This document shows, in pieces, positions 1 through 64,000 of a stretch of DNA of 64,000 nt (positions within the stretch are counted from its first letter, which is position 1; the number at the start of each line of letters is the position of its first letter). Location of the stretch: the NCBI RefSeq assembly GCF_000313755.1, contig NZ_AMZB01000121.1:124001-188000 (forward strand), given 5' to 3'. This DNA is from Pseudomonas nitroreducens TX1. GTDB lineage: Bacteria > Pseudomonadota > Gammaproteobacteria > Pseudomonadales > Pseudomonadaceae. The notes beneath the pieces are model-generated. The model saw only the letters and a program-made list of their open reading frames with translations. It had not been told where the DNA came from and made no database searches. The position numbers and the translations under genes were made by a program.

Positions 1-46
1 GAACCCCATCTCCTGCTGAGCATCCGAATGATGAATGTTTCCTTTA

Positions 47-78
47 AGTACCCGGCTTCGGCCGGGTTTCTTTTTTTG
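47..78 (+). terminator. Rho-independent terminator
   Basis: A GC-rich stem (ACCCGGC, loop TTCG, GCCGGGT) is followed by a run of T. It would end a plus-strand transcript that starts before the window. Nothing else convincing is seen between here and the end of the penicillin-binding protein gene at 314. Confidence 0.8.
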
Positions 79-313
79 TTGGCCAGTTTCAGTTGGGACC
101 TGCCAAACTCCGCGGTTATGGTCTTGGCCACGCTTGAGCGCTGCTATCATCTTCGCGGGTAAAGCAGAAGCTATCCCCTAGCAAATGGCTGAGGATGCCA
201 GAGCGGCAGTAGCTCTTAACCTTTCATTGAATGCTTCCGATCCGATGAGGGAGCGAGCAGATGTGCTCGAACCAGATCGGAAGAGGTTCAGTGAAATGCT
301 TTCGGCCCTCATT

Positions 314-2077
<1,764 letters not shown>

Positions 2078-2229
2078 CTATCTGTCGACCTGGGGCGCTG
2101 AAAGGGGGGCAATGTACCACGTCATCCGGACTGGCCTGCTTCGGGCGTTCGGCCCGCGAGGCTGACGGTCGTTGTGCGTTGGGCCGAGCGCCGGCTGGCA
2201 GGCTCTGTCGTTACGCATGGTCACTCGGG

Positions 2230-2275
2230 CGGTCGACCGAAATCCTGAACCCCACTGTCAGCAGTCGGTCGACCG
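2230..2275. repeat. Two copies of a 10-bp palindrome upstream of the Cys-rich gene
   Basis: The palindrome CGGTCGACCG occurs at 2230-2239 and again at 2266-2275, 36 bp apart, about 80 bp before the start of the cysteine-rich protein at 2355. It could be a pair of operator sites for that gene; the binding protein is unknown. Confidence 0.35.
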
Positions 2276-2354
2276 GATTGTCGCCGTATCCAGCACGATT
2301 AAACGGGCGGTTCAGCGATTACTTCAAACACGACAACGAAGCGAGGATCAACCC

Positions 2355-2684
2355 ATGCAGACTCAAGACTACGAGGCCTGTTTGCAGGCGTGCACAGACT
2401 GCGCCGTCGCTTGTGAGCGATGTGCCAGTGCATGCCTGGGCGAAGAAAATGTGCGGTCGATGGCTCGATGCATCGAGCTGGATCGCGATTGTGCCGATAC
2501 TTGCCGTCTCGCCGCATTGCTCATGGCCAGAAACAGCTCGTTGGCCAAAGACGCCTGCCGGCTCTGTGCATGGATTTGCAGGGCATGTGGCGAGGAGTGC
2601 GGCAAGCACGAGCATGAGCATTGCCACCAGTGCGCGGCGGCTTGCCGACTCTGCGCCGAGGCTTGCGAGCGGATGGCAGCCTGA
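2355..2684 (+). CDS. Four-helix-bundle copper-binding protein (Csp/DUF326-like)
   Basis: The 109-residue product contains 19 cysteines in repeated CxxxC and CxxC spacings along predicted helices, plus a His-rich stretch near residue 90. This is the signature of the Csp copper-storage family, cytosolic type, because no signal peptide is present. Such proteins bind many Cu(I) ions in the core of a four-helix bundle. A GAGG Shine-Dalgarno lies just before the ATG. It is convergent with the DUF1330-like gene downstream, and a pair of palindromes lies upstream. Confidence 0.8.
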   Translation: MQTQDYEACLQACTDCAVACERCASACLGEENVRSMARCIELDRDCADTCRLAALLMARNSSLAKDACRLCAWICRACGEECGKHEHEHCHQCAAACRLCAEACERMAA

Positions 2685-2727
2685 AGTCTCGGGCACCGGT
2701 AGCGGATGCAATCGGTGCCTTGGGGGC

Positions 2728-3138
2728 TCAGGCCTCGCGTTCGGTGCTGGCGATGAGTCGCGAGTCGGCCAGGGCGGCTGTGCGATGCACCGTTGCCGCA
2801 CGATATTCGCTATCGGCCAGCATGCTCAGGAACGCTTCCCTCGAGGGGTAGCGCACCAGCAGAATTTCGTCCCATCGCTCGTCATCCGGAGCGATGAGCG
2901 CCACATGGGCGTCTGCCAGCAGCCGAACCGATCCGCCGACTGCGGCGACTTTCGCCCCGGCGACGCGGGCATAGCGGGCATAGGCCTCGCGGCCGGTGCA
3001 GGGGGACGCTCCCTCATCTGGCGGATAGTCGGCTTCGGTCCGGTAACGCAGCAGATTGAGCATCAGTATCGGCTTGCCGGCCGGCATTTCCTCGGTGAAC
3101 CGGGCAAGTTGTTCGCGGCTTGGATTCAGGCTGGGCAT
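2728..3138 (-). CDS. DUF1330-family protein
   Basis: The 136-residue product resembles the DUF1330/dimeric alpha-beta barrel family: a hydrophobic MLNLLRYR strand early, then a YARYARV segment, and a LLVRYPS strand with the REAFLSML helix after it. These small proteins are of unknown function. The start at 3138 is preceded by GGAG at good spacing, whereas an upstream in-frame ATG at 3195 lacks one. No operon partner is evident. Confidence 0.7.
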   Translation of the reverse strand: MPSLNPSREQLARFTEEMPAGKPILMLNLLRYRTEADYPPDEGASPCTGREAYARYARVAGAKVAAVGGSVRLLADAHVALIAPDDERWDEILLVRYPSREAFLSMLADSEYRAATVHRTAALADSRLIASTEREA

Positions 3139-3255
3139 GGCGTCGCTCCGGAAGGGGTGGGGATGACGTTGCTGCCGAGCGAGTTGGGTGGTCAAGGCCT
3201 ATGCATGTGCTGAATGGCGCCGGATGACCCTGAGGCGGATCCTGGATCGGATCGT

Positions 3256-4614
3256 TCACTTCGCGCGCGCAGGCTCCCTTCCCTTGTCCTGACGCATGAC
3301 GAAAGCCCCCCAGGCCAGCCCCAGCGCCGCGGCGAAGGTGGAGCCGATCAGTACGCCGAGCTTCGCGGGGCCGAGCAGACTGGGCTCGGAGAAGCCGAGC
3401 ATGGCGATGAAGATCGACATGGTGAAGCCGATACCCGCGAGCAGCCCGATCAGGATGACGCCTCGCCAGGTGACCCCGCTCGGCAACGCACACCAGCCCA
3501 GGCGCACCATCAACCAGGTGATGCTGATGATGCCGAGTGGTTTCCCGACGATGAGCGCGGTGGCCACGCCCAGCAGGACCCAATGCGGCGCCTCGGCAGC
3601 CAGGTCGATGCCCTGGAGGCTGACCCCGGCGTTGGCAAGGGCGAACAGGGGCATGATGCCGTAGGCGACCCAGGGATGCAGGGCCTGCTGAACGCGTACC
3701 ACGGGCGGGACCAGTTCGCGTTGTGCATGGCGCAGGCTCTTCAGGGGTGGCATCAGGTCGCTTGCGTCCTGTTCCGGCGATTGAGCCCGGCCGATCAGTT
3801 CGCCGGTAATGCGCGAAACACGCTCCAGGGGGCGCTCCCGCATCGGCATGCTGTACACCGGTGTCATCAGGCCGAGCACCACGCCAGCCAGGCTGGGATG
3901 CGCCCCGGTCATGAGCAGGCCGGCCCAGGTCACCGCACCCGGAAGCACATAGGCGTAGGCGGTTCCGACGCCGATCTTCTGCAGGCCGAGCACGAGCAGG
4001 ATGCCCACTGCCGCGATGGCGAAGCCACTGTAGTCGAGGCCTCCAGAGTAGAAGACGGCGATGATCAGGACCGCGATGATGTCGTCGATGACGGCCAGCG
4101 CCAGCAGGAACACCCTGACGTTGGCGGGGATGGATTTGCCCAGCAACGCCAGCACGCCCACCGCGAAGGCGATGTCGGTGGCCGTCGGTATGGCCCAGCC
4201 CGAGTGCGCGGCGGGGGTGTGGTTTATCGCCAGGTAGATCGCTGCCGGCGCCAGGACACCACCAACAGCCGCTATCATGGGTAATGCCGCCTGGCGCAGG
4301 TTGGCCAGGGCACCCTCATGGATTTCCCGGCGGATTTCCATGCCGACGACCAGGAAGAACACGGTCATCAACCCATCGTTTATCCAGAAGTGGAGCGAAC
4401 GCGAGAACGTGAAGGAGCCGATTCCGATGGACAGCGGAGCGTGCCATAGGGCGTCGTAGCTATGAGCGGCCGGGGAGTTCGCCCACAGCAGGGCGATGAC
4501 GGCTGCGACCAGCAGGACGGCGCCACTGACGGCTTCGATATGCAGGAAACGTTCAAGGTTGGCGAAGGCGCGTTCGGCCATTCGCTGGGCACGGGGCAGG
4601 GGATTCTGTTGCAT
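3256..4614 (-). CDS. nhaA: Na+/H+ antiporter NhaA
   Basis: This inner-membrane protein exchanges sodium for protons and supports pH and salt tolerance. About 12 membrane segments are visible. The ATDIAFA motif and the AVIDDI motif with the paired aspartates of the ion site are present, as in E. coli NhaA. Length is about 452 residues from the ATG at 4614; an in-frame GTG at 4683 would add 23 residues and cannot be excluded. It is divergent from the BetT-like gene across a roughly 290-bp intergenic region, which suggests a shared osmotic or salt-stress theme. Confidence 0.9.
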
Positions 4615-4905
4615 GCGCACAAGCTCTCCGCGCGGCGGCCCGACCTGCGCATTGACCTGTCTCGCCACCCTTGCAGCAGACACCCGGAGCGCAAGTCTAC
4701 AGGACCCTTTCGCGGTCAGTGAAGTACCAGCGCTTCACGTTCGCACCGTTGCGTAAGCGTCATCACGCTGGCTGGAGTGTCAGGATTCGCTCGGCGAAAA
4801 AAGCGCCCATTTCCCATTTGCGGTAGGGATAGCAGGCCATGCTTGTTACCCTTGATAGGTTTTCCGCTGTGCTTCGGCACACAGATTCAAAGGAGAAAAC
4901 CCGCA

Positions 4906-6879
4906 ATGAATGCCCCATCCAAGCCAAGGAGTACCCTGAATCCACCGGTGTTCTACAGCAGTGCAGTGCTTATCCTGGTACTGGTGCTCTATGCCTCCGT
5001 TTTCCAGGAGCAGGCACAAGCGTTGTTCAACGACGTGCAGCAATGGATCATCACCAATGCCAGTTGGTTCTACATCCTCGCGGTGGCGCTGATCCTGATC
5101 AGCGTCGTGTTCCTGGCGGTCAGTCGCTATGGCGATATCAAGCTCGGCCCCGACCACAGCGAGCCGGAGTACCGAAGCAGCAGTTGGTTCGCCATGCTGT
5201 TTTCCGCCGGCATGGGCATCGGCCTGATGTTCTTCGGCGTCGCCGAGCCGGTTATGCATTTCACCACGCCGCCGGTGGGTGAACCGGGCACGGTAGCCGC
5301 CGCGCGCGAAGCGATGAAGATCACCTTCTTCCACTGGGGCCTGCATGCCTGGGCGATCTATGCGATGGTCGGGCTGATCCTGGCTTACTTCAGCTTCCGC
5401 AAGGGCTTGCCGCTCACGCTGCGCTCGGCGCTCTATCCGCTGATCGGCGAGCGCATCCATGGGCCCATCGGCCATGCCGTGGACATTTTCGCCATCCTCG
5501 GCACCGTGTTCGGCGTCGCCACTTCGCTGGGCTATGGCGTGTTGCAGATCAACAGTGGTTTCCACCATCTGTTCGGTTTGCCGGTGAACCCCTCCGTGCA
5601 GATCGTCCTGATCGCCATTACCTGCGGCCTGGCCACGCTTTCGGTGGCCAGCGGCCTGGATAAGGGAATCCGCATTCTTTCGGAGCTCAACCTGGGATTG
5701 GCGGCGGTGCTGCTGCTCTTCGTGCTGTTGCTGGGCCCCACGGTCTTCCTGCTGCAGACCTACGTACAGAATACCGGCGCCTACCTGTCCGATATCGTCT
5801 ACAAGACGTTCAATCTCTACGCCTACCAGCCCACGGACTGGATCGGTGGTTGGACTCTGCTGTACTGGGGCTGGTGGTTGTCCTGGTCGCCTTTCGTGGG
5901 TCTGTTCATCGCGCGCATCTCGCGTGGCCGGACGATTCGCGAGTTCGTCTGCGGCGTGCTGTTCGTGCCGGCCGGTTTCACCCTGTTGTGGATGACGGTG
6001 TTCGGTGACTCGGCGATCCACATGATCCTCACCGATGGCGTGCAGGACCTGGCGGCGATAGTCGACCAGGACAGCTCACTGGCGCTGTTCGCCTTCCTCG
6101 AGCATTTCCCGCTGTCGAGCGTGGTGTCCATGGTCGCGGTACTGATGGTGGTGGTGTTCTTCGTCACTTCCGCCGATTCCGGTGCCCTGGTGGTGGACAT
6201 GCTGGCCTCGTCCGGGCATGACCACTCGCCGCTGTGGCAGCGCATCTTCTGGTCGGTGAGCATCGGCGTGGTGGCGATTGCGCTGCTGCTGGCCAACGGA
6301 CTGAAGGCACTGCAGACCGCGACCATCGCCAGTGCGTTGCCGTTCTCCATCATCCTCCTGGCGTCGATCTGGGGATTGTTCCGTGCGTTGCACCTGGACG
6401 CAACCCGCCGGGGCCTGCGCAACCAGGCACTGCCGTCGCCGCGCCAGGCGCCCCATGCCCATGGCGGCTGGCAGCGGCGTCTGCGCAACATCGCCATGTT
6501 GCCGCGGCGTGCCCACGTGACGCGCTTCATCGCCGAGGTGGCGAGGCCGGCGTGCGAGGAGGTCGCCGTCGAATTGCGCAAGCAGGGCTACGAGGTAACG
6601 GTGAGCGAACGCGAAGACGGCCGTGTGAGCCTGGAGCTGGACCACGCCGGCGAAGGCCGCTTCCTCTACGAAGTGCGACCGCGCGCGTTCACCACACCCA
6701 GTTTCGTCATGCGTGACACCGAGGAGAGCAGCGATGCGCGCAAATACTTCCGTGCCGAGGTGCATCTGCGCGAGGGTGGCCAGGACTACGACATCATGGG
6801 CTGGAGCCGCGATGACGTGATCAGCGACATTCTCGATCAGTACGAAAGGCACCTGCACTACCTGCACGTCGTCGGCTGA
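4906..6879 (+). CDS. betT: BCCT-family choline/betaine transporter (BetT-like)
   Basis: This 657-residue carrier has the 12 membrane spans of the betaine/choline/carnitine family, including the signature GWTLLYWGWWLSWSPFVG near the middle. A long hydrophilic C-terminal tail (about 150 residues) follows, as in BetT-type choline carriers, where the tail senses osmolality. The ATG at 4906 has AGGAG at ideal spacing, so the longer frame that opens at 4777 is not needed. Substrate is inferred from family. It converges on the DUF1850 gene with only 19 bp between stops. Confidence 0.85.
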   Translation: MNAPSKPRSTLNPPVFYSSAVLILVLVLYASVFQEQAQALFNDVQQWIITNASWFYILAVALILISVVFLAVSRYGDIKLGPDHSEPEYRSSSWFAMLFSAGMGIGLMFFGVAEPVMHFTTPPVGEPGTVAAAREAMKITFFHWGLHAWAIYAMVGLILAYFSFRKGLPLTLRSALYPLIGERIHGPIGHAVDIFAILGTVFGVATSLGYGVLQINSGFHHLFGLPVNPSVQIVLIAITCGLATLSVASGLDKGIRILSELNLGLAAVLLLFVLLLGPTVFLLQTYVQNTGAYLSDIVYKTFNLYAYQPTDWIGGWTLLYWGWWLSWSPFVGLFIARISRGRTIREFVCGVLFVPAGFTLLWMTVFGDSAIHMILTDGVQDLAAIVDQDSSLALFAFLEHFPLSSVVSMVAVLMVVVFFVTSADSGALVVDMLASSGHDHSPLWQRIFWSVSIGVVAIALLLANGLKALQTATIASALPFSIILLASIWGLFRALHLDATRRGLRNQALPSPRQAPHAHGGWQRRLRNIAMLPRRAHVTRFIAEVARPACEEVAVELRKQGYEVTVSEREDGRVSLELDHAGEGRFLYEVRPRAFTTPSFVMRDTEESSDARKYFRAEVHLREGGQDYDIMGWSRDDVISDILDQYERHLHYLHVVG

Positions 6880-6898
6880 ATGAGCGCGATTCGCTGCG

Positions 6899-7306
6899 CT
6901 AGAGGGGCCGGGACGTTTCGGTGGTCGTCTCGCAGGCCCAGAAATCCATGGCCGGGGTCTTCGTCGTCGGTGGCCCCAGCCAGTGCGCCAGCGCCTGGCA
7001 TCCGTGTTCGGTGCACAGTTGGTAGTCGCCGGCCTCGGGCGTGCGCCCGGCGTGCAGCGGTTGCAACGGTGGAAGGTGGCGCCGGTAGTGCCAGGCGCCG
7101 TCGCGCAGGACCGCACCGTCCGGAATTTCCATGCCGGCGCCGTTGCCGCGCACTCTCGCCTCGCCCAGCAGCAGGCCGGCAGAGGTTACCTGGTAGTCCT
7201 CCTCCCAGCGGATCTTCTCGATGCTGTGCTGCCAGGCCAGGGTAAAGTGCTGCAGCGGCAGGCTGGCCCAGACCACCACGGCCAGCCCCAGGCACAGGCC
7301 GGTCAT
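6899..7306 (-). CDS. DUF1850 protein of the TRAP transporter operon
   Basis: The 135-residue product starts with a hydrophobic signal or anchor and then carries a WxxSIEKIRWEE-type segment typical of DUF1850. This family is nearly always encoded beside TAXI-type TRAP transporters. Its ATG overlaps the stop codon of the permease gene (ATGA), so the two are translationally coupled. Molecular role is unknown. Confidence 0.75.
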   Translation of the reverse strand: MTGLCLGLAVVVWASLPLQHFTLAWQHSIEKIRWEEDYQVTSAGLLLGEARVRGNGAGMEIPDGAVLRDGAWHYRRHLPPLQPLHAGRTPEAGDYQLCTEHGCQALAHWLGPPTTKTPAMDFWACETTTETSRPL

Positions 7307-9330
7307 GCCGGCTGCCCGGCCGCGCCGCGATGGCGCCACAGGTGCCAGCCGAGCACCGCCGCGCCCAGGGCGAAGCCGGCTTCGTCGCTGATCGGCAGGG
7401 CGAGGATCAGCAACAGGCCGGCGGCGAACGCCAGGCCGCGCTCCCACCATGGCATGGGTGCACTGAGGTGGCCGATGGAGGCCATGCCCCAGAGCACCAC
7501 CGCGAAGATCGCCTTGACCAGCATGTAGAGCGTGGCCGCCCAACTGTCGCCCTGCATCATCAGCGCCGGGTCGTAGACCGCCATGAAGGGCACGACGAAG
7601 CCGGCCAGGGCGATGCGCACCGCCCAGAAGCTGATCTTCAGCCCCTTCTCCTGGGCGATGGGGGCGGCGGCGAAGCAGGCCAGGGCCACCGGCGGGGTGA
7701 GGTCGGCGAGGATGCCGAAATAGAACACGAACATGTGCGAGACGATCAGCGGCACGCCCAGCTCCAGCAGGGCCGGGGCCGCGATGGAACTGGTGATGAT
7801 GTAGTTGGGGATGGTCGGGATGCCCATGCCCAGCACCAGGCAGGTGAGCATGGTCAGCACCAGTGAGAGAAACAGGTTGTCGCGACCCAGGTCGAGGATG
7901 TAGCCGGCGAAGGTGGTGGCTACCCCGGTCAGCGAGATGACGCCGATGATCACCCCGACCAGGGTGCAGGCGATGCCCACCGGCACAGCATGGCGGGCGC
8001 CTTCGGCCAGGGCCATGACGCAGGCCCGCAGGGTGGCGTGGCCGCCGCGGATGAAGAAGCAGGCCAGTGCCAGGGCGGCGATGACCAGGAAGACGATGCC
8101 GATACCCAGGCGGAAGAACCCCGAGCAGAGCACCCCTAGCGCCACCCAGAAGGCGATGCGCAGCCAGGTGTTGCCGGCGCGCAGGATGATCGCCGAGCCG
8201 AGGATGACAATGGCAGTCAGCGCTAGGCCGACCATGCCCGAGTACAGCGGGGTACGCCCGGAAAACAGCAGGGCGATCAGCACCAGCAGCGGGATCAGCA
8301 GGAACCAGCGCTGGCGCAGCGCGCCCCAGGCGCTTGGGCATTGCTCCGGCGGCAGGCCGTGCAAATGGCTGCGCCGGGCCTCCAGGTGGACCATCCAGTA
8401 CACCGAGCCGAAATACAGCAGGGCCGGGATCAGCGCCGCCTTGGCCACCTCTGCGTAGGGCACGTTGATGGTCTCGGCCATGATGAAGGCCACCGCCCCC
8501 ATCACCGGGGGCATGATCTGGCTGCCCATGCTGGAGGTGGCTTCGACGCCGCCAGCGAAGGCCGGCGAGTAACCGAAGCGTTTCATCAGCGGAATGGTGA
8601 ACTGCCCGGTGGTGACCACATTAGCCACCCCGGAGCCGGTGATGGTACCCATCAGCGCCGAGGAGAACACCGAGACCTTGGCCGGTCCGCCGCTGCGGTG
8701 GCCGAACAGGCCCATGGCGAAGTCGGTGAACAGGCGGATCATCCCGGCCTGTTCGAGGAAGGCGCCGAATAGGATGAACAGATAGATGTAGGTGGCCGAC
8801 ACATAGGTGGGCGTGCCGTACAGGCCCTCCGTGCCGAAGGATAGCTGGTTGACGATTTGGTCGAAGCCATAGCCGCGGTGCGCCAGGTCGCCCGGCAGGT
8901 ACTGGCCGAGCAGACCGTAGACGAGGAACAGGGCGCAGATGATCGGCAGGGCGATGCCCATGACGCGCCGGGCGGCCTCGAACACCAGCACGATCAGTAC
9001 CAGGCCGATGAGCATGTCGCCGTGGGTCAGTTCGCCGGAGCGCTGGATCAGGTCGGCCTCGAAGAACCACTGGTAGGCCGCCGTGGCCATGCCCCCCAGG
9101 CCCAGCAGCCAGGCTAGCGGCTGCCAGGGACGGCCATGGCCGCGCGCCGGGTAGCACAGGTAGACCACCAGCAGCAGGAAGCCCACGTGCACCGCGCGCA
9201 GGACCTGGGTGGAGATCAGCGGAAAGGCCGCGGTGGCGACCTGGAAGATCGAAAAGGCCAGGGCGACGGCGAACAGGCTGGTGGGCCAGCGCTCGGTGTC
9301 GGCATGCAGGCCGTGGGCGGTATCGCTCAT
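7303..9330 (-). CDS. TRAP transporter fused permease (DctQM type)
   Basis: This 675-residue integral membrane protein joins the small (4-TM) and large (12-TM) TRAP subunits in one chain. It carries many hydrophobic spans and the GTITGSGVANVVTTGQFTIP and GIPTIPNYIITSSIAAPAL stretches typical of the fused TRAP permease family. With the TAXI receptor encoded just upstream it imports a carboxylate-like solute using the sodium gradient; the substrate cannot be told from sequence. The ATG at 9330 has GGAG ahead of it. Confidence 0.88.
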   Translation of the reverse strand: MSDTAHGLHADTERWPTSLFAVALAFSIFQVATAAFPLISTQVLRAVHVGFLLLVVYLCYPARGHGRPWQPLAWLLGLGGMATAAYQWFFEADLIQRSGELTHGDMLIGLVLIVLVFEAARRVMGIALPIICALFLVYGLLGQYLPGDLAHRGYGFDQIVNQLSFGTEGLYGTPTYVSATYIYLFILFGAFLEQAGMIRLFTDFAMGLFGHRSGGPAKVSVFSSALMGTITGSGVANVVTTGQFTIPLMKRFGYSPAFAGGVEATSSMGSQIMPPVMGAVAFIMAETINVPYAEVAKAALIPALLYFGSVYWMVHLEARRSHLHGLPPEQCPSAWGALRQRWFLLIPLLVLIALLFSGRTPLYSGMVGLALTAIVILGSAIILRAGNTWLRIAFWVALGVLCSGFFRLGIGIVFLVIAALALACFFIRGGHATLRACVMALAEGARHAVPVGIACTLVGVIIGVISLTGVATTFAGYILDLGRDNLFLSLVLTMLTCLVLGMGIPTIPNYIITSSIAAPALLELGVPLIVSHMFVFYFGILADLTPPVALACFAAAPIAQEKGLKISFWAVRIALAGFVVPFMAVYDPALMMQGDSWAATLYMLVKAIFAVVLWGMASIGHLSAPMPWWERGLAFAAGLLLILALPISDEAGFALGAAVLGWHLWRHRGAAGQPA

Positions 9331-9347
9331 TCGGGGTCTCCTGCGGT

Positions 9348-9372
9348 GGCCGGCCCCGGCGTGGGGCCGGCC
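9348..9372 (-). promoter_or_regulatory. Strong intercistronic hairpin
   Basis: A perfect 10-bp stem (GGCCGGCCCC with GGGGCCGGCC, 5-base loop) fills the 48-bp gap between the TAXI receptor and permease genes. No T run follows. Such hairpins often stabilise or attenuate the message so that the receptor is made in excess; that role is inferred. Confidence 0.6.
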
Positions 9373-9378
9373 CATGGC

Positions 9379-10332
9379 TCAGGGAAGCAGACCTTTTTCC
9401 TTGTAGAAGCGCTCGGCGCCGGGGTGCAGCGGAATCGGCAGGTTCTTCGCCGCCTTGTCCAGGCTGATGTCCTTGGCCGCCGCATGGGCGGTGACCAGGC
9501 GCGGCAGGTTATCGAACAACTGCTTGGTCATCTGGTAGGCCAACTCGTCACTCACCCCTTCATGGGTTACCAGGATATTGACGATGGCGGCGGTGGGCAC
9601 GTCGGCGTCCTGGCCGTCGTAGGTCTTGGCCGGGATGGTCGCCGGCAGGTAGGCGTTGTTGCCGATCTTCGCCACCACCTCGGCGGGGATCGCCACGAAG
9701 CTCACCGGCATGGTCGAGGCCAGGTCGCGGATCGATGCCTGGCCCAGGCCCGAGGACTGCAGGGTGGCGTCGAGCTGGCGGTTCTTGATCAGCTCCACCG
9801 ACTCGGCGAAGGGCAGGTACTCGACCTTGCCCATGTCCTCGTAGCTCAGCCCGGCGGCCTTGAAGATCGCACGGGCGTTCAGCTCGGTGCCGGACTTGGG
9901 CGCGCCGACGGAGATACGCTTGCCCTTGAGGTCGGCCAGGGAGGTGATCCCCGACTCCTTGCTGGCGACGATTTGGATGTAGTTGGGGTAGGTGCCGGCG
10001 ATGGCCCGCAGCTTCTTCAGCGGCATCTTGAAGCCGGCGTCGGCCTCGCCCTTCCAGGCGTCGGCCACCGAGTCGCCAAGGGCGAAGGCCAGTTCGCCGC
10101 GGCCGGCCTGCAGCAGGTTGAGGTTCTCCACCGAGGCCTTGGTGGCCTGCACCGAGGTCTTGCTGCCCTCGATGCCGTGGCTGTAGATCTGCGACAGGCC
10201 GACGCCCACGGGGTAGTACACACCGCTGGTGCCGCCGGTGAGGATGTTGATGAAGACAGGGGCGGCCTGGGCGGTGGCGCAGACGGCGAGGAAGGCGGCG
10301 CCGGCCAGCGCCAGGCGGGTGCGTCGGATCAT
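9379..10332 (-). CDS. TAXI-family TRAP transporter solute receptor
   Basis: The 317-residue protein starts with a Sec signal peptide (RR then a hydrophobic core, AQAAP cleavage region) and then shows the TAXI signature ILTGGTSGVYYPVG near residue 30. It binds solute in the periplasm and hands it to the fused permease encoded next. Gene order receptor, permease, DUF1850 matches TAXI-TRAP operons in other proteobacteria. The upstream 113 bp to the ClC gene probably holds the operon promoter. Confidence 0.9.
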   Translation of the reverse strand: MIRRTRLALAGAAFLAVCATAQAAPVFINILTGGTSGVYYPVGVGLSQIYSHGIEGSKTSVQATKASVENLNLLQAGRGELAFALGDSVADAWKGEADAGFKMPLKKLRAIAGTYPNYIQIVASKESGITSLADLKGKRISVGAPKSGTELNARAIFKAAGLSYEDMGKVEYLPFAESVELIKNRQLDATLQSSGLGQASIRDLASTMPVSFVAIPAEVVAKIGNNAYLPATIPAKTYDGQDADVPTAAIVNILVTHEGVSDELAYQMTKQLFDNLPRLVTAHAAAKDISLDKAAKNLPIPLHPGAERFYKEKGLLP

Positions 10333-10445
10333 GGCTGGGTCTCCAGGTTCTTGTTCTTGTGCCTGAATGACTAACCGTAGAACGCTTGCGCCCGGCTTGC
10401 CCAGGTTTTTAGCCGAAAGTCTAAGAGCGCGCGACTGCTTTTAGC

Positions 10446-11801
10446 TCAGGGTTTATTTGGTGCCAGCTTGTCGAGGATCTGCCGCGCCAGGGCGTGGTAC
10501 AGCGAGACCGGTGCGATCCAGCCGGAGACGGTGGCGGCCATGACCGTGGCCGCCAGCATGGGGATGAGCAGGTCGGGGCTGTGGGAGAGTTCCAGGACGA
10601 TCACCGAGGCGGTCAGCGGCGAGCGCGTCACCCCGGCGAGGTAGGCGCCCATGCCCAGCAGCGCGCAGGTCTGCGGGTTGACGTCGGGCAACTGGGCCAG
10701 CAGCGGGGCGAAGGCCGCGCCTATGCTCAGCGAGGGCGAGAACAGGCCGCCGGGGATGCCGGCGAGGTAGGACACCACGTTGGCCAGGAACTTCCACAGC
10801 AGGAAGCTCTGCTCGGTCATCGGCTGGCCCTCCAGCAGGGCGCGGGTCTCCTCGTAGCCGGTGCCGAACACGTGGTTGCCCGAGGCCAGCCCCAGCAGCG
10901 CCAGCAGCAGCCCGCAGGCACCGGCGAAGCGCACCGGGAAGCGCTCGCGCAGGCGGCACATGCGGCCCAGCCAGCCGACCCGGGTGGGCAGCACCAGCTT
11001 GACGTAGAGCCCGCCCAGCAGGCCGCCGAGCAGCGCGCAGGCCGGCACCTCGCTCCAGCCCCAGCCCGCCGGCAGGCTGCCGCCGATCTCGCCGAAGTAG
11101 GAGTAGTGGCCCATCAGCCCGAGGGTGACGGCGCCGCCGATCAGCACCGCGGTCAGCACCAGGCCGCTGAAGCGCTGTTCGAAGGTGCGGCTGAGCTCCT
11201 CGATGGCGAACACGATGCCGGCCAGCGGCGTGTTGAAGGCCGCGGCGATGCCGGCCGCGCCGCCGGCGAGGATCAGCCCGGCGATGGTGCGCCGGCCGTG
11301 CAGCCCCAGGCGCCGGCCGAAGGCGTAGATGACCGCGGCGCCGACGTGCACCGTGGGCCCTTCGCGGCCCACCGAGCCGCCCACCAGCAGCGCGCCCGGG
11401 GTGAAGACCATGCGCACGGCGGCCACCGGCAGCGCCAGCACCTGGGCGCGGAAGCGCCGCGAAGGCGACTCCAGCGCGGCGATCACCTGGGGAATGCCGC
11501 TGCCCTTGGCCTCGACGAACCAGCGCTGGGTGACCCAGGCCAGCAGGGCGAAACCCGCGGGGGTGACCAGCAGCGGCAGCCAGGGGGCGACGCCGAGCGT
11601 GCGCTTGAACAGGGCGAAGGACTGGTCCGCCAGCCAGGCGAAGGCCAGCGCCACCAGGCCTACCAGCAGAGCCCCGACCCAGAACGCCAGATGTTGTCGC
11701 CAGAGCCGCCAGCGAGAATGGTAGAAGCGCCGTGCACGGCTGACGTTTGGCTCGCTGTCGGCAAGGTTGCGGGAGGGCAGATTTGCTGACTGGTCGGACA
11801 T
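10446..11801 (-). CDS. ClC-family voltage-gated chloride channel/antiporter
   Basis: The 451-residue membrane protein has the ClC selectivity motifs GSGIPQ (about residue 100), GREGP, and a GIPGGLFSPSL-like segment further on. The glutamate of GREGP is the gating/proton glutamate of ClC transporters. The ATG at 11801 was chosen because the family N-terminus begins there; no strong Shine-Dalgarno is seen. The open frame runs further upstream into the IS3 element, but that part is not ClC sequence. The IS sits 82 bp before the start and may have displaced the native promoter. Confidence 0.85.
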   Translation of the reverse strand: MSDQSANLPSRNLADSEPNVSRARRFYHSRWRLWRQHLAFWVGALLVGLVALAFAWLADQSFALFKRTLGVAPWLPLLVTPAGFALLAWVTQRWFVEAKGSGIPQVIAALESPSRRFRAQVLALPVAAVRMVFTPGALLVGGSVGREGPTVHVGAAVIYAFGRRLGLHGRRTIAGLILAGGAAGIAAAFNTPLAGIVFAIEELSRTFEQRFSGLVLTAVLIGGAVTLGLMGHYSYFGEIGGSLPAGWGWSEVPACALLGGLLGGLYVKLVLPTRVGWLGRMCRLRERFPVRFAGACGLLLALLGLASGNHVFGTGYEETRALLEGQPMTEQSFLLWKFLANVVSYLAGIPGGLFSPSLSIGAAFAPLLAQLPDVNPQTCALLGMGAYLAGVTRSPLTASVIVLELSHSPDLLIPMLAATVMAATVSGWIAPVSLYHALARQILDKLAPNKP

Positions 11802-11913
11802 GATTGATTTCTGGTTGCGGAAGGGAGGATGAATCTTTGTCTTCGCCAGATTTGGGCGTCGGTGGCCAGTGGAATAGTACCAGTGGTCTGTCCCGGAACT
11901 GGTGGACAAGTAG

Positions 11914-12779
11914 TTAAGAGCTACTGCTCGCATTTCGCCGCTCAAACTCCATCGGACTGAGATAACCCAACGTCGAGTGGCGACGGCGGTGATTGTAAAA
12001 GCGGATGTAGTCGAACAGGTCGGTTTTCGCCTCCTGGTAGCTGGCGTAGCGAGTCAGGTACACCCGCTCGGCCTTCAGCGAACGGAAGAAGCTCTCCATC
12101 GCGGCGTTGTCCCAGCAGTCCCCGGACGTGAATGGCTGGGCACGATTCGATGTCGCCGAAGCAAGGCCTGGTAGTCGTACGCGCAGTATTGGCTGCCACG
12201 ATCCGAGTGCAGCAGCACTTCTTCTTTCGGCTGTCGGCGTGCAACGGCCATCTCCAGAGCAGCATGCACCAGGGCCTGCTGCATGCGGTGGTGCATCGCC
12301 CAACCGACGACAGCGCGTGAATAGAGATCGAGCACGACGGCCAGATACAGCCAGCCTTGGGCCGTCCGCACGTAGGTCATGTCCGAGACCCAGTGCCGAT
12401 TGGCGCGATCCGAGGCGAACTGGCGATCCAGGTGGTTCGGGGCAATCGGCAGAGCATGACGACTGCTGGAAACCAGCCGCCAACGCTTGCGCGAACGAAC
12501 ACGCAGGCCGGCTTCGCGCATCAGTCGAGCGACTCGGTGTCGACCACACGCATGCCCCATGGCCGCCAACTCGGCCTTGATTCGGCGATGGCCATAGATC
12601 CCATTCACCTCGTGGTGGATGGTGCGGATCTCCTGGCTCAGACGCCGATTCGCCATCTCTCTCGCCGAGGGAGGCCGCTGCTGCCAGGCATAGAAACCGC
12701 TGCGGGATACCTGCAGCAGCCGGCACATCGGCGCTACGGGATAGCGACCGGCCAACGCCTCGATGGCGCGGAACTTCAC
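11914..12779 (-). pseudogene. IS3-family transposase OrfB, frameshifted
   Basis: The DDE transposase core is split between two frames. The upstream part holds the HTH_21 region and the first two catalytic aspartates (WVSDMTY and LHSDRGSQY). The downstream part holds the catalytic glutamate (NAAMESFFRSLKAE) and the YNHRRRHSTLGYLSP tail. The break lies near 12120, in a run of G: one missing base there would restore a CWDNA reading typical of the family. The element is therefore probably unable to move by itself, unless this is a sequencing error. Confidence 0.85.
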
Positions 12780-13069
12780 TTCGTGGGCTGCGAGAAGATG
12801 GCGAGCGCCTTTTTTAAAACATCGCGCTCCATGGTGACTTGAGCCAGTTGCTGGCGTAGGCGACGCAGCTCCGCGCTCTCGCCCCGCTGCTTGCCATTGC
12901 CCGGAAAGGCATCCTCACCTTGCTGCTCGTACTGGCGCTTCCAATTGCCCAGCAGGCTTTCAGCGATGCCGAGCGTCTCGGCTACATGACGAAGCGGCGT
13001 ACCGGCAAGCACCTGGTCTACCGCCTCGCGTTTGAAAGATTCGGGAAAACGTCGTCTGGTCTGGGTCAT
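12776..13069 (-). CDS. IS3-family transposase OrfA
   Basis: The 97-residue product has the N-terminal helix-turn-helix (RRRFPESFKREAV, then GIAESLLGNW) and a C-terminal leucine-zipper-like coiled coil (ELRRLRQQLAQV). It binds the IS ends. A TTTTAAAAAAG slippery heptamer near the end of orfA, inside VLKKAL, would allow the programmed -1 shift that makes OrfAB. The ATG at 13069 has GGAG before it. Confidence 0.88.
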   Translation of the reverse strand: MTQTRRRFPESFKREAVDQVLAGTPLRHVAETLGIAESLLGNWKRQYEQQGEDAFPGNGKQRGESAELRRLRQQLAQVTMERDVLKKALAIFSQPTK

Positions 13070-13206
13070 GAACACTCCTTGCGGTGGACATTATCCACCT
13101 TAAGTCAGTGTCCACTCAGCCCGGGACAGACCAGAGTGAGGCTTTGACTAGCTAATGAATGCTGAAAGCCGCTATAACCTCTGCTACTGAATAAGAGGAT
13201 GGAAGC

Positions 13207-14097
13207 ATGCCTCGGCATAATTTCAACGACCTGCAAGCCTTCGTGACGGTGGCGCGCGAGGGCAGTTTTACCCGTGCAGCAGCACACCTGGGCATAACCC
13301 AATCTGCGGTGAGTCAGGTTGTGTCGGCGTTGGAGGCACGGCTGCAGATTCGTCTGCTCACACGCACCACCCGCAGTGTTTCGCTGACGGCGGCGGGTGA
13401 ACGGCTCATGGACGCCATCGGCCACCGTTTCGATGAGATCGAAGCCGAGCTGGATGCCCTGACCGAGCTGCGCGACAAGCCGGCGGGCAAGGTTCGTATC
13501 ACTTGTGGCGACAACATCATCAAGACGACCTTGCTGCCCAAGCTGATCCCCCTTCTGGCGGCCTATCCAGACATCAAGCTCGAATTCGATATCAACTACG
13601 GTTTCCGAGATATCGTGGCTGACCGTTTCGATGCCGGCGTGAGCTTCAGCGGTACGGTGGCGCAAGACATGATTGCCATGCCCATCGGCGGCGATCTGCG
13701 CATGGCCGTGGTGGCCGCCCCCAGCTATTTCGCCGAGCACCCCATACCCAGGCATCCTAACGACCTGGCTGCGCATAGGTGCATCGATATCCGCTTTCCC
13801 ACCTACGGCGGAGTGGATGCCTGGGAGTTCGAGCGCAAAGGCAAGAAACTGAGGGTGAGGGTCGACGGGCAGCTGGTGTTCAACACCACCACCCACATCG
13901 CCGACGCCGCCGTCGCAGGCTTGGGCATCGCCTACCTGCCCGAAGATGAGTTTGACCCTCACCTTGAAGAGGGCCGGTTGATTCGAGTGCTGGAAGACTG
14001 GTGCGAGCCGTTTTCCGGCTATAACCTCTACTACCCCAGCCGCAGGCAACCTTCGCCGGCCTTCGCTCTTGTACTCGAGGCGTTGCGATTGACGTAG
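13207..14097 (+). CDS. LysR-family transcriptional regulator
   Basis: The 296-residue protein has an N-terminal winged helix-turn-helix (residues 6-65, with GSFTRAAAHLGITQSAVS) and a C-terminal type 2 periplasmic-binding-like effector domain. It belongs to the CrgA/AaeR-like LysR group. Its target is unknown: the IS3 element now lies between it and the ClC gene, and the gene that would normally be divergent from it is not visible. It is the last core-type gene before the accessory region. Confidence 0.88.
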   Translation: MPRHNFNDLQAFVTVAREGSFTRAAAHLGITQSAVSQVVSALEARLQIRLLTRTTRSVSLTAAGERLMDAIGHRFDEIEAELDALTELRDKPAGKVRITCGDNIIKTTLLPKLIPLLAAYPDIKLEFDINYGFRDIVADRFDAGVSFSGTVAQDMIAMPIGGDLRMAVVAAPSYFAEHPIPRHPNDLAAHRCIDIRFPTYGGVDAWEFERKGKKLRVRVDGQLVFNTTTHIADAAVAGLGIAYLPEDEFDPHLEEGRLIRVLEDWCEPFSGYNLYYPSRRQPSPAFALVLEALRLT

Positions 14098-14176
14098 TAG
14101 GTGGAAAACAACGGGATCGGTTCCATTTTGCCCGTTATGTCCGCTTCTGGCCGTTCTCTGCCGGCCGCCTCTTCGG

Positions 14177-14274
14177 TGTACAGGTCAAGTCGGATGCAAA
14201 CGGTGGTCAGCACGAATGCAATTGACTGATCAACGGCAATGCAATTGGGTGGTCAAGTGCGATGCAATTACGCA
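14177..14274 (-). repeat. Four 22-23 bp repeats resembling an IS21-family terminus
   Basis: Four copies of a unit close to GGTCAA-n5-ATGCAATTG begin at 14183, 14205, 14228 and 14251; their ATGCAA cores start at 14194, 14216, 14239 and 14262. Read on the minus strand they show TTGCAT...CTTGACCA units of the kind repeated inside IS21-family ends. No istA/istB gene is present, so this is a solo end or remnant. It breaks the DUF262 gene at about 14275. Confidence 0.55.
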
Positions 14275-14568
14275 CTGCCCATCGATCAGCCATCCGGACA
14301 TACGGGTGTCGTTGCCATCATTGTCAAAATCCCGTCCATTGACGACGTAGTAGCCCGTTCCAAGGCCAAGAAAGATGCCTTCGATGTACTTGATCTGTTG
14401 CTCAAGGGTCCAACAGAGATCGCGTTGCCAGGGCGGCAGAACCAGATTCAGGAGTTCGCGTTCCTTCTCAACTGTCGCTCGGGCAGGGGTGCCCTCCCAC
14501 AAGGCGCTGATCGAGTAGGAGCGCTGCACCCCCTCAAGAATCGGTACGGGAAGTACGGGATGGTTCAT
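14230..14568 (-). pseudogene. DUF262 (GmrSD/ParB-fold) protein, truncated N-terminal fragment
   Basis: The first about 97 residues match the DUF262 N-terminus: an LPPWQRDLCWT motif, QIKYIEGIFLGLGTGYYV, and a GWLIDGQ stretch where family members continue as DGQQR. After GWLIDGQ the frame runs into the repeat cluster (TGCGTAATTGC on the minus strand) and stops soon after. The catalytic DGQQR and everything after it are lost. Relatives are type IV restriction GmrSD subunits and similar nucleases. GGAG precedes the ATG at 14568 and an island promoter element lies upstream. Confidence 0.7.
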
Positions 14569-14623
14569 AGAGCCCTCCAGGCTGGACTGAATTCTTGAAG
14601 CGTGTTGCTGCTTTGATGAGCTC

Positions 14624-14654
14624 ATGTTCCAGCTTGGGCCTCCGTGCCACCAGC
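14624..14654 (-). promoter_or_regulatory. Island promoter element 1
   Basis: Box GCTGGTGGCAC, 14 bases, then GAACAT. It lies 56 bp upstream of the truncated DUF262 gene. Confidence 0.6.
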
Positions 14655-14676
14655 ACTCCTGGCCAATTTCACTGCC

Positions 14677-14913
14677 CTAAGTCCAGGCGCTGAGTACCTC
14701 TTGGGGCACTTCCGCTCGCAAGGTCAAAATGCAGTGTTGTTCAGCTATGTCGTAGAACACTACTGCTTCGCCCTTGATAAGGGCTTGGCGTACGCGTTCG
14801 ACCTTCACCTCTTCCGGGGTCTCGTCACCCCCATCGGTGCCGTCCCGGCTGACGAAATCCCGCATCAAGTTGTCCAGCGTCTCGGGCTGCAGCTGGTCGT
14901 AGGGAATCAGCAT
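14677..14913 (-). CDS. UPF0270/YheU-family protein
   Basis: The 78-residue product starts MLIPYDQLQPETLDNLMRDF and continues with a REGTD-like SRDGTDGGD stretch, matching the small YheU (UPF0270) family. Function is unknown. It follows the 67-residue gene by 9 bp and so is probably cotranscribed from the element at 15164. Confidence 0.75.
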   Translation of the reverse strand: MLIPYDQLQPETLDNLMRDFVSRDGTDGGDETPEEVKVERVRQALIKGEAVVFYDIAEQHCILTLRAEVPQEVLSAWT

Positions 14914-14922
14914 ACGAAGCCC

Positions 14923-15126
14923 TCAGCCGATCTGGCGCGCGCCATCGGTGCGAAGCACCAGGCCGCGACTGCATGGGTAGGTGAAGTGGTCGTCGGGCCA
15001 GCGCACTGAGACGCGCTCCCCTTGGCAGCCTTCCATTCGGCAGCGGTGGACCGCGCCGGTGGCCACGCCTGCTTCGGCTCCGGCCTGGTCGTAAACGAGT
15101 TGCTGGGTACGCGTGGGGTTGCTCAT
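14923..15126 (-). CDS. Small hypothetical protein, 67 aa
   Basis: I do not recognise this protein. It has a central HRCRMEGCQGE segment and a later Cys, so three cysteines and a His could bind a metal. AGGT precedes the ATG. It is first in a two-gene unit with the YheU-like gene and has an island promoter element 38-68 bp upstream. Confidence 0.6.
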   Translation of the reverse strand: MSNPTRTQQLVYDQAGAEAGVATGAVHRCRMEGCQGERVSVRWPDDHFTYPCSRGLVLRTDGARQIG

Positions 15127-15163
15127 AGGATCACCTCTGATGACCTTGGTGGCCGATGAGGTG

Positions 15164-15194
15164 ATTGTGGCCGCCCCTGGCTAGTGCCAGAAGC
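15164..15194 (-). promoter_or_regulatory. Island promoter element 2
   Basis: Box GCTTCTGGCAC, 14 bases, then CACAAT. It serves the two-gene unit that starts at 15126. Confidence 0.75.
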
Positions 15195-15203
15195 GGCGAG
15201 GGA

Positions 15204-16268
15204 TCAGTTCCGGGTGACGCAGTGATTGATGAAGCTGCGGATCATGTCGCGTTCGGGGCGGGCGTCGATCAAGAATCCGTAGAAGGACTCTGCGCGCTGC
15301 GGATGGAACCCGAAGCCAATCTGCTCTGCAGCCTGAAGGTCCCACAGCATCGTGGAGTCGGGGACGAAGCTCGCCATCAGGAAATCGCCGCTGATCTTCG
15401 GTGCTGACTGGAGCTTAGGAATCGTGTGGAACTGACTGTTGAGCTTCAGCGTGAAGCTACGCGCGGTGTTCAGGATGTTCTGGTTGTTCTCCCCGGCATC
15501 ATAGAGAGCTGTGACCTTGATGCCGCTCGGGCCCGAACAGCTGAAGAGGAGTTTGCCAGTCCCGTTCCAGGTCTCCTGCTCACCTTTGAGGTAGACCGCC
15601 CCCTGCTTACCTTCGATGACCCAGTTGGGGGGAAGAAGGCCATTGTTGACCAGGGCCAGGCTGGTTGCTTCCGACACCGACAGCAGTTGCATCTTTCCGC
15701 CACCCACCTGTGCCATCTTCTCGAACAGCAGCGGACTCACACCCACACGAATCAAGTAACTCGTGATTGCAGCGCTAACGACCTGGCCGACATCGAGATC
15801 GGAAGAGGATGCGGTCTTCCTGAAGAACCGGTGCACTCCGATTTGTGCTTTTTGATCCGCAAATCGGAAGTGGCCACCGCCAAACGAAAGCACACAGGCG
15901 CTGTAGCAGACACCTGGGAGCGGCTTGCCGTACTCCCCGCTGTATTTCCCGATCGATGTGTTGACCCCACGTCGCCTGAGGGTGTCGCCCAACTCCATGG
16001 CGGCCACAAGATCGCCGCCGGCAGAGTCAAAGGCGAGCATGGGGACCTTCGGTCCGGCGCGGTCCAGGGCCTGGGTTACCTCTTTGGTAGTGCTGGTGGT
16101 GATCTCCCCGGAAAGGTAGATCTCCGCCGGCGCGGCAGTACCGTCGGGATAGGTGCTTTGCAGAACCTGAATTTTGGCCTGGGACGCTAGGGTTATCCCG
16201 GCCAGGGCCAGTCCAAGCGCCAGCGAGATTGCATTCCTGAGCCGGGAACGATCTGCACTCGACAGCAT
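15204..16268 (-). CDS. Exported ClpP-fold (SppA/COG3904-like) protein, paralogue 1
   Basis: The 354-residue product has a signal peptide or anchor (about residues 13-31). A ClpP/crotonase-like core follows: FDSAGGDL at 80-87 (oxyanion strand), CYSAC at 121-125 with candidate nucleophile Ser123, and GVHRFF with candidate His146. A beta-rich C-terminal half of about 180 residues is not typical of ClpP. It is a close structural paralogue of the protein at 33213. Its start overlaps the stop of the lipoprotein gene, so the pair is coupled. Protease activity is inferred only. Confidence 0.7.
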   Translation of the reverse strand: MLSSADRSRLRNAISLALGLALAGITLASQAKIQVLQSTYPDGTAAPAEIYLSGEITTSTTKEVTQALDRAGPKVPMLAFDSAGGDLVAAMELGDTLRRRGVNTSIGKYSGEYGKPLPGVCYSACVLSFGGGHFRFADQKAQIGVHRFFRKTASSSDLDVGQVVSAAITSYLIRVGVSPLLFEKMAQVGGGKMQLLSVSEATSLALVNNGLLPPNWVIEGKQGAVYLKGEQETWNGTGKLLFSCSGPSGIKVTALYDAGENNQNILNTARSFTLKLNSQFHTIPKLQSAPKISGDFLMASFVPDSTMLWDLQAAEQIGFGFHPQRAESFYGFLIDARPERDMIRSFINHCVTRN

Positions 16269-16600
16269 TACAGGTCGAACCGCTTAAACACGATCTTGCC
16301 CGTAGGGGTCTCTTGTACGAGATCGCCGTTCTTCTGGACAAGGAAGCGGATGATCCGCTTTCCGTCTTTGTCGATCGCGGTAACCGAGTCGTTTTCATTG
16401 CTCCAGCTGGCGACTGCCACGTCCTGGCCGTCGGCGCTGATGTTCTTTTCCTGAATGACCGCGATGCCGACAGTTCTACCCTTACCGTCTTGGGTCTCCA
16501 TAGTTGCCTTGTAGGCGCCGACAATAGAGTTATCGCAGCCGGCAAGCAGAGCGAGAAGGATGGCGAGGGCGGATCGCTTCGAAACGGTGGAGGTGAGCAT
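16268..16600 (-). CDS. Small lipoprotein upstream of the ClpP-fold gene
   Basis: The 110-residue product has a lipobox (ALLAGC, cleavage before the Cys at about residue 22) followed by a small beta-rich domain. It would be a lipid-anchored envelope protein. Translation is coupled to the exported ClpP-fold protein (TAATG overlap), so the two may work together. Family unknown. Confidence 0.7.
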   Translation of the reverse strand: MLTSTVSKRSALAILLALLAGCDNSIVGAYKATMETQDGKGRTVGIAVIQEKNISADGQDVAVASWSNENDSVTAIDKDGKRIIRFLVQKNGDLVQETPTGKIVFKRFDL

Positions 16601-16681
16601 CGACTCTTCCAGAGTGAAGGGGAATCACTCAGAAGCTACCGAGTTGCTGGATCTATGCCAGCCAAAGCGAGGCCCGGAAAT

Positions 16682-17320
16682 TCAGGCCTTTGGCTTGCGG
16701 CGGGACTTGGTAGTCTCAGGCTGTGGGATGTCCTGCAGTCCAGCCTTCACCATTCGACGGTACTGGTCGCGCTTCGGCGGGGGAGCCAAGGGCATGATAT
16801 CCGGAGCTGCGATACCCTCACGCTGGGCCAGCCGGGACACGGTCTCGGCGTACGCCTCCTGGTAGTTACGGGTCCCGATACTCACCCTGATCTTGGCGTT
16901 GCCATCAGAGGTTTGGTTTGTGGCCCAGTGAGCACGATAGGGGGGCGTCTGAGAGACAATCAGAGAGATGCAGGCAGCCGGTTTATTGATCCCAGCGGCA
17001 CTGTGGTTACCTGGAACGATGCCAAGCATCTTCTCGATGTTGTCCCGCCATTCCATCGCCGCCTGCAGAGCTTGCTCCAAGGTCATCTCGGAGGTCGGTT
17101 TGAAGGTCTGGTAGTAGTCCCGACGACTCTCCTTGGCTCCTTGCTGAATCATGGGCCGGTAACCAACGATCTCTTTCTGCTGGTTCCGGAGAACTACGAT
17201 GCGGCGCATGCGGAAGCGGGAGTCATCGATCCAACGACGTTGCCTGGTCAATTTGGGGCTTGCCAGGTCCAACGAATTGGCGGTCTCGGGGGAAGACGGA
17301 CGGGTGGCAGAGAGGGGCAC
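16682..17320 (-). CDS. Hypothetical protein, possible AP2-like DNA-binding domain
   Basis: The 212-residue protein is basic at both ends. A central stretch around KIRVSIGTRNYQEAYAETV has the spacing of phage AP2/integrase-type beta-sheet DNA-binding domains, but the match is weak. The GTG at 17320 is chosen because AAGGAA lies 8 bases before it; a TTG at 17326 is too close to that site. No island promoter element is seen upstream. Confidence 0.55.
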   Translation of the reverse strand: MPLSATRPSSPETANSLDLASPKLTRQRRWIDDSRFRMRRIVVLRNQQKEIVGYRPMIQQGAKESRRDYYQTFKPTSEMTLEQALQAAMEWRDNIEKMLGIVPGNHSAAGINKPAACISLIVSQTPPYRAHWATNQTSDGNAKIRVSIGTRNYQEAYAETVSRLAQREGIAAPDIMPLAPPPKRDQYRRMVKAGLQDIPQPETTKSRRKPKA

Positions 17321-17672
17321 GGACAATGTTCCTTATCTATGGCCCTCAAATCAGCGCTGGGCCTTCCGAAGCCCGGCTATGTTCGCAAACATTCAGCCCG
17401 AATCAACTCCAATTGTCGGGCCGTAATTTCAGTCATATCCCCTGATGATTTGGAAAGGGTAGGGTGCGGCTGGCCCTCGCCGGCGAGCGGCCATACGCAT
17501 GGAAGCGTCTACTCCGCCACTTTGAGCCAAACGGGTCCATGCCTGTTGGCTCAACAGGCGTGAGAAGGCTCAGGAATATCCATTGCGGCAATACGACCAT
17601 CGCCGTACAAGCTGGCGGAGGTATGCGCCTGATGAAGGCGATCAAGGAAGCCGGCTCACCTAGCACGGTTGC
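17321..17672. other. Intergenic stretch without a supported gene
   Basis: About 350 bp between the 212-residue gene and the XRE regulator. It holds short overlapping frames on both strands without ribosome sites and a small inverted repeat (CCTGTTG, GCT, CAACAGG near 17540). No gene is called. Confidence 0.5.
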
Positions 17673-17990
17673 TTAGGAACTGCTGGATTTTCCCCTGATG
17701 CGCTGGCGCTGAGCGCCTTGGTCATAGCGGACGAAGTCGTCCAGACTCTCCATTCGCGGTGCAAACAACTGCTCCAAGTCGTTGAGACGCCCCAAAACCA
17801 TTGCCACGCGGACCACGCTGTCGAATGCCACGCTGCGCCCAGCTTCAAGGTTGGACAAGGTGCCGACACCAATGCCGGCGCGGGCGGCCACCTCGGACTG
17901 CTTCATCTGCTGAGACAGTCGCTCTTGGCGTAGGCGAGTGCAGATCCGCTTGACGACTTCATCCGGCTTGGCAAGGTTTAAATTCAGCAT
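17673..17990 (-). CDS. XRE/HipB-type transcriptional regulator
   Basis: The 105-residue protein has one Cro/C1 helix-turn-helix at about residues 18-75 (QMKQSEVAARAGIGVGTLSNLE). A short tail follows, ending RGKSSSS. It probably represses its own or neighbouring genes. An AT-rich upstream region carries TATTAT and a CTTAA/TTAAG inverted repeat at 17998-18022, unlike the island promoter elements. It has no obvious toxin partner next to it. Confidence 0.8.
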   Translation of the reverse strand: MLNLNLAKPDEVVKRICTRLRQERLSQQMKQSEVAARAGIGVGTLSNLEAGRSVAFDSVVRVAMVLGRLNDLEQLFAPRMESLDDFVRYDQGAQRQRIRGKSSSS

Positions 17991-18201
17991 TTCGAGGCTT
18001 AAACCATAATATCTGACTTAAGAATCGGAATTATAGAGTTATCGCGGCGCCTGGGAAGCCTCGCGCCCTATGGATTCCGAATTTGCCGCGAGCATTTCCG
18101 AGAAATAAAGCCTGTCACAGATGCTCGTAATCGTACTCATCGACGCATAACAGTAGGTCACCAGGCGGGCCAGCCAACGTGTATCAGGGGCGGTTAACAC
18201 T

Positions 18202-18471
18202 TTATCCTTCAAACAAACGATCAAACCCTGCAGGGGCCTCCCCGAACGCTTCGCGTAACAAGTGGCGAGTCTCCTCCAGTGCATCAAGCAGTTCATATCC
18301 CGCTTCCTTGTGAACGCCACCGCTAAGGGTGGCGCCTCCAATCAAGCCCATTGCGAACGCGAACTGCAGATCAGCCGCTGGCTTGTCGCGACGGTGAACT
18401 GCAGCTTTGATGTCGTCCAAGGTGCTCAGAAGGACCCTGGAGAAGGCCACTGCATTAGCTTTGCTAGTCAT
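18202..18471 (-). CDS. Hypothetical protein, 89 aa
   Basis: This protein has two helical segments around a Gly-rich GLIGGATLSGG turn; no family is recognised. It lies 34 bp after the nucleotidyltransferase gene and is likely the third gene of the AbiE-like operon. Confidence 0.55.
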   Translation of the reverse strand: MTSKANAVAFSRVLLSTLDDIKAAVHRRDKPAADLQFAFAMGLIGGATLSGGVHKEAGYELLDALEETRHLLREAFGEAPAGFDRLFEG

Positions 18472-18505
18472 TGCGAATCAGAGTCCCTGCCAGGTCTCGG
18501 GAGGA

Positions 18506-19420
18506 TCACGCGTTGCCCGACCAGTAGCCGGTCTTTACTTCGATCAGATCGAGCAGCCTCTCAATCAAACCGGCGGCGTACAGCTGGTCGTTCATCATTT
18601 CGTCTTCATCGCCGGTGCTATGGAATCGGGCGTAGGCAACGGGGCCAACCTTGAGGTGGCCCTCGGCATGCTGATCATTGCAGAAGCGTAGGCGCAGGGC
18701 CGATAGGCCCTCGCTCATCGCTTCTTTATGTAGCCCCGACCTGATCCGCTCTGCAAACATCTCGGCAACCTGGTCCAGGGTGCCCGCGTACCTGACAACG
18801 TGAATGAGGTCCGCGGCGTCCTTCGGCTCCTGTCTTTGATCCATGGCCAGAGCTTTCAGGATGACGAAGGAGGGGACGTCGGCAAAACGGATGCGCTCAG
18901 TTGAAATCCCTTGGCCATCCAGCAGTTCCGCTGTGACGCTAATCTCCTGGTACCAGTCGGCCGTGATCCCGGCATATCTGATGCACATCGCAGAGACTTC
19001 TTCACCATTGATGCTGACTGCACGCCCTGGACGGTCAGCCCCCGCATCGCGAAGGAGCTCGACAACAACTTCAGTGTGTTGATTTACCCTTCGCTTCCAG
19101 CGCCAGGATGCGGGGTTCCCATCTCCGTTGGTTACCCTTTCGAATCCCCGAGCTTTCAGCTGTTTGGCAAGGGATGCGTACTCATCACCGTTGGCCAGGA
19201 CCTCGAGATTGATCACCACATCCACATCCGATGTTCCTGCGTGAGCGGGAACTTCCGGAGGTGCCTCGGGCGTTAGGTACCTCGGAACCAGGCCGCCGAC
19301 TAGCCGCAAGGTGTCTTTGAGGTTCCCGAAGGCGGAAAGAACGGTCAGCAGTGTCCTCTCACATGAGTGGGTGACATCCGGGCTGTAGCCGCCAGCTGTC
19401 TTAGGTTTTACATCGCCCAT
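18506..19420 (-). CDS. AbiEii-like nucleotidyltransferase (putative type IV toxin)
   Basis: The 304-residue protein has a nucleotidyltransferase core: LVGGLVPRYL (the GG motif) at about residue 41, then SDVDVVINL with the metal-binding aspartates near 65. A C-terminal helical domain includes LKALAMDQRQEPKDAADL, a K..R..KD pattern as in AbiEii proteins. AbiEii toxins transfer nucleotides to tRNA or similar acceptors and cause abortive infection. The start overlaps the end of the AbiEi-like gene by 13 bp. Assignment rests on motif and gene order. Confidence 0.65.
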   Translation of the reverse strand: MGDVKPKTAGGYSPDVTHSCERTLLTVLSAFGNLKDTLRLVGGLVPRYLTPEAPPEVPAHAGTSDVDVVINLEVLANGDEYASLAKQLKARGFERVTNGDGNPASWRWKRRVNQHTEVVVELLRDAGADRPGRAVSINGEEVSAMCIRYAGITADWYQEISVTAELLDGQGISTERIRFADVPSFVILKALAMDQRQEPKDAADLIHVVRYAGTLDQVAEMFAERIRSGLHKEAMSEGLSALRLRFCNDQHAEGHLKVGPVAYARFHSTGDEDEMMNDQLYAAGLIERLLDLIEVKTGYWSGNA

Positions 19421-20517
19421 GTGGACTCCATTTTCTCCCGGATGTACTGGGCCAGCTCCTTGTTCCGTCCCCGCCCATCAAGCAGGTCGAGGTAGAGGAT
19501 AAAGGGGCTTGCCAAATTGCAATGATCATCGAAGGGTTGAGCGAACAAGAGCGTCGAGGGCTCCCGTTCAACTATTTGAACGTTGGCTCCCTTGCTAGTG
19601 GGCTTAAGTCCTAACGCTCCCATGTAATTACCACCCCATTGGGGGGGAACGATCACATCTACCATGTCAGCCTCGGTGAGCAGCGGAGCGTAGGCATTTG
19701 CTGCTGCGGTACCGGAAAGCACGTAACCGTGCGCGAGTCCTACCTCCTCGAGCTGATGCGAAATTTCTTGCAGTAAATTCTTTCGGTTCTCAACGAAGAG
19801 GTAGCCCTTGGTTTTGATCTCTGATCGCTGGGTCCAGTTTTCAGCCCAGGCATCGAGCAGCTTGCCAGGCTCAACCAGTCGCCGGCGCAGGGTGCGACCG
19901 CCACCCATCGAATCGCACCACTCTCTTCGCTCGAGTTCCTTCAGGACGACCGAACAGGTGTACGGTGATGTTTGCGCCATCTCCGCGAGTTCAGCGCCAG
20001 TCAGCCATTGGTGAGCGTGCATGAGCAGTGCATGCACTACGCCTTCGCGCGCATCAGTGAAGAGCGAAATGGTCTCTGGCCTTGAAGGACCCTTTGAGGG
20101 GTGAGCGATGTTGATGAGCCAGCCTTTCGAGCGAAGGTAGAGACTGCCGCTCTTCTCGAAGTAGGCGATCCCCCGTTCTTTGAGCGATTGCTTGGCACCT
20201 GGGCTCAGGGTTTCAGCTGCGACAAGCCTGATATGGTCCTGGTCGTGAGTGGTTTTGGTTGCTTCATCTAGCACCCAGACAGCACGCTGAATGTCACGGG
20301 GATACGCGTTGCGCACCACCTCTACAGCTACTTGGACTGATCCCTCCATACTTTTTAAACTGAGCAGGGCGTCAGGGGCTCCTTTGGACGGCGAGAGGCC
20401 ATTCACCGGTTCAACCTCGGCGACACCCTCCAGCGCATCGTTTAGGGCGGCGGTGAGCAGCTCGATCATCTCGGCTTCGAACTGGACCGCACTAAGCGTG
20501 GCAGATCCTGGATGCAT
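19408..20517 (-). CDS. AbiEi-like antitoxin/transcriptional autorepressor
   Basis: The 369-residue protein comes first in the operon, as antitoxin AbiEi does. An N-terminal restriction-endonuclease-like region (PDALLSLK, VQVAVEVVRNAYP) is followed by a winged-helix segment (WLTGAELAEMAQTSPYTCSVVLKELE, residues about 170-197). AbiEi proteins repress their own promoter by binding inverted repeats; three such palindromes lie just upstream here. It is longer than lactococcal AbiEi because of the N-terminal nuclease-like part. Confidence 0.6.
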   Translation of the reverse strand: MHPGSATLSAVQFEAEMIELLTAALNDALEGVAEVEPVNGLSPSKGAPDALLSLKSMEGSVQVAVEVVRNAYPRDIQRAVWVLDEATKTTHDQDHIRLVAAETLSPGAKQSLKERGIAYFEKSGSLYLRSKGWLINIAHPSKGPSRPETISLFTDAREGVVHALLMHAHQWLTGAELAEMAQTSPYTCSVVLKELERREWCDSMGGGRTLRRRLVEPGKLLDAWAENWTQRSEIKTKGYLFVENRKNLLQEISHQLEEVGLAHGYVLSGTAAANAYAPLLTEADMVDVIVPPQWGGNYMGALGLKPTSKGANVQIVEREPSTLLFAQPFDDHCNLASPFILYLDLLDGRGRNKELAQYIREKMESTWAM

Positions 20518-20541
20518 GGTTCTTTATCTTCCAGAGGTAGG

Positions 20542-20667
20542 TTAGCTGGCCAGCAAAACATGCTGAATGCGCTTTAGTTTAGCTGATTTCGCTAGTTTAG
20601 CTGGTCAGCTAATGAAGCTAGTACAGCTTTATCTTAGGTCAAAACGCTAGTTTAGCTGGCCAGCTAA
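20542..20667. promoter_or_regulatory. Three operator palindromes, 55 bp apart
   Basis: TTAGCTGGCCAGCAA (20542-20556), TTTAGCTGGTCAGCTAA (20596-20612) and TTTAGCTGGCCAGCTAA (20651-20667) are centred at 20549.5, 20604.5 and 20659.5. A half-site TTTAGCTGA lies near 20577. The first palindrome begins 25 bp before the AbiEi-like start. Equal spacing of about five helical turns suggests cooperative binding with looping. Confidence 0.75.
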
Positions 20668-20725
20668 TCTAGCCATATTGCCTAAACTAAATCAAAAAGC
20701 AGGTATTCGCAGGCTTGGCGAACGG

Positions 20726-21154
20726 TCAGAGATGAGCGCTCACCCCGCACAGATAGGTCTCTAGCTCGATACATTGGGACTGAATAGTTCCCACCAAATG
20801 GTGCAATTGATTGGCGAGGTCCCGGCGGCGATCGGGTGAAACGTTCTGCCCATCACCATATAGCCCTTTGACGATGGTCTTGAGGGTGTCCAGCTGCTCG
20901 TCCTCAACCACGTAGGCAGTCGTACTCTCGAGCCGCGGGGAGAAGAGTTCGCGCCAGTGGGTGATGTAGCCGGTCACATCCCACGCAGACGCACAGGTAG
21001 TTTTCCAGCTCCCCTCGCAGTCCTCCGATGGGGGATACCACCGCACTACTGCCTGAGTGCCATCCTTGTATAGCCCTTGTACGGGTTCGGACCGCAGGGT
21101 GAAATCATCGTGGTTGATCGCCACCGGTGGGTGGCTGATGCTCGTCCAGGCCAT
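20726..21154 (-). CDS. Hypothetical protein, 142 aa
   Basis: No family is recognised. The ATG at 21154 follows a GGA site; frames open further upstream into the ParB-like gene but without a ribosome site. It is the last gene of a three- or four-gene unit that starts at 22090. The C-terminal half is predicted helical. Confidence 0.6.
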   Translation of the reverse strand: MAWTSISHPPVAINHDDFTLRSEPVQGLYKDGTQAVVRWYPPSEDCEGSWKTTCASAWDVTGYITHWRELFSPRLESTTAYVVEDEQLDTLKTIVKGLYGDGQNVSPDRRRDLANQLHHLVGTIQSQCIELETYLCGVSAHL

Positions 21155-21194
21155 CGTGTATTCCTCGTTGTAACCCCGGCGCGCCCGGGAAAAG

Positions 21195-21752
21195 TTATGC
21201 GCGGCGACGGGTACCAGAAGCCAATTTCTCAAGCGCCTGAAGCAGTTGCTCGGCATCGTCCGCACGGATCTGTACGACATCGGCCCCGCCGGCGAGACCC
21301 TGGCGGAGTTGGCGTCGTACCTCGGACTTCAGGAGTTTCGTCACGACAGCTTTAGTCCCGATCGCCTGGCCCCCCGCCCGGACCTTCTTCGGCCGGGCCT
21401 GGACTGCGGCCTCCTCAAGGACAGCGAGTACGTCTCTTCCAGACTCCTCTGCGATACGCAGTGCCCGGAGAGAGGCTTCGAGCGAAGCCTTTCGGTTTGC
21501 TACCAGGTCTACAAGCTGTTGCGGCGCCTTCGCGAACTCCAGCAGCGAGCGAACATGGCGTATCGGCCTCCCGACAATCGCAGCGATCTCGATATCCATG
21601 CAGCCGGCTTGATGGAGGCCCTCGTACACCGTGGCGGCCAGGTAGGGGCGCATGCCAGCCAAGGCCATGCGGAACTCCGCAAGAACGGGGGCGGGGACTG
21701 TCGCGCCAGCGCAGACGGCGTCACGCACTGCTTGATATGGCAGTCCCTTCAC
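21195..21752 (-). CDS. ParB-HTH-like protein
   Basis: The 185-residue product resembles the central helix-turn-helix of ParB/KorB proteins (AAIVGRPIRHVRSLLEF followed by LVDLVANRKASLEASLRAL) but lacks the N-terminal CTP-binding ParB domain. A basic C-terminal region and a helical tail with leucine heptads follow. It could regulate transcription or plasmid-type partition. It starts with GTG overlapping the stop of the upstream gene (GTGA). Confidence 0.55.
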   Translation of the reverse strand: MKGLPYQAVRDAVCAGATVPAPVLAEFRMALAGMRPYLAATVYEGLHQAGCMDIEIAAIVGRPIRHVRSLLEFAKAPQQLVDLVANRKASLEASLRALRIAEESGRDVLAVLEEAAVQARPKKVRAGGQAIGTKAVVTKLLKSEVRRQLRQGLAGGADVVQIRADDAEQLLQALEKLASGTRRRA

Positions 21753-22090
21753 AGTTCACCCTCCAAGGGGAGGATTTGGACTTCGTGGGCTTCGAAGTGA
21801 ACGAGGTAGGTGTAGTCCTCGTCGGTATCCGAGCTGGTGTCGAAGGTGGCCAGGAAATCGGCTTCCGCGTACCGCCGATGTTGCGGGACGAGAATCGGAT
21901 AGTGGCCCATGCCAGTGCGGGTATCGCGGACACCAACGACCAGGTGCTGGTCGAGCCTGGAGAGCTTCTCACCTTCTTGCAGCATGCGGCCAATCACTTC
22001 CCTGATTTCAGCCGGTAGCCCGGACAAGTCGAGTTTGCTGAGTTCTTCGAGGTGATCGAGAAGGGGCTGAGTCTGGGTTGGGTGAAACAT
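21749..22090 (-). CDS. Hypothetical protein, 113 aa
   Basis: First gene of the operon that includes the ParB-HTH-like gene. The ATG at 22090 has GAGGAG at ideal distance, so it is preferred over an in-frame ATG at 22105. The product is acidic with an N-terminal amphipathic helix; no family is recognised. Confidence 0.65.
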   Translation of the reverse strand: MFHPTQTQPLLDHLEELSKLDLSGLPAEIREVIGRMLQEGEKLSRLDQHLVVGVRDTRTGMGHYPILVPQHRRYAEADFLATFDTSSDTDEDYTYLVHFEAHEVQILPLEGEL

Positions 22091-22119
22091 GGATTCGCTC
22101 CTCATGAATGATGGAGCTG

Positions 22120-22150
22120 ATGATCAGGGGTACCGGGGCGTGCCAGAACC
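22120..22150 (-). promoter_or_regulatory. Island promoter element 3
   Basis: Box GGTTCTGGCAC, 14 bases, then GATCAT; 30 bp from the start at 22090. Confidence 0.75.
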
Positions 22151-22256
22151 ACCACTGGAAAATGTTGTTCAAGCGCGCGAGAGGGCTAGATGTGGTGTGT
22201 GCTGTTGATTCCAGGTGCTGACTTGGTCAGCGCCTGGAAGGAGGGAGGGGCAACTC

Positions 22257-22451
22257 TCAATCGGTGGTAGGGGGTTGCTGGCGCTGGGAGCGTGGGCGGA
22301 TCGGATTTCTAACCGGCTCAGGAGCCGGGTCAGCTGTCGTAGGCTCCTGCGCTGAAATGCTGTCCTGGGCAGCAATCCGGACCATCAGGTGATCGGTGAT
22401 GAGGCCGAAATAGCTGGCGTGTAACTCCAAGGGGTGAACTACTCGATTCAA
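22257..22451 (-). CDS. Doubtful small ORF, 64 aa
   Basis: A TTG start with GGAG 6 bases upstream opens a 64-codon frame with a Pro/Arg-rich tail. No homologue is recognised and no promoter element is seen. It may not be real. Confidence 0.25.
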   Translation of the reverse strand: MNRVVHPLELHASYFGLITDHLMVRIAAQDSISAQEPTTADPAPEPVRNPIRPRSQRQQPPTTD

Positions 22452-22546
22452 GACCTACTCCGTGTCTCTGATCTCCAGTGGGACGACGATACAGCATTTG
22501 GGGTATCGGTCCCCTTGGAATTGGGGAAGTGTTAATCGCCCAAAGG

Positions 22547-22987
22547 TCAACTTGCCGACTGAGGGCTGGCAACCTTTCCGAGTTTTTCCATGAAGTCCTC
22601 GACCGCCATGTCCTGCAGCTTGGAGATGCGATCGCGAAGGATCGACCAGCGCTCTTCCTCTTCCATGGCCATGTACTCGGCGCGGTAGCGACAGCCGTCC
22701 AGGATCAGCTCCGTCGCCTGCGTCTGATTGACGACAAACACCACCTTGCCGTCGAGTTTCAGGTTCTCGCGAGCAAAGACCTCCGAGATGGAGTCACTGG
22801 GGTCGAGAGATGCATAGAAGCGACCGCGGAGGAAGTCCCCCTGGAAGGTTTGCTGGCCCAGGAGGGGGCGCGCAGCATTCATCAGGATCTGGCCCGGAAC
22901 CAGCTCCGGGATTTCCTTGAGGCCCGTGCAGACTGCGACGGGAGCTTTGGCCAGGTAGGTCAGGAGTTGGGATTCTTGGTACTGCAT
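22547..22987 (-). CDS. Hypothetical protein, 146 aa
   Basis: The product begins MQYQESQLLTYLAK and ends in a helix-rich tail. A central GDFLRGRFYASLDPSDS segment suggests a mixed alpha/beta fold. No family is recognised. GAGG precedes the ATG at 22987 and an island promoter element is upstream. Confidence 0.65.
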   Translation of the reverse strand: MQYQESQLLTYLAKAPVAVCTGLKEIPELVPGQILMNAARPLLGQQTFQGDFLRGRFYASLDPSDSISEVFARENLKLDGKVVFVVNQTQATELILDGCRYRAEYMAMEEEERWSILRDRISKLQDMAVEDFMEKLGKVASPQSAS

Positions 22988-23018
22988 AGCGCGACACCTC
23001 ATCTGTGTTGGTTGCCGC

Positions 23019-23049
23019 TATGGTCCCGGATCGAGTGTGTGACAGAAGC
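23019..23049 (-). promoter_or_regulatory. Island promoter element 4
   Basis: Box GCTTCTGTCAC, 13 bases, then GACCAT; upstream of the 146-residue gene at 22987. Confidence 0.65.
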
Positions 23050-23155
23050 CTGAAGCGGAATTTCCGCCCACTGACTTGGCGTGCATCTCGCCGGGGGTTC
23101 GGTAACGTGGATTGCCTCATTGCTGAAGCCAGGTACCTGGCAAAGAGAGGCCCTC

Positions 23156-23425
23156 TTGATCCGTCGACTCGCCGTCATGGCTACCCTGTCCGCTGCCGCA
23201 ACGCTGACTGCCGCCTGTAGCTCCGTTATCGAACAAGAATCCAACCTGAATGGCCTTGCATCCGCTCAGCCGGTGGCGCTCTCTGCCAGCCAATCCCGAG
23301 CTCTGGCCTTTGACGACTGCAACTACATCGTTGACCATCTCAAGGTCCCGCAGAGCGCCGGGACCAAGTCACGCGCGATGTCTTACTGCCTCGGGGTTGA
23401 TATCGCAAAGTACGGGATGAACTGA
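23156..23425 (+). CDS. Small lipoprotein, 89 aa
   Basis: The frame encodes a lipoprotein signal (IRRLAV, hydrophobic core, LTAAC lipobox) and a short mature part with two more cysteines (DDC and SYC), possibly a disulfide. The TTG at 23156 gives a proper signal peptide and has AGAGAGG upstream; an ATG at 23177 would remove the positively charged n-region. One of few plus-strand genes in the region. A terminator follows. Confidence 0.6.
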   Translation: MIRRLAVMATLSAAATLTAACSSVIEQESNLNGLASAQPVALSASQSRALAFDDCNYIVDHLKVPQSAGTKSRAMSYCLGVDIAKYGMN

Positions 23426-23446
23426 CCCCAGCAACGTCCGCAAAAG

Positions 23447-23484
23447 AAAAACCCCGCGTCCTGAGAAGGATCGCGGGGTTTTTT
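23447..23484 (+). terminator. Bidirectional terminator
   Basis: ACCCCGCG and CGCGGGGT form a stem with A and T runs on both sides, between the convergent lipoprotein gene and the 175-residue minus-strand gene. Confidence 0.85.
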
Positions 23485-23534
23485 GTTGGCTCCATCTCCT
23501 GAAACCAGCTGACCTGAAAAGGCCAGCTGGGACG

Positions 23535-24062
23535 TCAAGCAGCCGAAGCGTACTTGGCATCCACCTGTTGAAACTGGTCCAGCATCTCGCTGTAACTGAT
23601 CTCGCCGCGGTTGTGCTGCGTGATGAGTTCCAGGCGATCGCACCCCTTCATCCACTCGACCGTCGAAGCAACTTGATCGAGAGTCTCTGGTGGTGCAACT
23701 GTCCGGAACCCTGAGTCGAATGCGTCAGAGACAGCTTCGTCCAGGGTCTGAAACGTAAAGTGGGAAACCCAGCCGTTGGCCATAAAAACCTGGTAGCGGA
23801 ATTTCCCGGGTGAGGATGCGTCTGGGAGGAAGATCGCCCACTGGTTCCCGGACCAGTGCTTGACCGTCAACCCTACTCCTACCCGGTCCAGTTCGCTGAA
23901 TACAGCGGTCAGCGCTTCATGGCGAGATAGGCTTTCCCGGACCATTTCTCGGACATTGGCGGATAGACCTGACTGATCTGCATCAAGCGGTTGCCCGTCG
24001 CCCAGAAGCAGGCGGACGGACTCGGCTTGGTCCCTCATGCGAGTGCGATGATTGGTACTCAT
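23535..24062 (-). CDS. Hypothetical protein, 175 aa
   Basis: No family is recognised. The protein begins MSTNHRTRMRDQAESVRLLL, has a beta-rich middle and a C-terminal acidic helix. GGAG lies well placed before the ATG at 24062. A degenerate CCTGGCAC box at about 24136-24143 may be a diverged island promoter element. Confidence 0.65.
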   Translation of the reverse strand: MSTNHRTRMRDQAESVRLLLGDGQPLDADQSGLSANVREMVRESLSRHEALTAVFSELDRVGVGLTVKHWSGNQWAIFLPDASSPGKFRYQVFMANGWVSHFTFQTLDEAVSDAFDSGFRTVAPPETLDQVASTVEWMKGCDRLELITQHNRGEISYSEMLDQFQQVDAKYASAA

Positions 24063-24553
24063 GGGTGCTCTCCAGGGAGGCACTCATGCCCAGGGCAGGA
24101 AGTGCCCCGAGTTGGGATAGAAATGCGCCGGCGGGTGCCAGGGCGCTCGAACCACTCGATGTGGTGTGCAGCACCTGGCTTGCCAGGTTATCTCCGTCCC
24201 TCAGAACTTAATTGCTAGACGTGACCGGCCAGAAAAGCGCACGGCATCAACTGGGCGGCCTAAAAGTCGCCCGGAAGGTCTTTCACAAGAGGGAATGAGC
24301 GCTCCGGTTGGATGACCAGTTCACTCTGAAGTGCATGTGACACCGAAAGGCGCGCATGCGGAGGATGGAGCCAGCGGTGTCTCCCCGGGTTCCAGTAGAA
24401 GTTCTACCAGCGACCGAGGCCAGGTGAACAGCCCAGAGGTCTGGAACCGTACGCCTGGTGCTCAAAGTCCAAGGACTCAAGCATGTAACGCGGATCTTGT
24501 ATCACTGGCGGATGGCCGGAGCAACCCAAAAGGCCAGGATGAAAACCGCGAGA
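24063..24553. other. Intergenic stretch without a supported gene
   Basis: About 490 bp. Short frames on both strands lack ribosome sites and family resemblance. A CTGGTATC-like repeat is not obvious and no terminator is clear. It may hold a regulatory RNA or decayed genes, but I see nothing definite. Confidence 0.45.
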
Positions 24554-24991
24554 TCAAACCCGAGTAACGGTGATGAACTCGCTATGTTGGTCGCGTTGGG
24601 CGCGGCCGAAAACCCAGCCGTCCTCAAGGCTGGCCAAGTCATCCCAGTCGAGCGGGATCAAATGGGCATTCCAGCCTGCCGCCAGATCGGTTGTGTAGTG
24701 GAGCATTCCGTTCGCGTCCTGCCGGATCACCAGTTGCTCATCGTCTTTCGGCAAGGAAAACCGGCGTGAGCCGTGAGCACAGCTCGAGCACTCCCCCTGA
24801 TTTGTGCAGCACGCGAACTGGCCGTTCCATGCGGCCAACATAGTGTTCTGAGACTCTCGCAAGGTGGGAAAACTGCGTGGGCGAAGAGCACAACGGGGAG
24901 TGGGGTCAATGCAGTCGATGCGGAGCCGGTTGCGGCCCTGGCCGTCAGGGCCACGGGGATCAAAGGGTGGTGCCTCGAGGTAAATCGGCAT
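24554..24991 (-). CDS. Hypothetical protein, 145 aa, Cys-cluster
   Basis: The product carries a CCTNQGECSSC cluster at about residue 60, which could bind zinc or iron. It starts MPIYLEAPPFDPRGPDG. The start is uncertain: the frame opens to 25060 and no good Shine-Dalgarno is seen at 24991. It closely follows the 186-residue gene and is probably cotranscribed with it. Confidence 0.5.
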   Translation of the reverse strand: MPIYLEAPPFDPRGPDGQGRNRLRIDCIDPTPRCALRPRSFPTLRESQNTMLAAWNGQFACCTNQGECSSCAHGSRRFSLPKDDEQLVIRQDANGMLHYTTDLAAGWNAHLIPLDWDDLASLEDGWVFGRAQRDQHSEFITVTRV

Positions 24992-25060
24992 TTTGATATC
25001 CAGCTGAGGAAGAGAACATGTGGCGATGAGGAGGCCCCCGTGGGGGCCAAACGACGGCAC

Positions 25061-25621
25061 TCACATGCCGATCGGTGCTTCATGGGGGCTGCGGTCCAGG
25101 TGCATCGCCAGCTGCATGGACGCGATTTCAACGATCTCGGCCGGGGACAATGGTTCTGAAGCGATTGCCATTGCAGGACGCAGAACACGGATGCCGGTCT
25201 TCGCTTCCCACTCAATCGCGATGAAGTGGACACCAGGAACCTGGTTCAGGGGTGGGGCGATCTGCCAGGTCTTGGTTGTTCTTGCGTAGCCTGCGAGGTA
25301 GCCGAGCAGATTTCCGCGAGCCTCCAAGGTCTGCTGATCGAGGGAGGAATCGAAGGAGGAAACAGCGGCCAGGTACTGATCAGCTGGATGCACACCTGGG
25401 TGTTTGCCATTGGCCTCGGCGATGATGCCCTTGCCGGTCTGTGCTGAGCGGTACAGCTCCTGTGAGGCTGCGCCGATGAGACGGACGCCCGACACCAAAT
25501 TCATCGAGTAGAACCAGCACCGCACCGTATCGATGTGGGGCTGATCCTCGGTGACCTTCCAGCCGGACTTATCCAGCCCTGCCTCGATGCGCTTGCGCAT
25601 TGCTTCTCTGACTTTGTCCAT
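25061..25621 (-). CDS. Hypothetical protein, 186 aa
   Basis: No family is recognised. The first residues, MDKVREAMRKRIEAGLDKSG, form a charged amphipathic helix; the rest is mixed. The start at 25621 follows AGGAAAC and lies downstream of the promoter element; a longer frame from a GTG at 25681 would overlap the element itself. Confidence 0.6.
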   Translation of the reverse strand: MDKVREAMRKRIEAGLDKSGWKVTEDQPHIDTVRCWFYSMNLVSGVRLIGAASQELYRSAQTGKGIIAEANGKHPGVHPADQYLAAVSSFDSSLDQQTLEARGNLLGYLAGYARTTKTWQIAPPLNQVPGVHFIAIEWEAKTGIRVLRPAMAIASEPLSPAEIVEIASMQLAMHLDRSPHEAPIGM

Positions 25622-25654
25622 GTTTCCTGAGCCTGTGGTGCTGAATCGGACCTC

Positions 25655-25685
25655 CATCATCTGTGGATCAGGGCGTGACACCAGC
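25655..25685 (-). promoter_or_regulatory. Island promoter element 5
   Basis: Box GCTGGTGTCAC, 13 bases, then GATGAT; upstream of the 186-residue gene. Confidence 0.55.
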
Positions 25686-25769
25686 CAGGGGAAAAGCGAG
25701 GCCCACTTTGAGTTGTACCCAGCTGATCGGTCGCTATCGTAGGCTCCAACATTAGGAGCTCACGTACCG

Positions 25770-26486
25770 ATGGCACTCCCGCCGACGATCATCAGCCGCC
25801 GCACCTTCCTTGCAGGCCTGCTTGCCGCCCCCGCGGTGCTCGCCGCCGGCCAGGTATGGGGAAGCGCCAATGCCGGCAGGCGGTACGACTGGCGCGTCGT
25901 TGCGCTGAACCGTGATCGTTGGCTTGACCTCGAACGCCCCGACAGCAAAGAGAAGTCAACTTTTTGCTATTTCCGGCAAGGCCAGGGGTGGGATGTGCAG
26001 GGGTACCAGCAGGCTTGCGGCCTCCTGCGGGATGTGAGGTACAAGTCCACTGTCCGGATGAGCCCGAAGCTGCTCGACCTCATGTTCCTCATCCAGGTTT
26101 GGCTGCGGGTGAACAAGCTGCCTTACAAGATACTGGTGAACAGCGGCTACAGGACGCCACAGCACAACTCCTCTTTGGAGGGAGCAGCAAAGCAATCCCT
26201 TCACATTCAGGCGATGGCCGCCGATATTCGGATTCCGGGGCTCAGTGTCGACAACCTCGGCAGGCTGGCGCAGGCGATTGGCGTAGGAGGAGTCGGCTTC
26301 TACCCCGGTAAGGGCTTCATCCACGTCGACGTCGGCAAGGTCAGAACCTGGCGCGTTGCCCAGCTGGATGAGCGAGAGCTTCACCCGTGGGCGGTTGAGC
26401 AACTGGACTCTTCCACAGACGCATTGTGGCTGGCCCAGTTGGCCCCTGAATGGCCTGATCTTCTTGAAACCGGAATGCTGGCCTAA
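25770..26486 (+). CDS. Tat-exported YcbK/MepK-type murein peptidase (M15 family, DUF882)
   Basis: The 238-residue product has a twin-arginine signal (SRRTFLAGLLAAPAVLAA) and a DUF882/M15-type zinc peptidase domain. Metal-site motifs are visible: SGYRTPQHN, SLHIQAMAADI (His and Asp ligands) and GFIHVDVGKVRTW (third His). Relatives cut peptidoglycan cross-links in the periplasm. One such enzyme on a mobile element may help remodel the wall during transfer or lysis; that is inference. Confidence 0.8.
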   Translation: MALPPTIISRRTFLAGLLAAPAVLAAGQVWGSANAGRRYDWRVVALNRDRWLDLERPDSKEKSTFCYFRQGQGWDVQGYQQACGLLRDVRYKSTVRMSPKLLDLMFLIQVWLRVNKLPYKILVNSGYRTPQHNSSLEGAAKQSLHIQAMAADIRIPGLSVDNLGRLAQAIGVGGVGFYPGKGFIHVDVGKVRTWRVAQLDERELHPWAVEQLDSSTDALWLAQLAPEWPDLLETGMLA

Positions 26487-26526
26487 TCCTCACCCCAGAA
26501 TGACGGGCGACCGTATGCAGCGGAGC

Positions 26527-27078
26527 CTACGAACACGATTTCTGAATGCCTTGTACCCAGTCTGAAATCGACTCCTGGAGCTCGTAGTTGCAGATGAAAT
26601 AATGCTCCTTCTCAAGGTCTCCAGCAGCCCAGCAATAGTCATCATTGGCCCACCATTTAAGGCTCGCTGGCGACCTCAGACCTTGGAGGTCGAACGAAGC
26701 GCGTCCGTCGGGCATGAACAGAATTGACTTCGTCCGAGACTGATTTGGGGTTGGGTCGATAAACTGACCGTTTGGCTGCTGCCACACGGCATGATGTTGA
26801 GCTATGTACTGCCCCTCGGTGTTCCAAAGTGCCCATCCAAAGATGGCCTCCCCGCCGTGTTTCGCTTGCAAGTCAAGGCAGTTGTACCAGCAATGCAGTT
26901 CCTGGTATCCCGGCTCTGGGGCAACAGGTACCTGGTGGACATGCAGATCCTCCATGTAGTCGTTGGGATCTACACCTTTCGGGGGAACTACTGGCGCCTT
27001 AAACCGCAGAAAATCTACGAATGTTTGGAGCTGGGGATCGTCGAGTGCTGGTACGGTTGGGAGCTGAACTGGGGGCAT
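26527..27078 (-). CDS. Hypothetical protein with papain/transglutaminase-like Cys-His-Asp pattern
   Basis: The 183-residue protein has CWYNC at 63-67, HHAVW at 95-99 and IDPTP at 107-111. A Cys, then a His on a strand, then Asp in an IDPTP turn is the order of transglutaminase-type catalytic triads. No signal peptide is seen. Enzyme activity is inferred only. A perfect 17-bp palindrome lies 40 bp upstream. Confidence 0.55.
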   Translation of the reverse strand: MPPVQLPTVPALDDPQLQTFVDFLRFKAPVVPPKGVDPNDYMEDLHVHQVPVAPEPGYQELHCWYNCLDLQAKHGGEAIFGWALWNTEGQYIAQHHAVWQQPNGQFIDPTPNQSRTKSILFMPDGRASFDLQGLRSPASLKWWANDDYCWAAGDLEKEHYFICNYELQESISDWVQGIQKSCS

Positions 27079-27117
27079 AGGGAAGGGAGTTTCTCTGGTA
27101 GGGTTCAGTGAGCATCA

Positions 27118-27134
27118 GGGCCAAACTTTGGCCC
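27118..27134. promoter_or_regulatory. Perfect 17-bp palindrome
   Basis: GGGCCAAACTTTGGCCC (GGGCCAAA, C, TTTGGCCC) lies about 40 bp upstream of the 183-residue gene and could be an operator for it. Confidence 0.4.
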
Positions 27135-27191
27135 GGCATGCCCAGCTTACAGCACCAACAAGGCCCTGCTCATTTTAGCGGGGAGAGCGGT

Positions 27192-27851
27192 TTAGATGCT
27201 GATCCGGATCTCGACTCGGCGGTTCGCCTGACGGCCAGATTCCGAGGTGTTGTCTGCGATGGGCTGGGAATCGGCAACGCCGCGGACTTCGATCCGGTCC
27301 CTAGAAATCCCATTCGCAAAGAGGTACTGCGCCACACTCTCGGCGCGGCCGTAACTCAGTCGCATGTTGCTCGGGTGAGCACCTACGTTGTCGGTGTGGC
27401 CGGTGATAACAGCGCGTTGCTCCGGATGTTCGCGCAGTGCGCCAGCAAGGCTGGCCAGACCGCTGAACGCTTGCATCTGCAGATCGGCAGAGCCCGACCT
27501 GAAGGTGATGTCTAACGGCGCCTTCACGACCAAAGCTTGGGTGCCGTGGGCCTGGTCAGTCACCTGCTCAACGGTCAGTCCAGTCCCCTGCAGCTTTCTT
27601 TGCAACTCGGCATGCCGGCGGTCCAGGAGGTATCCGCTGCCACCGCCGACGCCTGCCCCAATGGCAGCACCGATGAGTGCTGCTCGGCCGTCTCCAAGTG
27701 CCGCCCCGATCAGGCCGCCGGCGACGGTACCGACCACAGCACCGACGGCTGTCCGGTCGATCTGATTCTCGCCAGTAGCTGGATTGGTCGTGCAGCCAAC
27801 GAGGCCGATCAGGGCTGCAGCGAGGCAAAGGGTCTTGATGATCTGGAACAT
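27192..27851 (-). CDS. OmpA-family lipoprotein
   Basis: The 219-residue protein has a lipobox (LIGLVGC), a Gly-rich region (GAVVGTVAGGLIGAALGDG, about 36-75) like a glycine-zipper, and a C-terminal OmpA peptidoglycan-binding domain (ITGHTDNVGAHPSN, LSYGRAESV, RVEIRI). It would sit in the outer membrane and bind peptidoglycan through the conserved Asp and Arg residues, as YiaD-type proteins do. Confidence 0.85.
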   Translation of the reverse strand: MFQIIKTLCLAAALIGLVGCTTNPATGENQIDRTAVGAVVGTVAGGLIGAALGDGRAALIGAAIGAGVGGGSGYLLDRRHAELQRKLQGTGLTVEQVTDQAHGTQALVVKAPLDITFRSGSADLQMQAFSGLASLAGALREHPEQRAVITGHTDNVGAHPSNMRLSYGRAESVAQYLFANGISRDRIEVRGVADSQPIADNTSESGRQANRRVEIRISI

Positions 27852-27878
27852 GATGGAGCTCCTCGAAAGTGGAGCCTC

Positions 27879-27909
27879 ATCTTCTTTCTGCTGCCTTCGT
27901 GCCAGAAGC
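27879..27909 (-). promoter_or_regulatory. Island promoter element 6
   Basis: Box GCTTCTGGCAC, 14 bases, then GAAGAT; 28 bp from the OmpA-family gene. Confidence 0.8.
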
Positions 27910-27985
27910 GGGGCTAAGACTTTGCTGCTGCATCCGCCGTCAACTGATTTGCCTGCACATACTCCGCACGGGCTTGGGTGTGCTG

Positions 27986-28835
27986 TTATCGACGCGGAGG
28001 GAAAGGCCAGTCGCAGTCGAAGTTGGTTTCGTCGATGGGCTTTGCCTGGGGCGAGAAGAAGTCATCCTGCCTGTCGGCATGAACCAGGGCTGCATCCAGG
28101 CGCGGCAGAGTCTTGGAGAAGCGGGTGGCGCTCGTACCATCGATGGAGTGTGCGCCAGCGGCAGAGCAGAGCATGATGCGTTTGGCCGAGTTCACTCGCC
28201 CGACATGGAAATGGCAGTTCCTACGCCGCGCCAGCACGCCCCATGCGTTACAGGTCTTCAGCTTCCAATCAGTTGACCCGCCCAGGAACAGCCCGCAGCT
28301 GGGGCTAAGAAATTCTCGGACATCATCAGGTTCCACGCCGTCTTGTACCGCGATGAGAGTCAGAGTCGGAATTCCGGAAACGCTCCTTCCACCTAAGCGA
28401 AAACTCAAGAGACGCCATGCCCCCACAAACGATGTCAGGGAGGACCACGAAGTCCGCATCAGCACCTAGCAGATCCACTGCTTTACCAAAGGCCACTTCA
28501 TCGAAAGGTCGTCCCTGCTGGAAGGCCGACCAAGCGGCGTTGTCGAGGCAGAATTTCATGCCTTCCGTGCGTAATGCACCAGCCGGGCTCACCAAAAGCC
28601 GCCACCCAGCCTCCCTCATTGCAGCGAGGTTCTGCTTGGTGCCGGTGCGCGACGCATAGGAAACCATCTCCTTACGCATTACCGGCAGTCGCTCCTCACA
28701 CTCGGGTTCCATATCGGCGCTGCCGTCCATGTTGTAGTAGTCGCTGTAGGCGAGCTTGGCCTGGGCGTAGCCGACACGGGTACCGTCGAGGTAAGGCTTC
28801 ATCCAGCTGGGCGGCGTGTAGACGGCTTCTTGCAT
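27986..28835 (-). pseudogene. tRNA-guanine-transglycosylase-like (DpdA-related) protein, frameshifted
   Basis: Two overlapping frames together make one protein. The first part has MQEAVYTPPSW, LVSPAGALRTEGMKFCLDNAAW and FVVLPDIVCGG (TGT-barrel Asp region). The second frame continues with AVQDGVEPDDV, LFLGGSTDWKLKT (GGS substrate loop) and FHVGRVN. The break is near 28370, at a point where one indel restores the order. TGT-like enzymes insert 7-deazaguanines into RNA, or into DNA in the DpdA case. It could be inactive, or a sequencing error. GGAG precedes the ATG at 28835. Confidence 0.65.
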
Positions 28836-28863
28836 GATGATCTCCATGAGCGAATTTCATGCA

Positions 28864-28894
28864 CATGGTGCCTCCGCTAAATTGTGCCACCAGC
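28864..28894 (-). promoter_or_regulatory. Island promoter element 7
   Basis: Box GCTGGTGGCAC, 13 bases, then CACCAT; upstream of the TGT-like gene. Confidence 0.6.
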
Positions 28895-28935
28895 CGGGTA
28901 TCATCGAATTTTCACCTACCGAGGAAGGCTCTCAA

Positions 28936-29244
28936 ATGCGCTATGGGAACAGCACGATGACCACGTATTACGAGGGGTGCGAAGGTGCACAGACCGAGCC
29001 ATGCGTCGTAGTTTTCCGAGATTCCGAACTGGTGATCGAGTACCTGCGCGCCGGGTCGCCGTCAACCTATCGAGGTGTACTTGAGGGAGACCAGTACCAG
29101 CTCCGGTACTGGCCCCAAAGTGAGGGTTTCGATGCTCAGGCTTCGCTATGCCGGCCAGACTCGGATCTCATGGATGGAGAGTGGAGTGAGGTGGAAAACG
29201 GGGTTCGTTCCAGTGGCACCTGGGAAATCGAACTGCGGGAGTGA
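28936..29244 (+). CDS. Hypothetical protein, 102 aa
   Basis: The product starts MRYGNSTMTTYYEGCEG and is predicted all-beta and acidic. No family is recognised. GAGGAAGG precedes the ATG. It is divergent from the TGT-like gene and converges with the 128-residue gene. Confidence 0.6.
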   Translation: MRYGNSTMTTYYEGCEGAQTEPCVVVFRDSELVIEYLRAGSPSTYRGVLEGDQYQLRYWPQSEGFDAQASLCRPDSDLMDGEWSEVENGVRSSGTWEIELRE

Positions 29245-29254
29245 AGGGCCGTAT

Positions 29255-29641
29255 TCAGCGGCCCGAGCCGTGCCTTCTACGCCAGTCTTCAATAATGCGG
29301 GGTGGAATCTGGGCGAACTCCGCAAGATCCTCGATCGTGAGAGGGCGGGTGAAGCGTTTGTCCCTCCACGACTCGCTTGGCGTACTTACTGTGGCCTGCT
29401 GTGGCCTTAGCCAGTTGAGGGCTTGTGCGGCATTCTGGAATGCATGCCGGCCCGTGTAGCCCAGGGCGGGGCCAATGACGATGCTACGGATCTCAACACG
29501 ATCTCTGGGTGGGATGGTGTCCAACAGCGCGATCAACGGGCCGGCGGGCCTGCAGATGCTCGGGAGACGCCCTGTCCTCCGAAACTGGGCGTACATGTGG
29601 GGGTTCCGAGCAAGCAAACGGAGGGCATCACGATCAACCAT
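29255..29641 (-). CDS. Hypothetical protein, 128 aa
   Basis: Basic protein with a C-terminal helix-turn-helix-like stretch (LTIEDLAEFAQIPPRIIEDWRR). That part resembles a MerR/excisionase-type recognition helix, but the call is weak. Its start overlaps the end of the 92-residue gene by 8 bp, so they form an operon. Confidence 0.55.
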   Translation of the reverse strand: MVDRDALRLLARNPHMYAQFRRTGRLPSICRPAGPLIALLDTIPPRDRVEIRSIVIGPALGYTGRHAFQNAAQALNWLRPQQATVSTPSESWRDKRFTRPLTIEDLAEFAQIPPRIIEDWRRRHGSGR

Positions 29642-29912
29642 TGAGGGATGCCCCTGCTACCGGGGGAATGCCGGCAAGAACTTCGAACGTTCCTTCATGC
29701 GAGTAGACGTTGACGCTACGGCCCGTCGGGAAGGGCTCCCCCTCAAGGACAACCGCGCAGCGCCAGTTTCCACCAGAAGTGTTCAGGGTGTTCATGACGC
29801 GCCCCCGGACGACCGTCTTGAGGTGTTCCGTGGCGAGAGGGGTGAACACAACCTCGTCCATCGGTTTGACGGGACAGAGGGTCGTTACGGTGAGGCTAAG
29901 GGCAAGTTGCAT
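29634..29912 (-). CDS. Hypothetical protein, 92 aa
   Basis: Small beta-rich protein starting MQLALSLTVTTLCPVKPMDE. GGAG lies 8 bases before the ATG at 29912. No family is recognised. First gene of a two-gene unit behind a promoter element. Confidence 0.6.
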   Translation of the reverse strand: MQLALSLTVTTLCPVKPMDEVVFTPLATEHLKTVVRGRVMNTLNTSGGNWRCAVVLEGEPFPTGRSVNVYSHEGTFEVLAGIPPVAGASLNG

Positions 29913-29937
29913 GGCATGGCTCCTTTGGATTGGAGCC

Positions 29938-29968
29938 ATGATCGTTGCGAAGGGAGCGTGCCAGAAGC
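29938..29968 (-). promoter_or_regulatory. Island promoter element 8
   Basis: Box GCTTCTGGCAC, 14 bases, then GATCAT; 26 bp from the 92-residue gene. Confidence 0.8.
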
Positions 29969-30714
29969 TACGCCATCTCAACCGTCCAGCGCAGGTGATC
30001 CGGAATGCTGGCGATGAAAGTTTGCGCAGCTTCTGATGCCAGCCACTCCCGATGCTCGGATACCAAATTCTCCAGTTGCTCCACGTTGGTGGTTTGGATG
30101 TTGAACCAGGTATCCCAGGTGGCAGGGTCATGCGAAGCGCTTGAATTGGCCGACCCGCAATCATTACAACTCAGATTGAGCAAGGTGTAGTCGCCGTCCA
30201 CTGCGTAGGTTCGGTCCCCAATCGTGATCCGCGCAGTAGGGTAGTAGCTGAGGACGGTACCGACCATTGCGACCAGCGCCGCCAGCTCGTTGAAGGCAGT
30301 GACCAGCTGGCTGGGCTTGGGGTTCGCCAACTGATTGAGCTCCAAGAAGCTATCTCGGGCCATGTTGATCAGGGATGCCGTAATGCCGGTTTCAATCGCT
30401 ACGGGGTCGAAGTGTGCTGGCACCGGGGCTGCGAGCCATGCGTTCAGTATCTCAAGCTCTTCAAGCACATCTTCGTGTCCTAGGTCAGCGTCGCATGGGT
30501 AGAGGGGGTTTTCGAAGTCGAGCGAGTTTTCACGGGCTTTGATCTGGAAGAGAACCACCTGGCCAATATGCCGGTGGAATACCAGCGCATGGCCGAAGAC
30601 TTCTACATAGCTCCCGATAGGCATAGTACGCAGAGTAGCCCCTACCTGTGCCTGCCTTTGAAGAAGGGTATTCCAGGCCAGGTTATAGTCGGATTTGAGT
30701 TCAGCACTGAGCAT
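29968..30714 (-). CDS. Hypothetical protein, 248 aa
   Basis: No family is recognised. Mixed alpha/beta protein starting MLSAELKSDYNLAWNTLLQ, with a CNDCGS pair of cysteines near residue 190. GGAG precedes the ATG at 30714; the frame opens to 30828, but that start would lie upstream of the expected transcription start. Confidence 0.6.
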   Translation of the reverse strand: MLSAELKSDYNLAWNTLLQRQAQVGATLRTMPIGSYVEVFGHALVFHRHIGQVVLFQIKARENSLDFENPLYPCDADLGHEDVLEELEILNAWLAAPVPAHFDPVAIETGITASLINMARDSFLELNQLANPKPSQLVTAFNELAALVAMVGTVLSYYPTARITIGDRTYAVDGDYTLLNLSCNDCGSANSSASHDPATWDTWFNIQTTNVEQLENLVSEHREWLASEAAQTFIASIPDHLRWTVEMA

Positions 30715-30826
30715 TCGTAGGACTCCAGGTGGTTTGAGACTGGCCAGGCACGGTGCCCGGTGTTGCCAAAATTTGGGGCCGCAGCGCTCGCCGACTATCA
30801 GGGGGAGGGCTTCTGAGGCTGAAACC

Positions 30827-30857
30827 ATTTTTATCCGGAGTGGTGCGTGCCAGAAGC
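30827..30857 (-). promoter_or_regulatory. Island promoter element 9
   Basis: Box GCTTCTGGCAC, 14 bases, then AAAAAT; about 113 bp from the 248-residue gene, an unusually long leader. Confidence 0.7.
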
Positions 30858-30883
30858 ACGATGAGCGCTTGGGTTTGGATGCG

Positions 30884-30907
30884 AAAAGGGGGCCTCAAGA
30901 GGCCCCC
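30884..30907 (-). terminator. Rho-independent terminator
   Basis: Stem GGGGGCCTC/GAGGCCCCC with loop TTGA followed by TTTT on the minus strand. It ends the small membrane-protein gene. Confidence 0.8.
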
Positions 30908-30932
30908 TTTGGGTGGTTTCGCGAGAGCTGTC

Positions 30933-31130
30933 TTAGCCTTCTTTGCGCTCGCCCTGAGCACGGTCGTCAAAGGCAGACATGCCGCCGGCGAGGAAGGCGC
31001 AGATGAGAGCTGCAACGGATGCCGCAACGATGATTGGACCTTCTGCCCAGTGCCCGTAATTGACGGTGAAGAACTGCAGGCCGGCTGCGAGAAGTACGAA
31101 AACGATGACGGTCAGAATACGCAGAATCAT
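30933..31130 (-). CDS. Small two-helix membrane protein, 65 aa
   Basis: Two membrane spans (residues 4-22 and 30-50) and a short charged tail (DDRAQGERKEG). It has its own promoter element and terminator, so it is a monocistronic unit. No family is recognised. Confidence 0.65.
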   Translation of the reverse strand: MILRILTVIVFVLLAAGLQFFTVNYGHWAEGPIIVAASVAALICAFLAGGMSAFDDRAQGERKEG

Positions 31131-31156
31131 GGTGGTGCTCCTGTTTGATTTCCACC

Positions 31157-31187
31157 AGTCTCAGTGGCGATCAGTTGTGCCAGAAGC
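31157..31187 (-). promoter_or_regulatory. Island promoter element 10
   Basis: Box GCTTCTGGCAC, 14 bases, then GAGACT; 27 bp from the small membrane-protein gene. Confidence 0.75.
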
Positions 31188-31202
31188 ACCCCAAAGAGAA
31201 AT

Positions 31203-31703
31203 TCAGGCTGCGGGTATTGCAGAGTGGTCGAGGAGACCGGCGTGGTGAATGCCCGGTGTACCGAGTGATGCCGCCAATAGTGCGTTTGCCTGCCGCGAGG
31301 TGTTCACCCACCAGGCCAGAGCTGTCAGCATCACGCTATGTGCGCTGACATTGGTTTCTGAGCTGATTTCTGCAATCCGCTTCCGGATATAGGGCGTGTA
31401 CCGGAGCATGAAACTGATTTTGTCGGAAGGAACTCCCGGCTCATCCGTGACCAGTGGGACCTCTTCGAGCACTGCTTTGACCGCAACTTCTTTCAAAGGG
31501 CCGGCGATCAGCTTGAGGACTGCAGTGGTCTGGGCCTGATGGTCCAGCCAGCGCTCCAGGCCCATGACGCATTCGCCATTGAGGCTTCGCTTGTGCAGAT
31601 TAGCGAGCGTGGAAAGGCCTTCATGGCAATCGCTGTTTAGCCGCACAGTTACCTTCGGTGCGCTCCGGGAGTTGAAGTCCGTCTCGGTGTTCAGGTCGTC
31701 CAT
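31203..31703 (-). CDS. Protein with two ribbon-helix-helix-like segments
   Basis: The 166-residue protein has a first Arc-like segment (KVTVRLNSDCHEGLSTLANL, residues 17-36, then helix LNGECVMGLERWL). A second one (KISFMLRYTPYIRKRIAEIS, then helix VSAHSVMLTALAWWV) lies about 75 residues later. Two RHH units in one chain would let a monomer mimic an RHH dimer and bind DNA. Target unknown. Confidence 0.6.
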   Translation of the reverse strand: MDDLNTETDFNSRSAPKVTVRLNSDCHEGLSTLANLHKRSLNGECVMGLERWLDHQAQTTAVLKLIAGPLKEVAVKAVLEEVPLVTDEPGVPSDKISFMLRYTPYIRKRIAEISSETNVSAHSVMLTALAWWVNTSRQANALLAASLGTPGIHHAGLLDHSAIPAA

Positions 31704-31843
31704 AGAAACTCCTACATCAGTGGTTCCACGGCCAGTCGAGGCCGCAGACGTACATTGTGCCCAGCAATGTTGCAGATTGCCCGCAAAATGCCGGAACTGA
31801 GATTCTGCGTTGCCTGGCCGGCCATAGAGCGTTGATCGCCGGT

Positions 31844-32089
31844 CTAGGCTGCGTCGGCAATTACCTCTTGAATTGCCTGGGCTACGCGCTTCTCTACGAA
31901 ACCGATCTTAGGCAATTGATCCCAGATGTCCTGTAGAAATTGGATGCGGGTGTTTACCAGCGAAGGCTCGGCATTTCGTTTCGTGCGCAGGTGCAGGTAG
32001 AGACAGGTGCGGATATCGCTTTCACTTGAGCTCCCTGGCACCAGGTTGGCGAGGGCTGCTTCAAGTTCGTTGCGTGGGATCGGGACCAC
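31844..32089 (-). CDS. Hypothetical protein, 81 aa
   Basis: Helical protein starting at a GTG 3 bp after the stop of the 110-residue gene, hence coupled to it. No family is recognised. Confidence 0.5.
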   Translation of the reverse strand: MVPIPRNELEAALANLVPGSSSESDIRTCLYLHLRTKRNAEPSLVNTRIQFLQDIWDQLPKIGFVEKRVAQAIQEVIADAA

Positions 32090-32092
32090 GGC

Positions 32093-32425
32093 TTAGGCCG
32101 CCGTGATCTGGTGGTTCTCCACGCGGAATCGGTCCGCTACGTTGCCGCGACCAGGGATGCGGATCAGTTCCCATGTTTCGGACTGATCGGGTTTGGTCGC
32201 CTGGCTGTCCGGAGTGTGGCAGCGTCCCAGGTAGTTATGGCGTGCTCCCAGAAACTCCGCAGTGACGGAGTCGGCGGTGCGCCGGGTGATGTGTCGAACC
32301 TGAACAGTTTCGCCTGCGAGGTTCAGGGACGGGCCGTGCTGGGCCAGATAGGCTTCGAGTTGGGTCACAGGATCATTCCAGAAAATCAGATGAGGGAAGT
32401 CTTCCGATTGCAGGCCGAGATTCAA
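32093..32425 (-). CDS. Hypothetical protein, about 110 aa
   Basis: No family is recognised. The start is unclear: a TTG at 32425 begins the longest frame, but a GTG at 32368 (VTQLEAYL) has GGAA 7 bases upstream and looks better placed, giving about 91 residues. No promoter element of the island type is seen. Confidence 0.5.
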   Translation of the reverse strand: MNLGLQSEDFPHLIFWNDPVTQLEAYLAQHGPSLNLAGETVQVRHITRRTADSVTAEFLGARHNYLGRCHTPDSQATKPDQSETWELIRIPGRGNVADRFRVENHQITAA

Positions 32426-32482
32426 GCCAAGACCGTGGGCTGAAAACCCTGCAGCACTGGCCAGCGGGCCAATCAGGAAGGG

Positions 32483-32511
32483 GAAAACAAAGCGGCCTCA
32501 ATCGAGGCCGC
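32483..32511 (-). terminator. Rho-independent terminator
   Basis: Stem GCGGCCTC/GAGGCCGC with loop GATT then TTTGTTTT on the minus strand, just after the SspA-like gene. Confidence 0.8.
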
Positions 32512-32527
32512 AGGCGGAGCAGATGGT

Positions 32528-33124
32528 TCAGGCCAGCTTCTGTTCCTGTTCGGTGAGGCTGGCAATGAAGGCGGGGCGGCTGAACATGCGCTCGCAATAG
32601 CCGGCCAGTCCGCGCACCTTGGTGAGGTTGATGCCGGACGATTTCACTCGCCACAGCAGAGGGGCGAGGGTGCAGTCTGCAATCGACAGGGTGTCCGACA
32701 TGAAGAACTGCTTCTGCTCAAAGAGAGGGGCCAGTTCCAGCAGGGTGCTGGCCAGCTCCTTGCGGGCTTCGATGCTGCCGGCTTGGGCGGCATCCAGCAG
32801 CGGGTACAGTTCGCGGTGAATGCGGCGCGCGAGCATACGAGCATTGGCGCGGGCGGTGGTGTTTGTCGGCAGCAGTGCCGGGTGCGGATGACGTTCTTCC
32901 AGGTACTCCGCAACCATGTCTACTTCGTGCAGCGCGAGGTCGCGCTCAGCCAGCGCCGGTGCTTGCATAGTGGAACCGAACTGAGACATCAGGCGAGCGT
33001 TTGCCGGTACGGCAACGTCTAAGATGCGAGCGTCAATGGCCTTCTCCGCCAGTACGAGGCGGACGATGTGGGAACGGTAGCAAGTGCTGTCGGAGAAGAT
33101 GGTCAGGGTGTTGACGATGCTCAT
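32528..33124 (-). CDS. Stringent starvation protein A (SspA) homologue
   Basis: The 198-residue protein has the GST-like fold of SspA: a thioredoxin-like N-terminus (TIFSDSTCYRSHIVRLVLAEK) and an all-helical C-domain (LSIADCTLAPLLWRV, then FIASLTEQEQKL). The surface ERHPHPALLP segment keeps the Pro-His-Pro (80-82) that SspA needs for activity. SspA binds sigma-70 RNA polymerase and in E. coli is required for transcription of phage P1 late genes. An island copy is unusual. It is monocistronic, with an island promoter element and a terminator. Confidence 0.85.
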   Translation of the reverse strand: MSIVNTLTIFSDSTCYRSHIVRLVLAEKAIDARILDVAVPANARLMSQFGSTMQAPALAERDLALHEVDMVAEYLEERHPHPALLPTNTTARANARMLARRIHRELYPLLDAAQAGSIEARKELASTLLELAPLFEQKQFFMSDTLSIADCTLAPLLWRVKSSGINLTKVRGLAGYCERMFSRPAFIASLTEQEQKLA

Positions 33125-33156
33125 GGTGTGCCCTCGGTGTTTGATTCGATGGGCAT

Positions 33157-33187
33157 AGGATCAGGCTGGAAAAGGTGTGCCAGAAGC
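33157..33187 (-). promoter_or_regulatory. Island promoter element 11
   Basis: Box GCTTCTGGCAC, 14 bases, then GATCCT; 32 bp from the sspA-like start. Confidence 0.8.
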
Positions 33188-33212
33188 ACCACTCACCCTT
33201 ATTTCTGCGTTA

Positions 33213-34283
33213 TTACGGGGCAGCGAGACTAGGTCGTTGCCCCTTACACAGATTCACGAAGCTCCGGATCAAGGACGCTGAGTTCCGGGCATCCACCTCA
33301 AACCCGGCCCGAACTTCGGTGCCAGATTTGCTGTATTGGATTCCGATTGATTGAGCACCGACAAGACCGCGCAGCTGCTCGGGGTTGGGCCTGAAGGTGA
33401 AGCTCACAAATCCATTACGTGTTCTGGAGAATGGGACACGAAACCAGTCGCCCACCTGCTTCCCGTCGGCCACAATCGTGGCTTCGTTTAGGGCCTGAGC
33501 AAGACTCGGGGAATACCAGGCTTTGAACATGGCCGTCAGCTCCACGCCATCCCCTTCAGCGCACGCCAGCGCTAGCTTGCCGGTCCCCTGAATCTTTTCC
33601 TGCTCCCCAACAAGCGCAACGGCGCCGGCAACGTCTGTGACCTGCCATTGCGCAGGTAGCGTGCCAGCGTTGATCAGCCCAAGATCGAATGCTACGACTG
33701 GGGTCAGGTAAGCCATGCTTCCGTTGTCTGCGGACACCATCCGCTCCATCACGCTGACGCTGATCCCCAGCGAGGTCAGGTGGTTGGCAATCATCGTGGA
33801 GACGACTTGACCTGTTTGCAGATCGTTGGCCTGATCGCCTCCCGAGCTGATGAACTGATGCAGACCCAGCTTCGAATCCGGTTCCAGGAAACGGAAGCGC
33901 CCACCGGCAAAGGCGAAGGGGCAGGCACTCTCACAACGTCCCGGCAGGCGGGTAGTACCTTGGCCCTGCCGACCCACTCTCGTTGAAAAACCTCGCTCTC
34001 GAATCAGCTGGCCCAGCTCCATTGCGGCCAGTAGATCGCCGCCAGGGGAGTCGAAGAAGACCATTCCGACACCAGCGCTATGCAGACGCCCCAGTTCCTT
34101 GAACCGGGCGACTGTCTCGCGCTCGATGTAGCCAGAGATGAACACCTCCGGATAGCTGCCAGGGTCGTCAATGCGGCTGACCGTGGCCGGAGCAAAACGA
34201 TGGCCATCTCGCCTGGTGCTCTCGGTGGCGGCGACTGCGTGGATAGCGAAGGTTGCAAGCAGGAGGATGAGGATGCGATTCAT
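33213..34283 (-). CDS. Exported ClpP-fold (SppA/COG3904-like) protein, paralogue 2
   Basis: The 356-residue protein has a signal peptide (ILILLLATFAIHAVAA) and the same layout as the protein at 15204: FFDSPGGDLLAAMELG, then ESACPFAFAGGRFRF with a candidate Ser nucleophile, then LGLHQFI with a candidate His. Equal length (354 and 356) and shared order show duplication. No lipoprotein gene accompanies this copy. The ATG at 34283 is used because the frame's earlier ATG (34310) overlaps the expected transcription start. Confidence 0.7.
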   Translation of the reverse strand: MNRILILLLATFAIHAVAATESTRRDGHRFAPATVSRIDDPGSYPEVFISGYIERETVARFKELGRLHSAGVGMVFFDSPGGDLLAAMELGQLIRERGFSTRVGRQGQGTTRLPGRCESACPFAFAGGRFRFLEPDSKLGLHQFISSGGDQANDLQTGQVVSTMIANHLTSLGISVSVMERMVSADNGSMAYLTPVVAFDLGLINAGTLPAQWQVTDVAGAVALVGEQEKIQGTGKLALACAEGDGVELTAMFKAWYSPSLAQALNEATIVADGKQVGDWFRVPFSRTRNGFVSFTFRPNPEQLRGLVGAQSIGIQYSKSGTEVRAGFEVDARNSASLIRSFVNLCKGQRPSLAAP

Positions 34284-34312
34284 GGTTTTGTCTGACCGTT
34301 CGAGATGCATCC

Positions 34313-34343
34313 AGACTGCCGCTGTAGGGGGCGTGCCAGAAGC
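34313..34343 (-). promoter_or_regulatory. Island promoter element 12
   Basis: Box GCTTCTGGCAC, 14 bases, then CAGTCT; 30 bp from the ClpP-fold gene start. Confidence 0.75.
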
Positions 34344-34461
34344 CCGCAGATCCTTGCACAGACCGGGCTGCTCGGAGCATCAAACCCATGCTCTGGAAAA
34401 CGAAGTACGCGAAGTCGCGGTAGTATTGCCGCCTGATATTCGGGACGGAACGCGTTTCAAG

Positions 34462-35238
34462 ATGGAAGTACAAGGACAGGGGCAGGTGAAGGGGCGCATC
34501 TCTGGTGTGGTCAGAAGTTTCATGGCCGGTAAGGGTTTCGGTTTCATCCAAGGAGAAGACGGGCGCGACTATTTCGTGCACATCAAGAGTGTCGCCGGCG
34601 GCGAGCCGCTGGTAGATGGGCAGTCCGTTGAATTCGAAGGTTCGCCCAGCCCTAAGGGGTACCGCGCAACGAATGTCACGCCAGGGGAGCTGCCTCCGCC
34701 TCCGGGGCAGGCCTACGAGTCACCCCACAACTTCATCTGGTCCAAAGATTCCCAGGCCCGAGGTTTCGACACGATCTTCTTCCTGGGAACCGGCTGGGCA
34801 GAGTCGAATGATCCCAACCGTGCGCGGGAGATGCTCAAGCAAGCAAGCGAAGCGCGTGGCGGTAATGCGGTGCTCGACGTCCGCATGGAGAAGTTCAGCC
34901 GGCAACAGGGCTGTTCCAATTACTACTACACAGTTCACAGGTACCACGGCACCTATGCCAATGTTCAGCGGATCATCACGACCACTGACCAGGGGCTGAT
35001 CGCACAGTCACTGAAGTGGCAGGAAGATTTCAATGTGTGGATCGACCAGCTCAACGGGAAGGCGGCCGAGGAGGAGCCGCAGGGCAGCACCAGCCTGATT
35101 CCTCCCGGTGCGATTGAGCATGGGGCCAAGATGCTGTGGAGCTGGACCATGACGATCGGGAAGATCTTGGGCCTGGCCCTGGTCTTCTTCTGGAAACAAG
35201 GGCTCAAGCTGCTGCGCAAGCAACAGCCCAAGGACTAG
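34462..35238 (+). CDS. Cold-shock-domain protein with YbjQ-like middle and C-terminal membrane anchor
   Basis: The 258-residue protein opens with a cold-shock domain: GVVRSFMAGKGFGFI (RNP1) and RDYFVH (RNP2). A Pro-rich linker follows, then a domain with the GWAESND and AREMLKQASEARGGNAVLDV pattern of YbjQ/UPF0145-like proteins. One membrane helix (ILGLALVFFW) and a basic tail end the chain. It may tether nucleic acid binding to the membrane. The Shine-Dalgarno is weak. Confidence 0.65.
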   Translation: MEVQGQGQVKGRISGVVRSFMAGKGFGFIQGEDGRDYFVHIKSVAGGEPLVDGQSVEFEGSPSPKGYRATNVTPGELPPPPGQAYESPHNFIWSKDSQARGFDTIFFLGTGWAESNDPNRAREMLKQASEARGGNAVLDVRMEKFSRQQGCSNYYYTVHRYHGTYANVQRIITTTDQGLIAQSLKWQEDFNVWIDQLNGKAAEEEPQGSTSLIPPGAIEHGAKMLWSWTMTIGKILGLALVFFWKQGLKLLRKQQPKD

Positions 35239-35246
35239 CCCTGACC

Positions 35247-36428
35247 TCAAAAGGGCCAGGCGTGCTGCGACGGGTCGATCTGCTTTACGGGGATCAACAG
35301 GCCCGAAGGAAGCTCTTCGTCATCGACGTCCAGTGATCTGGACCGGCCCTTGGAAGCGGCCTTGGCCATCAATTCCTCGTACCGAGCGATAATGCCGTGC
35401 GGGTCCCGGTAGTTAATTTCCAAACCCAGCGCGTCAGCGACGGTGCCGCGGACTTCCGCCAGCAACTCAGCTTCCGCTACTGTCGGAACTGCCACAGGCC
35501 AACCCTTCACATACCGCAAATGCTTGGGCAGGCGAGCTTCCGCAATCTGGCGGATCTCTGCCTTGCGCTTGGCATCCTCAAGCCCCTGAAGCATCTCTTC
35601 GCCCAGCAGATCCGGACGGACGTCGCCCAGCCACTTCCCCGATTGGAAAGAGAATGTCGAGGTGATTTCCAGATCGACCATCTCGCGATAAATCGCATGG
35701 TTGTCTTCGCACTGCGTTGAGGACATCAGATCCCGGGCCGAGGCAAGGACGCAGAATGAACAGCTCACCCGCGTCATTCCGTACTCGGTGTACGCTTCGT
35801 GCCTGGCCAGGCCATATGACTCAATGAACGGGATCACTTCGGCCCGTTTCATGTCGATAATGGCGTTCCAGGTTGCACCTTCCCTTCCTCTGGACACGAT
35901 TTTGCTGTCCGGTTTGCTCACCGGCTGCTTAGCTCGGTTGGCACTCTCTTCACGGCGCACACCAACAACGTTGACCACGTCTTGATTGGGAAACCGTCTC
36001 TTGAGCGCGCTCGATATGGGGTTTGTTTTCTTTTCTGAGGTACAGAAGCGAAGACTGGCCGTGGACCACGGAAGAATTACCTGAACGCATTCCAGGCTCT
36101 GGTAGCGCGCGACATTCCTCCGCCAGCGTGTCAGCCAACGATCCATCATGTCGCCGTTGCCGCCACGTACGACTAGCAGTTCCCACCCGAGAAATTCGGC
36201 CATTTCTTGACACTTGGGTAGGCTCTGGAGCCACTCAACGCGACCGAGGTCAGCATGGACGGCCAGGCGTGGGCCGGTATGTCCAATCGAGTTCAGATGC
36301 TCATGAACGGCCAGTAGGCATGCCTGACTGTCCTGACCTCCACTGACACCCACGGCGACGGCCGCGTTCGCGGAAAGGAGGCGCTCGATGTCGGGGGTGG
36401 TGGAGATGAATCGGGGTTGGAAGGTCAT
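35247..36428 (-). CDS. PP-loop ATPase of the PAPS-reductase superfamily
   Basis: The 393-residue protein has the SGGQDS pyrophosphate loop at 29-34 and cysteines at 129 (FCTSEKK) and 223/226 (CSFC), a pattern suited to an Fe-S or Zn site. It also has the VGVRREES strand. Such proteins adenylate or sulfur-modify substrates; DndC is the best known DNA-acting one. The tail beyond residue 300 has no recognised domain. It stops 9 bp from the convergent cold-shock-domain gene. Confidence 0.75.
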   Translation of the reverse strand: MTFQPRFISTTPDIERLLSANAAVAVGVSGGQDSQACLLAVHEHLNSIGHTGPRLAVHADLGRVEWLQSLPKCQEMAEFLGWELLVVRGGNGDMMDRWLTRWRRNVARYQSLECVQVILPWSTASLRFCTSEKKTNPISSALKRRFPNQDVVNVVGVRREESANRAKQPVSKPDSKIVSRGREGATWNAIIDMKRAEVIPFIESYGLARHEAYTEYGMTRVSCSFCVLASARDLMSSTQCEDNHAIYREMVDLEITSTFSFQSGKWLGDVRPDLLGEEMLQGLEDAKRKAEIRQIAEARLPKHLRYVKGWPVAVPTVAEAELLAEVRGTVADALGLEINYRDPHGIIARYEELMAKAASKGRSRSLDVDDEELPSGLLIPVKQIDPSQHAWPF

Positions 36429-36461
36429 CGCCTTTGATCCTGGCTTCGATGTGATGAAGCC

Positions 36462-36492
36462 AGGATCGCCGCGTTTGAGTTGTGCCAGAAGC
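36462..36492 (-). promoter_or_regulatory. Island promoter element 13
   Basis: Box GCTTCTGGCAC, 14 bases, then GATCCT; 33 bp from the PP-loop gene at 36428. Confidence 0.8.
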
Positions 36493-36505
36493 GGTAGAGT
36501 CAGAC

Positions 36506-37105
36506 CTATTCGTCGTTGGCCATCCGGATATCGGAGAGGTCGCGTACTGCGATGATCTCCCCCAAGGCATCCATCAGCACCAGCTGGAACTTGGTCAGTA
36601 CCAGGGTGCCCTTGGTTACAGCTCGGTACCAGTTCGATTCGTCATCAGCGCGATGCACGAAGCCGTACTCTGAGGGGGCCACACTGAATCGGCCGCACTC
36701 ACTGATGGTGGGGTTGCGGATCTCGAAGTCTTCATGGACGAAGAACAGGTCTTCAACGTTGCCAAAGGCCTTGAAGGTCACCTCGACAAGGGTCGGGTTG
36801 TTCAGCTGGTCGGCAACCCAGGCCTCGCCGTCGAACTCCCAACCTCGGGGGTCAATACAACTCATCTCTTCGACTGCGATCCGGCCGTCATCATCGACGG
36901 AGGCAGCATAGATCTCGCCACCCACCATGAAGTTGATCTCCTTGATCGCTGGGTCATGGGGGCAGGCCAGCAGGATGCCGCACCCCGGCTTCGGAGCCAG
37001 GATGGCAACATTGGCGTCCCAGAAGGTCTGGAAGCCAAGATTTTCAGCCGTGAGGGTTCTGAGGGGGGCGCTAGGGGCGCTGTTTTGCGCTCTGAGGAAG
37101 GGCAT
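36506..37105 (-). CDS. Hypothetical protein, 199 aa
   Basis: Acidic beta-rich protein starting MPFLRAQNSAPSAPLRTLTA; no family is recognised. GGAT precedes the ATG. Monocistronic, behind a promoter element. Confidence 0.6.
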   Translation of the reverse strand: MPFLRAQNSAPSAPLRTLTAENLGFQTFWDANVAILAPKPGCGILLACPHDPAIKEINFMVGGEIYAASVDDDGRIAVEEMSCIDPRGWEFDGEAWVADQLNNPTLVEVTFKAFGNVEDLFFVHEDFEIRNPTISECGRFSVAPSEYGFVHRADDESNWYRAVTKGTLVLTKFQLVLMDALGEIIAVRDLSDIRMANDE

Positions 37106-37136
37106 GGGTAGATCCTGTCTGTGTGTCGGTCTAAAC

Positions 37137-37167
37137 AGGATCAGCGCAACTTGGGCGTGCCAGAAGC
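37137..37167 (-). promoter_or_regulatory. Island promoter element 14
   Basis: Box GCTTCTGGCAC, 14 bases, then GATCCT; 32 bp from the 199-residue gene. Confidence 0.8.
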
Positions 37168-37238
37168 CTTAGGCGACCATTTCGAAGTGGTGCTGACGGT
37201 CAATTCAAAGTACAGGCGCAGAATTTGCTCGACCGTGG

Positions 37239-37994
37239 TTATTGCTTCCGCCTTTGCAGTGGGGACTCGCAGAGATGAATGGCCGGCATGCGTTCAGGCA
37301 GACGATCTCGCACCTTGCGCTGTGCGCGCCAAACCTCAGCGACTGTTTTGAGCCCGTAACCCACTTCGTGCTCAATCAGGTGCTGGGCTACACGCTCGCG
37401 TCGGGCCTCCTCGCTCGGAATCGACGCCGCAATTAGGTCTGAGTCGTATTTGACCATTGCCAAGTCGAACCACGTGCAGAGGCTGAATTCGAAGCCTACA
37501 TCAACCGCGCGGCCCGTCGGGAGCGCTTCGTCCCAGGCGATGCGCCGGTTTTCCCACTCTTCCTCGCTGATAGAGTCAGGTTTGTCGGTGCTGTTCTGAT
37601 AAACGTAACGGCTGAAGCCTACTGACTCTATGAGGTCGGAAAAGGCGTCGTGGTTGCGCCAGTAGGTCAACATCAGGACATCGCCTTGATGTGGGATTAC
37701 AGAGACTGAACAGGTGAAGTCCCAATCGAGGGTCTTGAGCGTGTCCTCTGGGTTCTGACGGGCCTCGTCGAACCGGCTACAAACGGCCGCGGCTGACCAG
37801 TGATCCCGGTCCTCGTCGATCGGCGTGAAGTTTTCAGCCAGGTCGCGGCCGAATACGATTTTTCGAGCCAGTACCCTAGCCACAGCTGCCTGCCCGGCAC
37901 GTACAAAGTCTGGACGCAAGCGGACCAGAGCAGCCAGCACCTGCTCAAGAGTGGCATTTCGCTTAATCCGGCCGTGATGAATCTTGGTGCTCAT
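37239..37994 (-). CDS. Hypothetical protein, 251 aa
   Basis: Mixed alpha/beta protein with no recognised family. The N-terminus is basic (MSTKIHHGRIKRNATLEQVL) and the rest is acidic. GGAG precedes the ATG. Monocistronic. Confidence 0.6.
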   Translation of the reverse strand: MSTKIHHGRIKRNATLEQVLAALVRLRPDFVRAGQAAVARVLARKIVFGRDLAENFTPIDEDRDHWSAAAVCSRFDEARQNPEDTLKTLDWDFTCSVSVIPHQGDVLMLTYWRNHDAFSDLIESVGFSRYVYQNSTDKPDSISEEEWENRRIAWDEALPTGRAVDVGFEFSLCTWFDLAMVKYDSDLIAASIPSEEARRERVAQHLIEHEVGYGLKTVAEVWRAQRKVRDRLPERMPAIHLCESPLQRRKQ

Positions 37995-38020
37995 TGGCGC
38001 CTCCCGATGTGGATGCGCCT

Positions 38021-38051
38021 ATGTTGGGGACGGTACAAGTGTGCCACCAGC
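38021..38051 (-). promoter_or_regulatory. Island promoter element 15
   Basis: Box GCTGGTGGCAC, 14 bases, then CAACAT; 26 bp from the 251-residue gene. Confidence 0.65.
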
Positions 38052-38082
38052 CAAAGCCCTGGGCTGAATTCCTTGCCCTCCA

Positions 38083-38484
38083 TCAGGCCAACAAGTGCAC
38101 CAGGAGCGCCAGGACGGGAGTGAGCATGACTACCGCCACCAATGTCGCGAGCATGCAGGTCAGGCGCCAGCCCCGTATCCCAGAGGCCTTGATGAGTGCA
38201 TGCCCTCGGGACTGCTGGAGTTTGGCGCTGGAGGTAAGGACCGCTGAGCGAAAGAGCATGGTCAGCACAAGAATTAGCCCATGGTGGATCACCAGGAAGG
38301 CAACTCCTGCAGCGGGGGTTTCAGATGCCAGGCCGGCGGCAGCGAGGAGGGCAAGAAGCTGCGGGAGGCGGTCCAATAGCGTGCCCAACTCCAGTTTCAC
38401 GGCGACAGCGCAGGCCTGGTGCGCCATGTGCTCGATGTAGTTCCAGAAGGTCAGCGATGAGATGGCCAAGACTATGATCAGCAT
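38083..38484 (-). CDS. Membrane protein, 133 aa
   Basis: Three or four hydrophobic segments (about 1-14, 42-80 with a polar break, and 110-131). No family is recognised. It follows the 95-residue gene by 15 bp, so they are cotranscribed. Confidence 0.6.
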   Translation of the reverse strand: MLIIVLAISSLTFWNYIEHMAHQACAVAVKLELGTLLDRLPQLLALLAAAGLASETPAAGVAFLVIHHGLILVLTMLFRSAVLTSSAKLQQSRGHALIKASGIRGWRLTCMLATLVAVVMLTPVLALLVHLLA

Positions 38485-38499
38485 GGTTGCGCTCCAGAC

Positions 38500-38787
38500 T
38501 CAGGCCAGTACCAGGACGCGACCTTGATCGACCGCGAAGTCGACGATCTTGCGCCCGTGGCCTGAGAGTGACATGACCGCCCATACCTCTGCATTCGGTC
38601 TTCCGATAACTCGGGTCTTGGGCGAGGCCATCGCAATGTACTCAGCCCGCTTGGTTTTGAAGGTCGCGAATAGGCCAAGTTCGCCTTCGCGGCGGATATT
38701 GGAGACTGAAAAGCTCCGGTGACCCACGGTTAGGGTGTTGGACGATTCCAGAATCTGCTCGAGCTGTGTCTGGCTTGCATGGGGCAT
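38500..38787 (-). CDS. Hypothetical protein, 95 aa
   Basis: Small beta-rich protein starting MPHASQTQLEQILESSNTLT; no family recognised. A diverged box (TTCTGACCC) lies at about 38833-38841. It heads a unit with the membrane protein gene. Confidence 0.55.
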   Translation of the reverse strand: MPHASQTQLEQILESSNTLTVGHRSFSVSNIRREGELGLFATFKTKRAEYIAMASPKTRVIGRPNAEVWAVMSLSGHGRKIVDFAVDQGRVLVLA

Positions 38788-38848
38788 GTTGATGTCTCGG
38801 AGAGGGGAGGCCGTCTACTGCGGTTCTCCCGTGGGTCAGAACTAGAGG

Positions 38849-39088
38849 TCAGCTCGCCAGCGCCAGGACGTTCGCCGGCATTGTCTTCAGCAGTGACTTG
38901 CCACTCAGGTTTTTTCCGTAGTTGCAGCGGACGAAGACACCCTTCGGGGAATCCCAGAAGCGCACGACGGTGGCCTTGTTACCTGGGAGACTGTCGGCGT
39001 AGAAGATGCGCGTTTGAACTGCCAGCCCGCGCCGAAGGAGGGTGACGTCCAGCTCCGGAAGTTGCAGGTCTGGGTAGAGTCGGGTCAT
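38849..39088 (-). CDS. Hypothetical protein, 79 aa
   Basis: Small basic protein starting MTRLYPDLQLPELDV. Its ATG overlaps the stop of the 198-residue gene (ATGA), which fixes the start and shows coupling. No family is recognised. Confidence 0.6.
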   Translation of the reverse strand: MTRLYPDLQLPELDVTLLRRGLAVQTRIFYADSLPGNKATVVRFWDSPKGVFVRCNYGKNLSGKSLLKTMPANVLALAS

Positions 39089-39681
39089 GCTGCTGCTTCC
39101 TCCGTGGTACCCACAAAGGCCGCCCAGGTGGCATGTGAGGGGCTTTTGACGTTGACTGGGTGCCCTTCTCGACTGAATGGGTAGAGTTTGCCGGGCACCA
39201 GCTTGTAGCGACTGAGGGTGATCGTGCCCTTGGTGGTGGAGATGCTGGTGCACCACCAAACCTGATGACCATCGAATCGTGGCATCAGGTCTTCGGTGTC
39301 GTGTCCAGGGATCAACACTGCAATGCCCGGCGCAACACGGTTGTCCTTCCGGACCTCGCTCGACGACGTGGCAACCAGCGGGGCCTTGAAAGGCGTCCAG
39401 TTGAATGCCTTCTCCCAAACGCGGTGGAAGGTTCCGCCTGCAAGGCAGGCCATCGAGTAATGCTGATCAGAGAAGGGGCGGAAGACGCCTACCGAGCTGT
39501 TCACCTGCAGGCGCTGCAGTGCAGCGACTTCGTCCAGGCTGAAAAGCATCTTCCCCTTGATGGCGATTTCCATCGCACTGTGGAGCAGCGTGGAGCGATC
39601 GCGGTCGCCGACGGACTTTCCGATACCGCGATGTGCAGCACGCAGGAAGGCCAGGCCGGCACTGATATCTTGCTGAGACAT
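39085..39681 (-). CDS. Hypothetical protein, 198 aa
   Basis: No family is recognised. Helical N-terminal half (GLAFLRAAHRGIGKSVG, MEIAIKGKMLFSLDEV) and beta-rich C-terminal half. First gene of a coupled pair behind a promoter element. Confidence 0.6.
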   Translation of the reverse strand: MSQQDISAGLAFLRAAHRGIGKSVGDRDRSTLLHSAMEIAIKGKMLFSLDEVAALQRLQVNSSVGVFRPFSDQHYSMACLAGGTFHRVWEKAFNWTPFKAPLVATSSSEVRKDNRVAPGIAVLIPGHDTEDLMPRFDGHQVWWCTSISTTKGTITLSRYKLVPGKLYPFSREGHPVNVKSPSHATWAAFVGTTEEAAA

Positions 39682-39708
39682 GTTGATCCCCTCGTTTGGA
39701 TTGAGGGA

Positions 39709-39739
39709 ATCTTCAGGGTGAACTGCCTGTGCCAGAACC
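39709..39739 (-). promoter_or_regulatory. Island promoter element 16
   Basis: Box GGTTCTGGCAC, 14 bases, then GAAGAT; 28 bp from the 198-residue gene. Confidence 0.75.
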
Positions 39740-39765
39740 GGGCAGCGCCGAATATCCTGCTTGTC

Positions 39766-39999
39766 CTACTGATGATTCAGCAGGTCGATCTGCGGATTGT
39801 TCAGGTCGTGATTTGGGGTGCGAAGTGGATGGCCGAGCTGGCGCTTAATCTCGGCCAGCCACGCCTTGTAAGGGGTATTGGATCTCTTCCCCCAAGGGTA
39901 AGCCTCGGCCAGAGCCTGCCGAAGTTCTTTCATGTCGTCCCGGCCTACGCGGCGGATGACATCTGCGACGATCGGTGCTGCCTTATCTGCCCATGACAT
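39766..39999 (-). CDS. Small phage/plasmid-type conserved protein, 77 aa
   Basis: The sequence MSWADKAAPIVADVIRRVG, DDMKELRQALAEAYPWG and YKAWLAEIKRQLG is of a kind I know from small phage and plasmid genes of unknown function. GGAG precedes the ATG at 39999. Two predicted helices flank a Pro-Trp-Gly turn. Confidence 0.6.
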   Translation of the reverse strand: MSWADKAAPIVADVIRRVGRDDMKELRQALAEAYPWGKRSNTPYKAWLAEIKRQLGHPLRTPNHDLNNPQIDLLNHQ

Positions 40000-40047
40000 G
40001 GTTTCACTCTCCAAGTGGCATCGTAGGCGTGTGAAAAGAAACTAGGA

Positions 40048-40362
40048 CTAGATGGAGAATTTCCGCCACGTAAGGGGTTCAGAGTGGGGAGGATTGGCCA
40101 CCAGGACGGTTGAGCCGTCAGGCCGGCTGATTCGGAACTCGGAGACCTGTGGATGGTAGAGCAGCCCCGACTCAAACAGCTTCTGACATTCCTGCTTGGC
40201 CGCTTCAAGGCATAAGGGTGATTTATTAATTTGGAACCAGTGAGTGCTCATGGTCCCCAACTCATCCGCGCCGCGATGGCAGGCAAAAAAGTCTGTACCT
40301 GACTTCAGGTCCACCTCAGTTCTCACGAGAAACTCCTGATTTCGCAATTTCGTTGATGTCAT
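40048..40362 (-). CDS. Hypothetical protein, 104 aa
   Basis: No family is recognised. The ATG at 40362 overlaps the stop of a 30-codon frame (ATGA), favouring this start over a TTG at 40368. Confidence 0.5.
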   Translation of the reverse strand: MTSTKLRNQEFLVRTEVDLKSGTDFFACHRGADELGTMSTHWFQINKSPLCLEAAKQECQKLFESGLLYHPQVSEFRISRPDGSTVLVANPPHSEPLTWRKFSI

Positions 40363-40451
40363 CGGCAAGGTCGACTGGCGCTGACCTTCAGCATGAAGCC
40401 CTCATCGAGCATCCATTGCTGGTGAGGGATGACCACATAGCTGCTGGTCAT
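40359..40451 (-). CDS. Possible 30-aa peptide, translationally coupled
   Basis: An ATG at 40451 with GGAA upstream opens a 30-codon frame that ends on the start codon of the 104-residue gene and begins 8 bp after the gene at 40459. It may be a small peptide or a leader for coupling. Confidence 0.3.
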   Translation of the reverse strand: MTSSYVVIPHQQWMLDEGFMLKVSASRPCR

Positions 40452-40458
40452 GGCTTTC

Positions 40459-40674
40459 CTACTTCAGCGCTTTGTTCAGTCCGTCACGTAGGCAGCGAGC
40501 CTGATCCTCATAAAGATCAGAGCGGTCGAGAACTTGTCCGCAGGCATTCGTAATTTGCCAGAAGCAGTCGCCCGTTTCTATTTCGTCGACTAACAGCTCC
40601 AGCATCAAGCTGTTGTCTACTTTCACGCTGTAAGAAAGCTCGAAATTTTCTGCTTTGTCCTGTTCGATGACCAT
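40459..40674 (-). CDS. Small acidic hypothetical protein, 71 aa
   Basis: The product starts MVIEQDKAENFELSYSVKV; no family is recognised. GAGAGGAA precedes the ATG at 40674; the frame opens further but without a ribosome site. It heads a run of closely spaced small genes. Confidence 0.55.
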   Translation of the reverse strand: MVIEQDKAENFELSYSVKVDNSLMLELLVDEIETGDCFWQITNACGQVLDRSDLYEDQARCLRDGLNKALK

Positions 40675-40810
40675 TGGTGGTTTCCTCTCAAGAGCCCCAG
40701 GCCCTGGTTTACCGGCTACTCGGCATGTGGTCGCCGGTTGTGTTGGTTCTGGTATCAGGATCGGGCCGATCGTACGTAATCCATTGTCATGCATGGACAC
40801 GGACCGTCGG

Positions 40811-41002
40811 CTACTCAACGCACACATCGAACCACTGTTCGCACTTGTCGCAATGCGTCTGTCCGGTGGCGAAAAGGTAATCGCCGCCAGGCTCGAAGAT
40901 CGCGCCAGAATGCGTGTCGTCATTTCCGCAGTAAGGGCAGACCAGCTCGACGGCCGGCATTTCTATCGTCACTTTGCGGCGCTCGGCGGCTTGTTCGCTC
41001 AT
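40811..41002 (-). CDS. Zinc-ribbon protein, 63 aa
   Basis: The CPYCG (about residue 22) and CDKC (about residue 51) pairs form a zinc ribbon, the only domain. The protein starts MSEQAAERRKVTIEMPAVE. It could bind nucleic acid or partner proteins. GGAG lies upstream of the ATG. Confidence 0.65.
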   Translation of the reverse strand: MSEQAAERRKVTIEMPAVELVCPYCGNDDTHSGAIFEPGGDYLFATGQTHCDKCEQWFDVCVE

Positions 41003-41168
41003 CAGCTCAGCTCCAGCCGGCGACGCCGGCGCTTGGATGGAGGCCCCTCGGACTTGCGGGGCGGGTTCATGTCCGTCGTAATGCCGGCGCGGCAGCCAGC
41101 TCCAGGCTGCCAGGCCCTAGGCGCTGGCTAACTTGATTTGGTGCGCGCGAGCGTCGCCAGGCCGGCAG

Positions 41169-42527
41169 CTACGCTGCCAAGCCGAGAGAAACCATCTTGA
41201 TAGCGTTCTCGAATTGCTCTTCGATGCGCTGCAGGTCGTCAGCCACCGAGCGGTCGAGGCGCTCCTCCACGAACCGCGGAAGGAAGAGACTGTAGGGCTT
41301 GCCGGGCTTCTTCGGACGCATGATCTGATTCGACTTGACGGTGATGATCAGGCCTCGCCAAGCCTCTCGGTTGAGATGGATCTCCAGGCGTTTTTTCTTG
41401 GTGAAGCCCGATACGCCCACTACCAGTTGGCCACACGCACTCTTACAGAGCAGCGAGCCGAAGGTTTTGGCGTTTGCCCCCTTCCCTGGGAGGAAGTCAA
41501 CAACCTCAAGCTCGCAGTGCGCTTCCAGCTTGAGCTTGATCTGGTCCTTACTGGTACCGTCAAACCAGTGCGCAGAGCGCTTCTTCAGGATCGTCCCTTC
41601 GAGACCCTTTTCCAGCTGCTCGACGTAGTGGGCGATCGCATCCAGCAGCGAGTAAAGCAGCTTCGTCTCGATCATGGAGATTGCGCTGTGGGCCAGGGCT
41701 GCGACCTGATCAGTCAACTCGCCGAATCGAGTCTCGTACGGAATCTCGCAACGGCCGCCCTTCTTGACGGACGAAAGCGGGATCTGGTCCCAGAGCTTGA
41801 TGATCGGGCGGCAACCCAAGTCGAACTGTCCGCCCTGGATTACCGAGTTCAGCATGCCATTGCCAACCTCACGGGGCAGAATCTTGCCGTCGCACTCGAC
41901 CAGCAACTCCCCATGCGCCTGGCCAGTGCGGAGCTGGCTGAGGCCTGCGATCAGCTCACTGAAGTCCTCCGCGGGAATCGGGGTGCCAGCGCGAGTAGTC
42001 AGCGTCGCGTCTTCGTTTTCAACGGTGACGTTAACGAACATCCCGTCCGCTTTGATCTGCGAGAAGATGCCGCCGGCCCAGTCCCATTCGGACAGGTTCG
42101 TGTGATGGGGCAGGCTGCAGCGCATGTAGCTGAATTCAGGGATCAGCCCCGAATGGACCTTGTTGACGCTGCTTTCGGAGAACCCTGCGCGCGGGTCTTT
42201 GGAGATGATCCGCCAGAGCAGTTCGCTCGATTCAGGGTTCAGGCTGGTGAGCGCACCAGACACGGCAGCTTTTGCCCGGTCGCCGGTGAGTTGGCGGCTA
42301 GCCAGCTGGTTGAGAAGTTCCCATGTCCCATCACCGAACTCCGACAATCCGAACTCGCTCGCCCGGGACGGGCGGATTCCGTACGTGATGAATGGGTTGA
42401 GCATGTAAATCATGGTCCGCTGGAAGGCCTCACTCTCGACGTTGGTCTTGAGGAGCGCCAGCTTGTCGTTGGTTCCAGGGGTGTTCGCGATCTGCTCTAG
42501 GGCATGGAAGATTGCGGTGCTCAGCAC
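41169..42527 (-). CDS. ATP-dependent DNA ligase, phage type
   Basis: The nucleotidyltransferase core carries motif I KADG with the adenylated lysine (Lys159 from the GTG start), FVNV after it, and EGTILKKRSAHW plus KLKLE as motifs IV-V. An N-terminal helical domain of about 130 residues and a C-terminal OB-like region complete about 452 residues, as in T4-like ligases. The GTG at 42527 has GGAG 9 bases before it; the frame extends upstream through the promoter element, so that part is not coding. Bacteria normally use the NAD-dependent LigA, so this gene marks a mobile origin. Confidence 0.8.
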   Translation of the reverse strand: MLSTAIFHALEQIANTPGTNDKLALLKTNVESEAFQRTMIYMLNPFITYGIRPSRASEFGLSEFGDGTWELLNQLASRQLTGDRAKAAVSGALTSLNPESSELLWRIISKDPRAGFSESSVNKVHSGLIPEFSYMRCSLPHHTNLSEWDWAGGIFSQIKADGMFVNVTVENEDATLTTRAGTPIPAEDFSELIAGLSQLRTGQAHGELLVECDGKILPREVGNGMLNSVIQGGQFDLGCRPIIKLWDQIPLSSVKKGGRCEIPYETRFGELTDQVAALAHSAISMIETKLLYSLLDAIAHYVEQLEKGLEGTILKKRSAHWFDGTSKDQIKLKLEAHCELEVVDFLPGKGANAKTFGSLLCKSACGQLVVGVSGFTKKKRLEIHLNREAWRGLIITVKSNQIMRPKKPGKPYSLFLPRFVEERLDRSVADDLQRIEEQFENAIKMVSLGLAA

Positions 42528-42606
42528 GTTTGGGATCTCCGGGGTGGTCACTTGGGGTTTACCGGAGGCTGATCTGAGGTTCCAGCCAAGTCCGGTGGCT
42601 GGAGTC

Positions 42607-42637
42607 CATTTTGTAAATCCCAGGGCGTGACAGAAGC
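42607..42637 (-). promoter_or_regulatory. Island promoter element 17
   Basis: Box GCTTCTGTCAC, 13 bases, then CAAAAT; about 80 bp upstream of the DNA ligase start. Confidence 0.65.
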
Positions 42638-42717
42638 AGGCGAGCAAGTGGTTTGAATTGCCCGGCCGAATGATTCGGCCGGGGCGGATGCTGGGGGTTG
42701 AGCCTGCTGGTTGGCCG

Positions 42718-43431
42718 TTATGCAGCTTTGCGCTTACCCGGATTCTTCCATTGAATGGCCGCAGGAATCCGAACGTCGAAATCGAATCCCGGCTTCACGC
42801 TCCGCCTTACGGTGTCACCTCGGGCATCTGCAACCTGGTGAGCGTATGCTTCGGCTTTCTGCCGCTCGAGGAGCGAGAAGTAAGCGCTTTCCATGATGTT
42901 GGAGTTCAACCAGTCGGTGCAGTGCATGGACGTTCCACCGTGGTTGTTGCTCAACCCGAAGGTCATAACGACATACATCGGCTCGCCGGCGGGGCGGAAT
43001 ATCTGACCATCAATGATGATGCGATCAGTTGCCCACTCCTGTAGGTAATCGGTTACGCCTTGCTTCCCCAGGTAAGCGCTGACGTAGATGCCTTGGCAGG
43101 ATTCGCTCAGCATGGCGCTGTCTGTGATCAGCGAGATTTTTTGCTCGGGCATGCGGTACTTGGCGTTCGGGCCGTCCTTCGAATGCCGATCGCGAGCGCA
43201 ACAGTAAATGGCTGAGTCAGTCCACAGGCGCCCCTCGAACCAGCGGTACTCCACCGGATGATGATCAGGCCGTTCGGTGTTGCGGCACACAATGCCGACT
43301 GGAGCATGATCAGCGTCGATATGTCGGATGCCGACTGTTACCAGGCCGTCATTCTCCCGTACGGTGCGCGCTTTGCGGCAGCGTGCTGGGACAATGGAGT
43401 GCAAGTAGCTGAATGCGAAGGTGATGTCCAT
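42718..43431 (-). CDS. Hypothetical protein, 237 aa
   Basis: No family is recognised. Several His and Cys residues (IYCCARDRHSK) are spread through a mixed fold. GGAG precedes the ATG. Monocistronic. Confidence 0.6.
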   Translation of the reverse strand: MDITFAFSYLHSIVPARCRKARTVRENDGLVTVGIRHIDADHAPVGIVCRNTERPDHHPVEYRWFEGRLWTDSAIYCCARDRHSKDGPNAKYRMPEQKISLITDSAMLSESCQGIYVSAYLGKQGVTDYLQEWATDRIIIDGQIFRPAGEPMYVVMTFGLSNNHGGTSMHCTDWLNSNIMESAYFSLLERQKAEAYAHQVADARGDTVRRSVKPGFDFDVRIPAAIQWKNPGKRKAA

Positions 43432-43458
43432 GAAATGGCTCCTTGTGTCGTTGGAGCC

Positions 43459-43489
43459 ATATTCAGGCTGGCGCCGGTGTGACAGAACC
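43459..43489 (-). promoter_or_regulatory. Island promoter element 18
   Basis: Box GGTTCTGTCAC, 13-14 bases, then GAATAT; 27 bp from the 237-residue gene. Confidence 0.75.
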
Positions 43490-43511
43490 AGCGTAGGGGA
43501 GTTGCGTCAGC

Positions 43512-43952
43512 TCAGGAATAATTGTCCCGGCAGGGCTTCAGAACCGGGTCTTCGGGGTCAACACCATTCGCTATTGCCATCTCTGCATAACTCTTGAACA
43601 GATCGACTCCACCGTCAGACACCTTGGACATGTCGATTTTCCCGGCGATCAGGTTCATCCGCACCTTCAGGTTGTGCGCCGAACCTCGGAGGAGGAACCC
43701 CGCACAAACAGTCGGTTTACTGCTGCCCGTCGTGTGGCAACCAAAAGTCCGATCGCTCATGTCATACGCGGTGGGGGCTGAAAGACGAAAAGCTTCTGCA
43801 GGGAACACGCCCACTGCATCACGACGCCAGGGGCAGTCTTTGCAGGGGACCTTGCAGGCATGCTTACGGTCGCTTTTGACAGTGACCACCTGGTGGTTCC
43901 AGTCCGCATACCTTGCATCCAGAACTTCCGGTTTTGAGGTAGTGCGAGTCAT
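43512..43952 (-). CDS. DUF6283-like cysteine-rich protein
   Basis: The 146-residue protein has the KVPCKDCPWRRD motif, then FGCH and CAGF, a four-cysteine pattern of small phage/plasmid proteins (DUF6283-like). It probably binds a metal. Its ATG overlaps the stop of the 59-residue gene (ATGA). Confidence 0.65.
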   Translation of the reverse strand: MTRTTSKPEVLDARYADWNHQVVTVKSDRKHACKVPCKDCPWRRDAVGVFPAEAFRLSAPTAYDMSDRTFGCHTTGSSKPTVCAGFLLRGSAHNLKVRMNLIAGKIDMSKVSDGGVDLFKSYAEMAIANGVDPEDPVLKPCRDNYS

Positions 43953-44128
43953 AGAGACACCGGGCGATTGGTAGGTAGCGTGGAGGCCGAAGCCCCGCTC
44001 AGCAGTGAAAATGTTGCGGTCACCGGCTGGAAGTCAGGAGCAAAGGCTACTGGAAGGGCGCTGGCCAGCCAAGATGCCACGATGGCAGCGCCACTGAGCA
44101 AAGCTATGAGGAGGACGGGTATGAGCAT
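43949..44128 (-). CDS. Small exported or membrane protein, 59 aa
   Basis: The frame starts MLIPVLLIALLSGAAIVASW, a signal-anchor, and ends on the start codon of the DUF6283-like gene. AGGG lies 8 bases before the ATG. An island promoter element lies 28 bp upstream, which supports it as a real first gene of the operon. Confidence 0.6.
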   Translation of the reverse strand: MLIPVLLIALLSGAAIVASWLASALPVAFAPDFQPVTATFSLLSGASASTLPTNRPVSL

Positions 44129-44155
44129 GGAGGGAACCCTGACTTAGATTCCCTC

Positions 44156-44186
44156 CAGTATCTGCTTGGGGTGGTGTGCCGGAAGC
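44156..44186 (-). promoter_or_regulatory. Island promoter element 19
   Basis: Box GCTTCCGGCAC, 13 bases, then GATACT; drives the 59-residue gene and the DUF6283-like gene. Confidence 0.65.
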
Positions 44187-44234
44187 CTGAAGTTACGCCC
44201 GGCCGTAAGGGGGATGGGGCCGTTGGCCCCAAAG

Positions 44235-45236
44235 TCAGGCCTTGATTTTGTCGAGCTGAGTCTTCAGCTGGGTCGGGATGTTGCGGATGATCAACACATC
44301 TCGCTCCTGGTCCCACTCCACCTTGGACCCCAGGTGGTGGGCTTCGAAGGAGATTGCCAGTCCGTCCGCCCTGCCGGTGAAGCGCTGGAATTGCTTGATC
44401 GTTTTCTTGTCCGGCGGAATCTCCGGTGCCAGGCCGTAATCCTTGTTTCGGATGTAGTCGTAGAAGGCCTTCGGCCGCTGCTCGTCGATCAGCTCGGAGA
44501 GGGCGTCCAGGGCCATCGGCTCGCCCAGCTTGGCTTGCGATTGCGCGTAGTCCACGAGTGTGTCGGTTTTCCAGCGGGCTTCGTTTTCAGGCAGATCCTC
44601 GCTCTCGACGTAGTCCGAGAAGGCCTTCAGCAATGTGCGAGTTTCGCTCGGTGCGTCGGCCCCCTCCTGACAGCCCAGGAATTCGCGGAAGTAGTCGAAG
44701 CTGCGGCCGGTCTTCTTGATGAAGGAGATGTACTGGCGCGACTTGGGGTTCTTCTGGAACTCGGAAAGGTTGATACGCGCTGCAAGTTGCAACTGGCCAA
44801 CGTCCAGGTGTCGAATTGCCGTGACGTCCAGGCCCTCTGTGAGAGCTACACCGTCGCGCTGATGCAGCAGGGCAATGACAAGGTAGTCGGTCATTCCTTG
44901 CTGGAGATGCACGAAGAGGACGTGGCCACCAGTGGTTACGACGCTCTCGTTCATGAGCTGAACCAAATGCTCAACGGCCTCATGGCTGAACGCGACGAAA
45001 TCTCGGCCTCCGTCGAGGTACCCAGTCAGCCATTCACGGAACGGATAGGCGCCGGAAGGCTCGTGGAAGAAGCCCCAGCCCTTGCCGGCCTTGCCGTTGT
45101 AGGCGTCGAGGAGATCAGCAACCAGGTTGTCGGTCGCCTCGCTCTGGCCCAGCAATTCATCTCGGGTCTGTAGCGACGCGGGGTTGCCGTCGGGTTTCTT
45201 GTCCACGAAGTGGACGATGCTGCATTTGATCGGCAT
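44235..45236 (-). CDS. yejK: Nucleoid-associated protein NdpA/YejK
   Basis: The 333-residue protein matches the 37-kDa nucleoid-associated family along its length: [17 protein letters not shown] at the N-terminus and an [17 protein letters not shown] tail. Such proteins bind DNA and are often carried by plasmids and ICEs, perhaps to limit disturbance of the host nucleoid. AGAGG precedes the ATG. No exact promoter element is seen; a diverged GGCCGGCAC box lies 50-60 bp upstream. Confidence 0.85.
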
Positions 45237-45339
45237 GGGTGCCTCTTGATCAGTTCTGAGGGGCGGTTGTAGTGGGGATGACGCGTGAAGGTGCCGGCCA
45301 GATCCTAACGGGCGGATTCTGACCGGCTACCTGGGGGCG

Positions 45340-46086
45340 TCAGAAGTCGAAGTTGATTTCGCACACACGCTTGGCGGTAAACCGAGCGCTGATCTGGTCG
45401 AATGCGAATTGGTTCGTCGGGATACTCAGCAGGCAGATGCTGTCGCGGAGTTCGTGTACTGAACAGATGCTGCGTTCCTCCAGCACGGCGGTGGTTGGCT
45501 CCTCTGCCTGGTTGGACACCAAAATCAGCCCCGACGATTCGAGTCGAATTTCAGGGGAGGCCTTGCAGATTGCTCCCTCGACCTCCAAAAGCAGCTTGGG
45601 CAGAACAGCAGTCCTCAGTTCAGGATGTGCGATCAGTTGGGTGAACAACGTGAACACCCCAGGGCGTTTAGGCCATCCGTGGTTGAACAGTTCGCCAGCG
45701 AGATAGACCTCCTGGCTGATTGCATCCAGGGCAACAACGAGGTCAAGGTCGCGGTATTCCGTATCAACAAAGAAGCCCTCGGCGCACAAAAGCACTTCAG
45801 GGCAGGGCGTGTCGGAAGCGCGTCTGGTCACCAGGACCTTGAAAGGGAAAGCCTGATTTCTGGAGCCGAACTCCTCGTCGATGAATTCATTGGGGCCAAT
45901 ACCAATGTAGGCATCCAGGCCTAACCAGCAGCTTGCCCTCAGTGTTGCCAGGCCCCTGTACCCGCTGTCAAAAACTGCTTGTGGCGAAAACGCCTCCTGC
46001 AACTTCTTTACCGCTGTGTCGGCAGACTCCTCGCCGGCGAGCAGGTAGGGGTATCCATCGAGCAGCTTGGGTGAAAAGTTGACCAT
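45340..46086 (-). CDS. Hypothetical protein, 248 aa
   Basis: No family is recognised. Mixed alpha/beta protein starting MVNFSPKLLDGYPYLLAGEE. GGAA precedes the ATG. Confidence 0.55.
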   Translation of the reverse strand: MVNFSPKLLDGYPYLLAGEESADTAVKKLQEAFSPQAVFDSGYRGLATLRASCWLGLDAYIGIGPNEFIDEEFGSRNQAFPFKVLVTRRASDTPCPEVLLCAEGFFVDTEYRDLDLVVALDAISQEVYLAGELFNHGWPKRPGVFTLFTQLIAHPELRTAVLPKLLLEVEGAICKASPEIRLESSGLILVSNQAEEPTTAVLEERSICSVHELRDSICLLSIPTNQFAFDQISARFTAKRVCEINFDF

Positions 46087-46219
46087 CGCCTGATTCCTTT
46101 TCGGCTGGAAGGTGAGTGAAGTTTGCTCGGTCCTGGGGGGGCGACGCGGCCAAAGTGGACTGCTGAAATCCCTGAACCAAGGCGAGATTTTTCGTGGGCT
46201 GTGAGGGTGGGCTTGAAAC

Positions 46220-46669
46220 CTAGACGGCAGTGATGTCCAGGCGGCGCAACAGGTTCACCTGGTCTGCTCGGAATACGACAACCTCGAAGCTGCCGTCCTC
46301 ATAGGTGGCGAAGATTCCGTCGTGGCCGAGATCACGGAGCCGTTCCTGAATCTCGGGGCCGAAGTGGCCGTCGGTGTCCGCCGCCTTGCGGATGAGCGCC
46401 TCTGCTTCCGCTTTCGGGAAAATGGTCAGGACCAGAGGCACCGCAGGGTTGTCCAGGTCGTAGTCGTTCTCGATCGTTGCTGTGCAACGGAATGGGTTCT
46501 GCCAGGACAATTGGACTTCCCACACTGAGCCGCCGGGGCCGGCATATTGGGTGGCGCATGCCTTGTCGGCGAAGTACAGGCCCGATCCGAAGCTTCCGCG
46601 TCTCGCAGGCCTGAGCTGTGTGGTTGAGGAGGTAGTGCCGCGGTAATACAGGTCAGCTAGGTGGGTCAT
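46220..46669 (-). CDS. ADP-ribosyltransferase-like protein
   Basis: The 149-residue protein has YYRGTTS at 8-14, then SFGSGLYFADKACATQYA at 26-43, and YEDGSFEVVVF with Glu129 near the end. This R/H-Y-E style order (RGT, the GxGLYFAD core and a late Glu) is that of small ADP-ribosyltransferases. The target and activity are inferred. It is monocistronic with a variant promoter element. Confidence 0.6.
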   Translation of the reverse strand: MTHLADLYYRGTTSSTTQLRPARRGSFGSGLYFADKACATQYAGPGGSVWEVQLSWQNPFRCTATIENDYDLDNPAVPLVLTIFPKAEAEALIRKAADTDGHFGPEIQERLRDLGHDGIFATYEDGSFEVVVFRADQVNLLRRLDITAV

Positions 46670-46693
46670 GCTGGGCTCCTTGTTGAGCCAACA

Positions 46694-46724
46694 TGTTCCG
46701 ACGGGATCTGGTGTGCCACGACCA
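46694..46724 (-). promoter_or_regulatory. Island promoter element 20
   Basis: Box GGTCGTGGCAC, 14 bases, then GAACAT; 25 bp from the ADP-ribosyltransferase-like gene. Confidence 0.6.
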
Positions 46725-46754
46725 CCCTACGGGTTGAAAAACTTGCGAGTAGCC

Positions 46755-46785
46755 GGTTCTGGCACGCGGCCATGGGTTGGATAGT
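46755..46785 (+). promoter_or_regulatory. Island promoter element 21, plus strand
   Basis: Box GGTTCTGGCAC at 46755-46765, 14 bases, then GATAGT at 46780-46785. It is the only copy in plus orientation and lies before a plus-strand gene (46833). Confidence 0.8.
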
Positions 46786-46832
46786 TACCCCATCACGTGG
46801 TCACTTCCGACCCTGCCGCTTGGAGCACCAAC

Positions 46833-47135
46833 ATGCAGAACAACAACTCCACCACTAGCCACGAACAACGCTACAGCGAACTGCTGGGATCGATCTCCTG
46901 GGAGTTCGACAACCCGCCTCCTTCGTTCGCCGAGATGAAGGCTCATGTCCAGGGCCTGCTTGAAGATGACGGGGAGCCAGCTTCGGTGGCCCGAAGCTTC
47001 AAGGATTTCAACGCCTTCTTTGCGTGGTTCGACGCTGTCACAGCGTTCGACCAGATGGATGCTGAGGAGTCCGCGGAAGATCTCCGCGTGCTGCTCGAAG
47101 TGGTGTATGAGTCGATCTGCTCTGAGAACTCCTGA
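46833..47135 (+). CDS. Hypothetical protein, 100 aa
   Basis: Acidic helical protein starting MQNNNSTTSHEQRYSELLGS; no family is recognised. GGAG precedes the ATG. It is divergent from the ADP-ribosyltransferase-like gene and has its own promoter element and terminator. Confidence 0.65.
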   Translation: MQNNNSTTSHEQRYSELLGSISWEFDNPPPSFAEMKAHVQGLLEDDGEPASVARSFKDFNAFFAWFDAVTAFDQMDAEESAEDLRVLLEVVYESICSENS

Positions 47136-47147
47136 TCCAGAAAGAGG

Positions 47148-47186
47148 AAACCCGACATGCAACGGCGATGCATGTCGGGTTTTTTA
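47148..47186 (+). terminator. Bidirectional terminator
   Basis: AACCCGACATGC and GCATGTCGGGTT form a long stem followed by a T run; it separates the convergent genes at 46833 and 47195. Confidence 0.85.
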
Positions 47187-47194
47187 TTGCCTGG

Positions 47195-47878
47195 TCACTC
47201 CTTCGGCTCTTCATCCCCAAGGGCGGAGCCTTGGGGCTTGGGACCGCAAGTTTCCCCTTCACCACTGGTAACGAAATCGCTTTCAGCCGCCGGCAGGAGC
47301 TGGTTGGTCTCTTCAGCGTACTGGCGGATAGCTTGGTTTACATCGAGGTCAGCTGAAGCGAACAGCCTTCCACCCAGTTGCCAGCCTGGGTAAGCAACAA
47401 CGCCCCCCACGAAAGCGATGACCAGCGACGTGAAAACGATCCCTCCAAACTCAGCGAAACGCCTGCCAAATCTGGCAGTGATGCTGGATGACGGTAGGAG
47501 GGCAGCGGCAGCCTTCCGTTTGAGTGCACGCTGTTCTTGAAGCGCCTGCCGAAGGCGCTCACACAGCTTTAGAGCCTCACCCTCGTCGTTGAACCAGGCG
47601 ATGTTGGTGTACCCATTCTTCAGGTAGAACAAGGGGCCGCCATCAGTTGGAATCCCCTGATCTTGTGCAACTTCGAAGTGGGCTTCACCACCGAAGCTAG
47701 TGGCAACCCTGAAGCAGAGACCTTCGGCATGTATTTCGATGTGGTCTTCTGCAACATCGATTCGGATGTCTTCCGCTTGGCTGAGTACCCGTTTGCCTCT
47801 GATGTAGTCCATTCGATTGCCCTGGATGTCGGAAAGCACCCAGTCTCCCGAAGCACATGCGGGGTTCAAGTCAAACAC
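47195..47878 (-). CDS. Hypothetical membrane-anchored protein, 227 aa
   Basis: Cytoplasmic-type N-terminal domain, then one membrane helix (IVFTSLVIAFVGGVVAY, about 147-163) and a tail of about 60 residues. The start is a GTG at 47878; an ATG at 47812 with AGGG upstream is an alternative. No family is recognised. Confidence 0.55.
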   Translation of the reverse strand: MFDLNPACASGDWVLSDIQGNRMDYIRGKRVLSQAEDIRIDVAEDHIEIHAEGLCFRVATSFGGEAHFEVAQDQGIPTDGGPLFYLKNGYTNIAWFNDEGEALKLCERLRQALQEQRALKRKAAAALLPSSSITARFGRRFAEFGGIVFTSLVIAFVGGVVAYPGWQLGGRLFASADLDVNQAIRQYAEETNQLLPAAESDFVTSGEGETCGPKPQGSALGDEEPKE

Positions 47879-47906
47879 CTGTGCTGCTTTTCCAATGCGG
47901 GCAAGT

Positions 47907-47928
47907 AAAACCCCGCCGGAGCGGGGTT
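47907..47928 (-). terminator. Bidirectional terminator
   Basis: AACCCCGCTCCGGCGGGGTTTT on the minus strand ends the 217-residue gene. Confidence 0.75.
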
Positions 47929-47935
47929 GTTGTGA

Positions 47936-48589
47936 TCAGCTCACTTTCTTCGTGTAGTCCTGATAGCTGAAGCTCTGGACCTGTTTGAGTTGCAACTCCA
48001 GGTGAGAGATCAGCTCGGCCTTAGCACGATCAAATTGCTGCTCATGGCCTTCTTGGCGTGAAGGTACCATGTAGCCATCGATCAGGCGTTTGGCTTTCTC
48101 ATGGTCGTAGCGGTTCAAGGGCACCTGGGTAGGGGAGGCCGGTTGCTGGATTGCGGTGGCCACTCCCCGGTGGAGTTTCCACTCTGCTTCAGCTTCGGCA
48201 ACCATGCGGTGGGCGTGATCGGCCGGCCTGGACTGACGGAATACCGGGTTATCCAGCCAGCGCTCCATTTCTGCCCGATGTTCGTCCAGGTCTTCTGCTG
48301 ACAACCCCTGATAGTCGCTTTGGAAAAACCAGTTGACGTCATTCAGAGCACATTCGTCGCGCCAGTCATGCGTACTGAACACATGAACCTCACCCTCGTA
48401 GTCGGCGACAAACAGGAACTCACCTTGTCCCAGGTCCGCCATGGTACCCAGCGGCATGTTCATTAGGATCTCGGCAACCTTGAAGCCAACCATCTGCATA
48501 CGCTCGTAAGCGAGCCGTTCATCTTCATGCGAAGAGTAGCGGTTGATCATGCGATTGAGTTCGAGGGAGTTCGGGTTGTTGGTGGTCAT
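47936..48589 (-). CDS. Hypothetical protein, 217 aa
   Basis: Largely helical, acidic protein; no family is recognised. The C-terminal third (RAKAELISHLELQLKQVQ) may be a coiled coil. The ATG at 48589 has GGA before it and lies downstream of a promoter element. Confidence 0.6.
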   Translation of the reverse strand: MTTNNPNSLELNRMINRYSSHEDERLAYERMQMVGFKVAEILMNMPLGTMADLGQGEFLFVADYEGEVHVFSTHDWRDECALNDVNWFFQSDYQGLSAEDLDEHRAEMERWLDNPVFRQSRPADHAHRMVAEAEAEWKLHRGVATAIQQPASPTQVPLNRYDHEKAKRLIDGYMVPSRQEGHEQQFDRAKAELISHLELQLKQVQSFSYQDYTKKVS

Positions 48590-48623
48590 GCTGAGGTCCT
48601 TCGGTATGGATTCGATGGACCTC

Positions 48624-48654
48624 AGCATCAGCGCGAACCAGGCGTGACAGAACC
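48624..48654 (-). promoter_or_regulatory. Island promoter element 22
   Basis: Box GGTTCTGTCAC, 14 bases, then GATGCT; 34 bp from the 217-residue gene. Confidence 0.75.
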
Positions 48655-48676
48655 GTGCTGGAGAAGAATCCTTCGA

Positions 48677-48937
48677 TCAGGCTGATCCGTGCTCTAGATC
48701 TACCAGGGCCTCAGGGAACGCGATGATGTGCTCATGGGCAAAGCTCTCGACCCTGATTTTCCCAAACGAGGCGCCCAGCTGGCGTCCGAGTTCGAAAACC
48801 TCGATAAGGTTTCGAGCCTGAACGCCGACGCAGTAGCGATCAGGGTCAACGAGGCTGGGTGCTGCGCTGTCCCGCAGCCCCAGGGAATCAAGGCGCTGGA
48901 GCAGGCCTCGAGCGATGTCGTTCCCTGGCATGAGCAC
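48677..48937 (-). CDS. Hypothetical protein, 86 aa
   Basis: No family is recognised. A GTG at 48937 or an ATG at 48931 is possible; it follows the 289-residue gene by 3 bp and is coupled to it. Confidence 0.55.
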   Translation of the reverse strand: MLMPGNDIARGLLQRLDSLGLRDSAAPSLVDPDRYCVGVQARNLIEVFELGRQLGASFGKIRVESFAHEHIIAFPEALVDLEHGSA

Positions 48938-48940
48938 TGT

Positions 48941-49810
48941 TCAGGCTTCCTGCACCGCAGTGGCGCGCACCGGCGCACCCGGCAGGTAGTGCTCCGGTCC
49001 TATCGCTGCAGGAGCAATACGCTGAAGTGCCCACCCATCTACGAACAACCAACCATCCCTTTCCTCGAAAGCGCCAGCCAGCAGCGATTCCCGGTAACGA
49101 ACCGCGTACGAGTCGACTTCAGCGCTGGTGGGTACCGCAGGTAGGCCTTTGCCTTCCCGGGTTTGGGCTTCCTTTTGGGCCTGTGCCAGCCTGATGTGAG
49201 CAGCGGAGCGGCGCATGCGGTACCGGAGCGGGTCTGTCTGATCTTCAATGCCTGGATCGATGGCAGTCAGTTTGACCTCGTCGCTCATGCCCGAGATTGC
49301 GATCTCGATGTAAGCCCTCCAGTGCTCTGCATGGTGTCGACATTCAAGGTCAAGTTGTGCGCTTGTAGTTATTCGGCCTGCACCGGGGGCGTAATGGGCA
49401 ATGAGGCATGCCTGCGACTCGTCAGCCCTCATGGGGTGGTGCCAATAGCGCCAGCGGAACCCCAGTTCATGCCAGCCAGGCTGAGACACGATCAGCTCCA
49501 GGGCGCTGACACGCTCCAGCACGCACCAAGGTGTCTGTTCGATCAGTACGGCATCAATCTTGGTGCCTCCCAGTTGGGCCTCCAAAGGAAACGGACTGTC
49601 CAGGGGAGCCATGGCCTTGTCAGACTCTACGATCGAATACCAGGGGTATGAGCAAGCAATCGGGGGAGGAAGCACCAACGGCTGCTTGCCTTCCAGTAAG
49701 CGCTTGTAGAGCGCGGACTTGGCAGGGAGGTAATTCGCCTGGCCGCCGGCCTCGGTAACGACTTCGAGATATCGCTTCCAAACCGGGCAGTCGGTTGCGG
49801 GGTTTGACAT
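48941..49810 (-). CDS. Hypothetical protein, 289 aa
   Basis: No family is recognised. A WRYWHHPMRADES segment near residue 120 and a helical C-terminal domain are visible. GGAG precedes the ATG. First gene of a pair. Confidence 0.6.
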   Translation of the reverse strand: MSNPATDCPVWKRYLEVVTEAGGQANYLPAKSALYKRLLEGKQPLVLPPPIACSYPWYSIVESDKAMAPLDSPFPLEAQLGGTKIDAVLIEQTPWCVLERVSALELIVSQPGWHELGFRWRYWHHPMRADESQACLIAHYAPGAGRITTSAQLDLECRHHAEHWRAYIEIAISGMSDEVKLTAIDPGIEDQTDPLRYRMRRSAAHIRLAQAQKEAQTREGKGLPAVPTSAEVDSYAVRYRESLLAGAFEERDGWLFVDGWALQRIAPAAIGPEHYLPGAPVRATAVQEA

Positions 49811-49994
49811 TGTGAACTCCGGAGACAGGTCAGTTCTTGGATGGTAACGGCCTACCGCTGCTCAACCAGTTCAAACCCTACTGCCGCTTTCCCGAGTGGT
49901 CTGTCCTAATTGATTGCCCCCGTGACGGATCACCTGCCGCCAATTTCAAGAGGTAATGGATGAGAGCTATAGCGGACGTTTTGAGTTCGGTAGC

Positions 49995-50333
49995 TCATTG
50001 AGGTGCCACTGTACCGAGGTGGTAGGTCTGGCCCACCTTGCGCTGAACCATGTCCATCGCTTCTTCGGCTGTCAGCATGGGGAGGGAGGTGTCACGGTAG
50101 ACGACGTGGACGCCACGCCCGACCAACGTAGCGGTGCGTCGCTCCGTATTTACCCAAATGCGACAGGCCTCGATCGGGAACCCGCCGGCGGCCCGCCCCA
50201 TCATAGCGAAGATGCTCTTGGCGCAGTCTTCAGGCGAGGTGAAGTCAAACACCCGTGGGATTGGTGTCGACTCGGAAGAGGCGATGACTACGGTGGATTG
50301 TCCGAACAGCAGATGGGCGTATTGAAGGTTCAT
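49995..50333 (-). CDS. Hypothetical protein, 112 aa
   Basis: Small alpha/beta protein starting MNLQYAHLLFGQSTVVIAS; no family is recognised. GGAG precedes the ATG. Monocistronic. Confidence 0.6.
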   Translation of the reverse strand: MNLQYAHLLFGQSTVVIASSESTPIPRVFDFTSPEDCAKSIFAMMGRAAGGFPIEACRIWVNTERRTATLVGRGVHVVYRDTSLPMLTAEEAMDMVQRKVGQTYHLGTVAPQ

Positions 50334-50360
50334 GGCGGCGCTCCTGTTTGGCGTAGGAGT

Positions 50361-50391
50361 AGCATCCGATGCCTGCGGGCGTGCCAGAACC
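50361..50391 (-). promoter_or_regulatory. Island promoter element 23
   Basis: Box GGTTCTGGCAC, 14 bases, then GATGCT; 27 bp from the 112-residue gene. Confidence 0.75.
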
Positions 50392-50423
50392 CGGGCAGGG
50401 AGGATTCCTTACCCGGTGATGGA

Positions 50424-52319
50424 TCAGGCTACTGCCTTGGCGGGAAGGGCCGCAGTAGGTTGCTCAGACGCCAACCCGAGTACCTGGTACACGACGTCGC
50501 CGCTGATGGTCTCCTGCTCCAGTAGGACAGCGATCAGTCGATCCAGCGCTTCGCGGTTGGATGCCATGATCTCTAGCGCCCGTTGATACTCGACTTTCAG
50601 GATCGAATCGGCTTTGTCGGTGATGTCACGGGTGTCCAGTTCAATCCCTTGATCGCGGAGAGCGCTCAGGCTCAGCAGGCTGTCGTTGCCGGCCATTCCG
50701 TAGCTATGCACCATGGCTAGGGCAATACGAGTTGCCTCCTGCAGGTCGCCGGCGGCACCGGTGGAGACCATATCAAGGACCTCTTGCTCAGCAGCACGTC
50801 CCCCCAGCGCCATAGCAATCTGGGCCTGAAGCTCGGACTTCAAATGCAACTGCTTGTCCTCGGACGGCAGTATGACGGTCACACCCTGGGCCGGGCCGCG
50901 CGGCAGGATCGTGATCTTTTCAACGCGGCCAGCGCCAAGAATCGCGCCTACCAGTGCATGACCAGCTTCATGAACGGCCACCCGCTTCCTGTCCTGTGCA
51001 CTAGATGCCGTGCGGACCTCGATCGCCTCGCCCATTCGCTGGATCTCGATAGCCTCGATCGCATGGCGCATCTCGACCTCCTGGGCACCCTCCCTCGCAG
51101 CCAGCAGCGCCGCATTGTTGGAGATGAAGGCGATTGCCGCCGGCGAAAGCCCCATGCTGTTCTGTGCAAGGCTGATGTAGTCCACATCCTGGGCGGGCTT
51201 GGTCCGTCCGAGGTAGAGCCTGAAAAGCTCGGTTCGGTCTTCAAGGGGGGGAAGTCCTACATAGATGGTGCGGTCGATCCGGCCTTCACGGCGCAGCGCT
51301 TTGTCGAGTGCGTCAGCGTTGTTGGTCGCGGCGATGAGCATCACGCCGGCAGCCTCGCTGAAACCATCCAGTTCGGTGAGAAACTGATTGAGGATTCTGT
51401 TGTTCTCCCCGTCAGCAACCCTGGCTTGTGAGACGCGCGCGCCCAGGCCGTCTATTTCATCGACGAAAATGAGGCAGGGTGCTTTTCGCCGGGCCTCACG
51501 GAATAGTGCCCGCACCTTCTGAATGCCTACCCCGTAGAACATGCTGCTGAACTGGCTACCGTTGGTTTCGATGAAGTTCGCGCCACATTCATTGGCCAGG
51601 GCCTTGGCCAGAAGGGTTTTACCGACGCCAGGCGGGCCGAGGAACAGCACGCCCTTCGGGGGCCGGGCATTCAGGCCTGCAAAATCCTTGGGCGCTCGCA
51701 GCCAGGCGGTCATGTCCATCAGCGTCCGCTTTGCTTCCTCGCATCCGACTACGTCATCGAATCGGATCTTCTTGTTGGCTTTGCGCTTTCGGGCCGGAAG
51801 TCGCGTACTCAACATAGGCCAGAACATGCAGGCGAAGAAGACGAGGATCGTCAGCTGCACTGCGGTCGTCAGAGAGGCGGACGCATCGATCTCGGTCGGA
51901 AGTTCGAGCTCCTGGAGTGAGAAGGGGGGCGTCCTTTGGTCGAGGCTCACGTTCATCAGCAGGCGCGTGATCACGTAGAAGCCGTCCGTCACGACGTAGG
52001 TGCCATTGTCCTTCGTCGTGACATACAACTCTCTTCGGCCTAGGTCGATCTCCTGCACTTTCCCTTCCCGTACGTCGCTCAGCAACCTGTCCCAGGGCAT
52101 GGGGTTCCTGGTCCAACGAGATGGGTCTTTGGCTATCTGGGCCATGATCGTGGCTGAGGTACCCTCTGCCGCAGGCAGGGCTGGTGGGGCATTGAGGTGG
52201 TAGTGGTAGGCCAGGAAGGCGCCGAAGGCCGCGAGCGTGATACCGCAACCAGCGAGCGACTGCCGTACCGACGATTTGCGCAGGGCGCGGCGAACGCGCT
52301 GGATGATCGTTTCTTTCAT
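50424..52319 (-). CDS. FtsH-family AAA+ zinc metalloprotease (accessory copy)
   Basis: The 631-residue protein keeps the whole FtsH plan. Two membrane segments (about 22-40 and 152-170) flank a small periplasmic domain. The AAA domain has Walker A GPPGVGKT (228-235), pore loop MFYGVG (260-265) and Walker B LIFVDEID (283-290). The protease has HEAGH (450-454) and a third zinc ligand Asp525 in GAAGDLQEAT. All catalytic residues are present, so it is probably active. The chromosomal FtsH is elsewhere; an accessory copy may degrade membrane or regulatory proteins. Confidence 0.85.
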   Translation of the reverse strand: MKETIIQRVRRALRKSSVRQSLAGCGITLAAFGAFLAYHYHLNAPPALPAAEGTSATIMAQIAKDPSRWTRNPMPWDRLLSDVREGKVQEIDLGRRELYVTTKDNGTYVVTDGFYVITRLLMNVSLDQRTPPFSLQELELPTEIDASASLTTAVQLTILVFFACMFWPMLSTRLPARKRKANKKIRFDDVVGCEEAKRTLMDMTAWLRAPKDFAGLNARPPKGVLFLGPPGVGKTLLAKALANECGANFIETNGSQFSSMFYGVGIQKVRALFREARRKAPCLIFVDEIDGLGARVSQARVADGENNRILNQFLTELDGFSEAAGVMLIAATNNADALDKALRREGRIDRTIYVGLPPLEDRTELFRLYLGRTKPAQDVDYISLAQNSMGLSPAAIAFISNNAALLAAREGAQEVEMRHAIEAIEIQRMGEAIEVRTASSAQDRKRVAVHEAGHALVGAILGAGRVEKITILPRGPAQGVTVILPSEDKQLHLKSELQAQIAMALGGRAAEQEVLDMVSTGAAGDLQEATRIALAMVHSYGMAGNDSLLSLSALRDQGIELDTRDITDKADSILKVEYQRALEIMASNREALDRLIAVLLEQETISGDVVYQVLGLASEQPTAALPAKAVA

Positions 52320-52422
52320 GGATTACCTACGAATTCAGGCCGGGAGATGGCCGCGCTGCGCGCAACTGAACATGGACGGGTGGGTCGTTCAAGCCAAACC
52401 CACCCGTTGGTTACCTAGAGGG

Positions 52423-53109
52423 TCAGAACCCCATGCCGAGCTGCTCCGAAAGATCGGATCGGGGACGTTGGGCAGTTGGTTGAGTTGCTGCCTCTTCCTG
52501 CAGAGGTGCATCACGCACGTATACGGGTTCTGCCTGCAGGCCCAGTTCAACCCTGAGTTTCTGAACTGCCAGATATGCCACGATGTAGGGGCGAGTTTGC
52601 GGGCCGTGCATGCCACGGGTGCTCAGGTCCAGGCCGCAAGACCCTTTAGCGTCGGCCATCAGGTACCTGGTACCGGACTTGATCACTTGCACGAACCCTC
52701 GGGCGTAGTTGTCAGCCGCGAATGCGGTCAGGCGATCCACCTCGGAGAATCGGCTGGAGAGGTCCTCGAAGATGACCTGCAGACGTCGTTCAGCTTCGCG
52801 CAGTTCATCCCGCTTTGGGTCCACCCCGGCCCATTCCAGGATCGCTGCCCAAGTGCCGGATTGGGTGCGGGGCAGGTGGACACCAGTCACATGACTAAAG
52901 ACGGCCTTACCGACGTTGTTTAAGCCGTTGGCGAGTGCAGAGAGGCCGTAGGCATTCCGGTTCAGAATCGACTCGGCGAAGAGACGGTGGTAGTCGCTGA
53001 CCCGCGGGGGATGGCCTGTGCGCGAGGCCAGTTCTTGGGCGTAGAAGGCGGCGATGCCGTCGACAGTTTGCAGGTCATGAGTGGTTGGGAGTTGGAGAGC
53101 GGCGGCCAT
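52423..53109 (-). CDS. Hypothetical protein, 228 aa
   Basis: Largely helical protein; no family is recognised. It lies 103 bp upstream of the FtsH-like gene and may be cotranscribed, although a GGGTGGGT/ACCCACCC hairpin at about 52377-52407 lies between them. Confidence 0.6.
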   Translation of the reverse strand: MAAALQLPTTHDLQTVDGIAAFYAQELASRTGHPPRVSDYHRLFAESILNRNAYGLSALANGLNNVGKAVFSHVTGVHLPRTQSGTWAAILEWAGVDPKRDELREAERRLQVIFEDLSSRFSEVDRLTAFAADNYARGFVQVIKSGTRYLMADAKGSCGLDLSTRGMHGPQTRPYIVAYLAVQKLRVELGLQAEPVYVRDAPLQEEAATQPTAQRPRSDLSEQLGMGF

Positions 53110-53141
53110 ATGTTGGTCCTGATTGTGTTCGGATTGAACAC

Positions 53142-53172
53142 AGGATCAGGCGCTTCGCCGCGTGCCAGAACC
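53142..53172 (-). promoter_or_regulatory. Island promoter element 24
   Basis: Box GGTTCTGGCAC, 14 bases, then GATCCT; 32 bp from the 228-residue gene. Confidence 0.8.
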
Positions 53173-53203
53173 GTGGGACGGACCCACGGCTTGGCGATTT
53201 GTC

Positions 53204-53698
53204 TTACAGCCGCTTAACGGTCAGATCCAGCTGCAGCTCCGGACCTTTGTCCCCATGACGCTCGAGAGTGGCCTTGCCATTCTGATCGACGATGACGGTG
53301 CTGGCCAGACTGTATTTGGCGTAATGCGGGAGGTTGAGCTCAACCCCATCGGTTTTGACCTTGTTCTCAGACAGCGGCTCGGTGTACAGGCCATTGACAG
53401 CCAGTTGGACCTTGCCGGTCGAGAGCACGTGGGGGGTTACATCAGCGGTGAATCCGAGGTGGTGGACCTCTTTTTCAACCTTGGTACCCTTCGAACTGAC
53501 GGTCGCTTTGCCGTCATATTCCTTGGGTTGAGTCTTGCTGAAGTGCGCCGTCTGACCCGAGCCGACTTCTTGGGTCTGAGTGCTGAGGACCTGGCCATCT
53601 TTGGTGAGCACAGCCTGGATCTGCAGGCGGTCGGCGGCGTGAGCAGTTGCCGCAACGCTGAGCGCTGCAGCCAGGAAGAGCGAGGAAACTTTGTTCAT
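53204..53698 (-). CDS. Periplasmic hypothetical protein, 164 aa
   Basis: A clear signal peptide (MNKVSSLFLAAALSVAATAHA) precedes an all-beta mature domain of about 140 residues. GGAG lies before the ATG at 53698. No family is recognised. Its promoter region (TATACAAAAT near 53806) looks more like sigma-70 than the island element. Confidence 0.65.
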   Translation of the reverse strand: MNKVSSLFLAAALSVAATAHAADRLQIQAVLTKDGQVLSTQTQEVGSGQTAHFSKTQPKEYDGKATVSSKGTKVEKEVHHLGFTADVTPHVLSTGKVQLAVNGLYTEPLSENKVKTDGVELNLPHYAKYSLASTVIVDQNGKATLERHGDKGPELQLDLTVKRL

Positions 53699-53871
53699 TG
53701 AATCTCCAAATTGAGGTTTGTTCCTGCCGTGCAGGAGGAGCTGTTCAAGGCTCCTAAAAGGCCTAATCGGCATGAACATGGTCGGACTTTAACGGTCTCG
53801 AAAATTTTGTATAGGCCCGGCCGGTGTCGGCCCTTTCACTCAGTTCTGCACCAGAAGCGGGAGGGTGGAAC

Positions 53872-54192
53872 TCAGTTCGCCTCGGCAACTCGCCCTTGCT
53901 GGACTGTCGGATCGATCAGAACCACGAGGGCAGACTGCTGCTTCAGGTCCAGCATTCGGAATCGAGCGATCAGGCGCTGCTCGTCCGAAGTCAGCTCCCC
54001 GGAAGGCTGCATCAGCGGCATGGATTTGGGAGATTCGAGGCTCAGCTCCAGCCTGGAGATAATCTCCGAGTTCATGCTGCGATGACTCCCTTTGGCGGCT
54101 TCGGCCACGCGCTCACGCATCCCGTCAGGCAGGCGAAGCACGAATTTGTCGGCGGTGCGGGAGGGGGCGAGGGGGTCTCGGAGTTTGTTCAC
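53872..54192 (-). CDS. Arc-family ribbon-helix-helix DNA-binding protein
   Basis: The 106-residue product has an Arc-type RHH at about residues 12-52 (DKFVLRLPDGMRERVAEAAK, then MNSEIISRLELSLE), as in phage Arc/Mnt repressors, with a helical tail. The GTG at 54192 has AGGAAA before it. It may repress its own or nearby genes. Confidence 0.75.
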   Translation of the reverse strand: MNKLRDPLAPSRTADKFVLRLPDGMRERVAEAAKGSHRSMNSEIISRLELSLESPKSMPLMQPSGELTSDEQRLIARFRMLDLKQQSALVVLIDPTVQQGRVAEAN

Positions 54193-54338
54193 TGAATTTC
54201 CTTTGCTCTGTCCACAGTCAAGCTCCTGAGTCACCTCAGTGCTCGCTCATGGGGTTGGTAGTCTATCGGCGGATGCCGGGCATGCGAGTCAAACAGGGCC
54301 TCTGGTTTTCCAACCCGCGCTGTTGGACCTCGCCGCCG

Positions 54339-54728
54339 CTATTCCCTGATCGGATTGGTCGCATTTTCGTCTCGAATCGCCCGGCACAAGTCCAACAGCG
54401 CTTCGCGCACTTTCGGGGAGCGACCACCCCCGGAGAATGGGACGCAGAACTCCACGTCTGCCATGTCGCCGTCGTCACTGATCACCGCGACGCAGACGTC
54501 GGAGTCCCCGTCCAGGATCAACCGCAGTCGGCCCTTGCCCATGTCCTCTCGGCGCTCGAAGAATTCACCCAAGGGGAGGGGAGGTCCCTTTTCATCGCTC
54601 TGCTGCTTCAGCAGCTCGCGTGCCGCCTCGATGACCTGGCCGCCAAAGAGTGTGTCTGCGAAGCGCCCGCCGTCCTCGGTGATCATGTCCGCGGCCTCTT
54701 CGATAGCCAGGCTGGTAATCAGTGCCAT
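54339..54728 (-). CDS. Hypothetical protein, 129 aa
   Basis: No family is recognised. GAGGA precedes the ATG. It lies 24 bp after the DndC-like gene and is likely cotranscribed with it. Confidence 0.55.
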   Translation of the reverse strand: MALITSLAIEEAADMITEDGGRFADTLFGGQVIEAARELLKQQSDEKGPPLPLGEFFERREDMGKGRLRLILDGDSDVCVAVISDDGDMADVEFCVPFSGGGRSPKVREALLDLCRAIRDENATNPIRE

Positions 54729-54752
54729 TGGTTCGTCCTCGATATTGGGGAA

Positions 54753-56570
54753 TTACAGGAATAAGGCCAGCTGGCCGACCAGGGCTGCGCGCCGCTCTTC
54801 TTCTTTTTGCTGAAATTTGGTCTGTAGGGTTTCAACCAGCGCGTGCGGGTCATGGAGGATCGGCAAGAGCCCATGGTTCCAAGCCTGATTCCCCACTCGC
54901 ATGATTCGATCCCACTCGCTGAGGCTGCCCTTGTACAGGGTCACCGTGCCGAGGCCGACCAGGTAATGGACCACTCCTGCCGGGTTATCCAGGACGCTTA
55001 CTCTCTCCAGCGCGTAGTCCCGGTCGAACTCCCAGAACAGGGCAGCGCCTTCCTCGTCGATTTCGAACTCTTCGCCGGTGTTGGCGTGGGCCAGGATGGT
55101 CCCGTCGCCCATTACAACGGTCGACTCACAGTCAGCTACCGCAGCATCGACGTCTCGGAAGCCTCGCCAGGCCGAGTAATACTCCTCGTCGGCGAACGGG
55201 ACTTCGGCGCGGAAGGACACGTCTTTTTCGGTGAACGTCGGGATCGAATCCAGGGCAGGAATCTCGTAGCGTTTGCCCTGCTCGTAGATCTCCTTCCAGG
55301 TGCGAATGGCCATGAAGCTTTTTTGGTACTGGTACCTGCCCCAGAGAAGGTCAAGGGCGATGATCTGGCGCTCGTTGAACACCTCAAAGCGTGGGGCAAT
55401 ACCCAGCCTCCTGGCAGCAGTTTCCTCGCGAACCTGAATGGTCAGGATCAACCGAAGCAGATCCAACGTGTATTGGGGACTGTAGGCGTTGGGAAGTATC
55501 TTGATTGTTCCTTTCGACTCATCAACCGTGCGGGCTAGCCAGCAGCGCGCCGACGGATCGAAGTGGCGCGCACGCATGTAGGCTCGCAATTCCAGCAGCG
55601 GTTTCATGAAGGCGTTCTTCCCGCCTTCGGCCTGCACCATGTTCTCGGCGCTGGTGTCTCGGACCCCAATTCGAGTGCAAACCCAACATCCTGTACGGGC
55701 GCTGCACGGGGCTCGGTTCTGCTCGCGTCCAGAGATATAGGCCGTGACCATGCAATCTCCACCGTTGGCCTCACGGTAGATTTCGACCAGCTCGTCAAAG
55801 TCTGAGTAGGCCTCGATCTTCCCCGACCGCACGTGGCCGATATAGGTGAAGACGTCGAAGGTGGTCCAGTCAGCAATGGGGCTAAGGACCAGTTGACCGT
55901 CATCCATTACGTCGACTGCTTCGGTGGCACTCTCACCACGCTCCTTCATCTTCGCAGAGCGTGCAGCGCTCTCTTCGTATCGGGTACCAATGATGCTGAA
56001 GAGGTTGGCGTCTTTGGCTTTCACGCCGTCTTTCTCGGCTACCCAATCGCGCACCTTGCGCTTGATTCGGTTCAGTGCCGAAACCTTCATCATCATGGAG
56101 CATTTCGTGTTTGCTCCAACCGACATGATCGTTCGCCCGGCGAGTACAGAGACGAGATAATCGTTGGACAAACTAGGGGTAGCCAACCAGACGCGGGTAT
56201 CGATTCCAGTGGCCTTGCCGTATGCCTCGATGGCCTTGAGCTGGCCTTTGTTGTAAATCTCCAGCACAGGGTTCTCGACCCCCGTATTGGAGTGGACCAC
56301 ATGCAACGTGGGCACGGCGAACCCTTCTTCTTTCAGCTCGCGCAGGGCAGTGAAGGTGAGGTTCAAGCAGCACGAAGAATCCTTCCCTCCCGAGTAGGCG
56401 AGGCAGGGATGACGACCCTCTCGAACCTGTTGCTTGATGGCTTCAACCGCAGCCTTCACCTTATCGTCGAAGGTGAGGTCCATTACGGGTACGAGAGCCG
56501 GTGCAGGCTCCGCGACGTCGAAGAGGCCGGCCTGGATAGACTGGGACAGCTTGGTCTGGGCGGTGGTCAT
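54753..56570 (-). CDS. DndC-like PAPS-reductase-family protein
   Basis: The 605-residue protein has the SGGKDS PP-loop at 60-65, Cys157 in ANTKCSMMMK, and a C289-x5-C295-WV-C298 cluster (CSARTGCWVCTRI). The last resembles the Fe-S site of DndC, which activates and transfers sulfur during DNA phosphorothioation. A C-terminal region of about 200 residues has no recognised domain. No dndA, dndB, dndD or dndE is seen in the window, so the pathway partner is unknown. Confidence 0.7.
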   Translation of the reverse strand: MTTAQTKLSQSIQAGLFDVAEPAPALVPVMDLTFDDKVKAAVEAIKQQVREGRHPCLAYSGGKDSSCCLNLTFTALRELKEEGFAVPTLHVVHSNTGVENPVLEIYNKGQLKAIEAYGKATGIDTRVWLATPSLSNDYLVSVLAGRTIMSVGANTKCSMMMKVSALNRIKRKVRDWVAEKDGVKAKDANLFSIIGTRYEESAARSAKMKERGESATEAVDVMDDGQLVLSPIADWTTFDVFTYIGHVRSGKIEAYSDFDELVEIYREANGGDCMVTAYISGREQNRAPCSARTGCWVCTRIGVRDTSAENMVQAEGGKNAFMKPLLELRAYMRARHFDPSARCWLARTVDESKGTIKILPNAYSPQYTLDLLRLILTIQVREETAARRLGIAPRFEVFNERQIIALDLLWGRYQYQKSFMAIRTWKEIYEQGKRYEIPALDSIPTFTEKDVSFRAEVPFADEEYYSAWRGFRDVDAAVADCESTVVMGDGTILAHANTGEEFEIDEEGAALFWEFDRDYALERVSVLDNPAGVVHYLVGLGTVTLYKGSLSEWDRIMRVGNQAWNHGLLPILHDPHALVETLQTKFQQKEEERRAALVGQLALFL

Positions 56571-56608
56571 GGCTTGGTGCTCACTGCACTGAAATCTGGA
56601 ATGGGCTC

Positions 56609-56639
56609 AGTTTCCAAGCAGTCGCCGCGTGCCAGAACC
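56609..56639 (-). promoter_or_regulatory. Island promoter element 25
   Basis: Box GGTTCTGGCAC, 14 bases, then GAAACT; 38 bp from the DndC-like gene. Confidence 0.8.
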
Positions 56640-56708
56640 CGGCAGGTAAAATGATCGCCGGAGCGCATCCTCTCCCACAAAGACGTCGCGCCAGCTAGTT
56701 GGATGACT

Positions 56709-57203
56709 TCAGTCCAGGAAGCGCCGGATCTGCGCCCACTCGTGATGCTTCTCCCTTGGCAAAGTCAGGTCCTGAGCTTCGGACTGAATCAGCTTGCCGT
56801 CGCGCATCACCAGGTCCATGCGACCGGCCAGCGCCTCAAGCAGTACATCGTGGAGGTTGCGCAGGTGAAGCGCCTCGTCCTCATCCCCATGAAGCACCGC
56901 TTTTTCACAGAGGCGCACGAAGAGCATCGCGCTGGCGACCAGTGAGAGGGCCTCCAGGCTGATCTCAAGGTCCTGCTGGCATCCGTAGCATGCCGCCACG
57001 ACTTGCTGCTGATCCGGCAGCACCATGGCCACCGCTCCGTTGGTGTACTCCCTCAGCTCCCACATTCCGCCGGCGAAGCGGCCTCCCATCACGCTGTTCA
57101 TCACGGTGTAGAGGTTGTTCGCGTAGTTCGCGCTTTGGCGACCGATCTTCAGGTGCAGAAAGTCGGAGGCCTGTTCGTTGGGGATGATCCGGTAATTGGA
57201 CAT
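56709..57203 (-). CDS. ArdB/KlcA-like antirestriction protein (tentative)
   Basis: The GGMWELREYTNGAVAMVLP segment (45-63) matches the GGxWxxxxLxNGxxYM core of ArdB, and SLEALSLVASAMLF follows as in that family. The protein is 164 residues. ArdB proteins help mobile DNA escape type I restriction. The match is to part of the family only. Confidence 0.5.
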   Translation of the reverse strand: MSNYRIIPNEQASDFLHLKIGRQSANYANNLYTVMNSVMGGRFAGGMWELREYTNGAVAMVLPDQQQVVAACYGCQQDLEISLEALSLVASAMLFVRLCEKAVLHGDEDEALHLRNLHDVLLEALAGRMDLVMRDGKLIQSEAQDLTLPREKHHEWAQIRRFLD

Positions 57204-57250
57204 GTCGATTCCTTGGTGAAGAGTGGCCCGGGCCGACCAGGGCCTTGCCG

Positions 57251-57910
57251 TCAGAACACGATCTGATGGGTCCCGATGCGCTTGGCCGAGACGACAAAGC
57301 AGGAAGCGTGGTTTTTGCTGAGGGGGTCAGGGTCTACGCCGGCGGATACACACAGCTTGCGAAGCGCTGCCTCGACGGCAATCCGCTCGTCCAGGGCGAG
57401 GATGTGCAGGACCTCGTTTTGGCTCTTCGAGGTGAGCCTGCAGGTGACCGCGTAGAGGTCCCCGAAACTGTCGATGACCTCGACGTCACAGCCATCGACA
57501 TCCAGCCCGTTCACGACCGGCCTGAAGGACGCATTGAGGTCAGCTGCCAGCTTCTCGATGTAGCTTTGGTCTCCGCTGGTGACCACCACTGCCTGTTGAT
57601 CATCACCAGAGGGAGCTAAGCAGAGCTCCCAGGTCACTCCCAGCCATTCACCGGCCTCGGAAGCCTTGTCATAGAAGGGATAGTGTTCCGCCGGCAGCTG
57701 ATCGACTTTCGCCAGCTCATAGACCAGGACGTGCTCGTCGTCGGAGTAGACCGCCAGGCCGGGGGCCAGGCCAACGTCGTGCTGGATGCTCTCCAGCAGC
57801 TCCAGGTCCTGGGCGGGGTGGAGCATGCGGTGAATGATGTTGCTTGAGGCGAGATCATCACCCATTGCCAGCTTGAAGGCTTTGCGGGTGAAGGCTTGGT
57901 TGTAGGACAT
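57251..57910 (-). CDS. Hypothetical protein, 219 aa
   Basis: Acidic mixed protein; no family is recognised. First gene of a unit with the ArdB-like gene 47 bp downstream. Confidence 0.6.
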   Translation of the reverse strand: MSYNQAFTRKAFKLAMGDDLASSNIIHRMLHPAQDLELLESIQHDVGLAPGLAVYSDDEHVLVYELAKVDQLPAEHYPFYDKASEAGEWLGVTWELCLAPSGDDQQAVVVTSGDQSYIEKLAADLNASFRPVVNGLDVDGCDVEVIDSFGDLYAVTCRLTSKSQNEVLHILALDERIAVEAALRKLCVSAGVDPDPLSKNHASCFVVSAKRIGTHQIVF

Positions 57911-57941
57911 GATGGACCTGCGCGGTTGGCTTGATGGGCCT

Positions 57942-57972
57942 ATTACATCTGGGCAGGTGGTGTGCCAGAACC
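57942..57972 (-). promoter_or_regulatory. Island promoter element 26
   Basis: Box GGTTCTGGCAC, 14 bases, then TGTAAT, the copy closest to a classical -10. Confidence 0.8.
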
Positions 57973-58082
57973 GGTCGGGAAATGGGAACCACGCTTTGGA
58001 TGGAGCCCGGTCCGCTGTCGAAATAGCCTCTTGTACAACGGCTGGTGCGCGGTGTACCGGCCAAGCGCGTTTGGGGGCCGAG

Positions 58083-58649
58083 ATGGCGAAACCAGAAGTT
58101 GACTGGTTGGTGACAGTAAATGGCGTGGAAGTGGGGAAGGTGAACCACGAAGTGATGGAGGCAATCCGTCAGGCTGTGCGAAATAACCGGGGCACGTACC
58201 TCGCCCAACTGGCAGAGTTGTTCAAGGCGTCGATGCGGATCGCGATGCAGACCTGCAAGCTTGGCCCCGCCGTGACCCTGATGCAGGTGGCGTTTGTGAC
58301 GATGGCTTCTCCGCTCCAGCTCGACCTGCTCTTTCTGAACCAGGCCCCCCACTTTGTAGTCGCAACCTTCGTCACTCTTGGCTACATGACTTCGGGGGTG
58401 GCAATTCTCGGGATGCTTGCGTTTGGCAATCAGTTCGGGTTCCAGGACCAACGAACCGTTCGAGAGATCCGTGCTGTGCGGCGTTACCTGGGCGTTCCTG
58501 CGGATGGCGAAGTGCTGCTGGAGCCGGTACCGCGACATCCTGAACCGCCAGCACGGGACTGGAAACAGATCATCCGTGATCGGGTACAGGTAGCGGTAAA
58601 GCGCGTTCTGCAGGCTGGGTTGAAGCGACGGGCGGCGGAGGAGGGATGA
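58083..58649 (+). CDS. Membrane protein, 188 aa
   Basis: Cytosolic N-terminal helix bundle, two membrane spans (about 62-80 and 95-117) and a basic C-terminal tail. GGGGG precedes the ATG. No family is recognised. One of the few plus-strand genes. Confidence 0.6.
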   Translation: MAKPEVDWLVTVNGVEVGKVNHEVMEAIRQAVRNNRGTYLAQLAELFKASMRIAMQTCKLGPAVTLMQVAFVTMASPLQLDLLFLNQAPHFVVATFVTLGYMTSGVAILGMLAFGNQFGFQDQRTVREIRAVRRYLGVPADGEVLLEPVPRHPEPPARDWKQIIRDRVQVAVKRVLQAGLKRRAAEEG

Positions 58650-58697
58650 GGGCCGCGATGGGCCGGGTGTCCACCTGGCCCATGTCATCCCTAGGCA

Positions 58698-58925
58698 TCA
58701 GGAAATCCTGACCAGGTATCCGGTCAGGGCGTTGTCGATGCAGGTTGTCTGTGTGTTGCCGGCGGCCAGAAAACACCCAGCCTTTCCATCTGGAGCTGCA
58801 GTAGGACCCAGCTTGACCCGGAGGAATCCATCACCGAATTCCGGACGAAACCGCTGCACCCAATCGCTACGGTCCTGGTCAGTGAGTTTTGGCCCCAGGG
58901 CCAGGTCAGAACAGCAGTTCACCAC
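58698..58925 (-). CDS. Small hypothetical protein, 75 aa
   Basis: GTG start inside the end of the 135-residue gene, with GGAG 6 bases before it, so coupled. No family is recognised. Confidence 0.5.
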   Translation of the reverse strand: MVNCCSDLALGPKLTDQDRSDWVQRFRPEFGDGFLRVKLGPTAAPDGKAGCFLAAGNTQTTCIDNALTGYLVRIS

Positions 58926-59313
58926 TTTCTCCTAATAGCTGGGCAAATTGTCTGGCTTCCAGGAGTTCGGCCTCAGACCAAGCGACCATACCTACAACCT
59001 CGCATTGCTCGATCGGTGCAATCGCACCTGCAATTCCGGTGAGGCTGAGGTGGGTTGCATCTGCGCGGACGCACCATTGCAACCTGGTGCCATCCCTTTC
59101 CCGGCAGGAATCGAACAGGATCTCCGCGATGAAGTCGTTACCGAAGTCGGGCTTTTTCTCGACCCGCCGCATGTAGCCGGAAACTCGATACCTGCCGGGT
59201 TCGGTTCCAAAGCTGTTGGTACCGTAGTGGACTATCGCGCCCACTTCGGGGGCAAGGATTGCTGTTGTTTGAGGCATGGAAGCGGCTCTATTGAAGATTT
59301 CCGCCATGCTCAC
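58906..59313 (-). CDS. Hypothetical protein, 135 aa
   Basis: No family is recognised. GTG at 59313 overlaps the preceding stop (GTGA); an ATG at 59307 is also possible. Middle gene of a three-gene unit. Confidence 0.55.
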   Translation of the reverse strand: MSMAEIFNRAASMPQTTAILAPEVGAIVHYGTNSFGTEPGRYRVSGYMRRVEKKPDFGNDFIAEILFDSCRERDGTRLQWCVRADATHLSLTGIAGAIAPIEQCEVVGMVAWSEAELLEARQFAQLLGESGELLF

Positions 59314-59573
59314 GTGGAACTGATCGTGACACCACCCGCGCCTGCGAGCTTACTCAGGAGAGCTTGGATCGACTCCCTGGCAGTGTCTTCAGCCTGTTCC
59401 AGCGCATCCTTGTGGCCCTGCTGGTACGCCGAGCGCAGGTTCTTCGCGTTGAACTCCGGGTCAGACCGTAATCCACGGATCGAGTTGCATAGGTCCTTAC
59501 TGAAGGCCTCGAGCAGGGCGAGTACCTCGGGCGTGGGTGACGCTGGCGACTGACGAAGATGCTCGCTTTCCAT
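59310..59573 (-). CDS. Hypothetical protein, 87 aa
   Basis: Helical protein starting MESEHLRQSPASPTPEVLAL. GAGGA precedes the ATG. First gene of the unit with the two genes below it. Confidence 0.6.
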   Translation of the reverse strand: MESEHLRQSPASPTPEVLALLEAFSKDLCNSIRGLRSDPEFNAKNLRSAYQQGHKDALEQAEDTARESIQALLSKLAGAGGVTISST

Positions 59574-59692
59574 GGCAATCCTCTCGGGAGCACGACAGGC
59601 AATGGTCGGTAGGCGGGGCTCTGCCCCACCTACCTATTTCAAGCTGTGATGGCGCCGTTGAAAAGCGAAAACGGGGGGCTAAATTCCCGCGA

Positions 59693-60004
59693 TCAGGCCG
59701 CTTCGGTTGGCCGTTGCGCGTGAAGATGCTTGATAGTGGCGCTCTTTCGGGGTGTGAGAGCACGAATACGGGTCGAGAGGGCATCGCCCTTGTCGACGTT
59801 GTAGGTCGCAGCGAACGCGAAGGAGACCATCCCGGTCAGGCCGATGTATTCGAGGATCTGCGCTGGCGCGTTGTACCCCAGGACACCGAAGCCGATTGCT
59901 GTTCCAGTCAACAGGAAAGAAAGGATGTCGACCTTCGAACGTTGAACCTTGAGGTCTTCAAGGGATGCGGAAGGCTTGGTCGGTGTGGTTGGGGTTGCGT
60001 CCAT
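59693..60004 (-). CDS. Small membrane protein, 103 aa
   Basis: Two membrane spans (about 28-46 and 52-68) between a Thr/Pro-rich head and a basic tail. No family is recognised. Ribosome site weak. Confidence 0.55.
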   Translation of the reverse strand: MDATPTTPTKPSASLEDLKVQRSKVDILSFLLTGTAIGFGVLGYNAPAQILEYIGLTGMVSFAFAATYNVDKGDALSTRIRALTPRKSATIKHLHAQRPTEAA

Positions 60005-60020
60005 TCAGTGGCTCAGTCCG

Positions 60021-60635
60021 TCAGGGGGATGGGAAGAAGTACCGGATATCCTCGAGCCCGGCTTTGTGCATCTCGGCCATGTAACTGAACCAGAAATCCT
60101 GAAGATTTAGGTTCACCGCTGCCGAAAATTCTGGCGGTACCCTGGTATCGCACATGACGCTGGTGCCAGAGATGGAGAAGTACAGCCTGCAGGCCATAGG
60201 GCGGATCGCGTAGATCGAGCAACTACTGTCCTTCAGGAACGGGCAGGGCTGGCGGAAATACTGCTTCGCCAGCGTTTCCGTGTCATCAGCAGCTTCCGTC
60301 GGTGAAGGGGCGCGCTTGCGGCCGGTGGCTTCAGCAATGATGTCGGCCTCGATCTCATTGATCGCAACCGAGATGTGGCAGCAGTGGCTGCAGGACTTCT
60401 GGCAAGCCGCGTGGGGTGCAATTGCGCTAGCAATGCGATCGCCGAGCTTGCGGAGCCGGATGTACTTTGCCTTGAGACTTCCCTTCTGTTCCCCGATCTC
60501 AGCCGCCATCTCGCCCACGTTGGTGATCCACGGAGCATCCTGGGCGATACGGAAAGCATTTTCTTGAGCAACAGCTTCTAGGAGCTCGCGTTTCGGCAAG
60601 GTGCTCAGGTCGATCGCGGGAATCAGGTCGGTCAT
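60021..60635 (-). CDS. YkgJ-type cysteine-cluster protein
   Basis: The 204-residue protein has CQKSCSHCC, then CPFLKDSSCSIYAIRPMAC, the eight-cysteine pattern of the YkgJ family (PF03692), which binds Zn or Fe-S. Members are found on many plasmids and phages and their job is unknown. The start at 60635 is uncertain because no strong Shine-Dalgarno is seen. Confidence 0.75.
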   Translation of the reverse strand: MTDLIPAIDLSTLPKRELLEAVAQENAFRIAQDAPWITNVGEMAAEIGEQKGSLKAKYIRLRKLGDRIASAIAPHAACQKSCSHCCHISVAINEIEADIIAEATGRKRAPSPTEAADDTETLAKQYFRQPCPFLKDSSCSIYAIRPMACRLYFSISGTSVMCDTRVPPEFSAAVNLNLQDFWFSYMAEMHKAGLEDIRYFFPSP

Positions 60636-60675
60636 GGCCAGGCTGAACAGGGTACAGGGGACGGCAATCATACCC

Positions 60676-60915
60676 TCAGTGCTGCTGACTTCCAGAGGGG
60701 ACCGAGCACTGCTCGAGGTACTTTTCAGGCGGAATCCCAGTGAGTGCGGAGAAGGTCGTTTCGATGACCACCAGCTGCCGCCTCCAGCTCGCCAATGAGA
60801 ATTCCAGGTCATGCAGGCCCGGGGTCCGCATTAGAGCCGCCTGGTCAAGTTCAATGAAGGTGAGCACCCGTTCCCTGGAGCGGAGAAGCTTTTCGATCTG
60901 ATTCAAGTCTTGCAT
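60676..60915 (-). CDS. Small hypothetical protein, 79 aa
   Basis: Helical protein starting MQDLNQIEKLLRSRERVLTF. GGGA precedes the ATG at 60915. No family is recognised. Confidence 0.55.
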   Translation of the reverse strand: MQDLNQIEKLLRSRERVLTFIELDQAALMRTPGLHDLEFSLASWRRQLVVIETTFSALTGIPPEKYLEQCSVPSGSQQH

Positions 60916-61108
60916 TGCGGGTTCGTTCCCTGGTGAAGAGGCTCCGAGTGTTGGAGGTGCTGAAAATCCAGCAGGAAACGGGCCAGCGGTTTTTGGCCCG
61001 TTGTTGGGTGGCGGTGAGCGGTCCCTGATTATTGGGGTTGAAGCATGGCGCGCTTGTCTGCCACTACCTACAGCAGAACAGGGCACGCTGCCGTGATAGG
61101 TCTGGCCG

Positions 61109-61525
61109 TCATTTGAAGACGTCCTCAGGGTTCCCAGCGATGATTGGTAGCACGCTGCCCTCCTGACGCACCTTGGCAATGGCGAGATCTTCATAGCCCC
61201 AGATGTTGGAACGGTCGCTGATCCGCTGCGGGCCCAGGGAGGAGATCCAGATTTGCCGGCCGGTCATGACGTAGTCGCGCATGTCCTCGACCAACTGTCG
61301 GAGCGTGCCCCCGTGCGTGAAGCCTCTCCAGGCATTCCCGAAGGTGGCGGGGTGGGTATACACCCGAGCTTTGGAGTAGTGATCGTGGAACCACACCTTG
61401 CCCCGGTGATCCAGCTCCAGCCTGGCGGTGGTGTCGGATTTCTGGTCGTAGAAGAAGCGCCGGCCGTGCCGGGCGATCACTTGGATAAGTTGGTTTGCAT
61501 GCTCCACGCGTTCGGCCTTGCTCAT
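61109..61525 (-). CDS. Hypothetical protein, 138 aa
   Basis: Basic alpha/beta protein with RFFYDQKSD and a WFHDHYSKA segment, a type seen in phages and plasmids. GGAGG precedes the ATG; the promoter element is 36-66 bp upstream. Confidence 0.6.
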   Translation of the reverse strand: MSKAERVEHANQLIQVIARHGRRFFYDQKSDTTARLELDHRGKVWFHDHYSKARVYTHPATFGNAWRGFTHGGTLRQLVEDMRDYVMTGRQIWISSLGPQRISDRSNIWGYEDLAIAKVRQEGSVLPIIAGNPEDVFK

Positions 61526-61560
61526 CTGTTCACCTCCTGTGGTGGGATTTGGGAGGTGAC

Positions 61561-61591
61561 ATCGTCAGCTTGGGGATAGCATGCCACCAGC
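61561..61591 (-). promoter_or_regulatory. Island promoter element 27
   Basis: Box GCTGGTGGCAT, 14 bases, then GACGAT; upstream of the 138-residue gene. The last base of the box differs from all others. Confidence 0.6.
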
Positions 61592-61727
61592 ATTTAGCCG
61601 ATGAAGACTATGCCTATGGTGTGGGCATTCAAGCGAAGTCGGGGGGCTGTGTTTCTAAGTGGATAGCCGGCCAGCCGTAGTTTGAGGTCGGGACGCGGAC
61701 ACTTCAGTTTACTTTCTTCCAGCCATT

Positions 61728-61757
61728 AAAAAGCCCGCTTCCAAGACGCGGGCTTTT
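61728..61757 (-). terminator. Bidirectional terminator
   Basis: GCCCGC/GCGGGC stem with flanking T and A runs, after the 345-residue gene. Confidence 0.8.
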
Positions 61758-61797
61758 GCTTTGAGACTCCATCCACTCCTCACTCGGCTGTGGTGTC

Positions 61798-62835
61798 TCA
61801 GGCTGTAGGTTTCTTCTGCTCGGCCACGATGCGATCGAGGTCGCTGTACATGCGATCCAGGGCCCGCATTTCGTGTTCCCAGTAGGAGCGGTCGTCACGA
61901 TCAGGGGCCAAGCTCACTGGCTCGAGCTCAATGAGACGCTCAAACGCGGCGCGCCAGCTTCGACGATGACTCAGCAGGTTGTCCGGAATCACCAGCACCC
62001 CATTCTTGATCTGGGACGCGAGATAGAGTGCGTTGGAGCCGACGGGCACTACCTGGCGGCCGTAATCCGTGAGAGTGCAGAACGAGGCATGATTGCCGCG
62101 ACCGCACTTCGCCACAGGCTCCACACCTTGAATGGCCTCTGAGTCGGTTTCGCTGAGCTGGTACTGCAGTTGAGCCACTGAGTCACGAAGCTCCCGGATC
62201 TCCATTTCCATCCCGCCACACTGCAGGCGGAGGTCCGTATTCTCTTTCGCCACGGCGTCCCGCAAGTCGTCCGCCGGCAGGCAGTAGACGGTACGGGCTT
62301 CGTACCCCTTGGCTTGAGATCGCTCAGCCTCCTCTTTACTGCAGTCCTCCCAGGGTTCATCAGCGTCTTCGCGCCACTGGTGGATCGGCTGGGAGGAAGG
62401 CGTGCCGATGAGCGCCAGCAGCTCGGCTTCGCGTTGGTTCCAGAATGCCCGGTCGCTGTCATAGCGGTAGTCGGAGGTGGAAAGCTTCAGCTCTGCAGCG
62501 TAAACGGCCTTGGCGGCGTCTTCGTAGCGCACGTATTGGCCAGTGCTGGCGGCCGTAACCCCAGTGCCTCCTTCCACCAGGTCGAAGCGCTGGATGAGAT
62601 CCAGGCTCGACGGGGCATCGTGGGCGAGCAGGTCGCCCGGACGTTCGGCGAAGGTGAGCAGATGCACGATCGCATGGTTGAACTCGTGATCGATGTCCGC
62701 GTCTTCACATTGGGTACCAGCGCTCAGGCACTCCTGCAGCATCTCAACCACTTCCTGACGCACTTTCGGGGACCACGCTCTCGAATCGGCCGCGAAGCGA
62801 TTCGGTTTCGACTGGGTTGGTGCAATGGTGGTCAT
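61798..62835 (-). CDS. Hypothetical protein, 345 aa, Ead/Ea22-like middle
   Basis: The centre contains a WREDADEPWEDCSKEEAE pattern recalling Ead/Ea22-type phage proteins, then a coiled coil (ENTDLRLQCGGMEMEIREL, about 198-225). No function is known. ATGA overlap with the 137-residue gene shows coupling. Confidence 0.6.
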   Translation of the reverse strand: MTTIAPTQSKPNRFAADSRAWSPKVRQEVVEMLQECLSAGTQCEDADIDHEFNHAIVHLLTFAERPGDLLAHDAPSSLDLIQRFDLVEGGTGVTAASTGQYVRYEDAAKAVYAAELKLSTSDYRYDSDRAFWNQREAELLALIGTPSSQPIHQWREDADEPWEDCSKEEAERSQAKGYEARTVYCLPADDLRDAVAKENTDLRLQCGGMEMEIRELRDSVAQLQYQLSETDSEAIQGVEPVAKCGRGNHASFCTLTDYGRQVVPVGSNALYLASQIKNGVLVIPDNLLSHRRSWRAAFERLIELEPVSLAPDRDDRSYWEHEMRALDRMYSDLDRIVAEQKKPTA

Positions 62836-63245
62836 GCTGTGTGCTCCGCGACCTGGGCGAAGTGCTCTTCAGTCAAGACAACCGCCTGGACCTTTTCGAT
62901 CAGGTAGAAGTCCGGTGGGCAGTGGCGCCGCGCCCACTCCTGCAATGGTTTCAGGAGCTCGCCCAGTTCGGCTTTGGCTTCTTCGCAGGGCTCGGGATAG
63001 CCGTCCACGTGCTCGCCGCAATCGCTACCCTCGGCCTCCTCCTGCATGTGCATCAGCAGGTCATCTACGTCGGGGAGAAAGCCAGCCGGGTCCGGATAGG
63101 ACTTCTCGCCGCGGTAGACGGTCGCTCCCACCTTCAGGTGCTTATTGCCCTTGATGACGGCCGCAAGGGTCTGGTCGCTCCAGTCCTCACTATCGGTGCT
63201 CCAGGTTTCTTCGCCATCGCGGGGGTCACGGTACTTGTCAGTCAT
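62832..63245 (-). CDS. Hypothetical protein, 137 aa
   Basis: Acidic protein starting MTDKYRDPRDGEETW. GGAG precedes the ATG at 63245. First gene of a coupled pair with the 345-residue gene. Confidence 0.6.
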   Translation of the reverse strand: MTDKYRDPRDGEETWSTDSEDWSDQTLAAVIKGNKHLKVGATVYRGEKSYPDPAGFLPDVDDLLMHMQEEAEGSDCGEHVDGYPEPCEEAKAELGELLKPLQEWARRHCPPDFYLIEKVQAVVLTEEHFAQVAEHTA

Positions 63246-63336
63246 GGTCGATCAGATCTCCTTGGGAAGCTCGCCTGGCCAGTAGAACACCTGGACTAGC
63301 CGCGCCCTGTTCAAGTCTTAGGTCCTAAATTCAGGT

Positions 63337-63960
63337 TCAGCGCTGCAAGTTGTCGATCTCTTGCACGCCGAACTCCACCAGCTTGTTCTGGAGAGTCCTG
63401 GGCGCTACTTCACCGAGCTCATCCGGGTTGAAGATGGCAACGGCGAAGCCCTTGTCGCGAAGCATGCCAACGGTCTGGTGCGTGGTTTGAAGGCGTTCCG
63501 CAACCTGGATGCTGACGTGTTTGTTGTCGACCACCGCCGGGGTGTCGCCGGTGATGCCGCCATTGCCGATCATCGTGTCGATCGCATGGCTGAGTTGGGC
63601 TCCGAGCTGGCTCTCGGTAACGCGGGGGCTGCCACGCTCGCCGTCGTTGACGTCGACCGTGCCGCTGATCACAGCGATGAACTGGAGCTGGCGCACACCG
63701 GGGACGCCCTCCGGCACAGACACGGCGGCCGGCATGCTGGTGCTGGCGGAAATGGACACCAGGGTGTCATCGAGCAGGGACTGGATCTCGCCGTGGACCC
63801 ATTGCCAGTAGCCGGAGATGGTCGCGTCGGCGCCTATGGCGGTGATCCAGTCCTCGCGGGTGAAGGTCGGATGCTGACCGCCCCCGGCCGGGCTGTATTT
63901 TGCCTGGAGCTGGTCGACGGTCAGGTTAATGTCCTGATTGGAGATGTTGTGCAGTTGCAT
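63337..63960 (-). CDS. Hypothetical protein, 207 aa
   Basis: No family is recognised; starts MQLHNISNQDINLTVDQLQ, mixed fold. GAGG precedes the ATG. The sequence ends 40 bp upstream, too soon to show a promoter element. Confidence 0.6.
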   Translation of the reverse strand: MQLHNISNQDINLTVDQLQAKYSPAGGGQHPTFTREDWITAIGADATISGYWQWVHGEIQSLLDDTLVSISASTSMPAAVSVPEGVPGVRQLQFIAVISGTVDVNDGERGSPRVTESQLGAQLSHAIDTMIGNGGITGDTPAVVDNKHVSIQVAERLQTTHQTVGMLRDKGFAVAIFNPDELGEVAPRTLQNKLVEFGVQEIDNLQR

Positions 63961-64000
63961 GGAAGAGTGCCTCACCGGTTGTTGATGAGGCACATCTTCT

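Follow-up and report, generated by a model that had tools for sequence, protein, structure and literature searches.

The 64-kb window, the whole stretch of DNA analysed on contig C121, carries a family of promoters in which a TTCTGGCAC-type box is followed after a 13- or 14-nt gap by a NANNNT hexamer, as stated in the first-pass annotation. The family was confirmed: a weight matrix trained on sites of C121 and a second contig, C66 (56 of 68 raw box matches, the 12 without NANNNT at 13–15 nt being excluded; spacing 14 in 45 and 13 in 11), identified 28 window sites at a score of at least 13, 27 on the minus strand and one on the plus strand (46757). The annotation had counted 27, 26 minus and one plus; the sites span 14624 to 61589, in agreement with its range. 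Pfam or NCBIfam gave no family for 19 of the 27 window ORFs submitted, and a search of the genome contigs recovered no relatives of one window protein.

Many of the promoters lie at the upstream edge of a short leader that can fold back on itself (minus strand unless stated; score, matrix score; stem, fold-back stem score; arms written 5′ / 3′). In the window, 16 of 26 leaders have a stem of at least 15. Perfect 12-bp fold-backs occur at 36428..36490 (GATCCTGGCTTC / GAAGCCAGGATC, stem 31) and 48589..48652 (ATGCTGAGGTCC / GGACCTCAGCAT, stem 31), the latter extending to the ATG. These are followed in strength by 29912..29966 (CATGGCTCC / GGAGCCATG, stem 24), 44128..44184 (box TTCCGGCAC; TGGAGGGAA / TTCCCTCCA, stem 23), 37105..37165 (GATCCTGTTT / AGACAGGATC, stem 22.5), 39681..39737 (GATTCCCTC / GAGGGGATC, stem 21.5), 43431..43487 (ATGGCTCC / GGAGCCAT, stem 21), 27851..27907 (GATGAGGCTCC / GGAGCTCCATC, stem 20.5) and 15126..15192 (ATCACCTC at 15165-15158 / GAGGTGAT at 15137-15130, stem 20). 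The leader at 46669..46721 (CATGTTGG / CCAGCATG, score 17, stem 18.5) is divergent to the sole plus-strand promoter (46757..46833, score 32.6), whose stem is weak (11). Stems of 18 are found at 22987..23047 (box TTCTGTCAC; CATAGCG / CGCTATG, with the start codon under the 3′ arm), 37994..38049 (box TGGTGGCAC; CATAGGCGC / GCGCCAATG) and 61525..61589 (box TGGTGGCAT; TCACCTC / GAGGTGA, score 15.7), ahead of 53109..53170 (TGTGTTC / GAACACA, stem 17), 31130..31185 (TGGTGG / CCACCA, stem 16, extending to the start codon) and 28835..28892 (box TGGTGGCAC; CCATGTGC / GCTCATGG, score 15.4, stem 15).

Lower values belong to 14568..14652 (box TGGTGGCAC, hexamer GAACAT, +1 at 14617, ATG at 14568; score 30.9, stem 14.5), 22090..22148 (GCTCC / GGAGC, stem 14), 33124..33185 (TGCCC / GGGCA, stem 14; TTTCCCC / GGGGAAA in the NZ_CP027170 orthologue) and 50333..50389 (CTCCT / AGGAG, stem 13). 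The stem is weak at 34283..34341 (13.5), 59277..59334 (box TGGTGTCAC, 13) and 56570..56637 (12.5), the last preceding a PAPS-reductase-like gene. A clear fold-back is absent at 57910..57970 (stem 10), and 25621..25683 is a weak promoter-like site without fold-back (score 17, stem 8). Two further promoters stand apart from called starts: 30820..30855 (score 34.3), with no script-called start codon within 75 nt of +1, and 42601..42635 (box TTCTGTCAC, spacer 13, score 26.5), with the closest called start 74 nt past +1.

Over C121 and C66 as a whole, the matrix found 64 sites (training sites included) and one in the reversed sequence, and on the parts covered of two plasmids outside the training set it found 67 (pTTS12) and 80 (NZ_CP027170), with none in the reversed sequences. 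The strict pattern, for which equal frequency in host promoters had been named as the contrary outcome, occurs 15 times in the 6.69-Mb genome, always on C121 or C66. The absence of sites before 14 kb holds inside the window, while the same contig has more sites, mostly at 72–104 kb and 188–225 kb; the sites are therefore spread over much of a megaplasmid, and the ‘island’ of the annotation is replaced by megaplasmid backbone. Its −35/−10 register, the orientation following gene direction and the suggested alternative factor are borne out, the likely factor being a plasmid sigma. Among the training sites, C at −1 and A at +1, seven bases past the hexamer, are conserved (70% C, 65% A). The annotation had mentioned neither these bases nor the inverted repeats.

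A sigma-54 promoter (−24 TGGCAC, with a −12 TTGC five bases on) was rejected, as TTGC stands there in none of the 56 training sites. A shortage of sigma-70 consensus matches in window 29–49 kb (0 vs 5.3 expected) was considered as a signature of the regulon and dropped, because stretches that are poor in boxes or lack them show it too; found and expected counts were 7 vs 21.9 in C121 1–70 kb, 0 vs 1.9 in window 1–14 kb and 22 vs 27.9 in C121 226–291 kb.

The contig is part of a megaplasmid that resembles pPniHBP1_1 and has IncP-2, pTTS12 and pQBR103 as relatives. Across the whole records of seven plasmids, TTCTGGCACN14-15ANNNT occurs 39, 44, 55, 29, 59, 42 (one place twice) and 19 times, and in the DN1 plasmid 0 times (the reversed pattern has no match in the seven and one in DN1). 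A second pattern, GATGACACN14-15ANNNT, has 28 matches in DN1, 26 in P108, 0 in pQBR103 and 9 across the whole own genome, one of them on C121. In 398 genomes of the family, a longer pattern had any match in 8 and more than one only in the own genome (16) and in G244 (6); the 65.5 kb read of G244 holds 16 boxes, and a sigma was not found there.

The plasmids encode a sigma-70-family protein of 504–536 aa whose gene is preceded by the box; on C121 this gene lies beyond the window (75826-77388, minus strand). Pfam matches to region 4 (53.6 bits, 1.6e-14) and region 2 (25.9 bits, 8.5e-6) of the C121 protein are both above cut-off, and in the PDB the best matches by sequence and by fold are SigB/SigA/RpoD/RpoS. 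With an AlphaFold model built from 8 sequences (pLDDT 72), the 50 Foldseek matches listed were RNA polymerase complex chains (best E 2e-12, TM about 0.4). The protein thus resembles the sigma-70 family (RpoD/RpoS/SigB) in regions 2 and 4, in a fold match over about 500 columns and in a −35/−10 spacing of 16–17, but differs in its boxes, TTCTGGCAC or CGATGACAC, and in reaching no NCBIfam equivalog cut-off among the families listed (rpoS 112/379 bits, RpoD 104/555 bits), so that RpoD or RpoS proper was rejected. For the DN1 protein, the one cut-off exceeded is that of the broad sigma70-ECF superfamily (44.1 bits vs 42.9).

Box and recognition helix switch jointly. Among 16 sigma genes compared, several of them near-identical, the helix reads SKERVRQ[IL][EQ] in 12/12 with a TTCTGGCAC-type box upstream (a variant box in L150) and SPQNISR[ML]E in 4/4 with CGATGACAC upstream. 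Spacing, hexamer and start are unchanged, with hexamer A2/T6, a 6-nt discriminator and C−1/A+1 at fixed spacing in both box lineages.

Many leaders are complementary to their own genes. The segment at −10 to −1 can pair with the Shine-Dalgarno region of its own gene, with own vs swapped stem scores of 16.7 vs 11.6 in C121, 15.3 vs 11.4 in NZ_CP027170, 15.5 vs 11.3 in pTTS12, 12.7 vs 10.7 in the P. amygdali plasmid and 12.5 vs 10.8 in DN1, and in each of these 0/2000 permutations reached the own score. Excess pairing is located in this segment and falls off at +1; for other segments, permutations reached the own score in 49/2000 (NZ_CP027170 spacer), 28/2000 (DN1 upstream) and 155–965 elsewhere. 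At annotated starts of two near-identical plasmids, the 30 with a box gave z 6.8 and the 55 without gave z 0.17. The arms vary from gene to gene, so that a common operator was rejected, and co-vary between divergent orthologues: own arms exceeded cross-orthologue chimeras in 12/15 plasmid pairs (p<0.006), namely all divergent pairs, the 15 representing three lineages and hence not being independent, and were not significantly better in the 3 close pairs. In C121 box leaders, the ribosome site has a predicted openness of 0.53 for RNA from +1 and 0.33 from −60, compared with 0.54 and 0.50 for 36 starts without a box. In four plasmids the 3′ arm falls at the ribosome site, on average about −8 relative to the start; the predicted hairpin would hide the Shine-Dalgarno or AUG in about half of the leaders in three plasmids and in fewer in two.

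The extent of this design is uneven. Stems of at least 15 occur in 27/52 leaders of C121, 28/64 of NZ_CP027170 and 27/54 of pTTS12, but in just 19/73 of the P. amygdali plasmid and 12/56 of DN1; swapped stems reach this value in 13, 12, 11, 8 and 8%, in the same order of plasmids. In strong stems, the 5′ arm extends 1–8 bases beyond the inferred +1 in 12/32 (C121) and 14/36 (NZ_CP027170), the remainder lying upstream, and some pairing would therefore persist in sigma-started RNA. Between close plasmids, 10 of 22 changed pairs are still paired and 12 are broken, with one altered on both sides. Changes in 3′-arm vs other leader bases (4/230 vs 12/494, 3/124 vs 8/263, 8/106 vs 31/248) differ too little for slower change of paired bases to be taken as support, and Shine-Dalgarno conservation could explain the slightly slower 3′ arm. 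Stem overlap with the Shine-Dalgarno (own 74/100) is little above swapped (563/893).

Overall, these observations point to sigma-specific promoters embedded in a fold-back hairpin of the kind known from T4 gene e, a reading to which we assign a probability of roughly 0.7, with sigma binding, starts, translational effect and autoactivation all predicted from sequence. Sigma region 4 would read the box at −35 to −27 and region 2 the GAnnnT −10, and transcription would begin seven bases past the hexamer, with the A of C-ATC as +1. As the sigma gene has the same box promoter, the sigma should activate itself. RNA reading through from an upstream promoter would contain both arms, fold and hide the ribosome site; sigma-started RNA would begin in or near the loop, lacking the 5′ arm largely or entirely, and be translated. 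The design may in this way shield plasmid genes from stray transcription. As described in two T4 reviews (PMC3014915, PMC2988022), gene e, soc and I-TevI have a promoter within the 5′ strand of a hairpin hiding the Shine-Dalgarno, long read-through RNA is silent, near-promoter RNA without the 5′ part is translated, and the late promoters require the phage sigma gp55. The plasmid would share, by prediction, the promoter within a fold-back arm and the element's own sigma, but would extend them from some single genes to tens of genes, with a sigma of RpoD/RpoS type. IS10-type fold-back likewise protects from outside transcription by hiding the ribosome site in read-through RNA, but there the terminal repeat serves as the fold-back for one gene; a literature search on such protection gave no direct match among the papers listed. 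BisDC of ICEclc is similar in that a Pseudomonas element governs its own genes through a factor it carries, but it is an activator, not a sigma.

The same promoters could be read by the plasmid sigma while the inverted repeat works at the DNA level, as a cruciform or as a single-strand hairpin aiding transcription start on the entering strand in conjugation, in the manner of Frpo. G-U pairs show no preference over A-C pairs (32 vs 41 across three plasmids), so RNA pairing is not separated from DNA pairing, and promoters run nearly all in one direction on each plasmid (for example 58:1, 53:2, 0:19), as this would predict. We nevertheless consider it improbable: the −35 box is outside the stem, the excess pairing falls off at +1, and the 3′ arm stays at the ribosome site, its position tracking the length of the leader in two of the plasmids (r 0.79 and 0.70) but only weakly in C121 (0.27) and P. 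amygdali (0.24).

A little less probable again is a start upstream of the 5′ arm, with the hairpin in every mRNA, the box as leader part or activator site, and a protein, small RNA or condition opening the hairpin. Strong stems that extend to the start codon and 5′ arms that pass the predicted +1 would suit such an arrangement; the hexamer, discriminator and C−1/A+1 fixed in two lineages with different boxes, the joint switch of box and sigma helix and the gene-to-gene variation of the arms argue against it. Least probable of all is that a different activator or sigma, from plasmid or host, binds the box, the linked sigma gene being a bystander. The box–helix co-change is a correlation and G244 has boxes with no sigma found, but the lineage box (one variant) lies upstream of 16/16 sigma genes read, it switches together with the recognition helix, and host chromosomes are almost free of the pattern.

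If sigma-specific promoters do lie within fold-back hairpins, separate control of head-to-tail genes with few terminators would be explained and such packing made possible (a simple rule places terminator-like hairpins upstream of 6/62 box sites), and a cargo or host promoter landing upstream could not turn backbone genes on. Whether the backbone is largely a private expression system, with one self-activating sigma, some 60–90 promoters and leaders silent to other transcription at tens of unrelated genes, we judge to be an even question. IncP-2/pBT2436-like, pTTS12 and pQBR103 megaplasmids carry resistance and other traits between Pseudomonas, and many backbone genes in them bear no annotation beyond hypothetical; a plasmid sigma of known promoter would offer one point of access to the backbone and a direct way to test when it is active. 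Among the papers listed by searches on the motif, a plasmid sigma or IncP-2 together with sigma, none described the regulon. The fold-back design would show replicon-wide a device that the two T4 reviews describe per gene. The two sigma/box lineages are natural pairs for reading sigma specificity. A clamp-coupled sigma as in T4 was rejected, the neighbour of the sigma in DN1 and P108 having no Pfam clamp match; clamp coupling is therefore kept as a side remark, dnaN being annotated beside the sigma in five TTCTGGCAC-lineage plasmids.

The 27 promoter-like sites of the first-pass annotation, each a conserved box on the -35 side followed after 13-14 bases by a hexamer, are present as described, and a weight matrix trained on sites from the contig carrying the window (C121) and a further contig of the same genome (C66) placed 28 sites in the window, 27 on the minus strand and one on the plus strand. 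At a score of at least 13, the matrix identified 64 sites on C121 and C66 compared to 1 in reversed sequence, while the fetched parts of two plasmids outside the training set, which omitted those 12 of 68 raw box hits that lack a hexamer, held 67 and 80 sites with none in reversed sequence. Among the training sites, an A (65%) preceded by a C (70%) occurs 7 bases past the hexamer, and this step is predicted to be a plain start site, placing the box at -35 to -27. The strict pattern is missing from the TX1 chromosome, with 15 of 15 matches on C121 or C66; a longer pattern had any match in 8 of 398 family genomes, six of them with one each. Two box promoters stand divergently, back to back, at window positions 46721 (minus strand) and 46757 (plus strand). 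TTCTGGCACAAAGACC matches a loose pattern yet is one repeated sequence, with several copies per chromosome in genomes G006, G008, G014, G018, and others, which we take to lie perhaps within ribosomal RNA operons.

A search for sigma region 2 returned, besides host sigmas, one divergent protein per plasmid in the first three searched: a gene outside the window (C121:75826-77388, minus strand) and open frames of 530 codons each in pTTS12 and NZ_CP027170 (IncP-2 type). The C121 protein, proposed to read the boxes, contains Pfam regions 2 and 4, resembles SigB/SigA/RpoD/RpoS at approximately residues 289-512, and has an AlphaFold model (mean pLDDT 72) that matched RpoD chains along ~500 columns. 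It reached no NCBIfam cut-off among the matches listed (25 of 40 families), which include, far below cut-off, the sigma-70-family protein MzaA from the anti-phage system MZA; the homolog from DN1, a plasmid of a second box lineage, passed one broad superfamily cut-off. Against the plasmids collection, the C121 protein matched 413 records (1 at ≥99% identity, 113 at 80-90%, and 299 at <60%, the last group including RpoD, RpoS, and RpoH), and the DN1 protein matched 134 (E 1e-20; 132 Pseudomonas, 1 Stutzerimonas, 1 Halopseudomonas). Relatives by sigma protein include pTTS12, NZ_CP027170, pPlaYM7902A (P. amygdali), pQBR103, pTmex-577K, and pNY8709-IMP.

Sequence comparison indicates that box and sigma change together between lineages. 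With a sigma 47% identical to that of C121, pPlaYM7902A has retained the box, the matrix placing 87 sites in its fetched 164 kb and none in reversed sequence, and DN1, with a sigma 36% identical, yields 2 sites to the C121-trained matrix vs. 1 reversed. Word counts recovered a separate family in DN1, CCGATGACACAG with the hexamer GAtgaT 14 bases after CAC, followed by 6 bases of which the last is the C of CATC; a matrix trained on it (score 15) gives 58 sites in DN1 vs. 1 reversed, and 3 on C121. Whole-record counts keep the two patterns apart. The region 4.2 helix reads SKERVRQ[IL][EQ] in 12 first-lineage sigma genes and SPQNISR[ML]E in four of the second lineage, each preceded directly by its own-lineage box (a variant in the fetched region L150). 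Between lineages the box differs in its first three letters and one G/A, with TG, CAC, hexamer, and start unchanged. Counting against a sigma-box pairing, the plasmid sigma was not found in G244, a genome of another genus with 16 box sites on contigs C46 (L095) and C73 (L097-L098), the former carrying two other sigma-70 genes. In five annotated TTCTGGCAC-lineage plasmids (L105:3870-6566, L103, L131-L133), dnaN, a plasmid-borne sliding clamp, directly precedes the sigma gene, whose promoter sits at the 3' end of dnaN; the sigma-gene neighbor in DN1 and P108, both of the second lineage, gave no clamp match. T4 late transcription also couples sigma and clamp.

Gene by gene, an arm in the hexamer and discriminator is complementary to an arm in the Shine-Dalgarno region, with up to 12 perfect pairs (window 36490 and 48652, both minus strand). 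A stem score was calculated for the 5' segment (-14 to +2) paired with its own leader or with those of other genes (2000 permutations). Own scores exceeded swapped scores, with 0 of 2000 permutations as high, in C121 and C66 (16.7 vs. 11.6; of the 62 sites reaching score 15, the 52 that have a start within 45 nt), NZ_CP027170 (15.3 vs. 11.4; 64 of 75), pTTS12 (15.5 vs. 11.3; 54 of 64), pPlaYM7902A (12.7 vs. 10.7; 73 of 87), and DN1 (12.5 vs. 10.8; 56 of 58, here allowing a start up to 60 nt away). For control segments in the spacer and upstream, permutations reaching the own score numbered 203 and 623 (C121), 49 and 871 (NZ_CP027170), 155 and 822 (pTTS12), 965 and 571 (pPlaYM7902A), and 206 and 28 (DN1). 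The excess lies at -10 to -1, falls at +1, and is gone by ~+6 (C121) or ~+3 (NZ_CP027170). Among strong stems, 12 of 32 in C121 and 14 of 36 in NZ_CP027170 extend beyond the inferred +1. Annotated plus-strand starts in L023 and L024, regions of near-identical plasmids, gave z = 6.8 with a box (n = 30) and 0.17 without (n = 55).

Between divergent plasmids, own arms pair better than orthologue-exchanged arms (p < 0.006 in 12 of 15 plasmid pairs, which represent three lineages and so are not independent); the difference was not significant in the three close pairs. The gene at window 33185 (minus strand) pairs TGCCC/GGGCA, and its NZ_CP027170 orthologue TTTCCCC/GGGGAAA. Several observations count against an RNA fold-back. 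Among 22 changed pairs in close plasmids 12 break and 10 remain paired, stem bases change just somewhat less than other bases, G-U pairs are approximately as common as A-C mismatches, and the 3' arm position clearly tracks leader length in only two of four plasmids. Further, about half of the leaders in three plasmids, and most in pPlaYM7902A and DN1 (strong stem in 19 of 73 and 12 of 56), lack a strong stem.

Predicted openness of the ribosome site in C121 was 0.53 in RNA from +1 vs. 0.33 in RNA from -60, with 0.52-0.56 vs. 0.37-0.41 in three more plasmids and 0.54 vs. 0.50 at 36 of the 55 box-less starts, for which -25 was taken as a mock +1. By a simple rule, a terminator-like hairpin lies within 250 bases upstream of only 6 of 62 box sites, making read-through into box leaders likely. 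Passages in PMC3014915 and PMC2988022 describe a long early RNA of T4 gene e that hides the ribosome site, lowering lysozyme 100-fold, and late promoters that start inside the structure. As portrayed there, this is the same device as proposed for the plasmid leaders, where starts, sigma activity, and translation are predicted from sequence. Sigma regulons and fold-back leaders are already known kinds; the open-licence literature searched yielded no account of the two being used jointly across a plasmid.

The window corresponds to C121:124001-188000, and C121 spans 291,036 bases of a 6.69 Mb genome in 138 contigs. Of the named replicons found, the nearest was the 425 kb pPniHBP1_1 (NZ_CP049142) from Pseudomonas nitroreducens, with a sigma protein 100% identical to that of C121 and, in the fetched 100 kb, 33 leader genes that pair with C121 leader genes (median identity 99%). 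Window 1-14000 looks like cargo between two box-bearing backbone blocks, as it lacks boxes, has a GC of 0.645 (C121 130-140 kb), and carries a LysR regulator (window 13207-14097). Elsewhere, the window encodes a plasmid-borne YejK/NdpA nucleoid-associated protein (44235-45236) that also matches, below threshold, a nucleoid protein with an anti-phage role, and an FtsH-like AAA protease (M41; 50424-52319) ~63% identical to IncP-2 type megaplasmid proteins. An AbiEi-type antitoxin gene (19408-20517) adjoins an ORF without a Pfam match (18506-19420), a possible type IV toxin-antitoxin pair.
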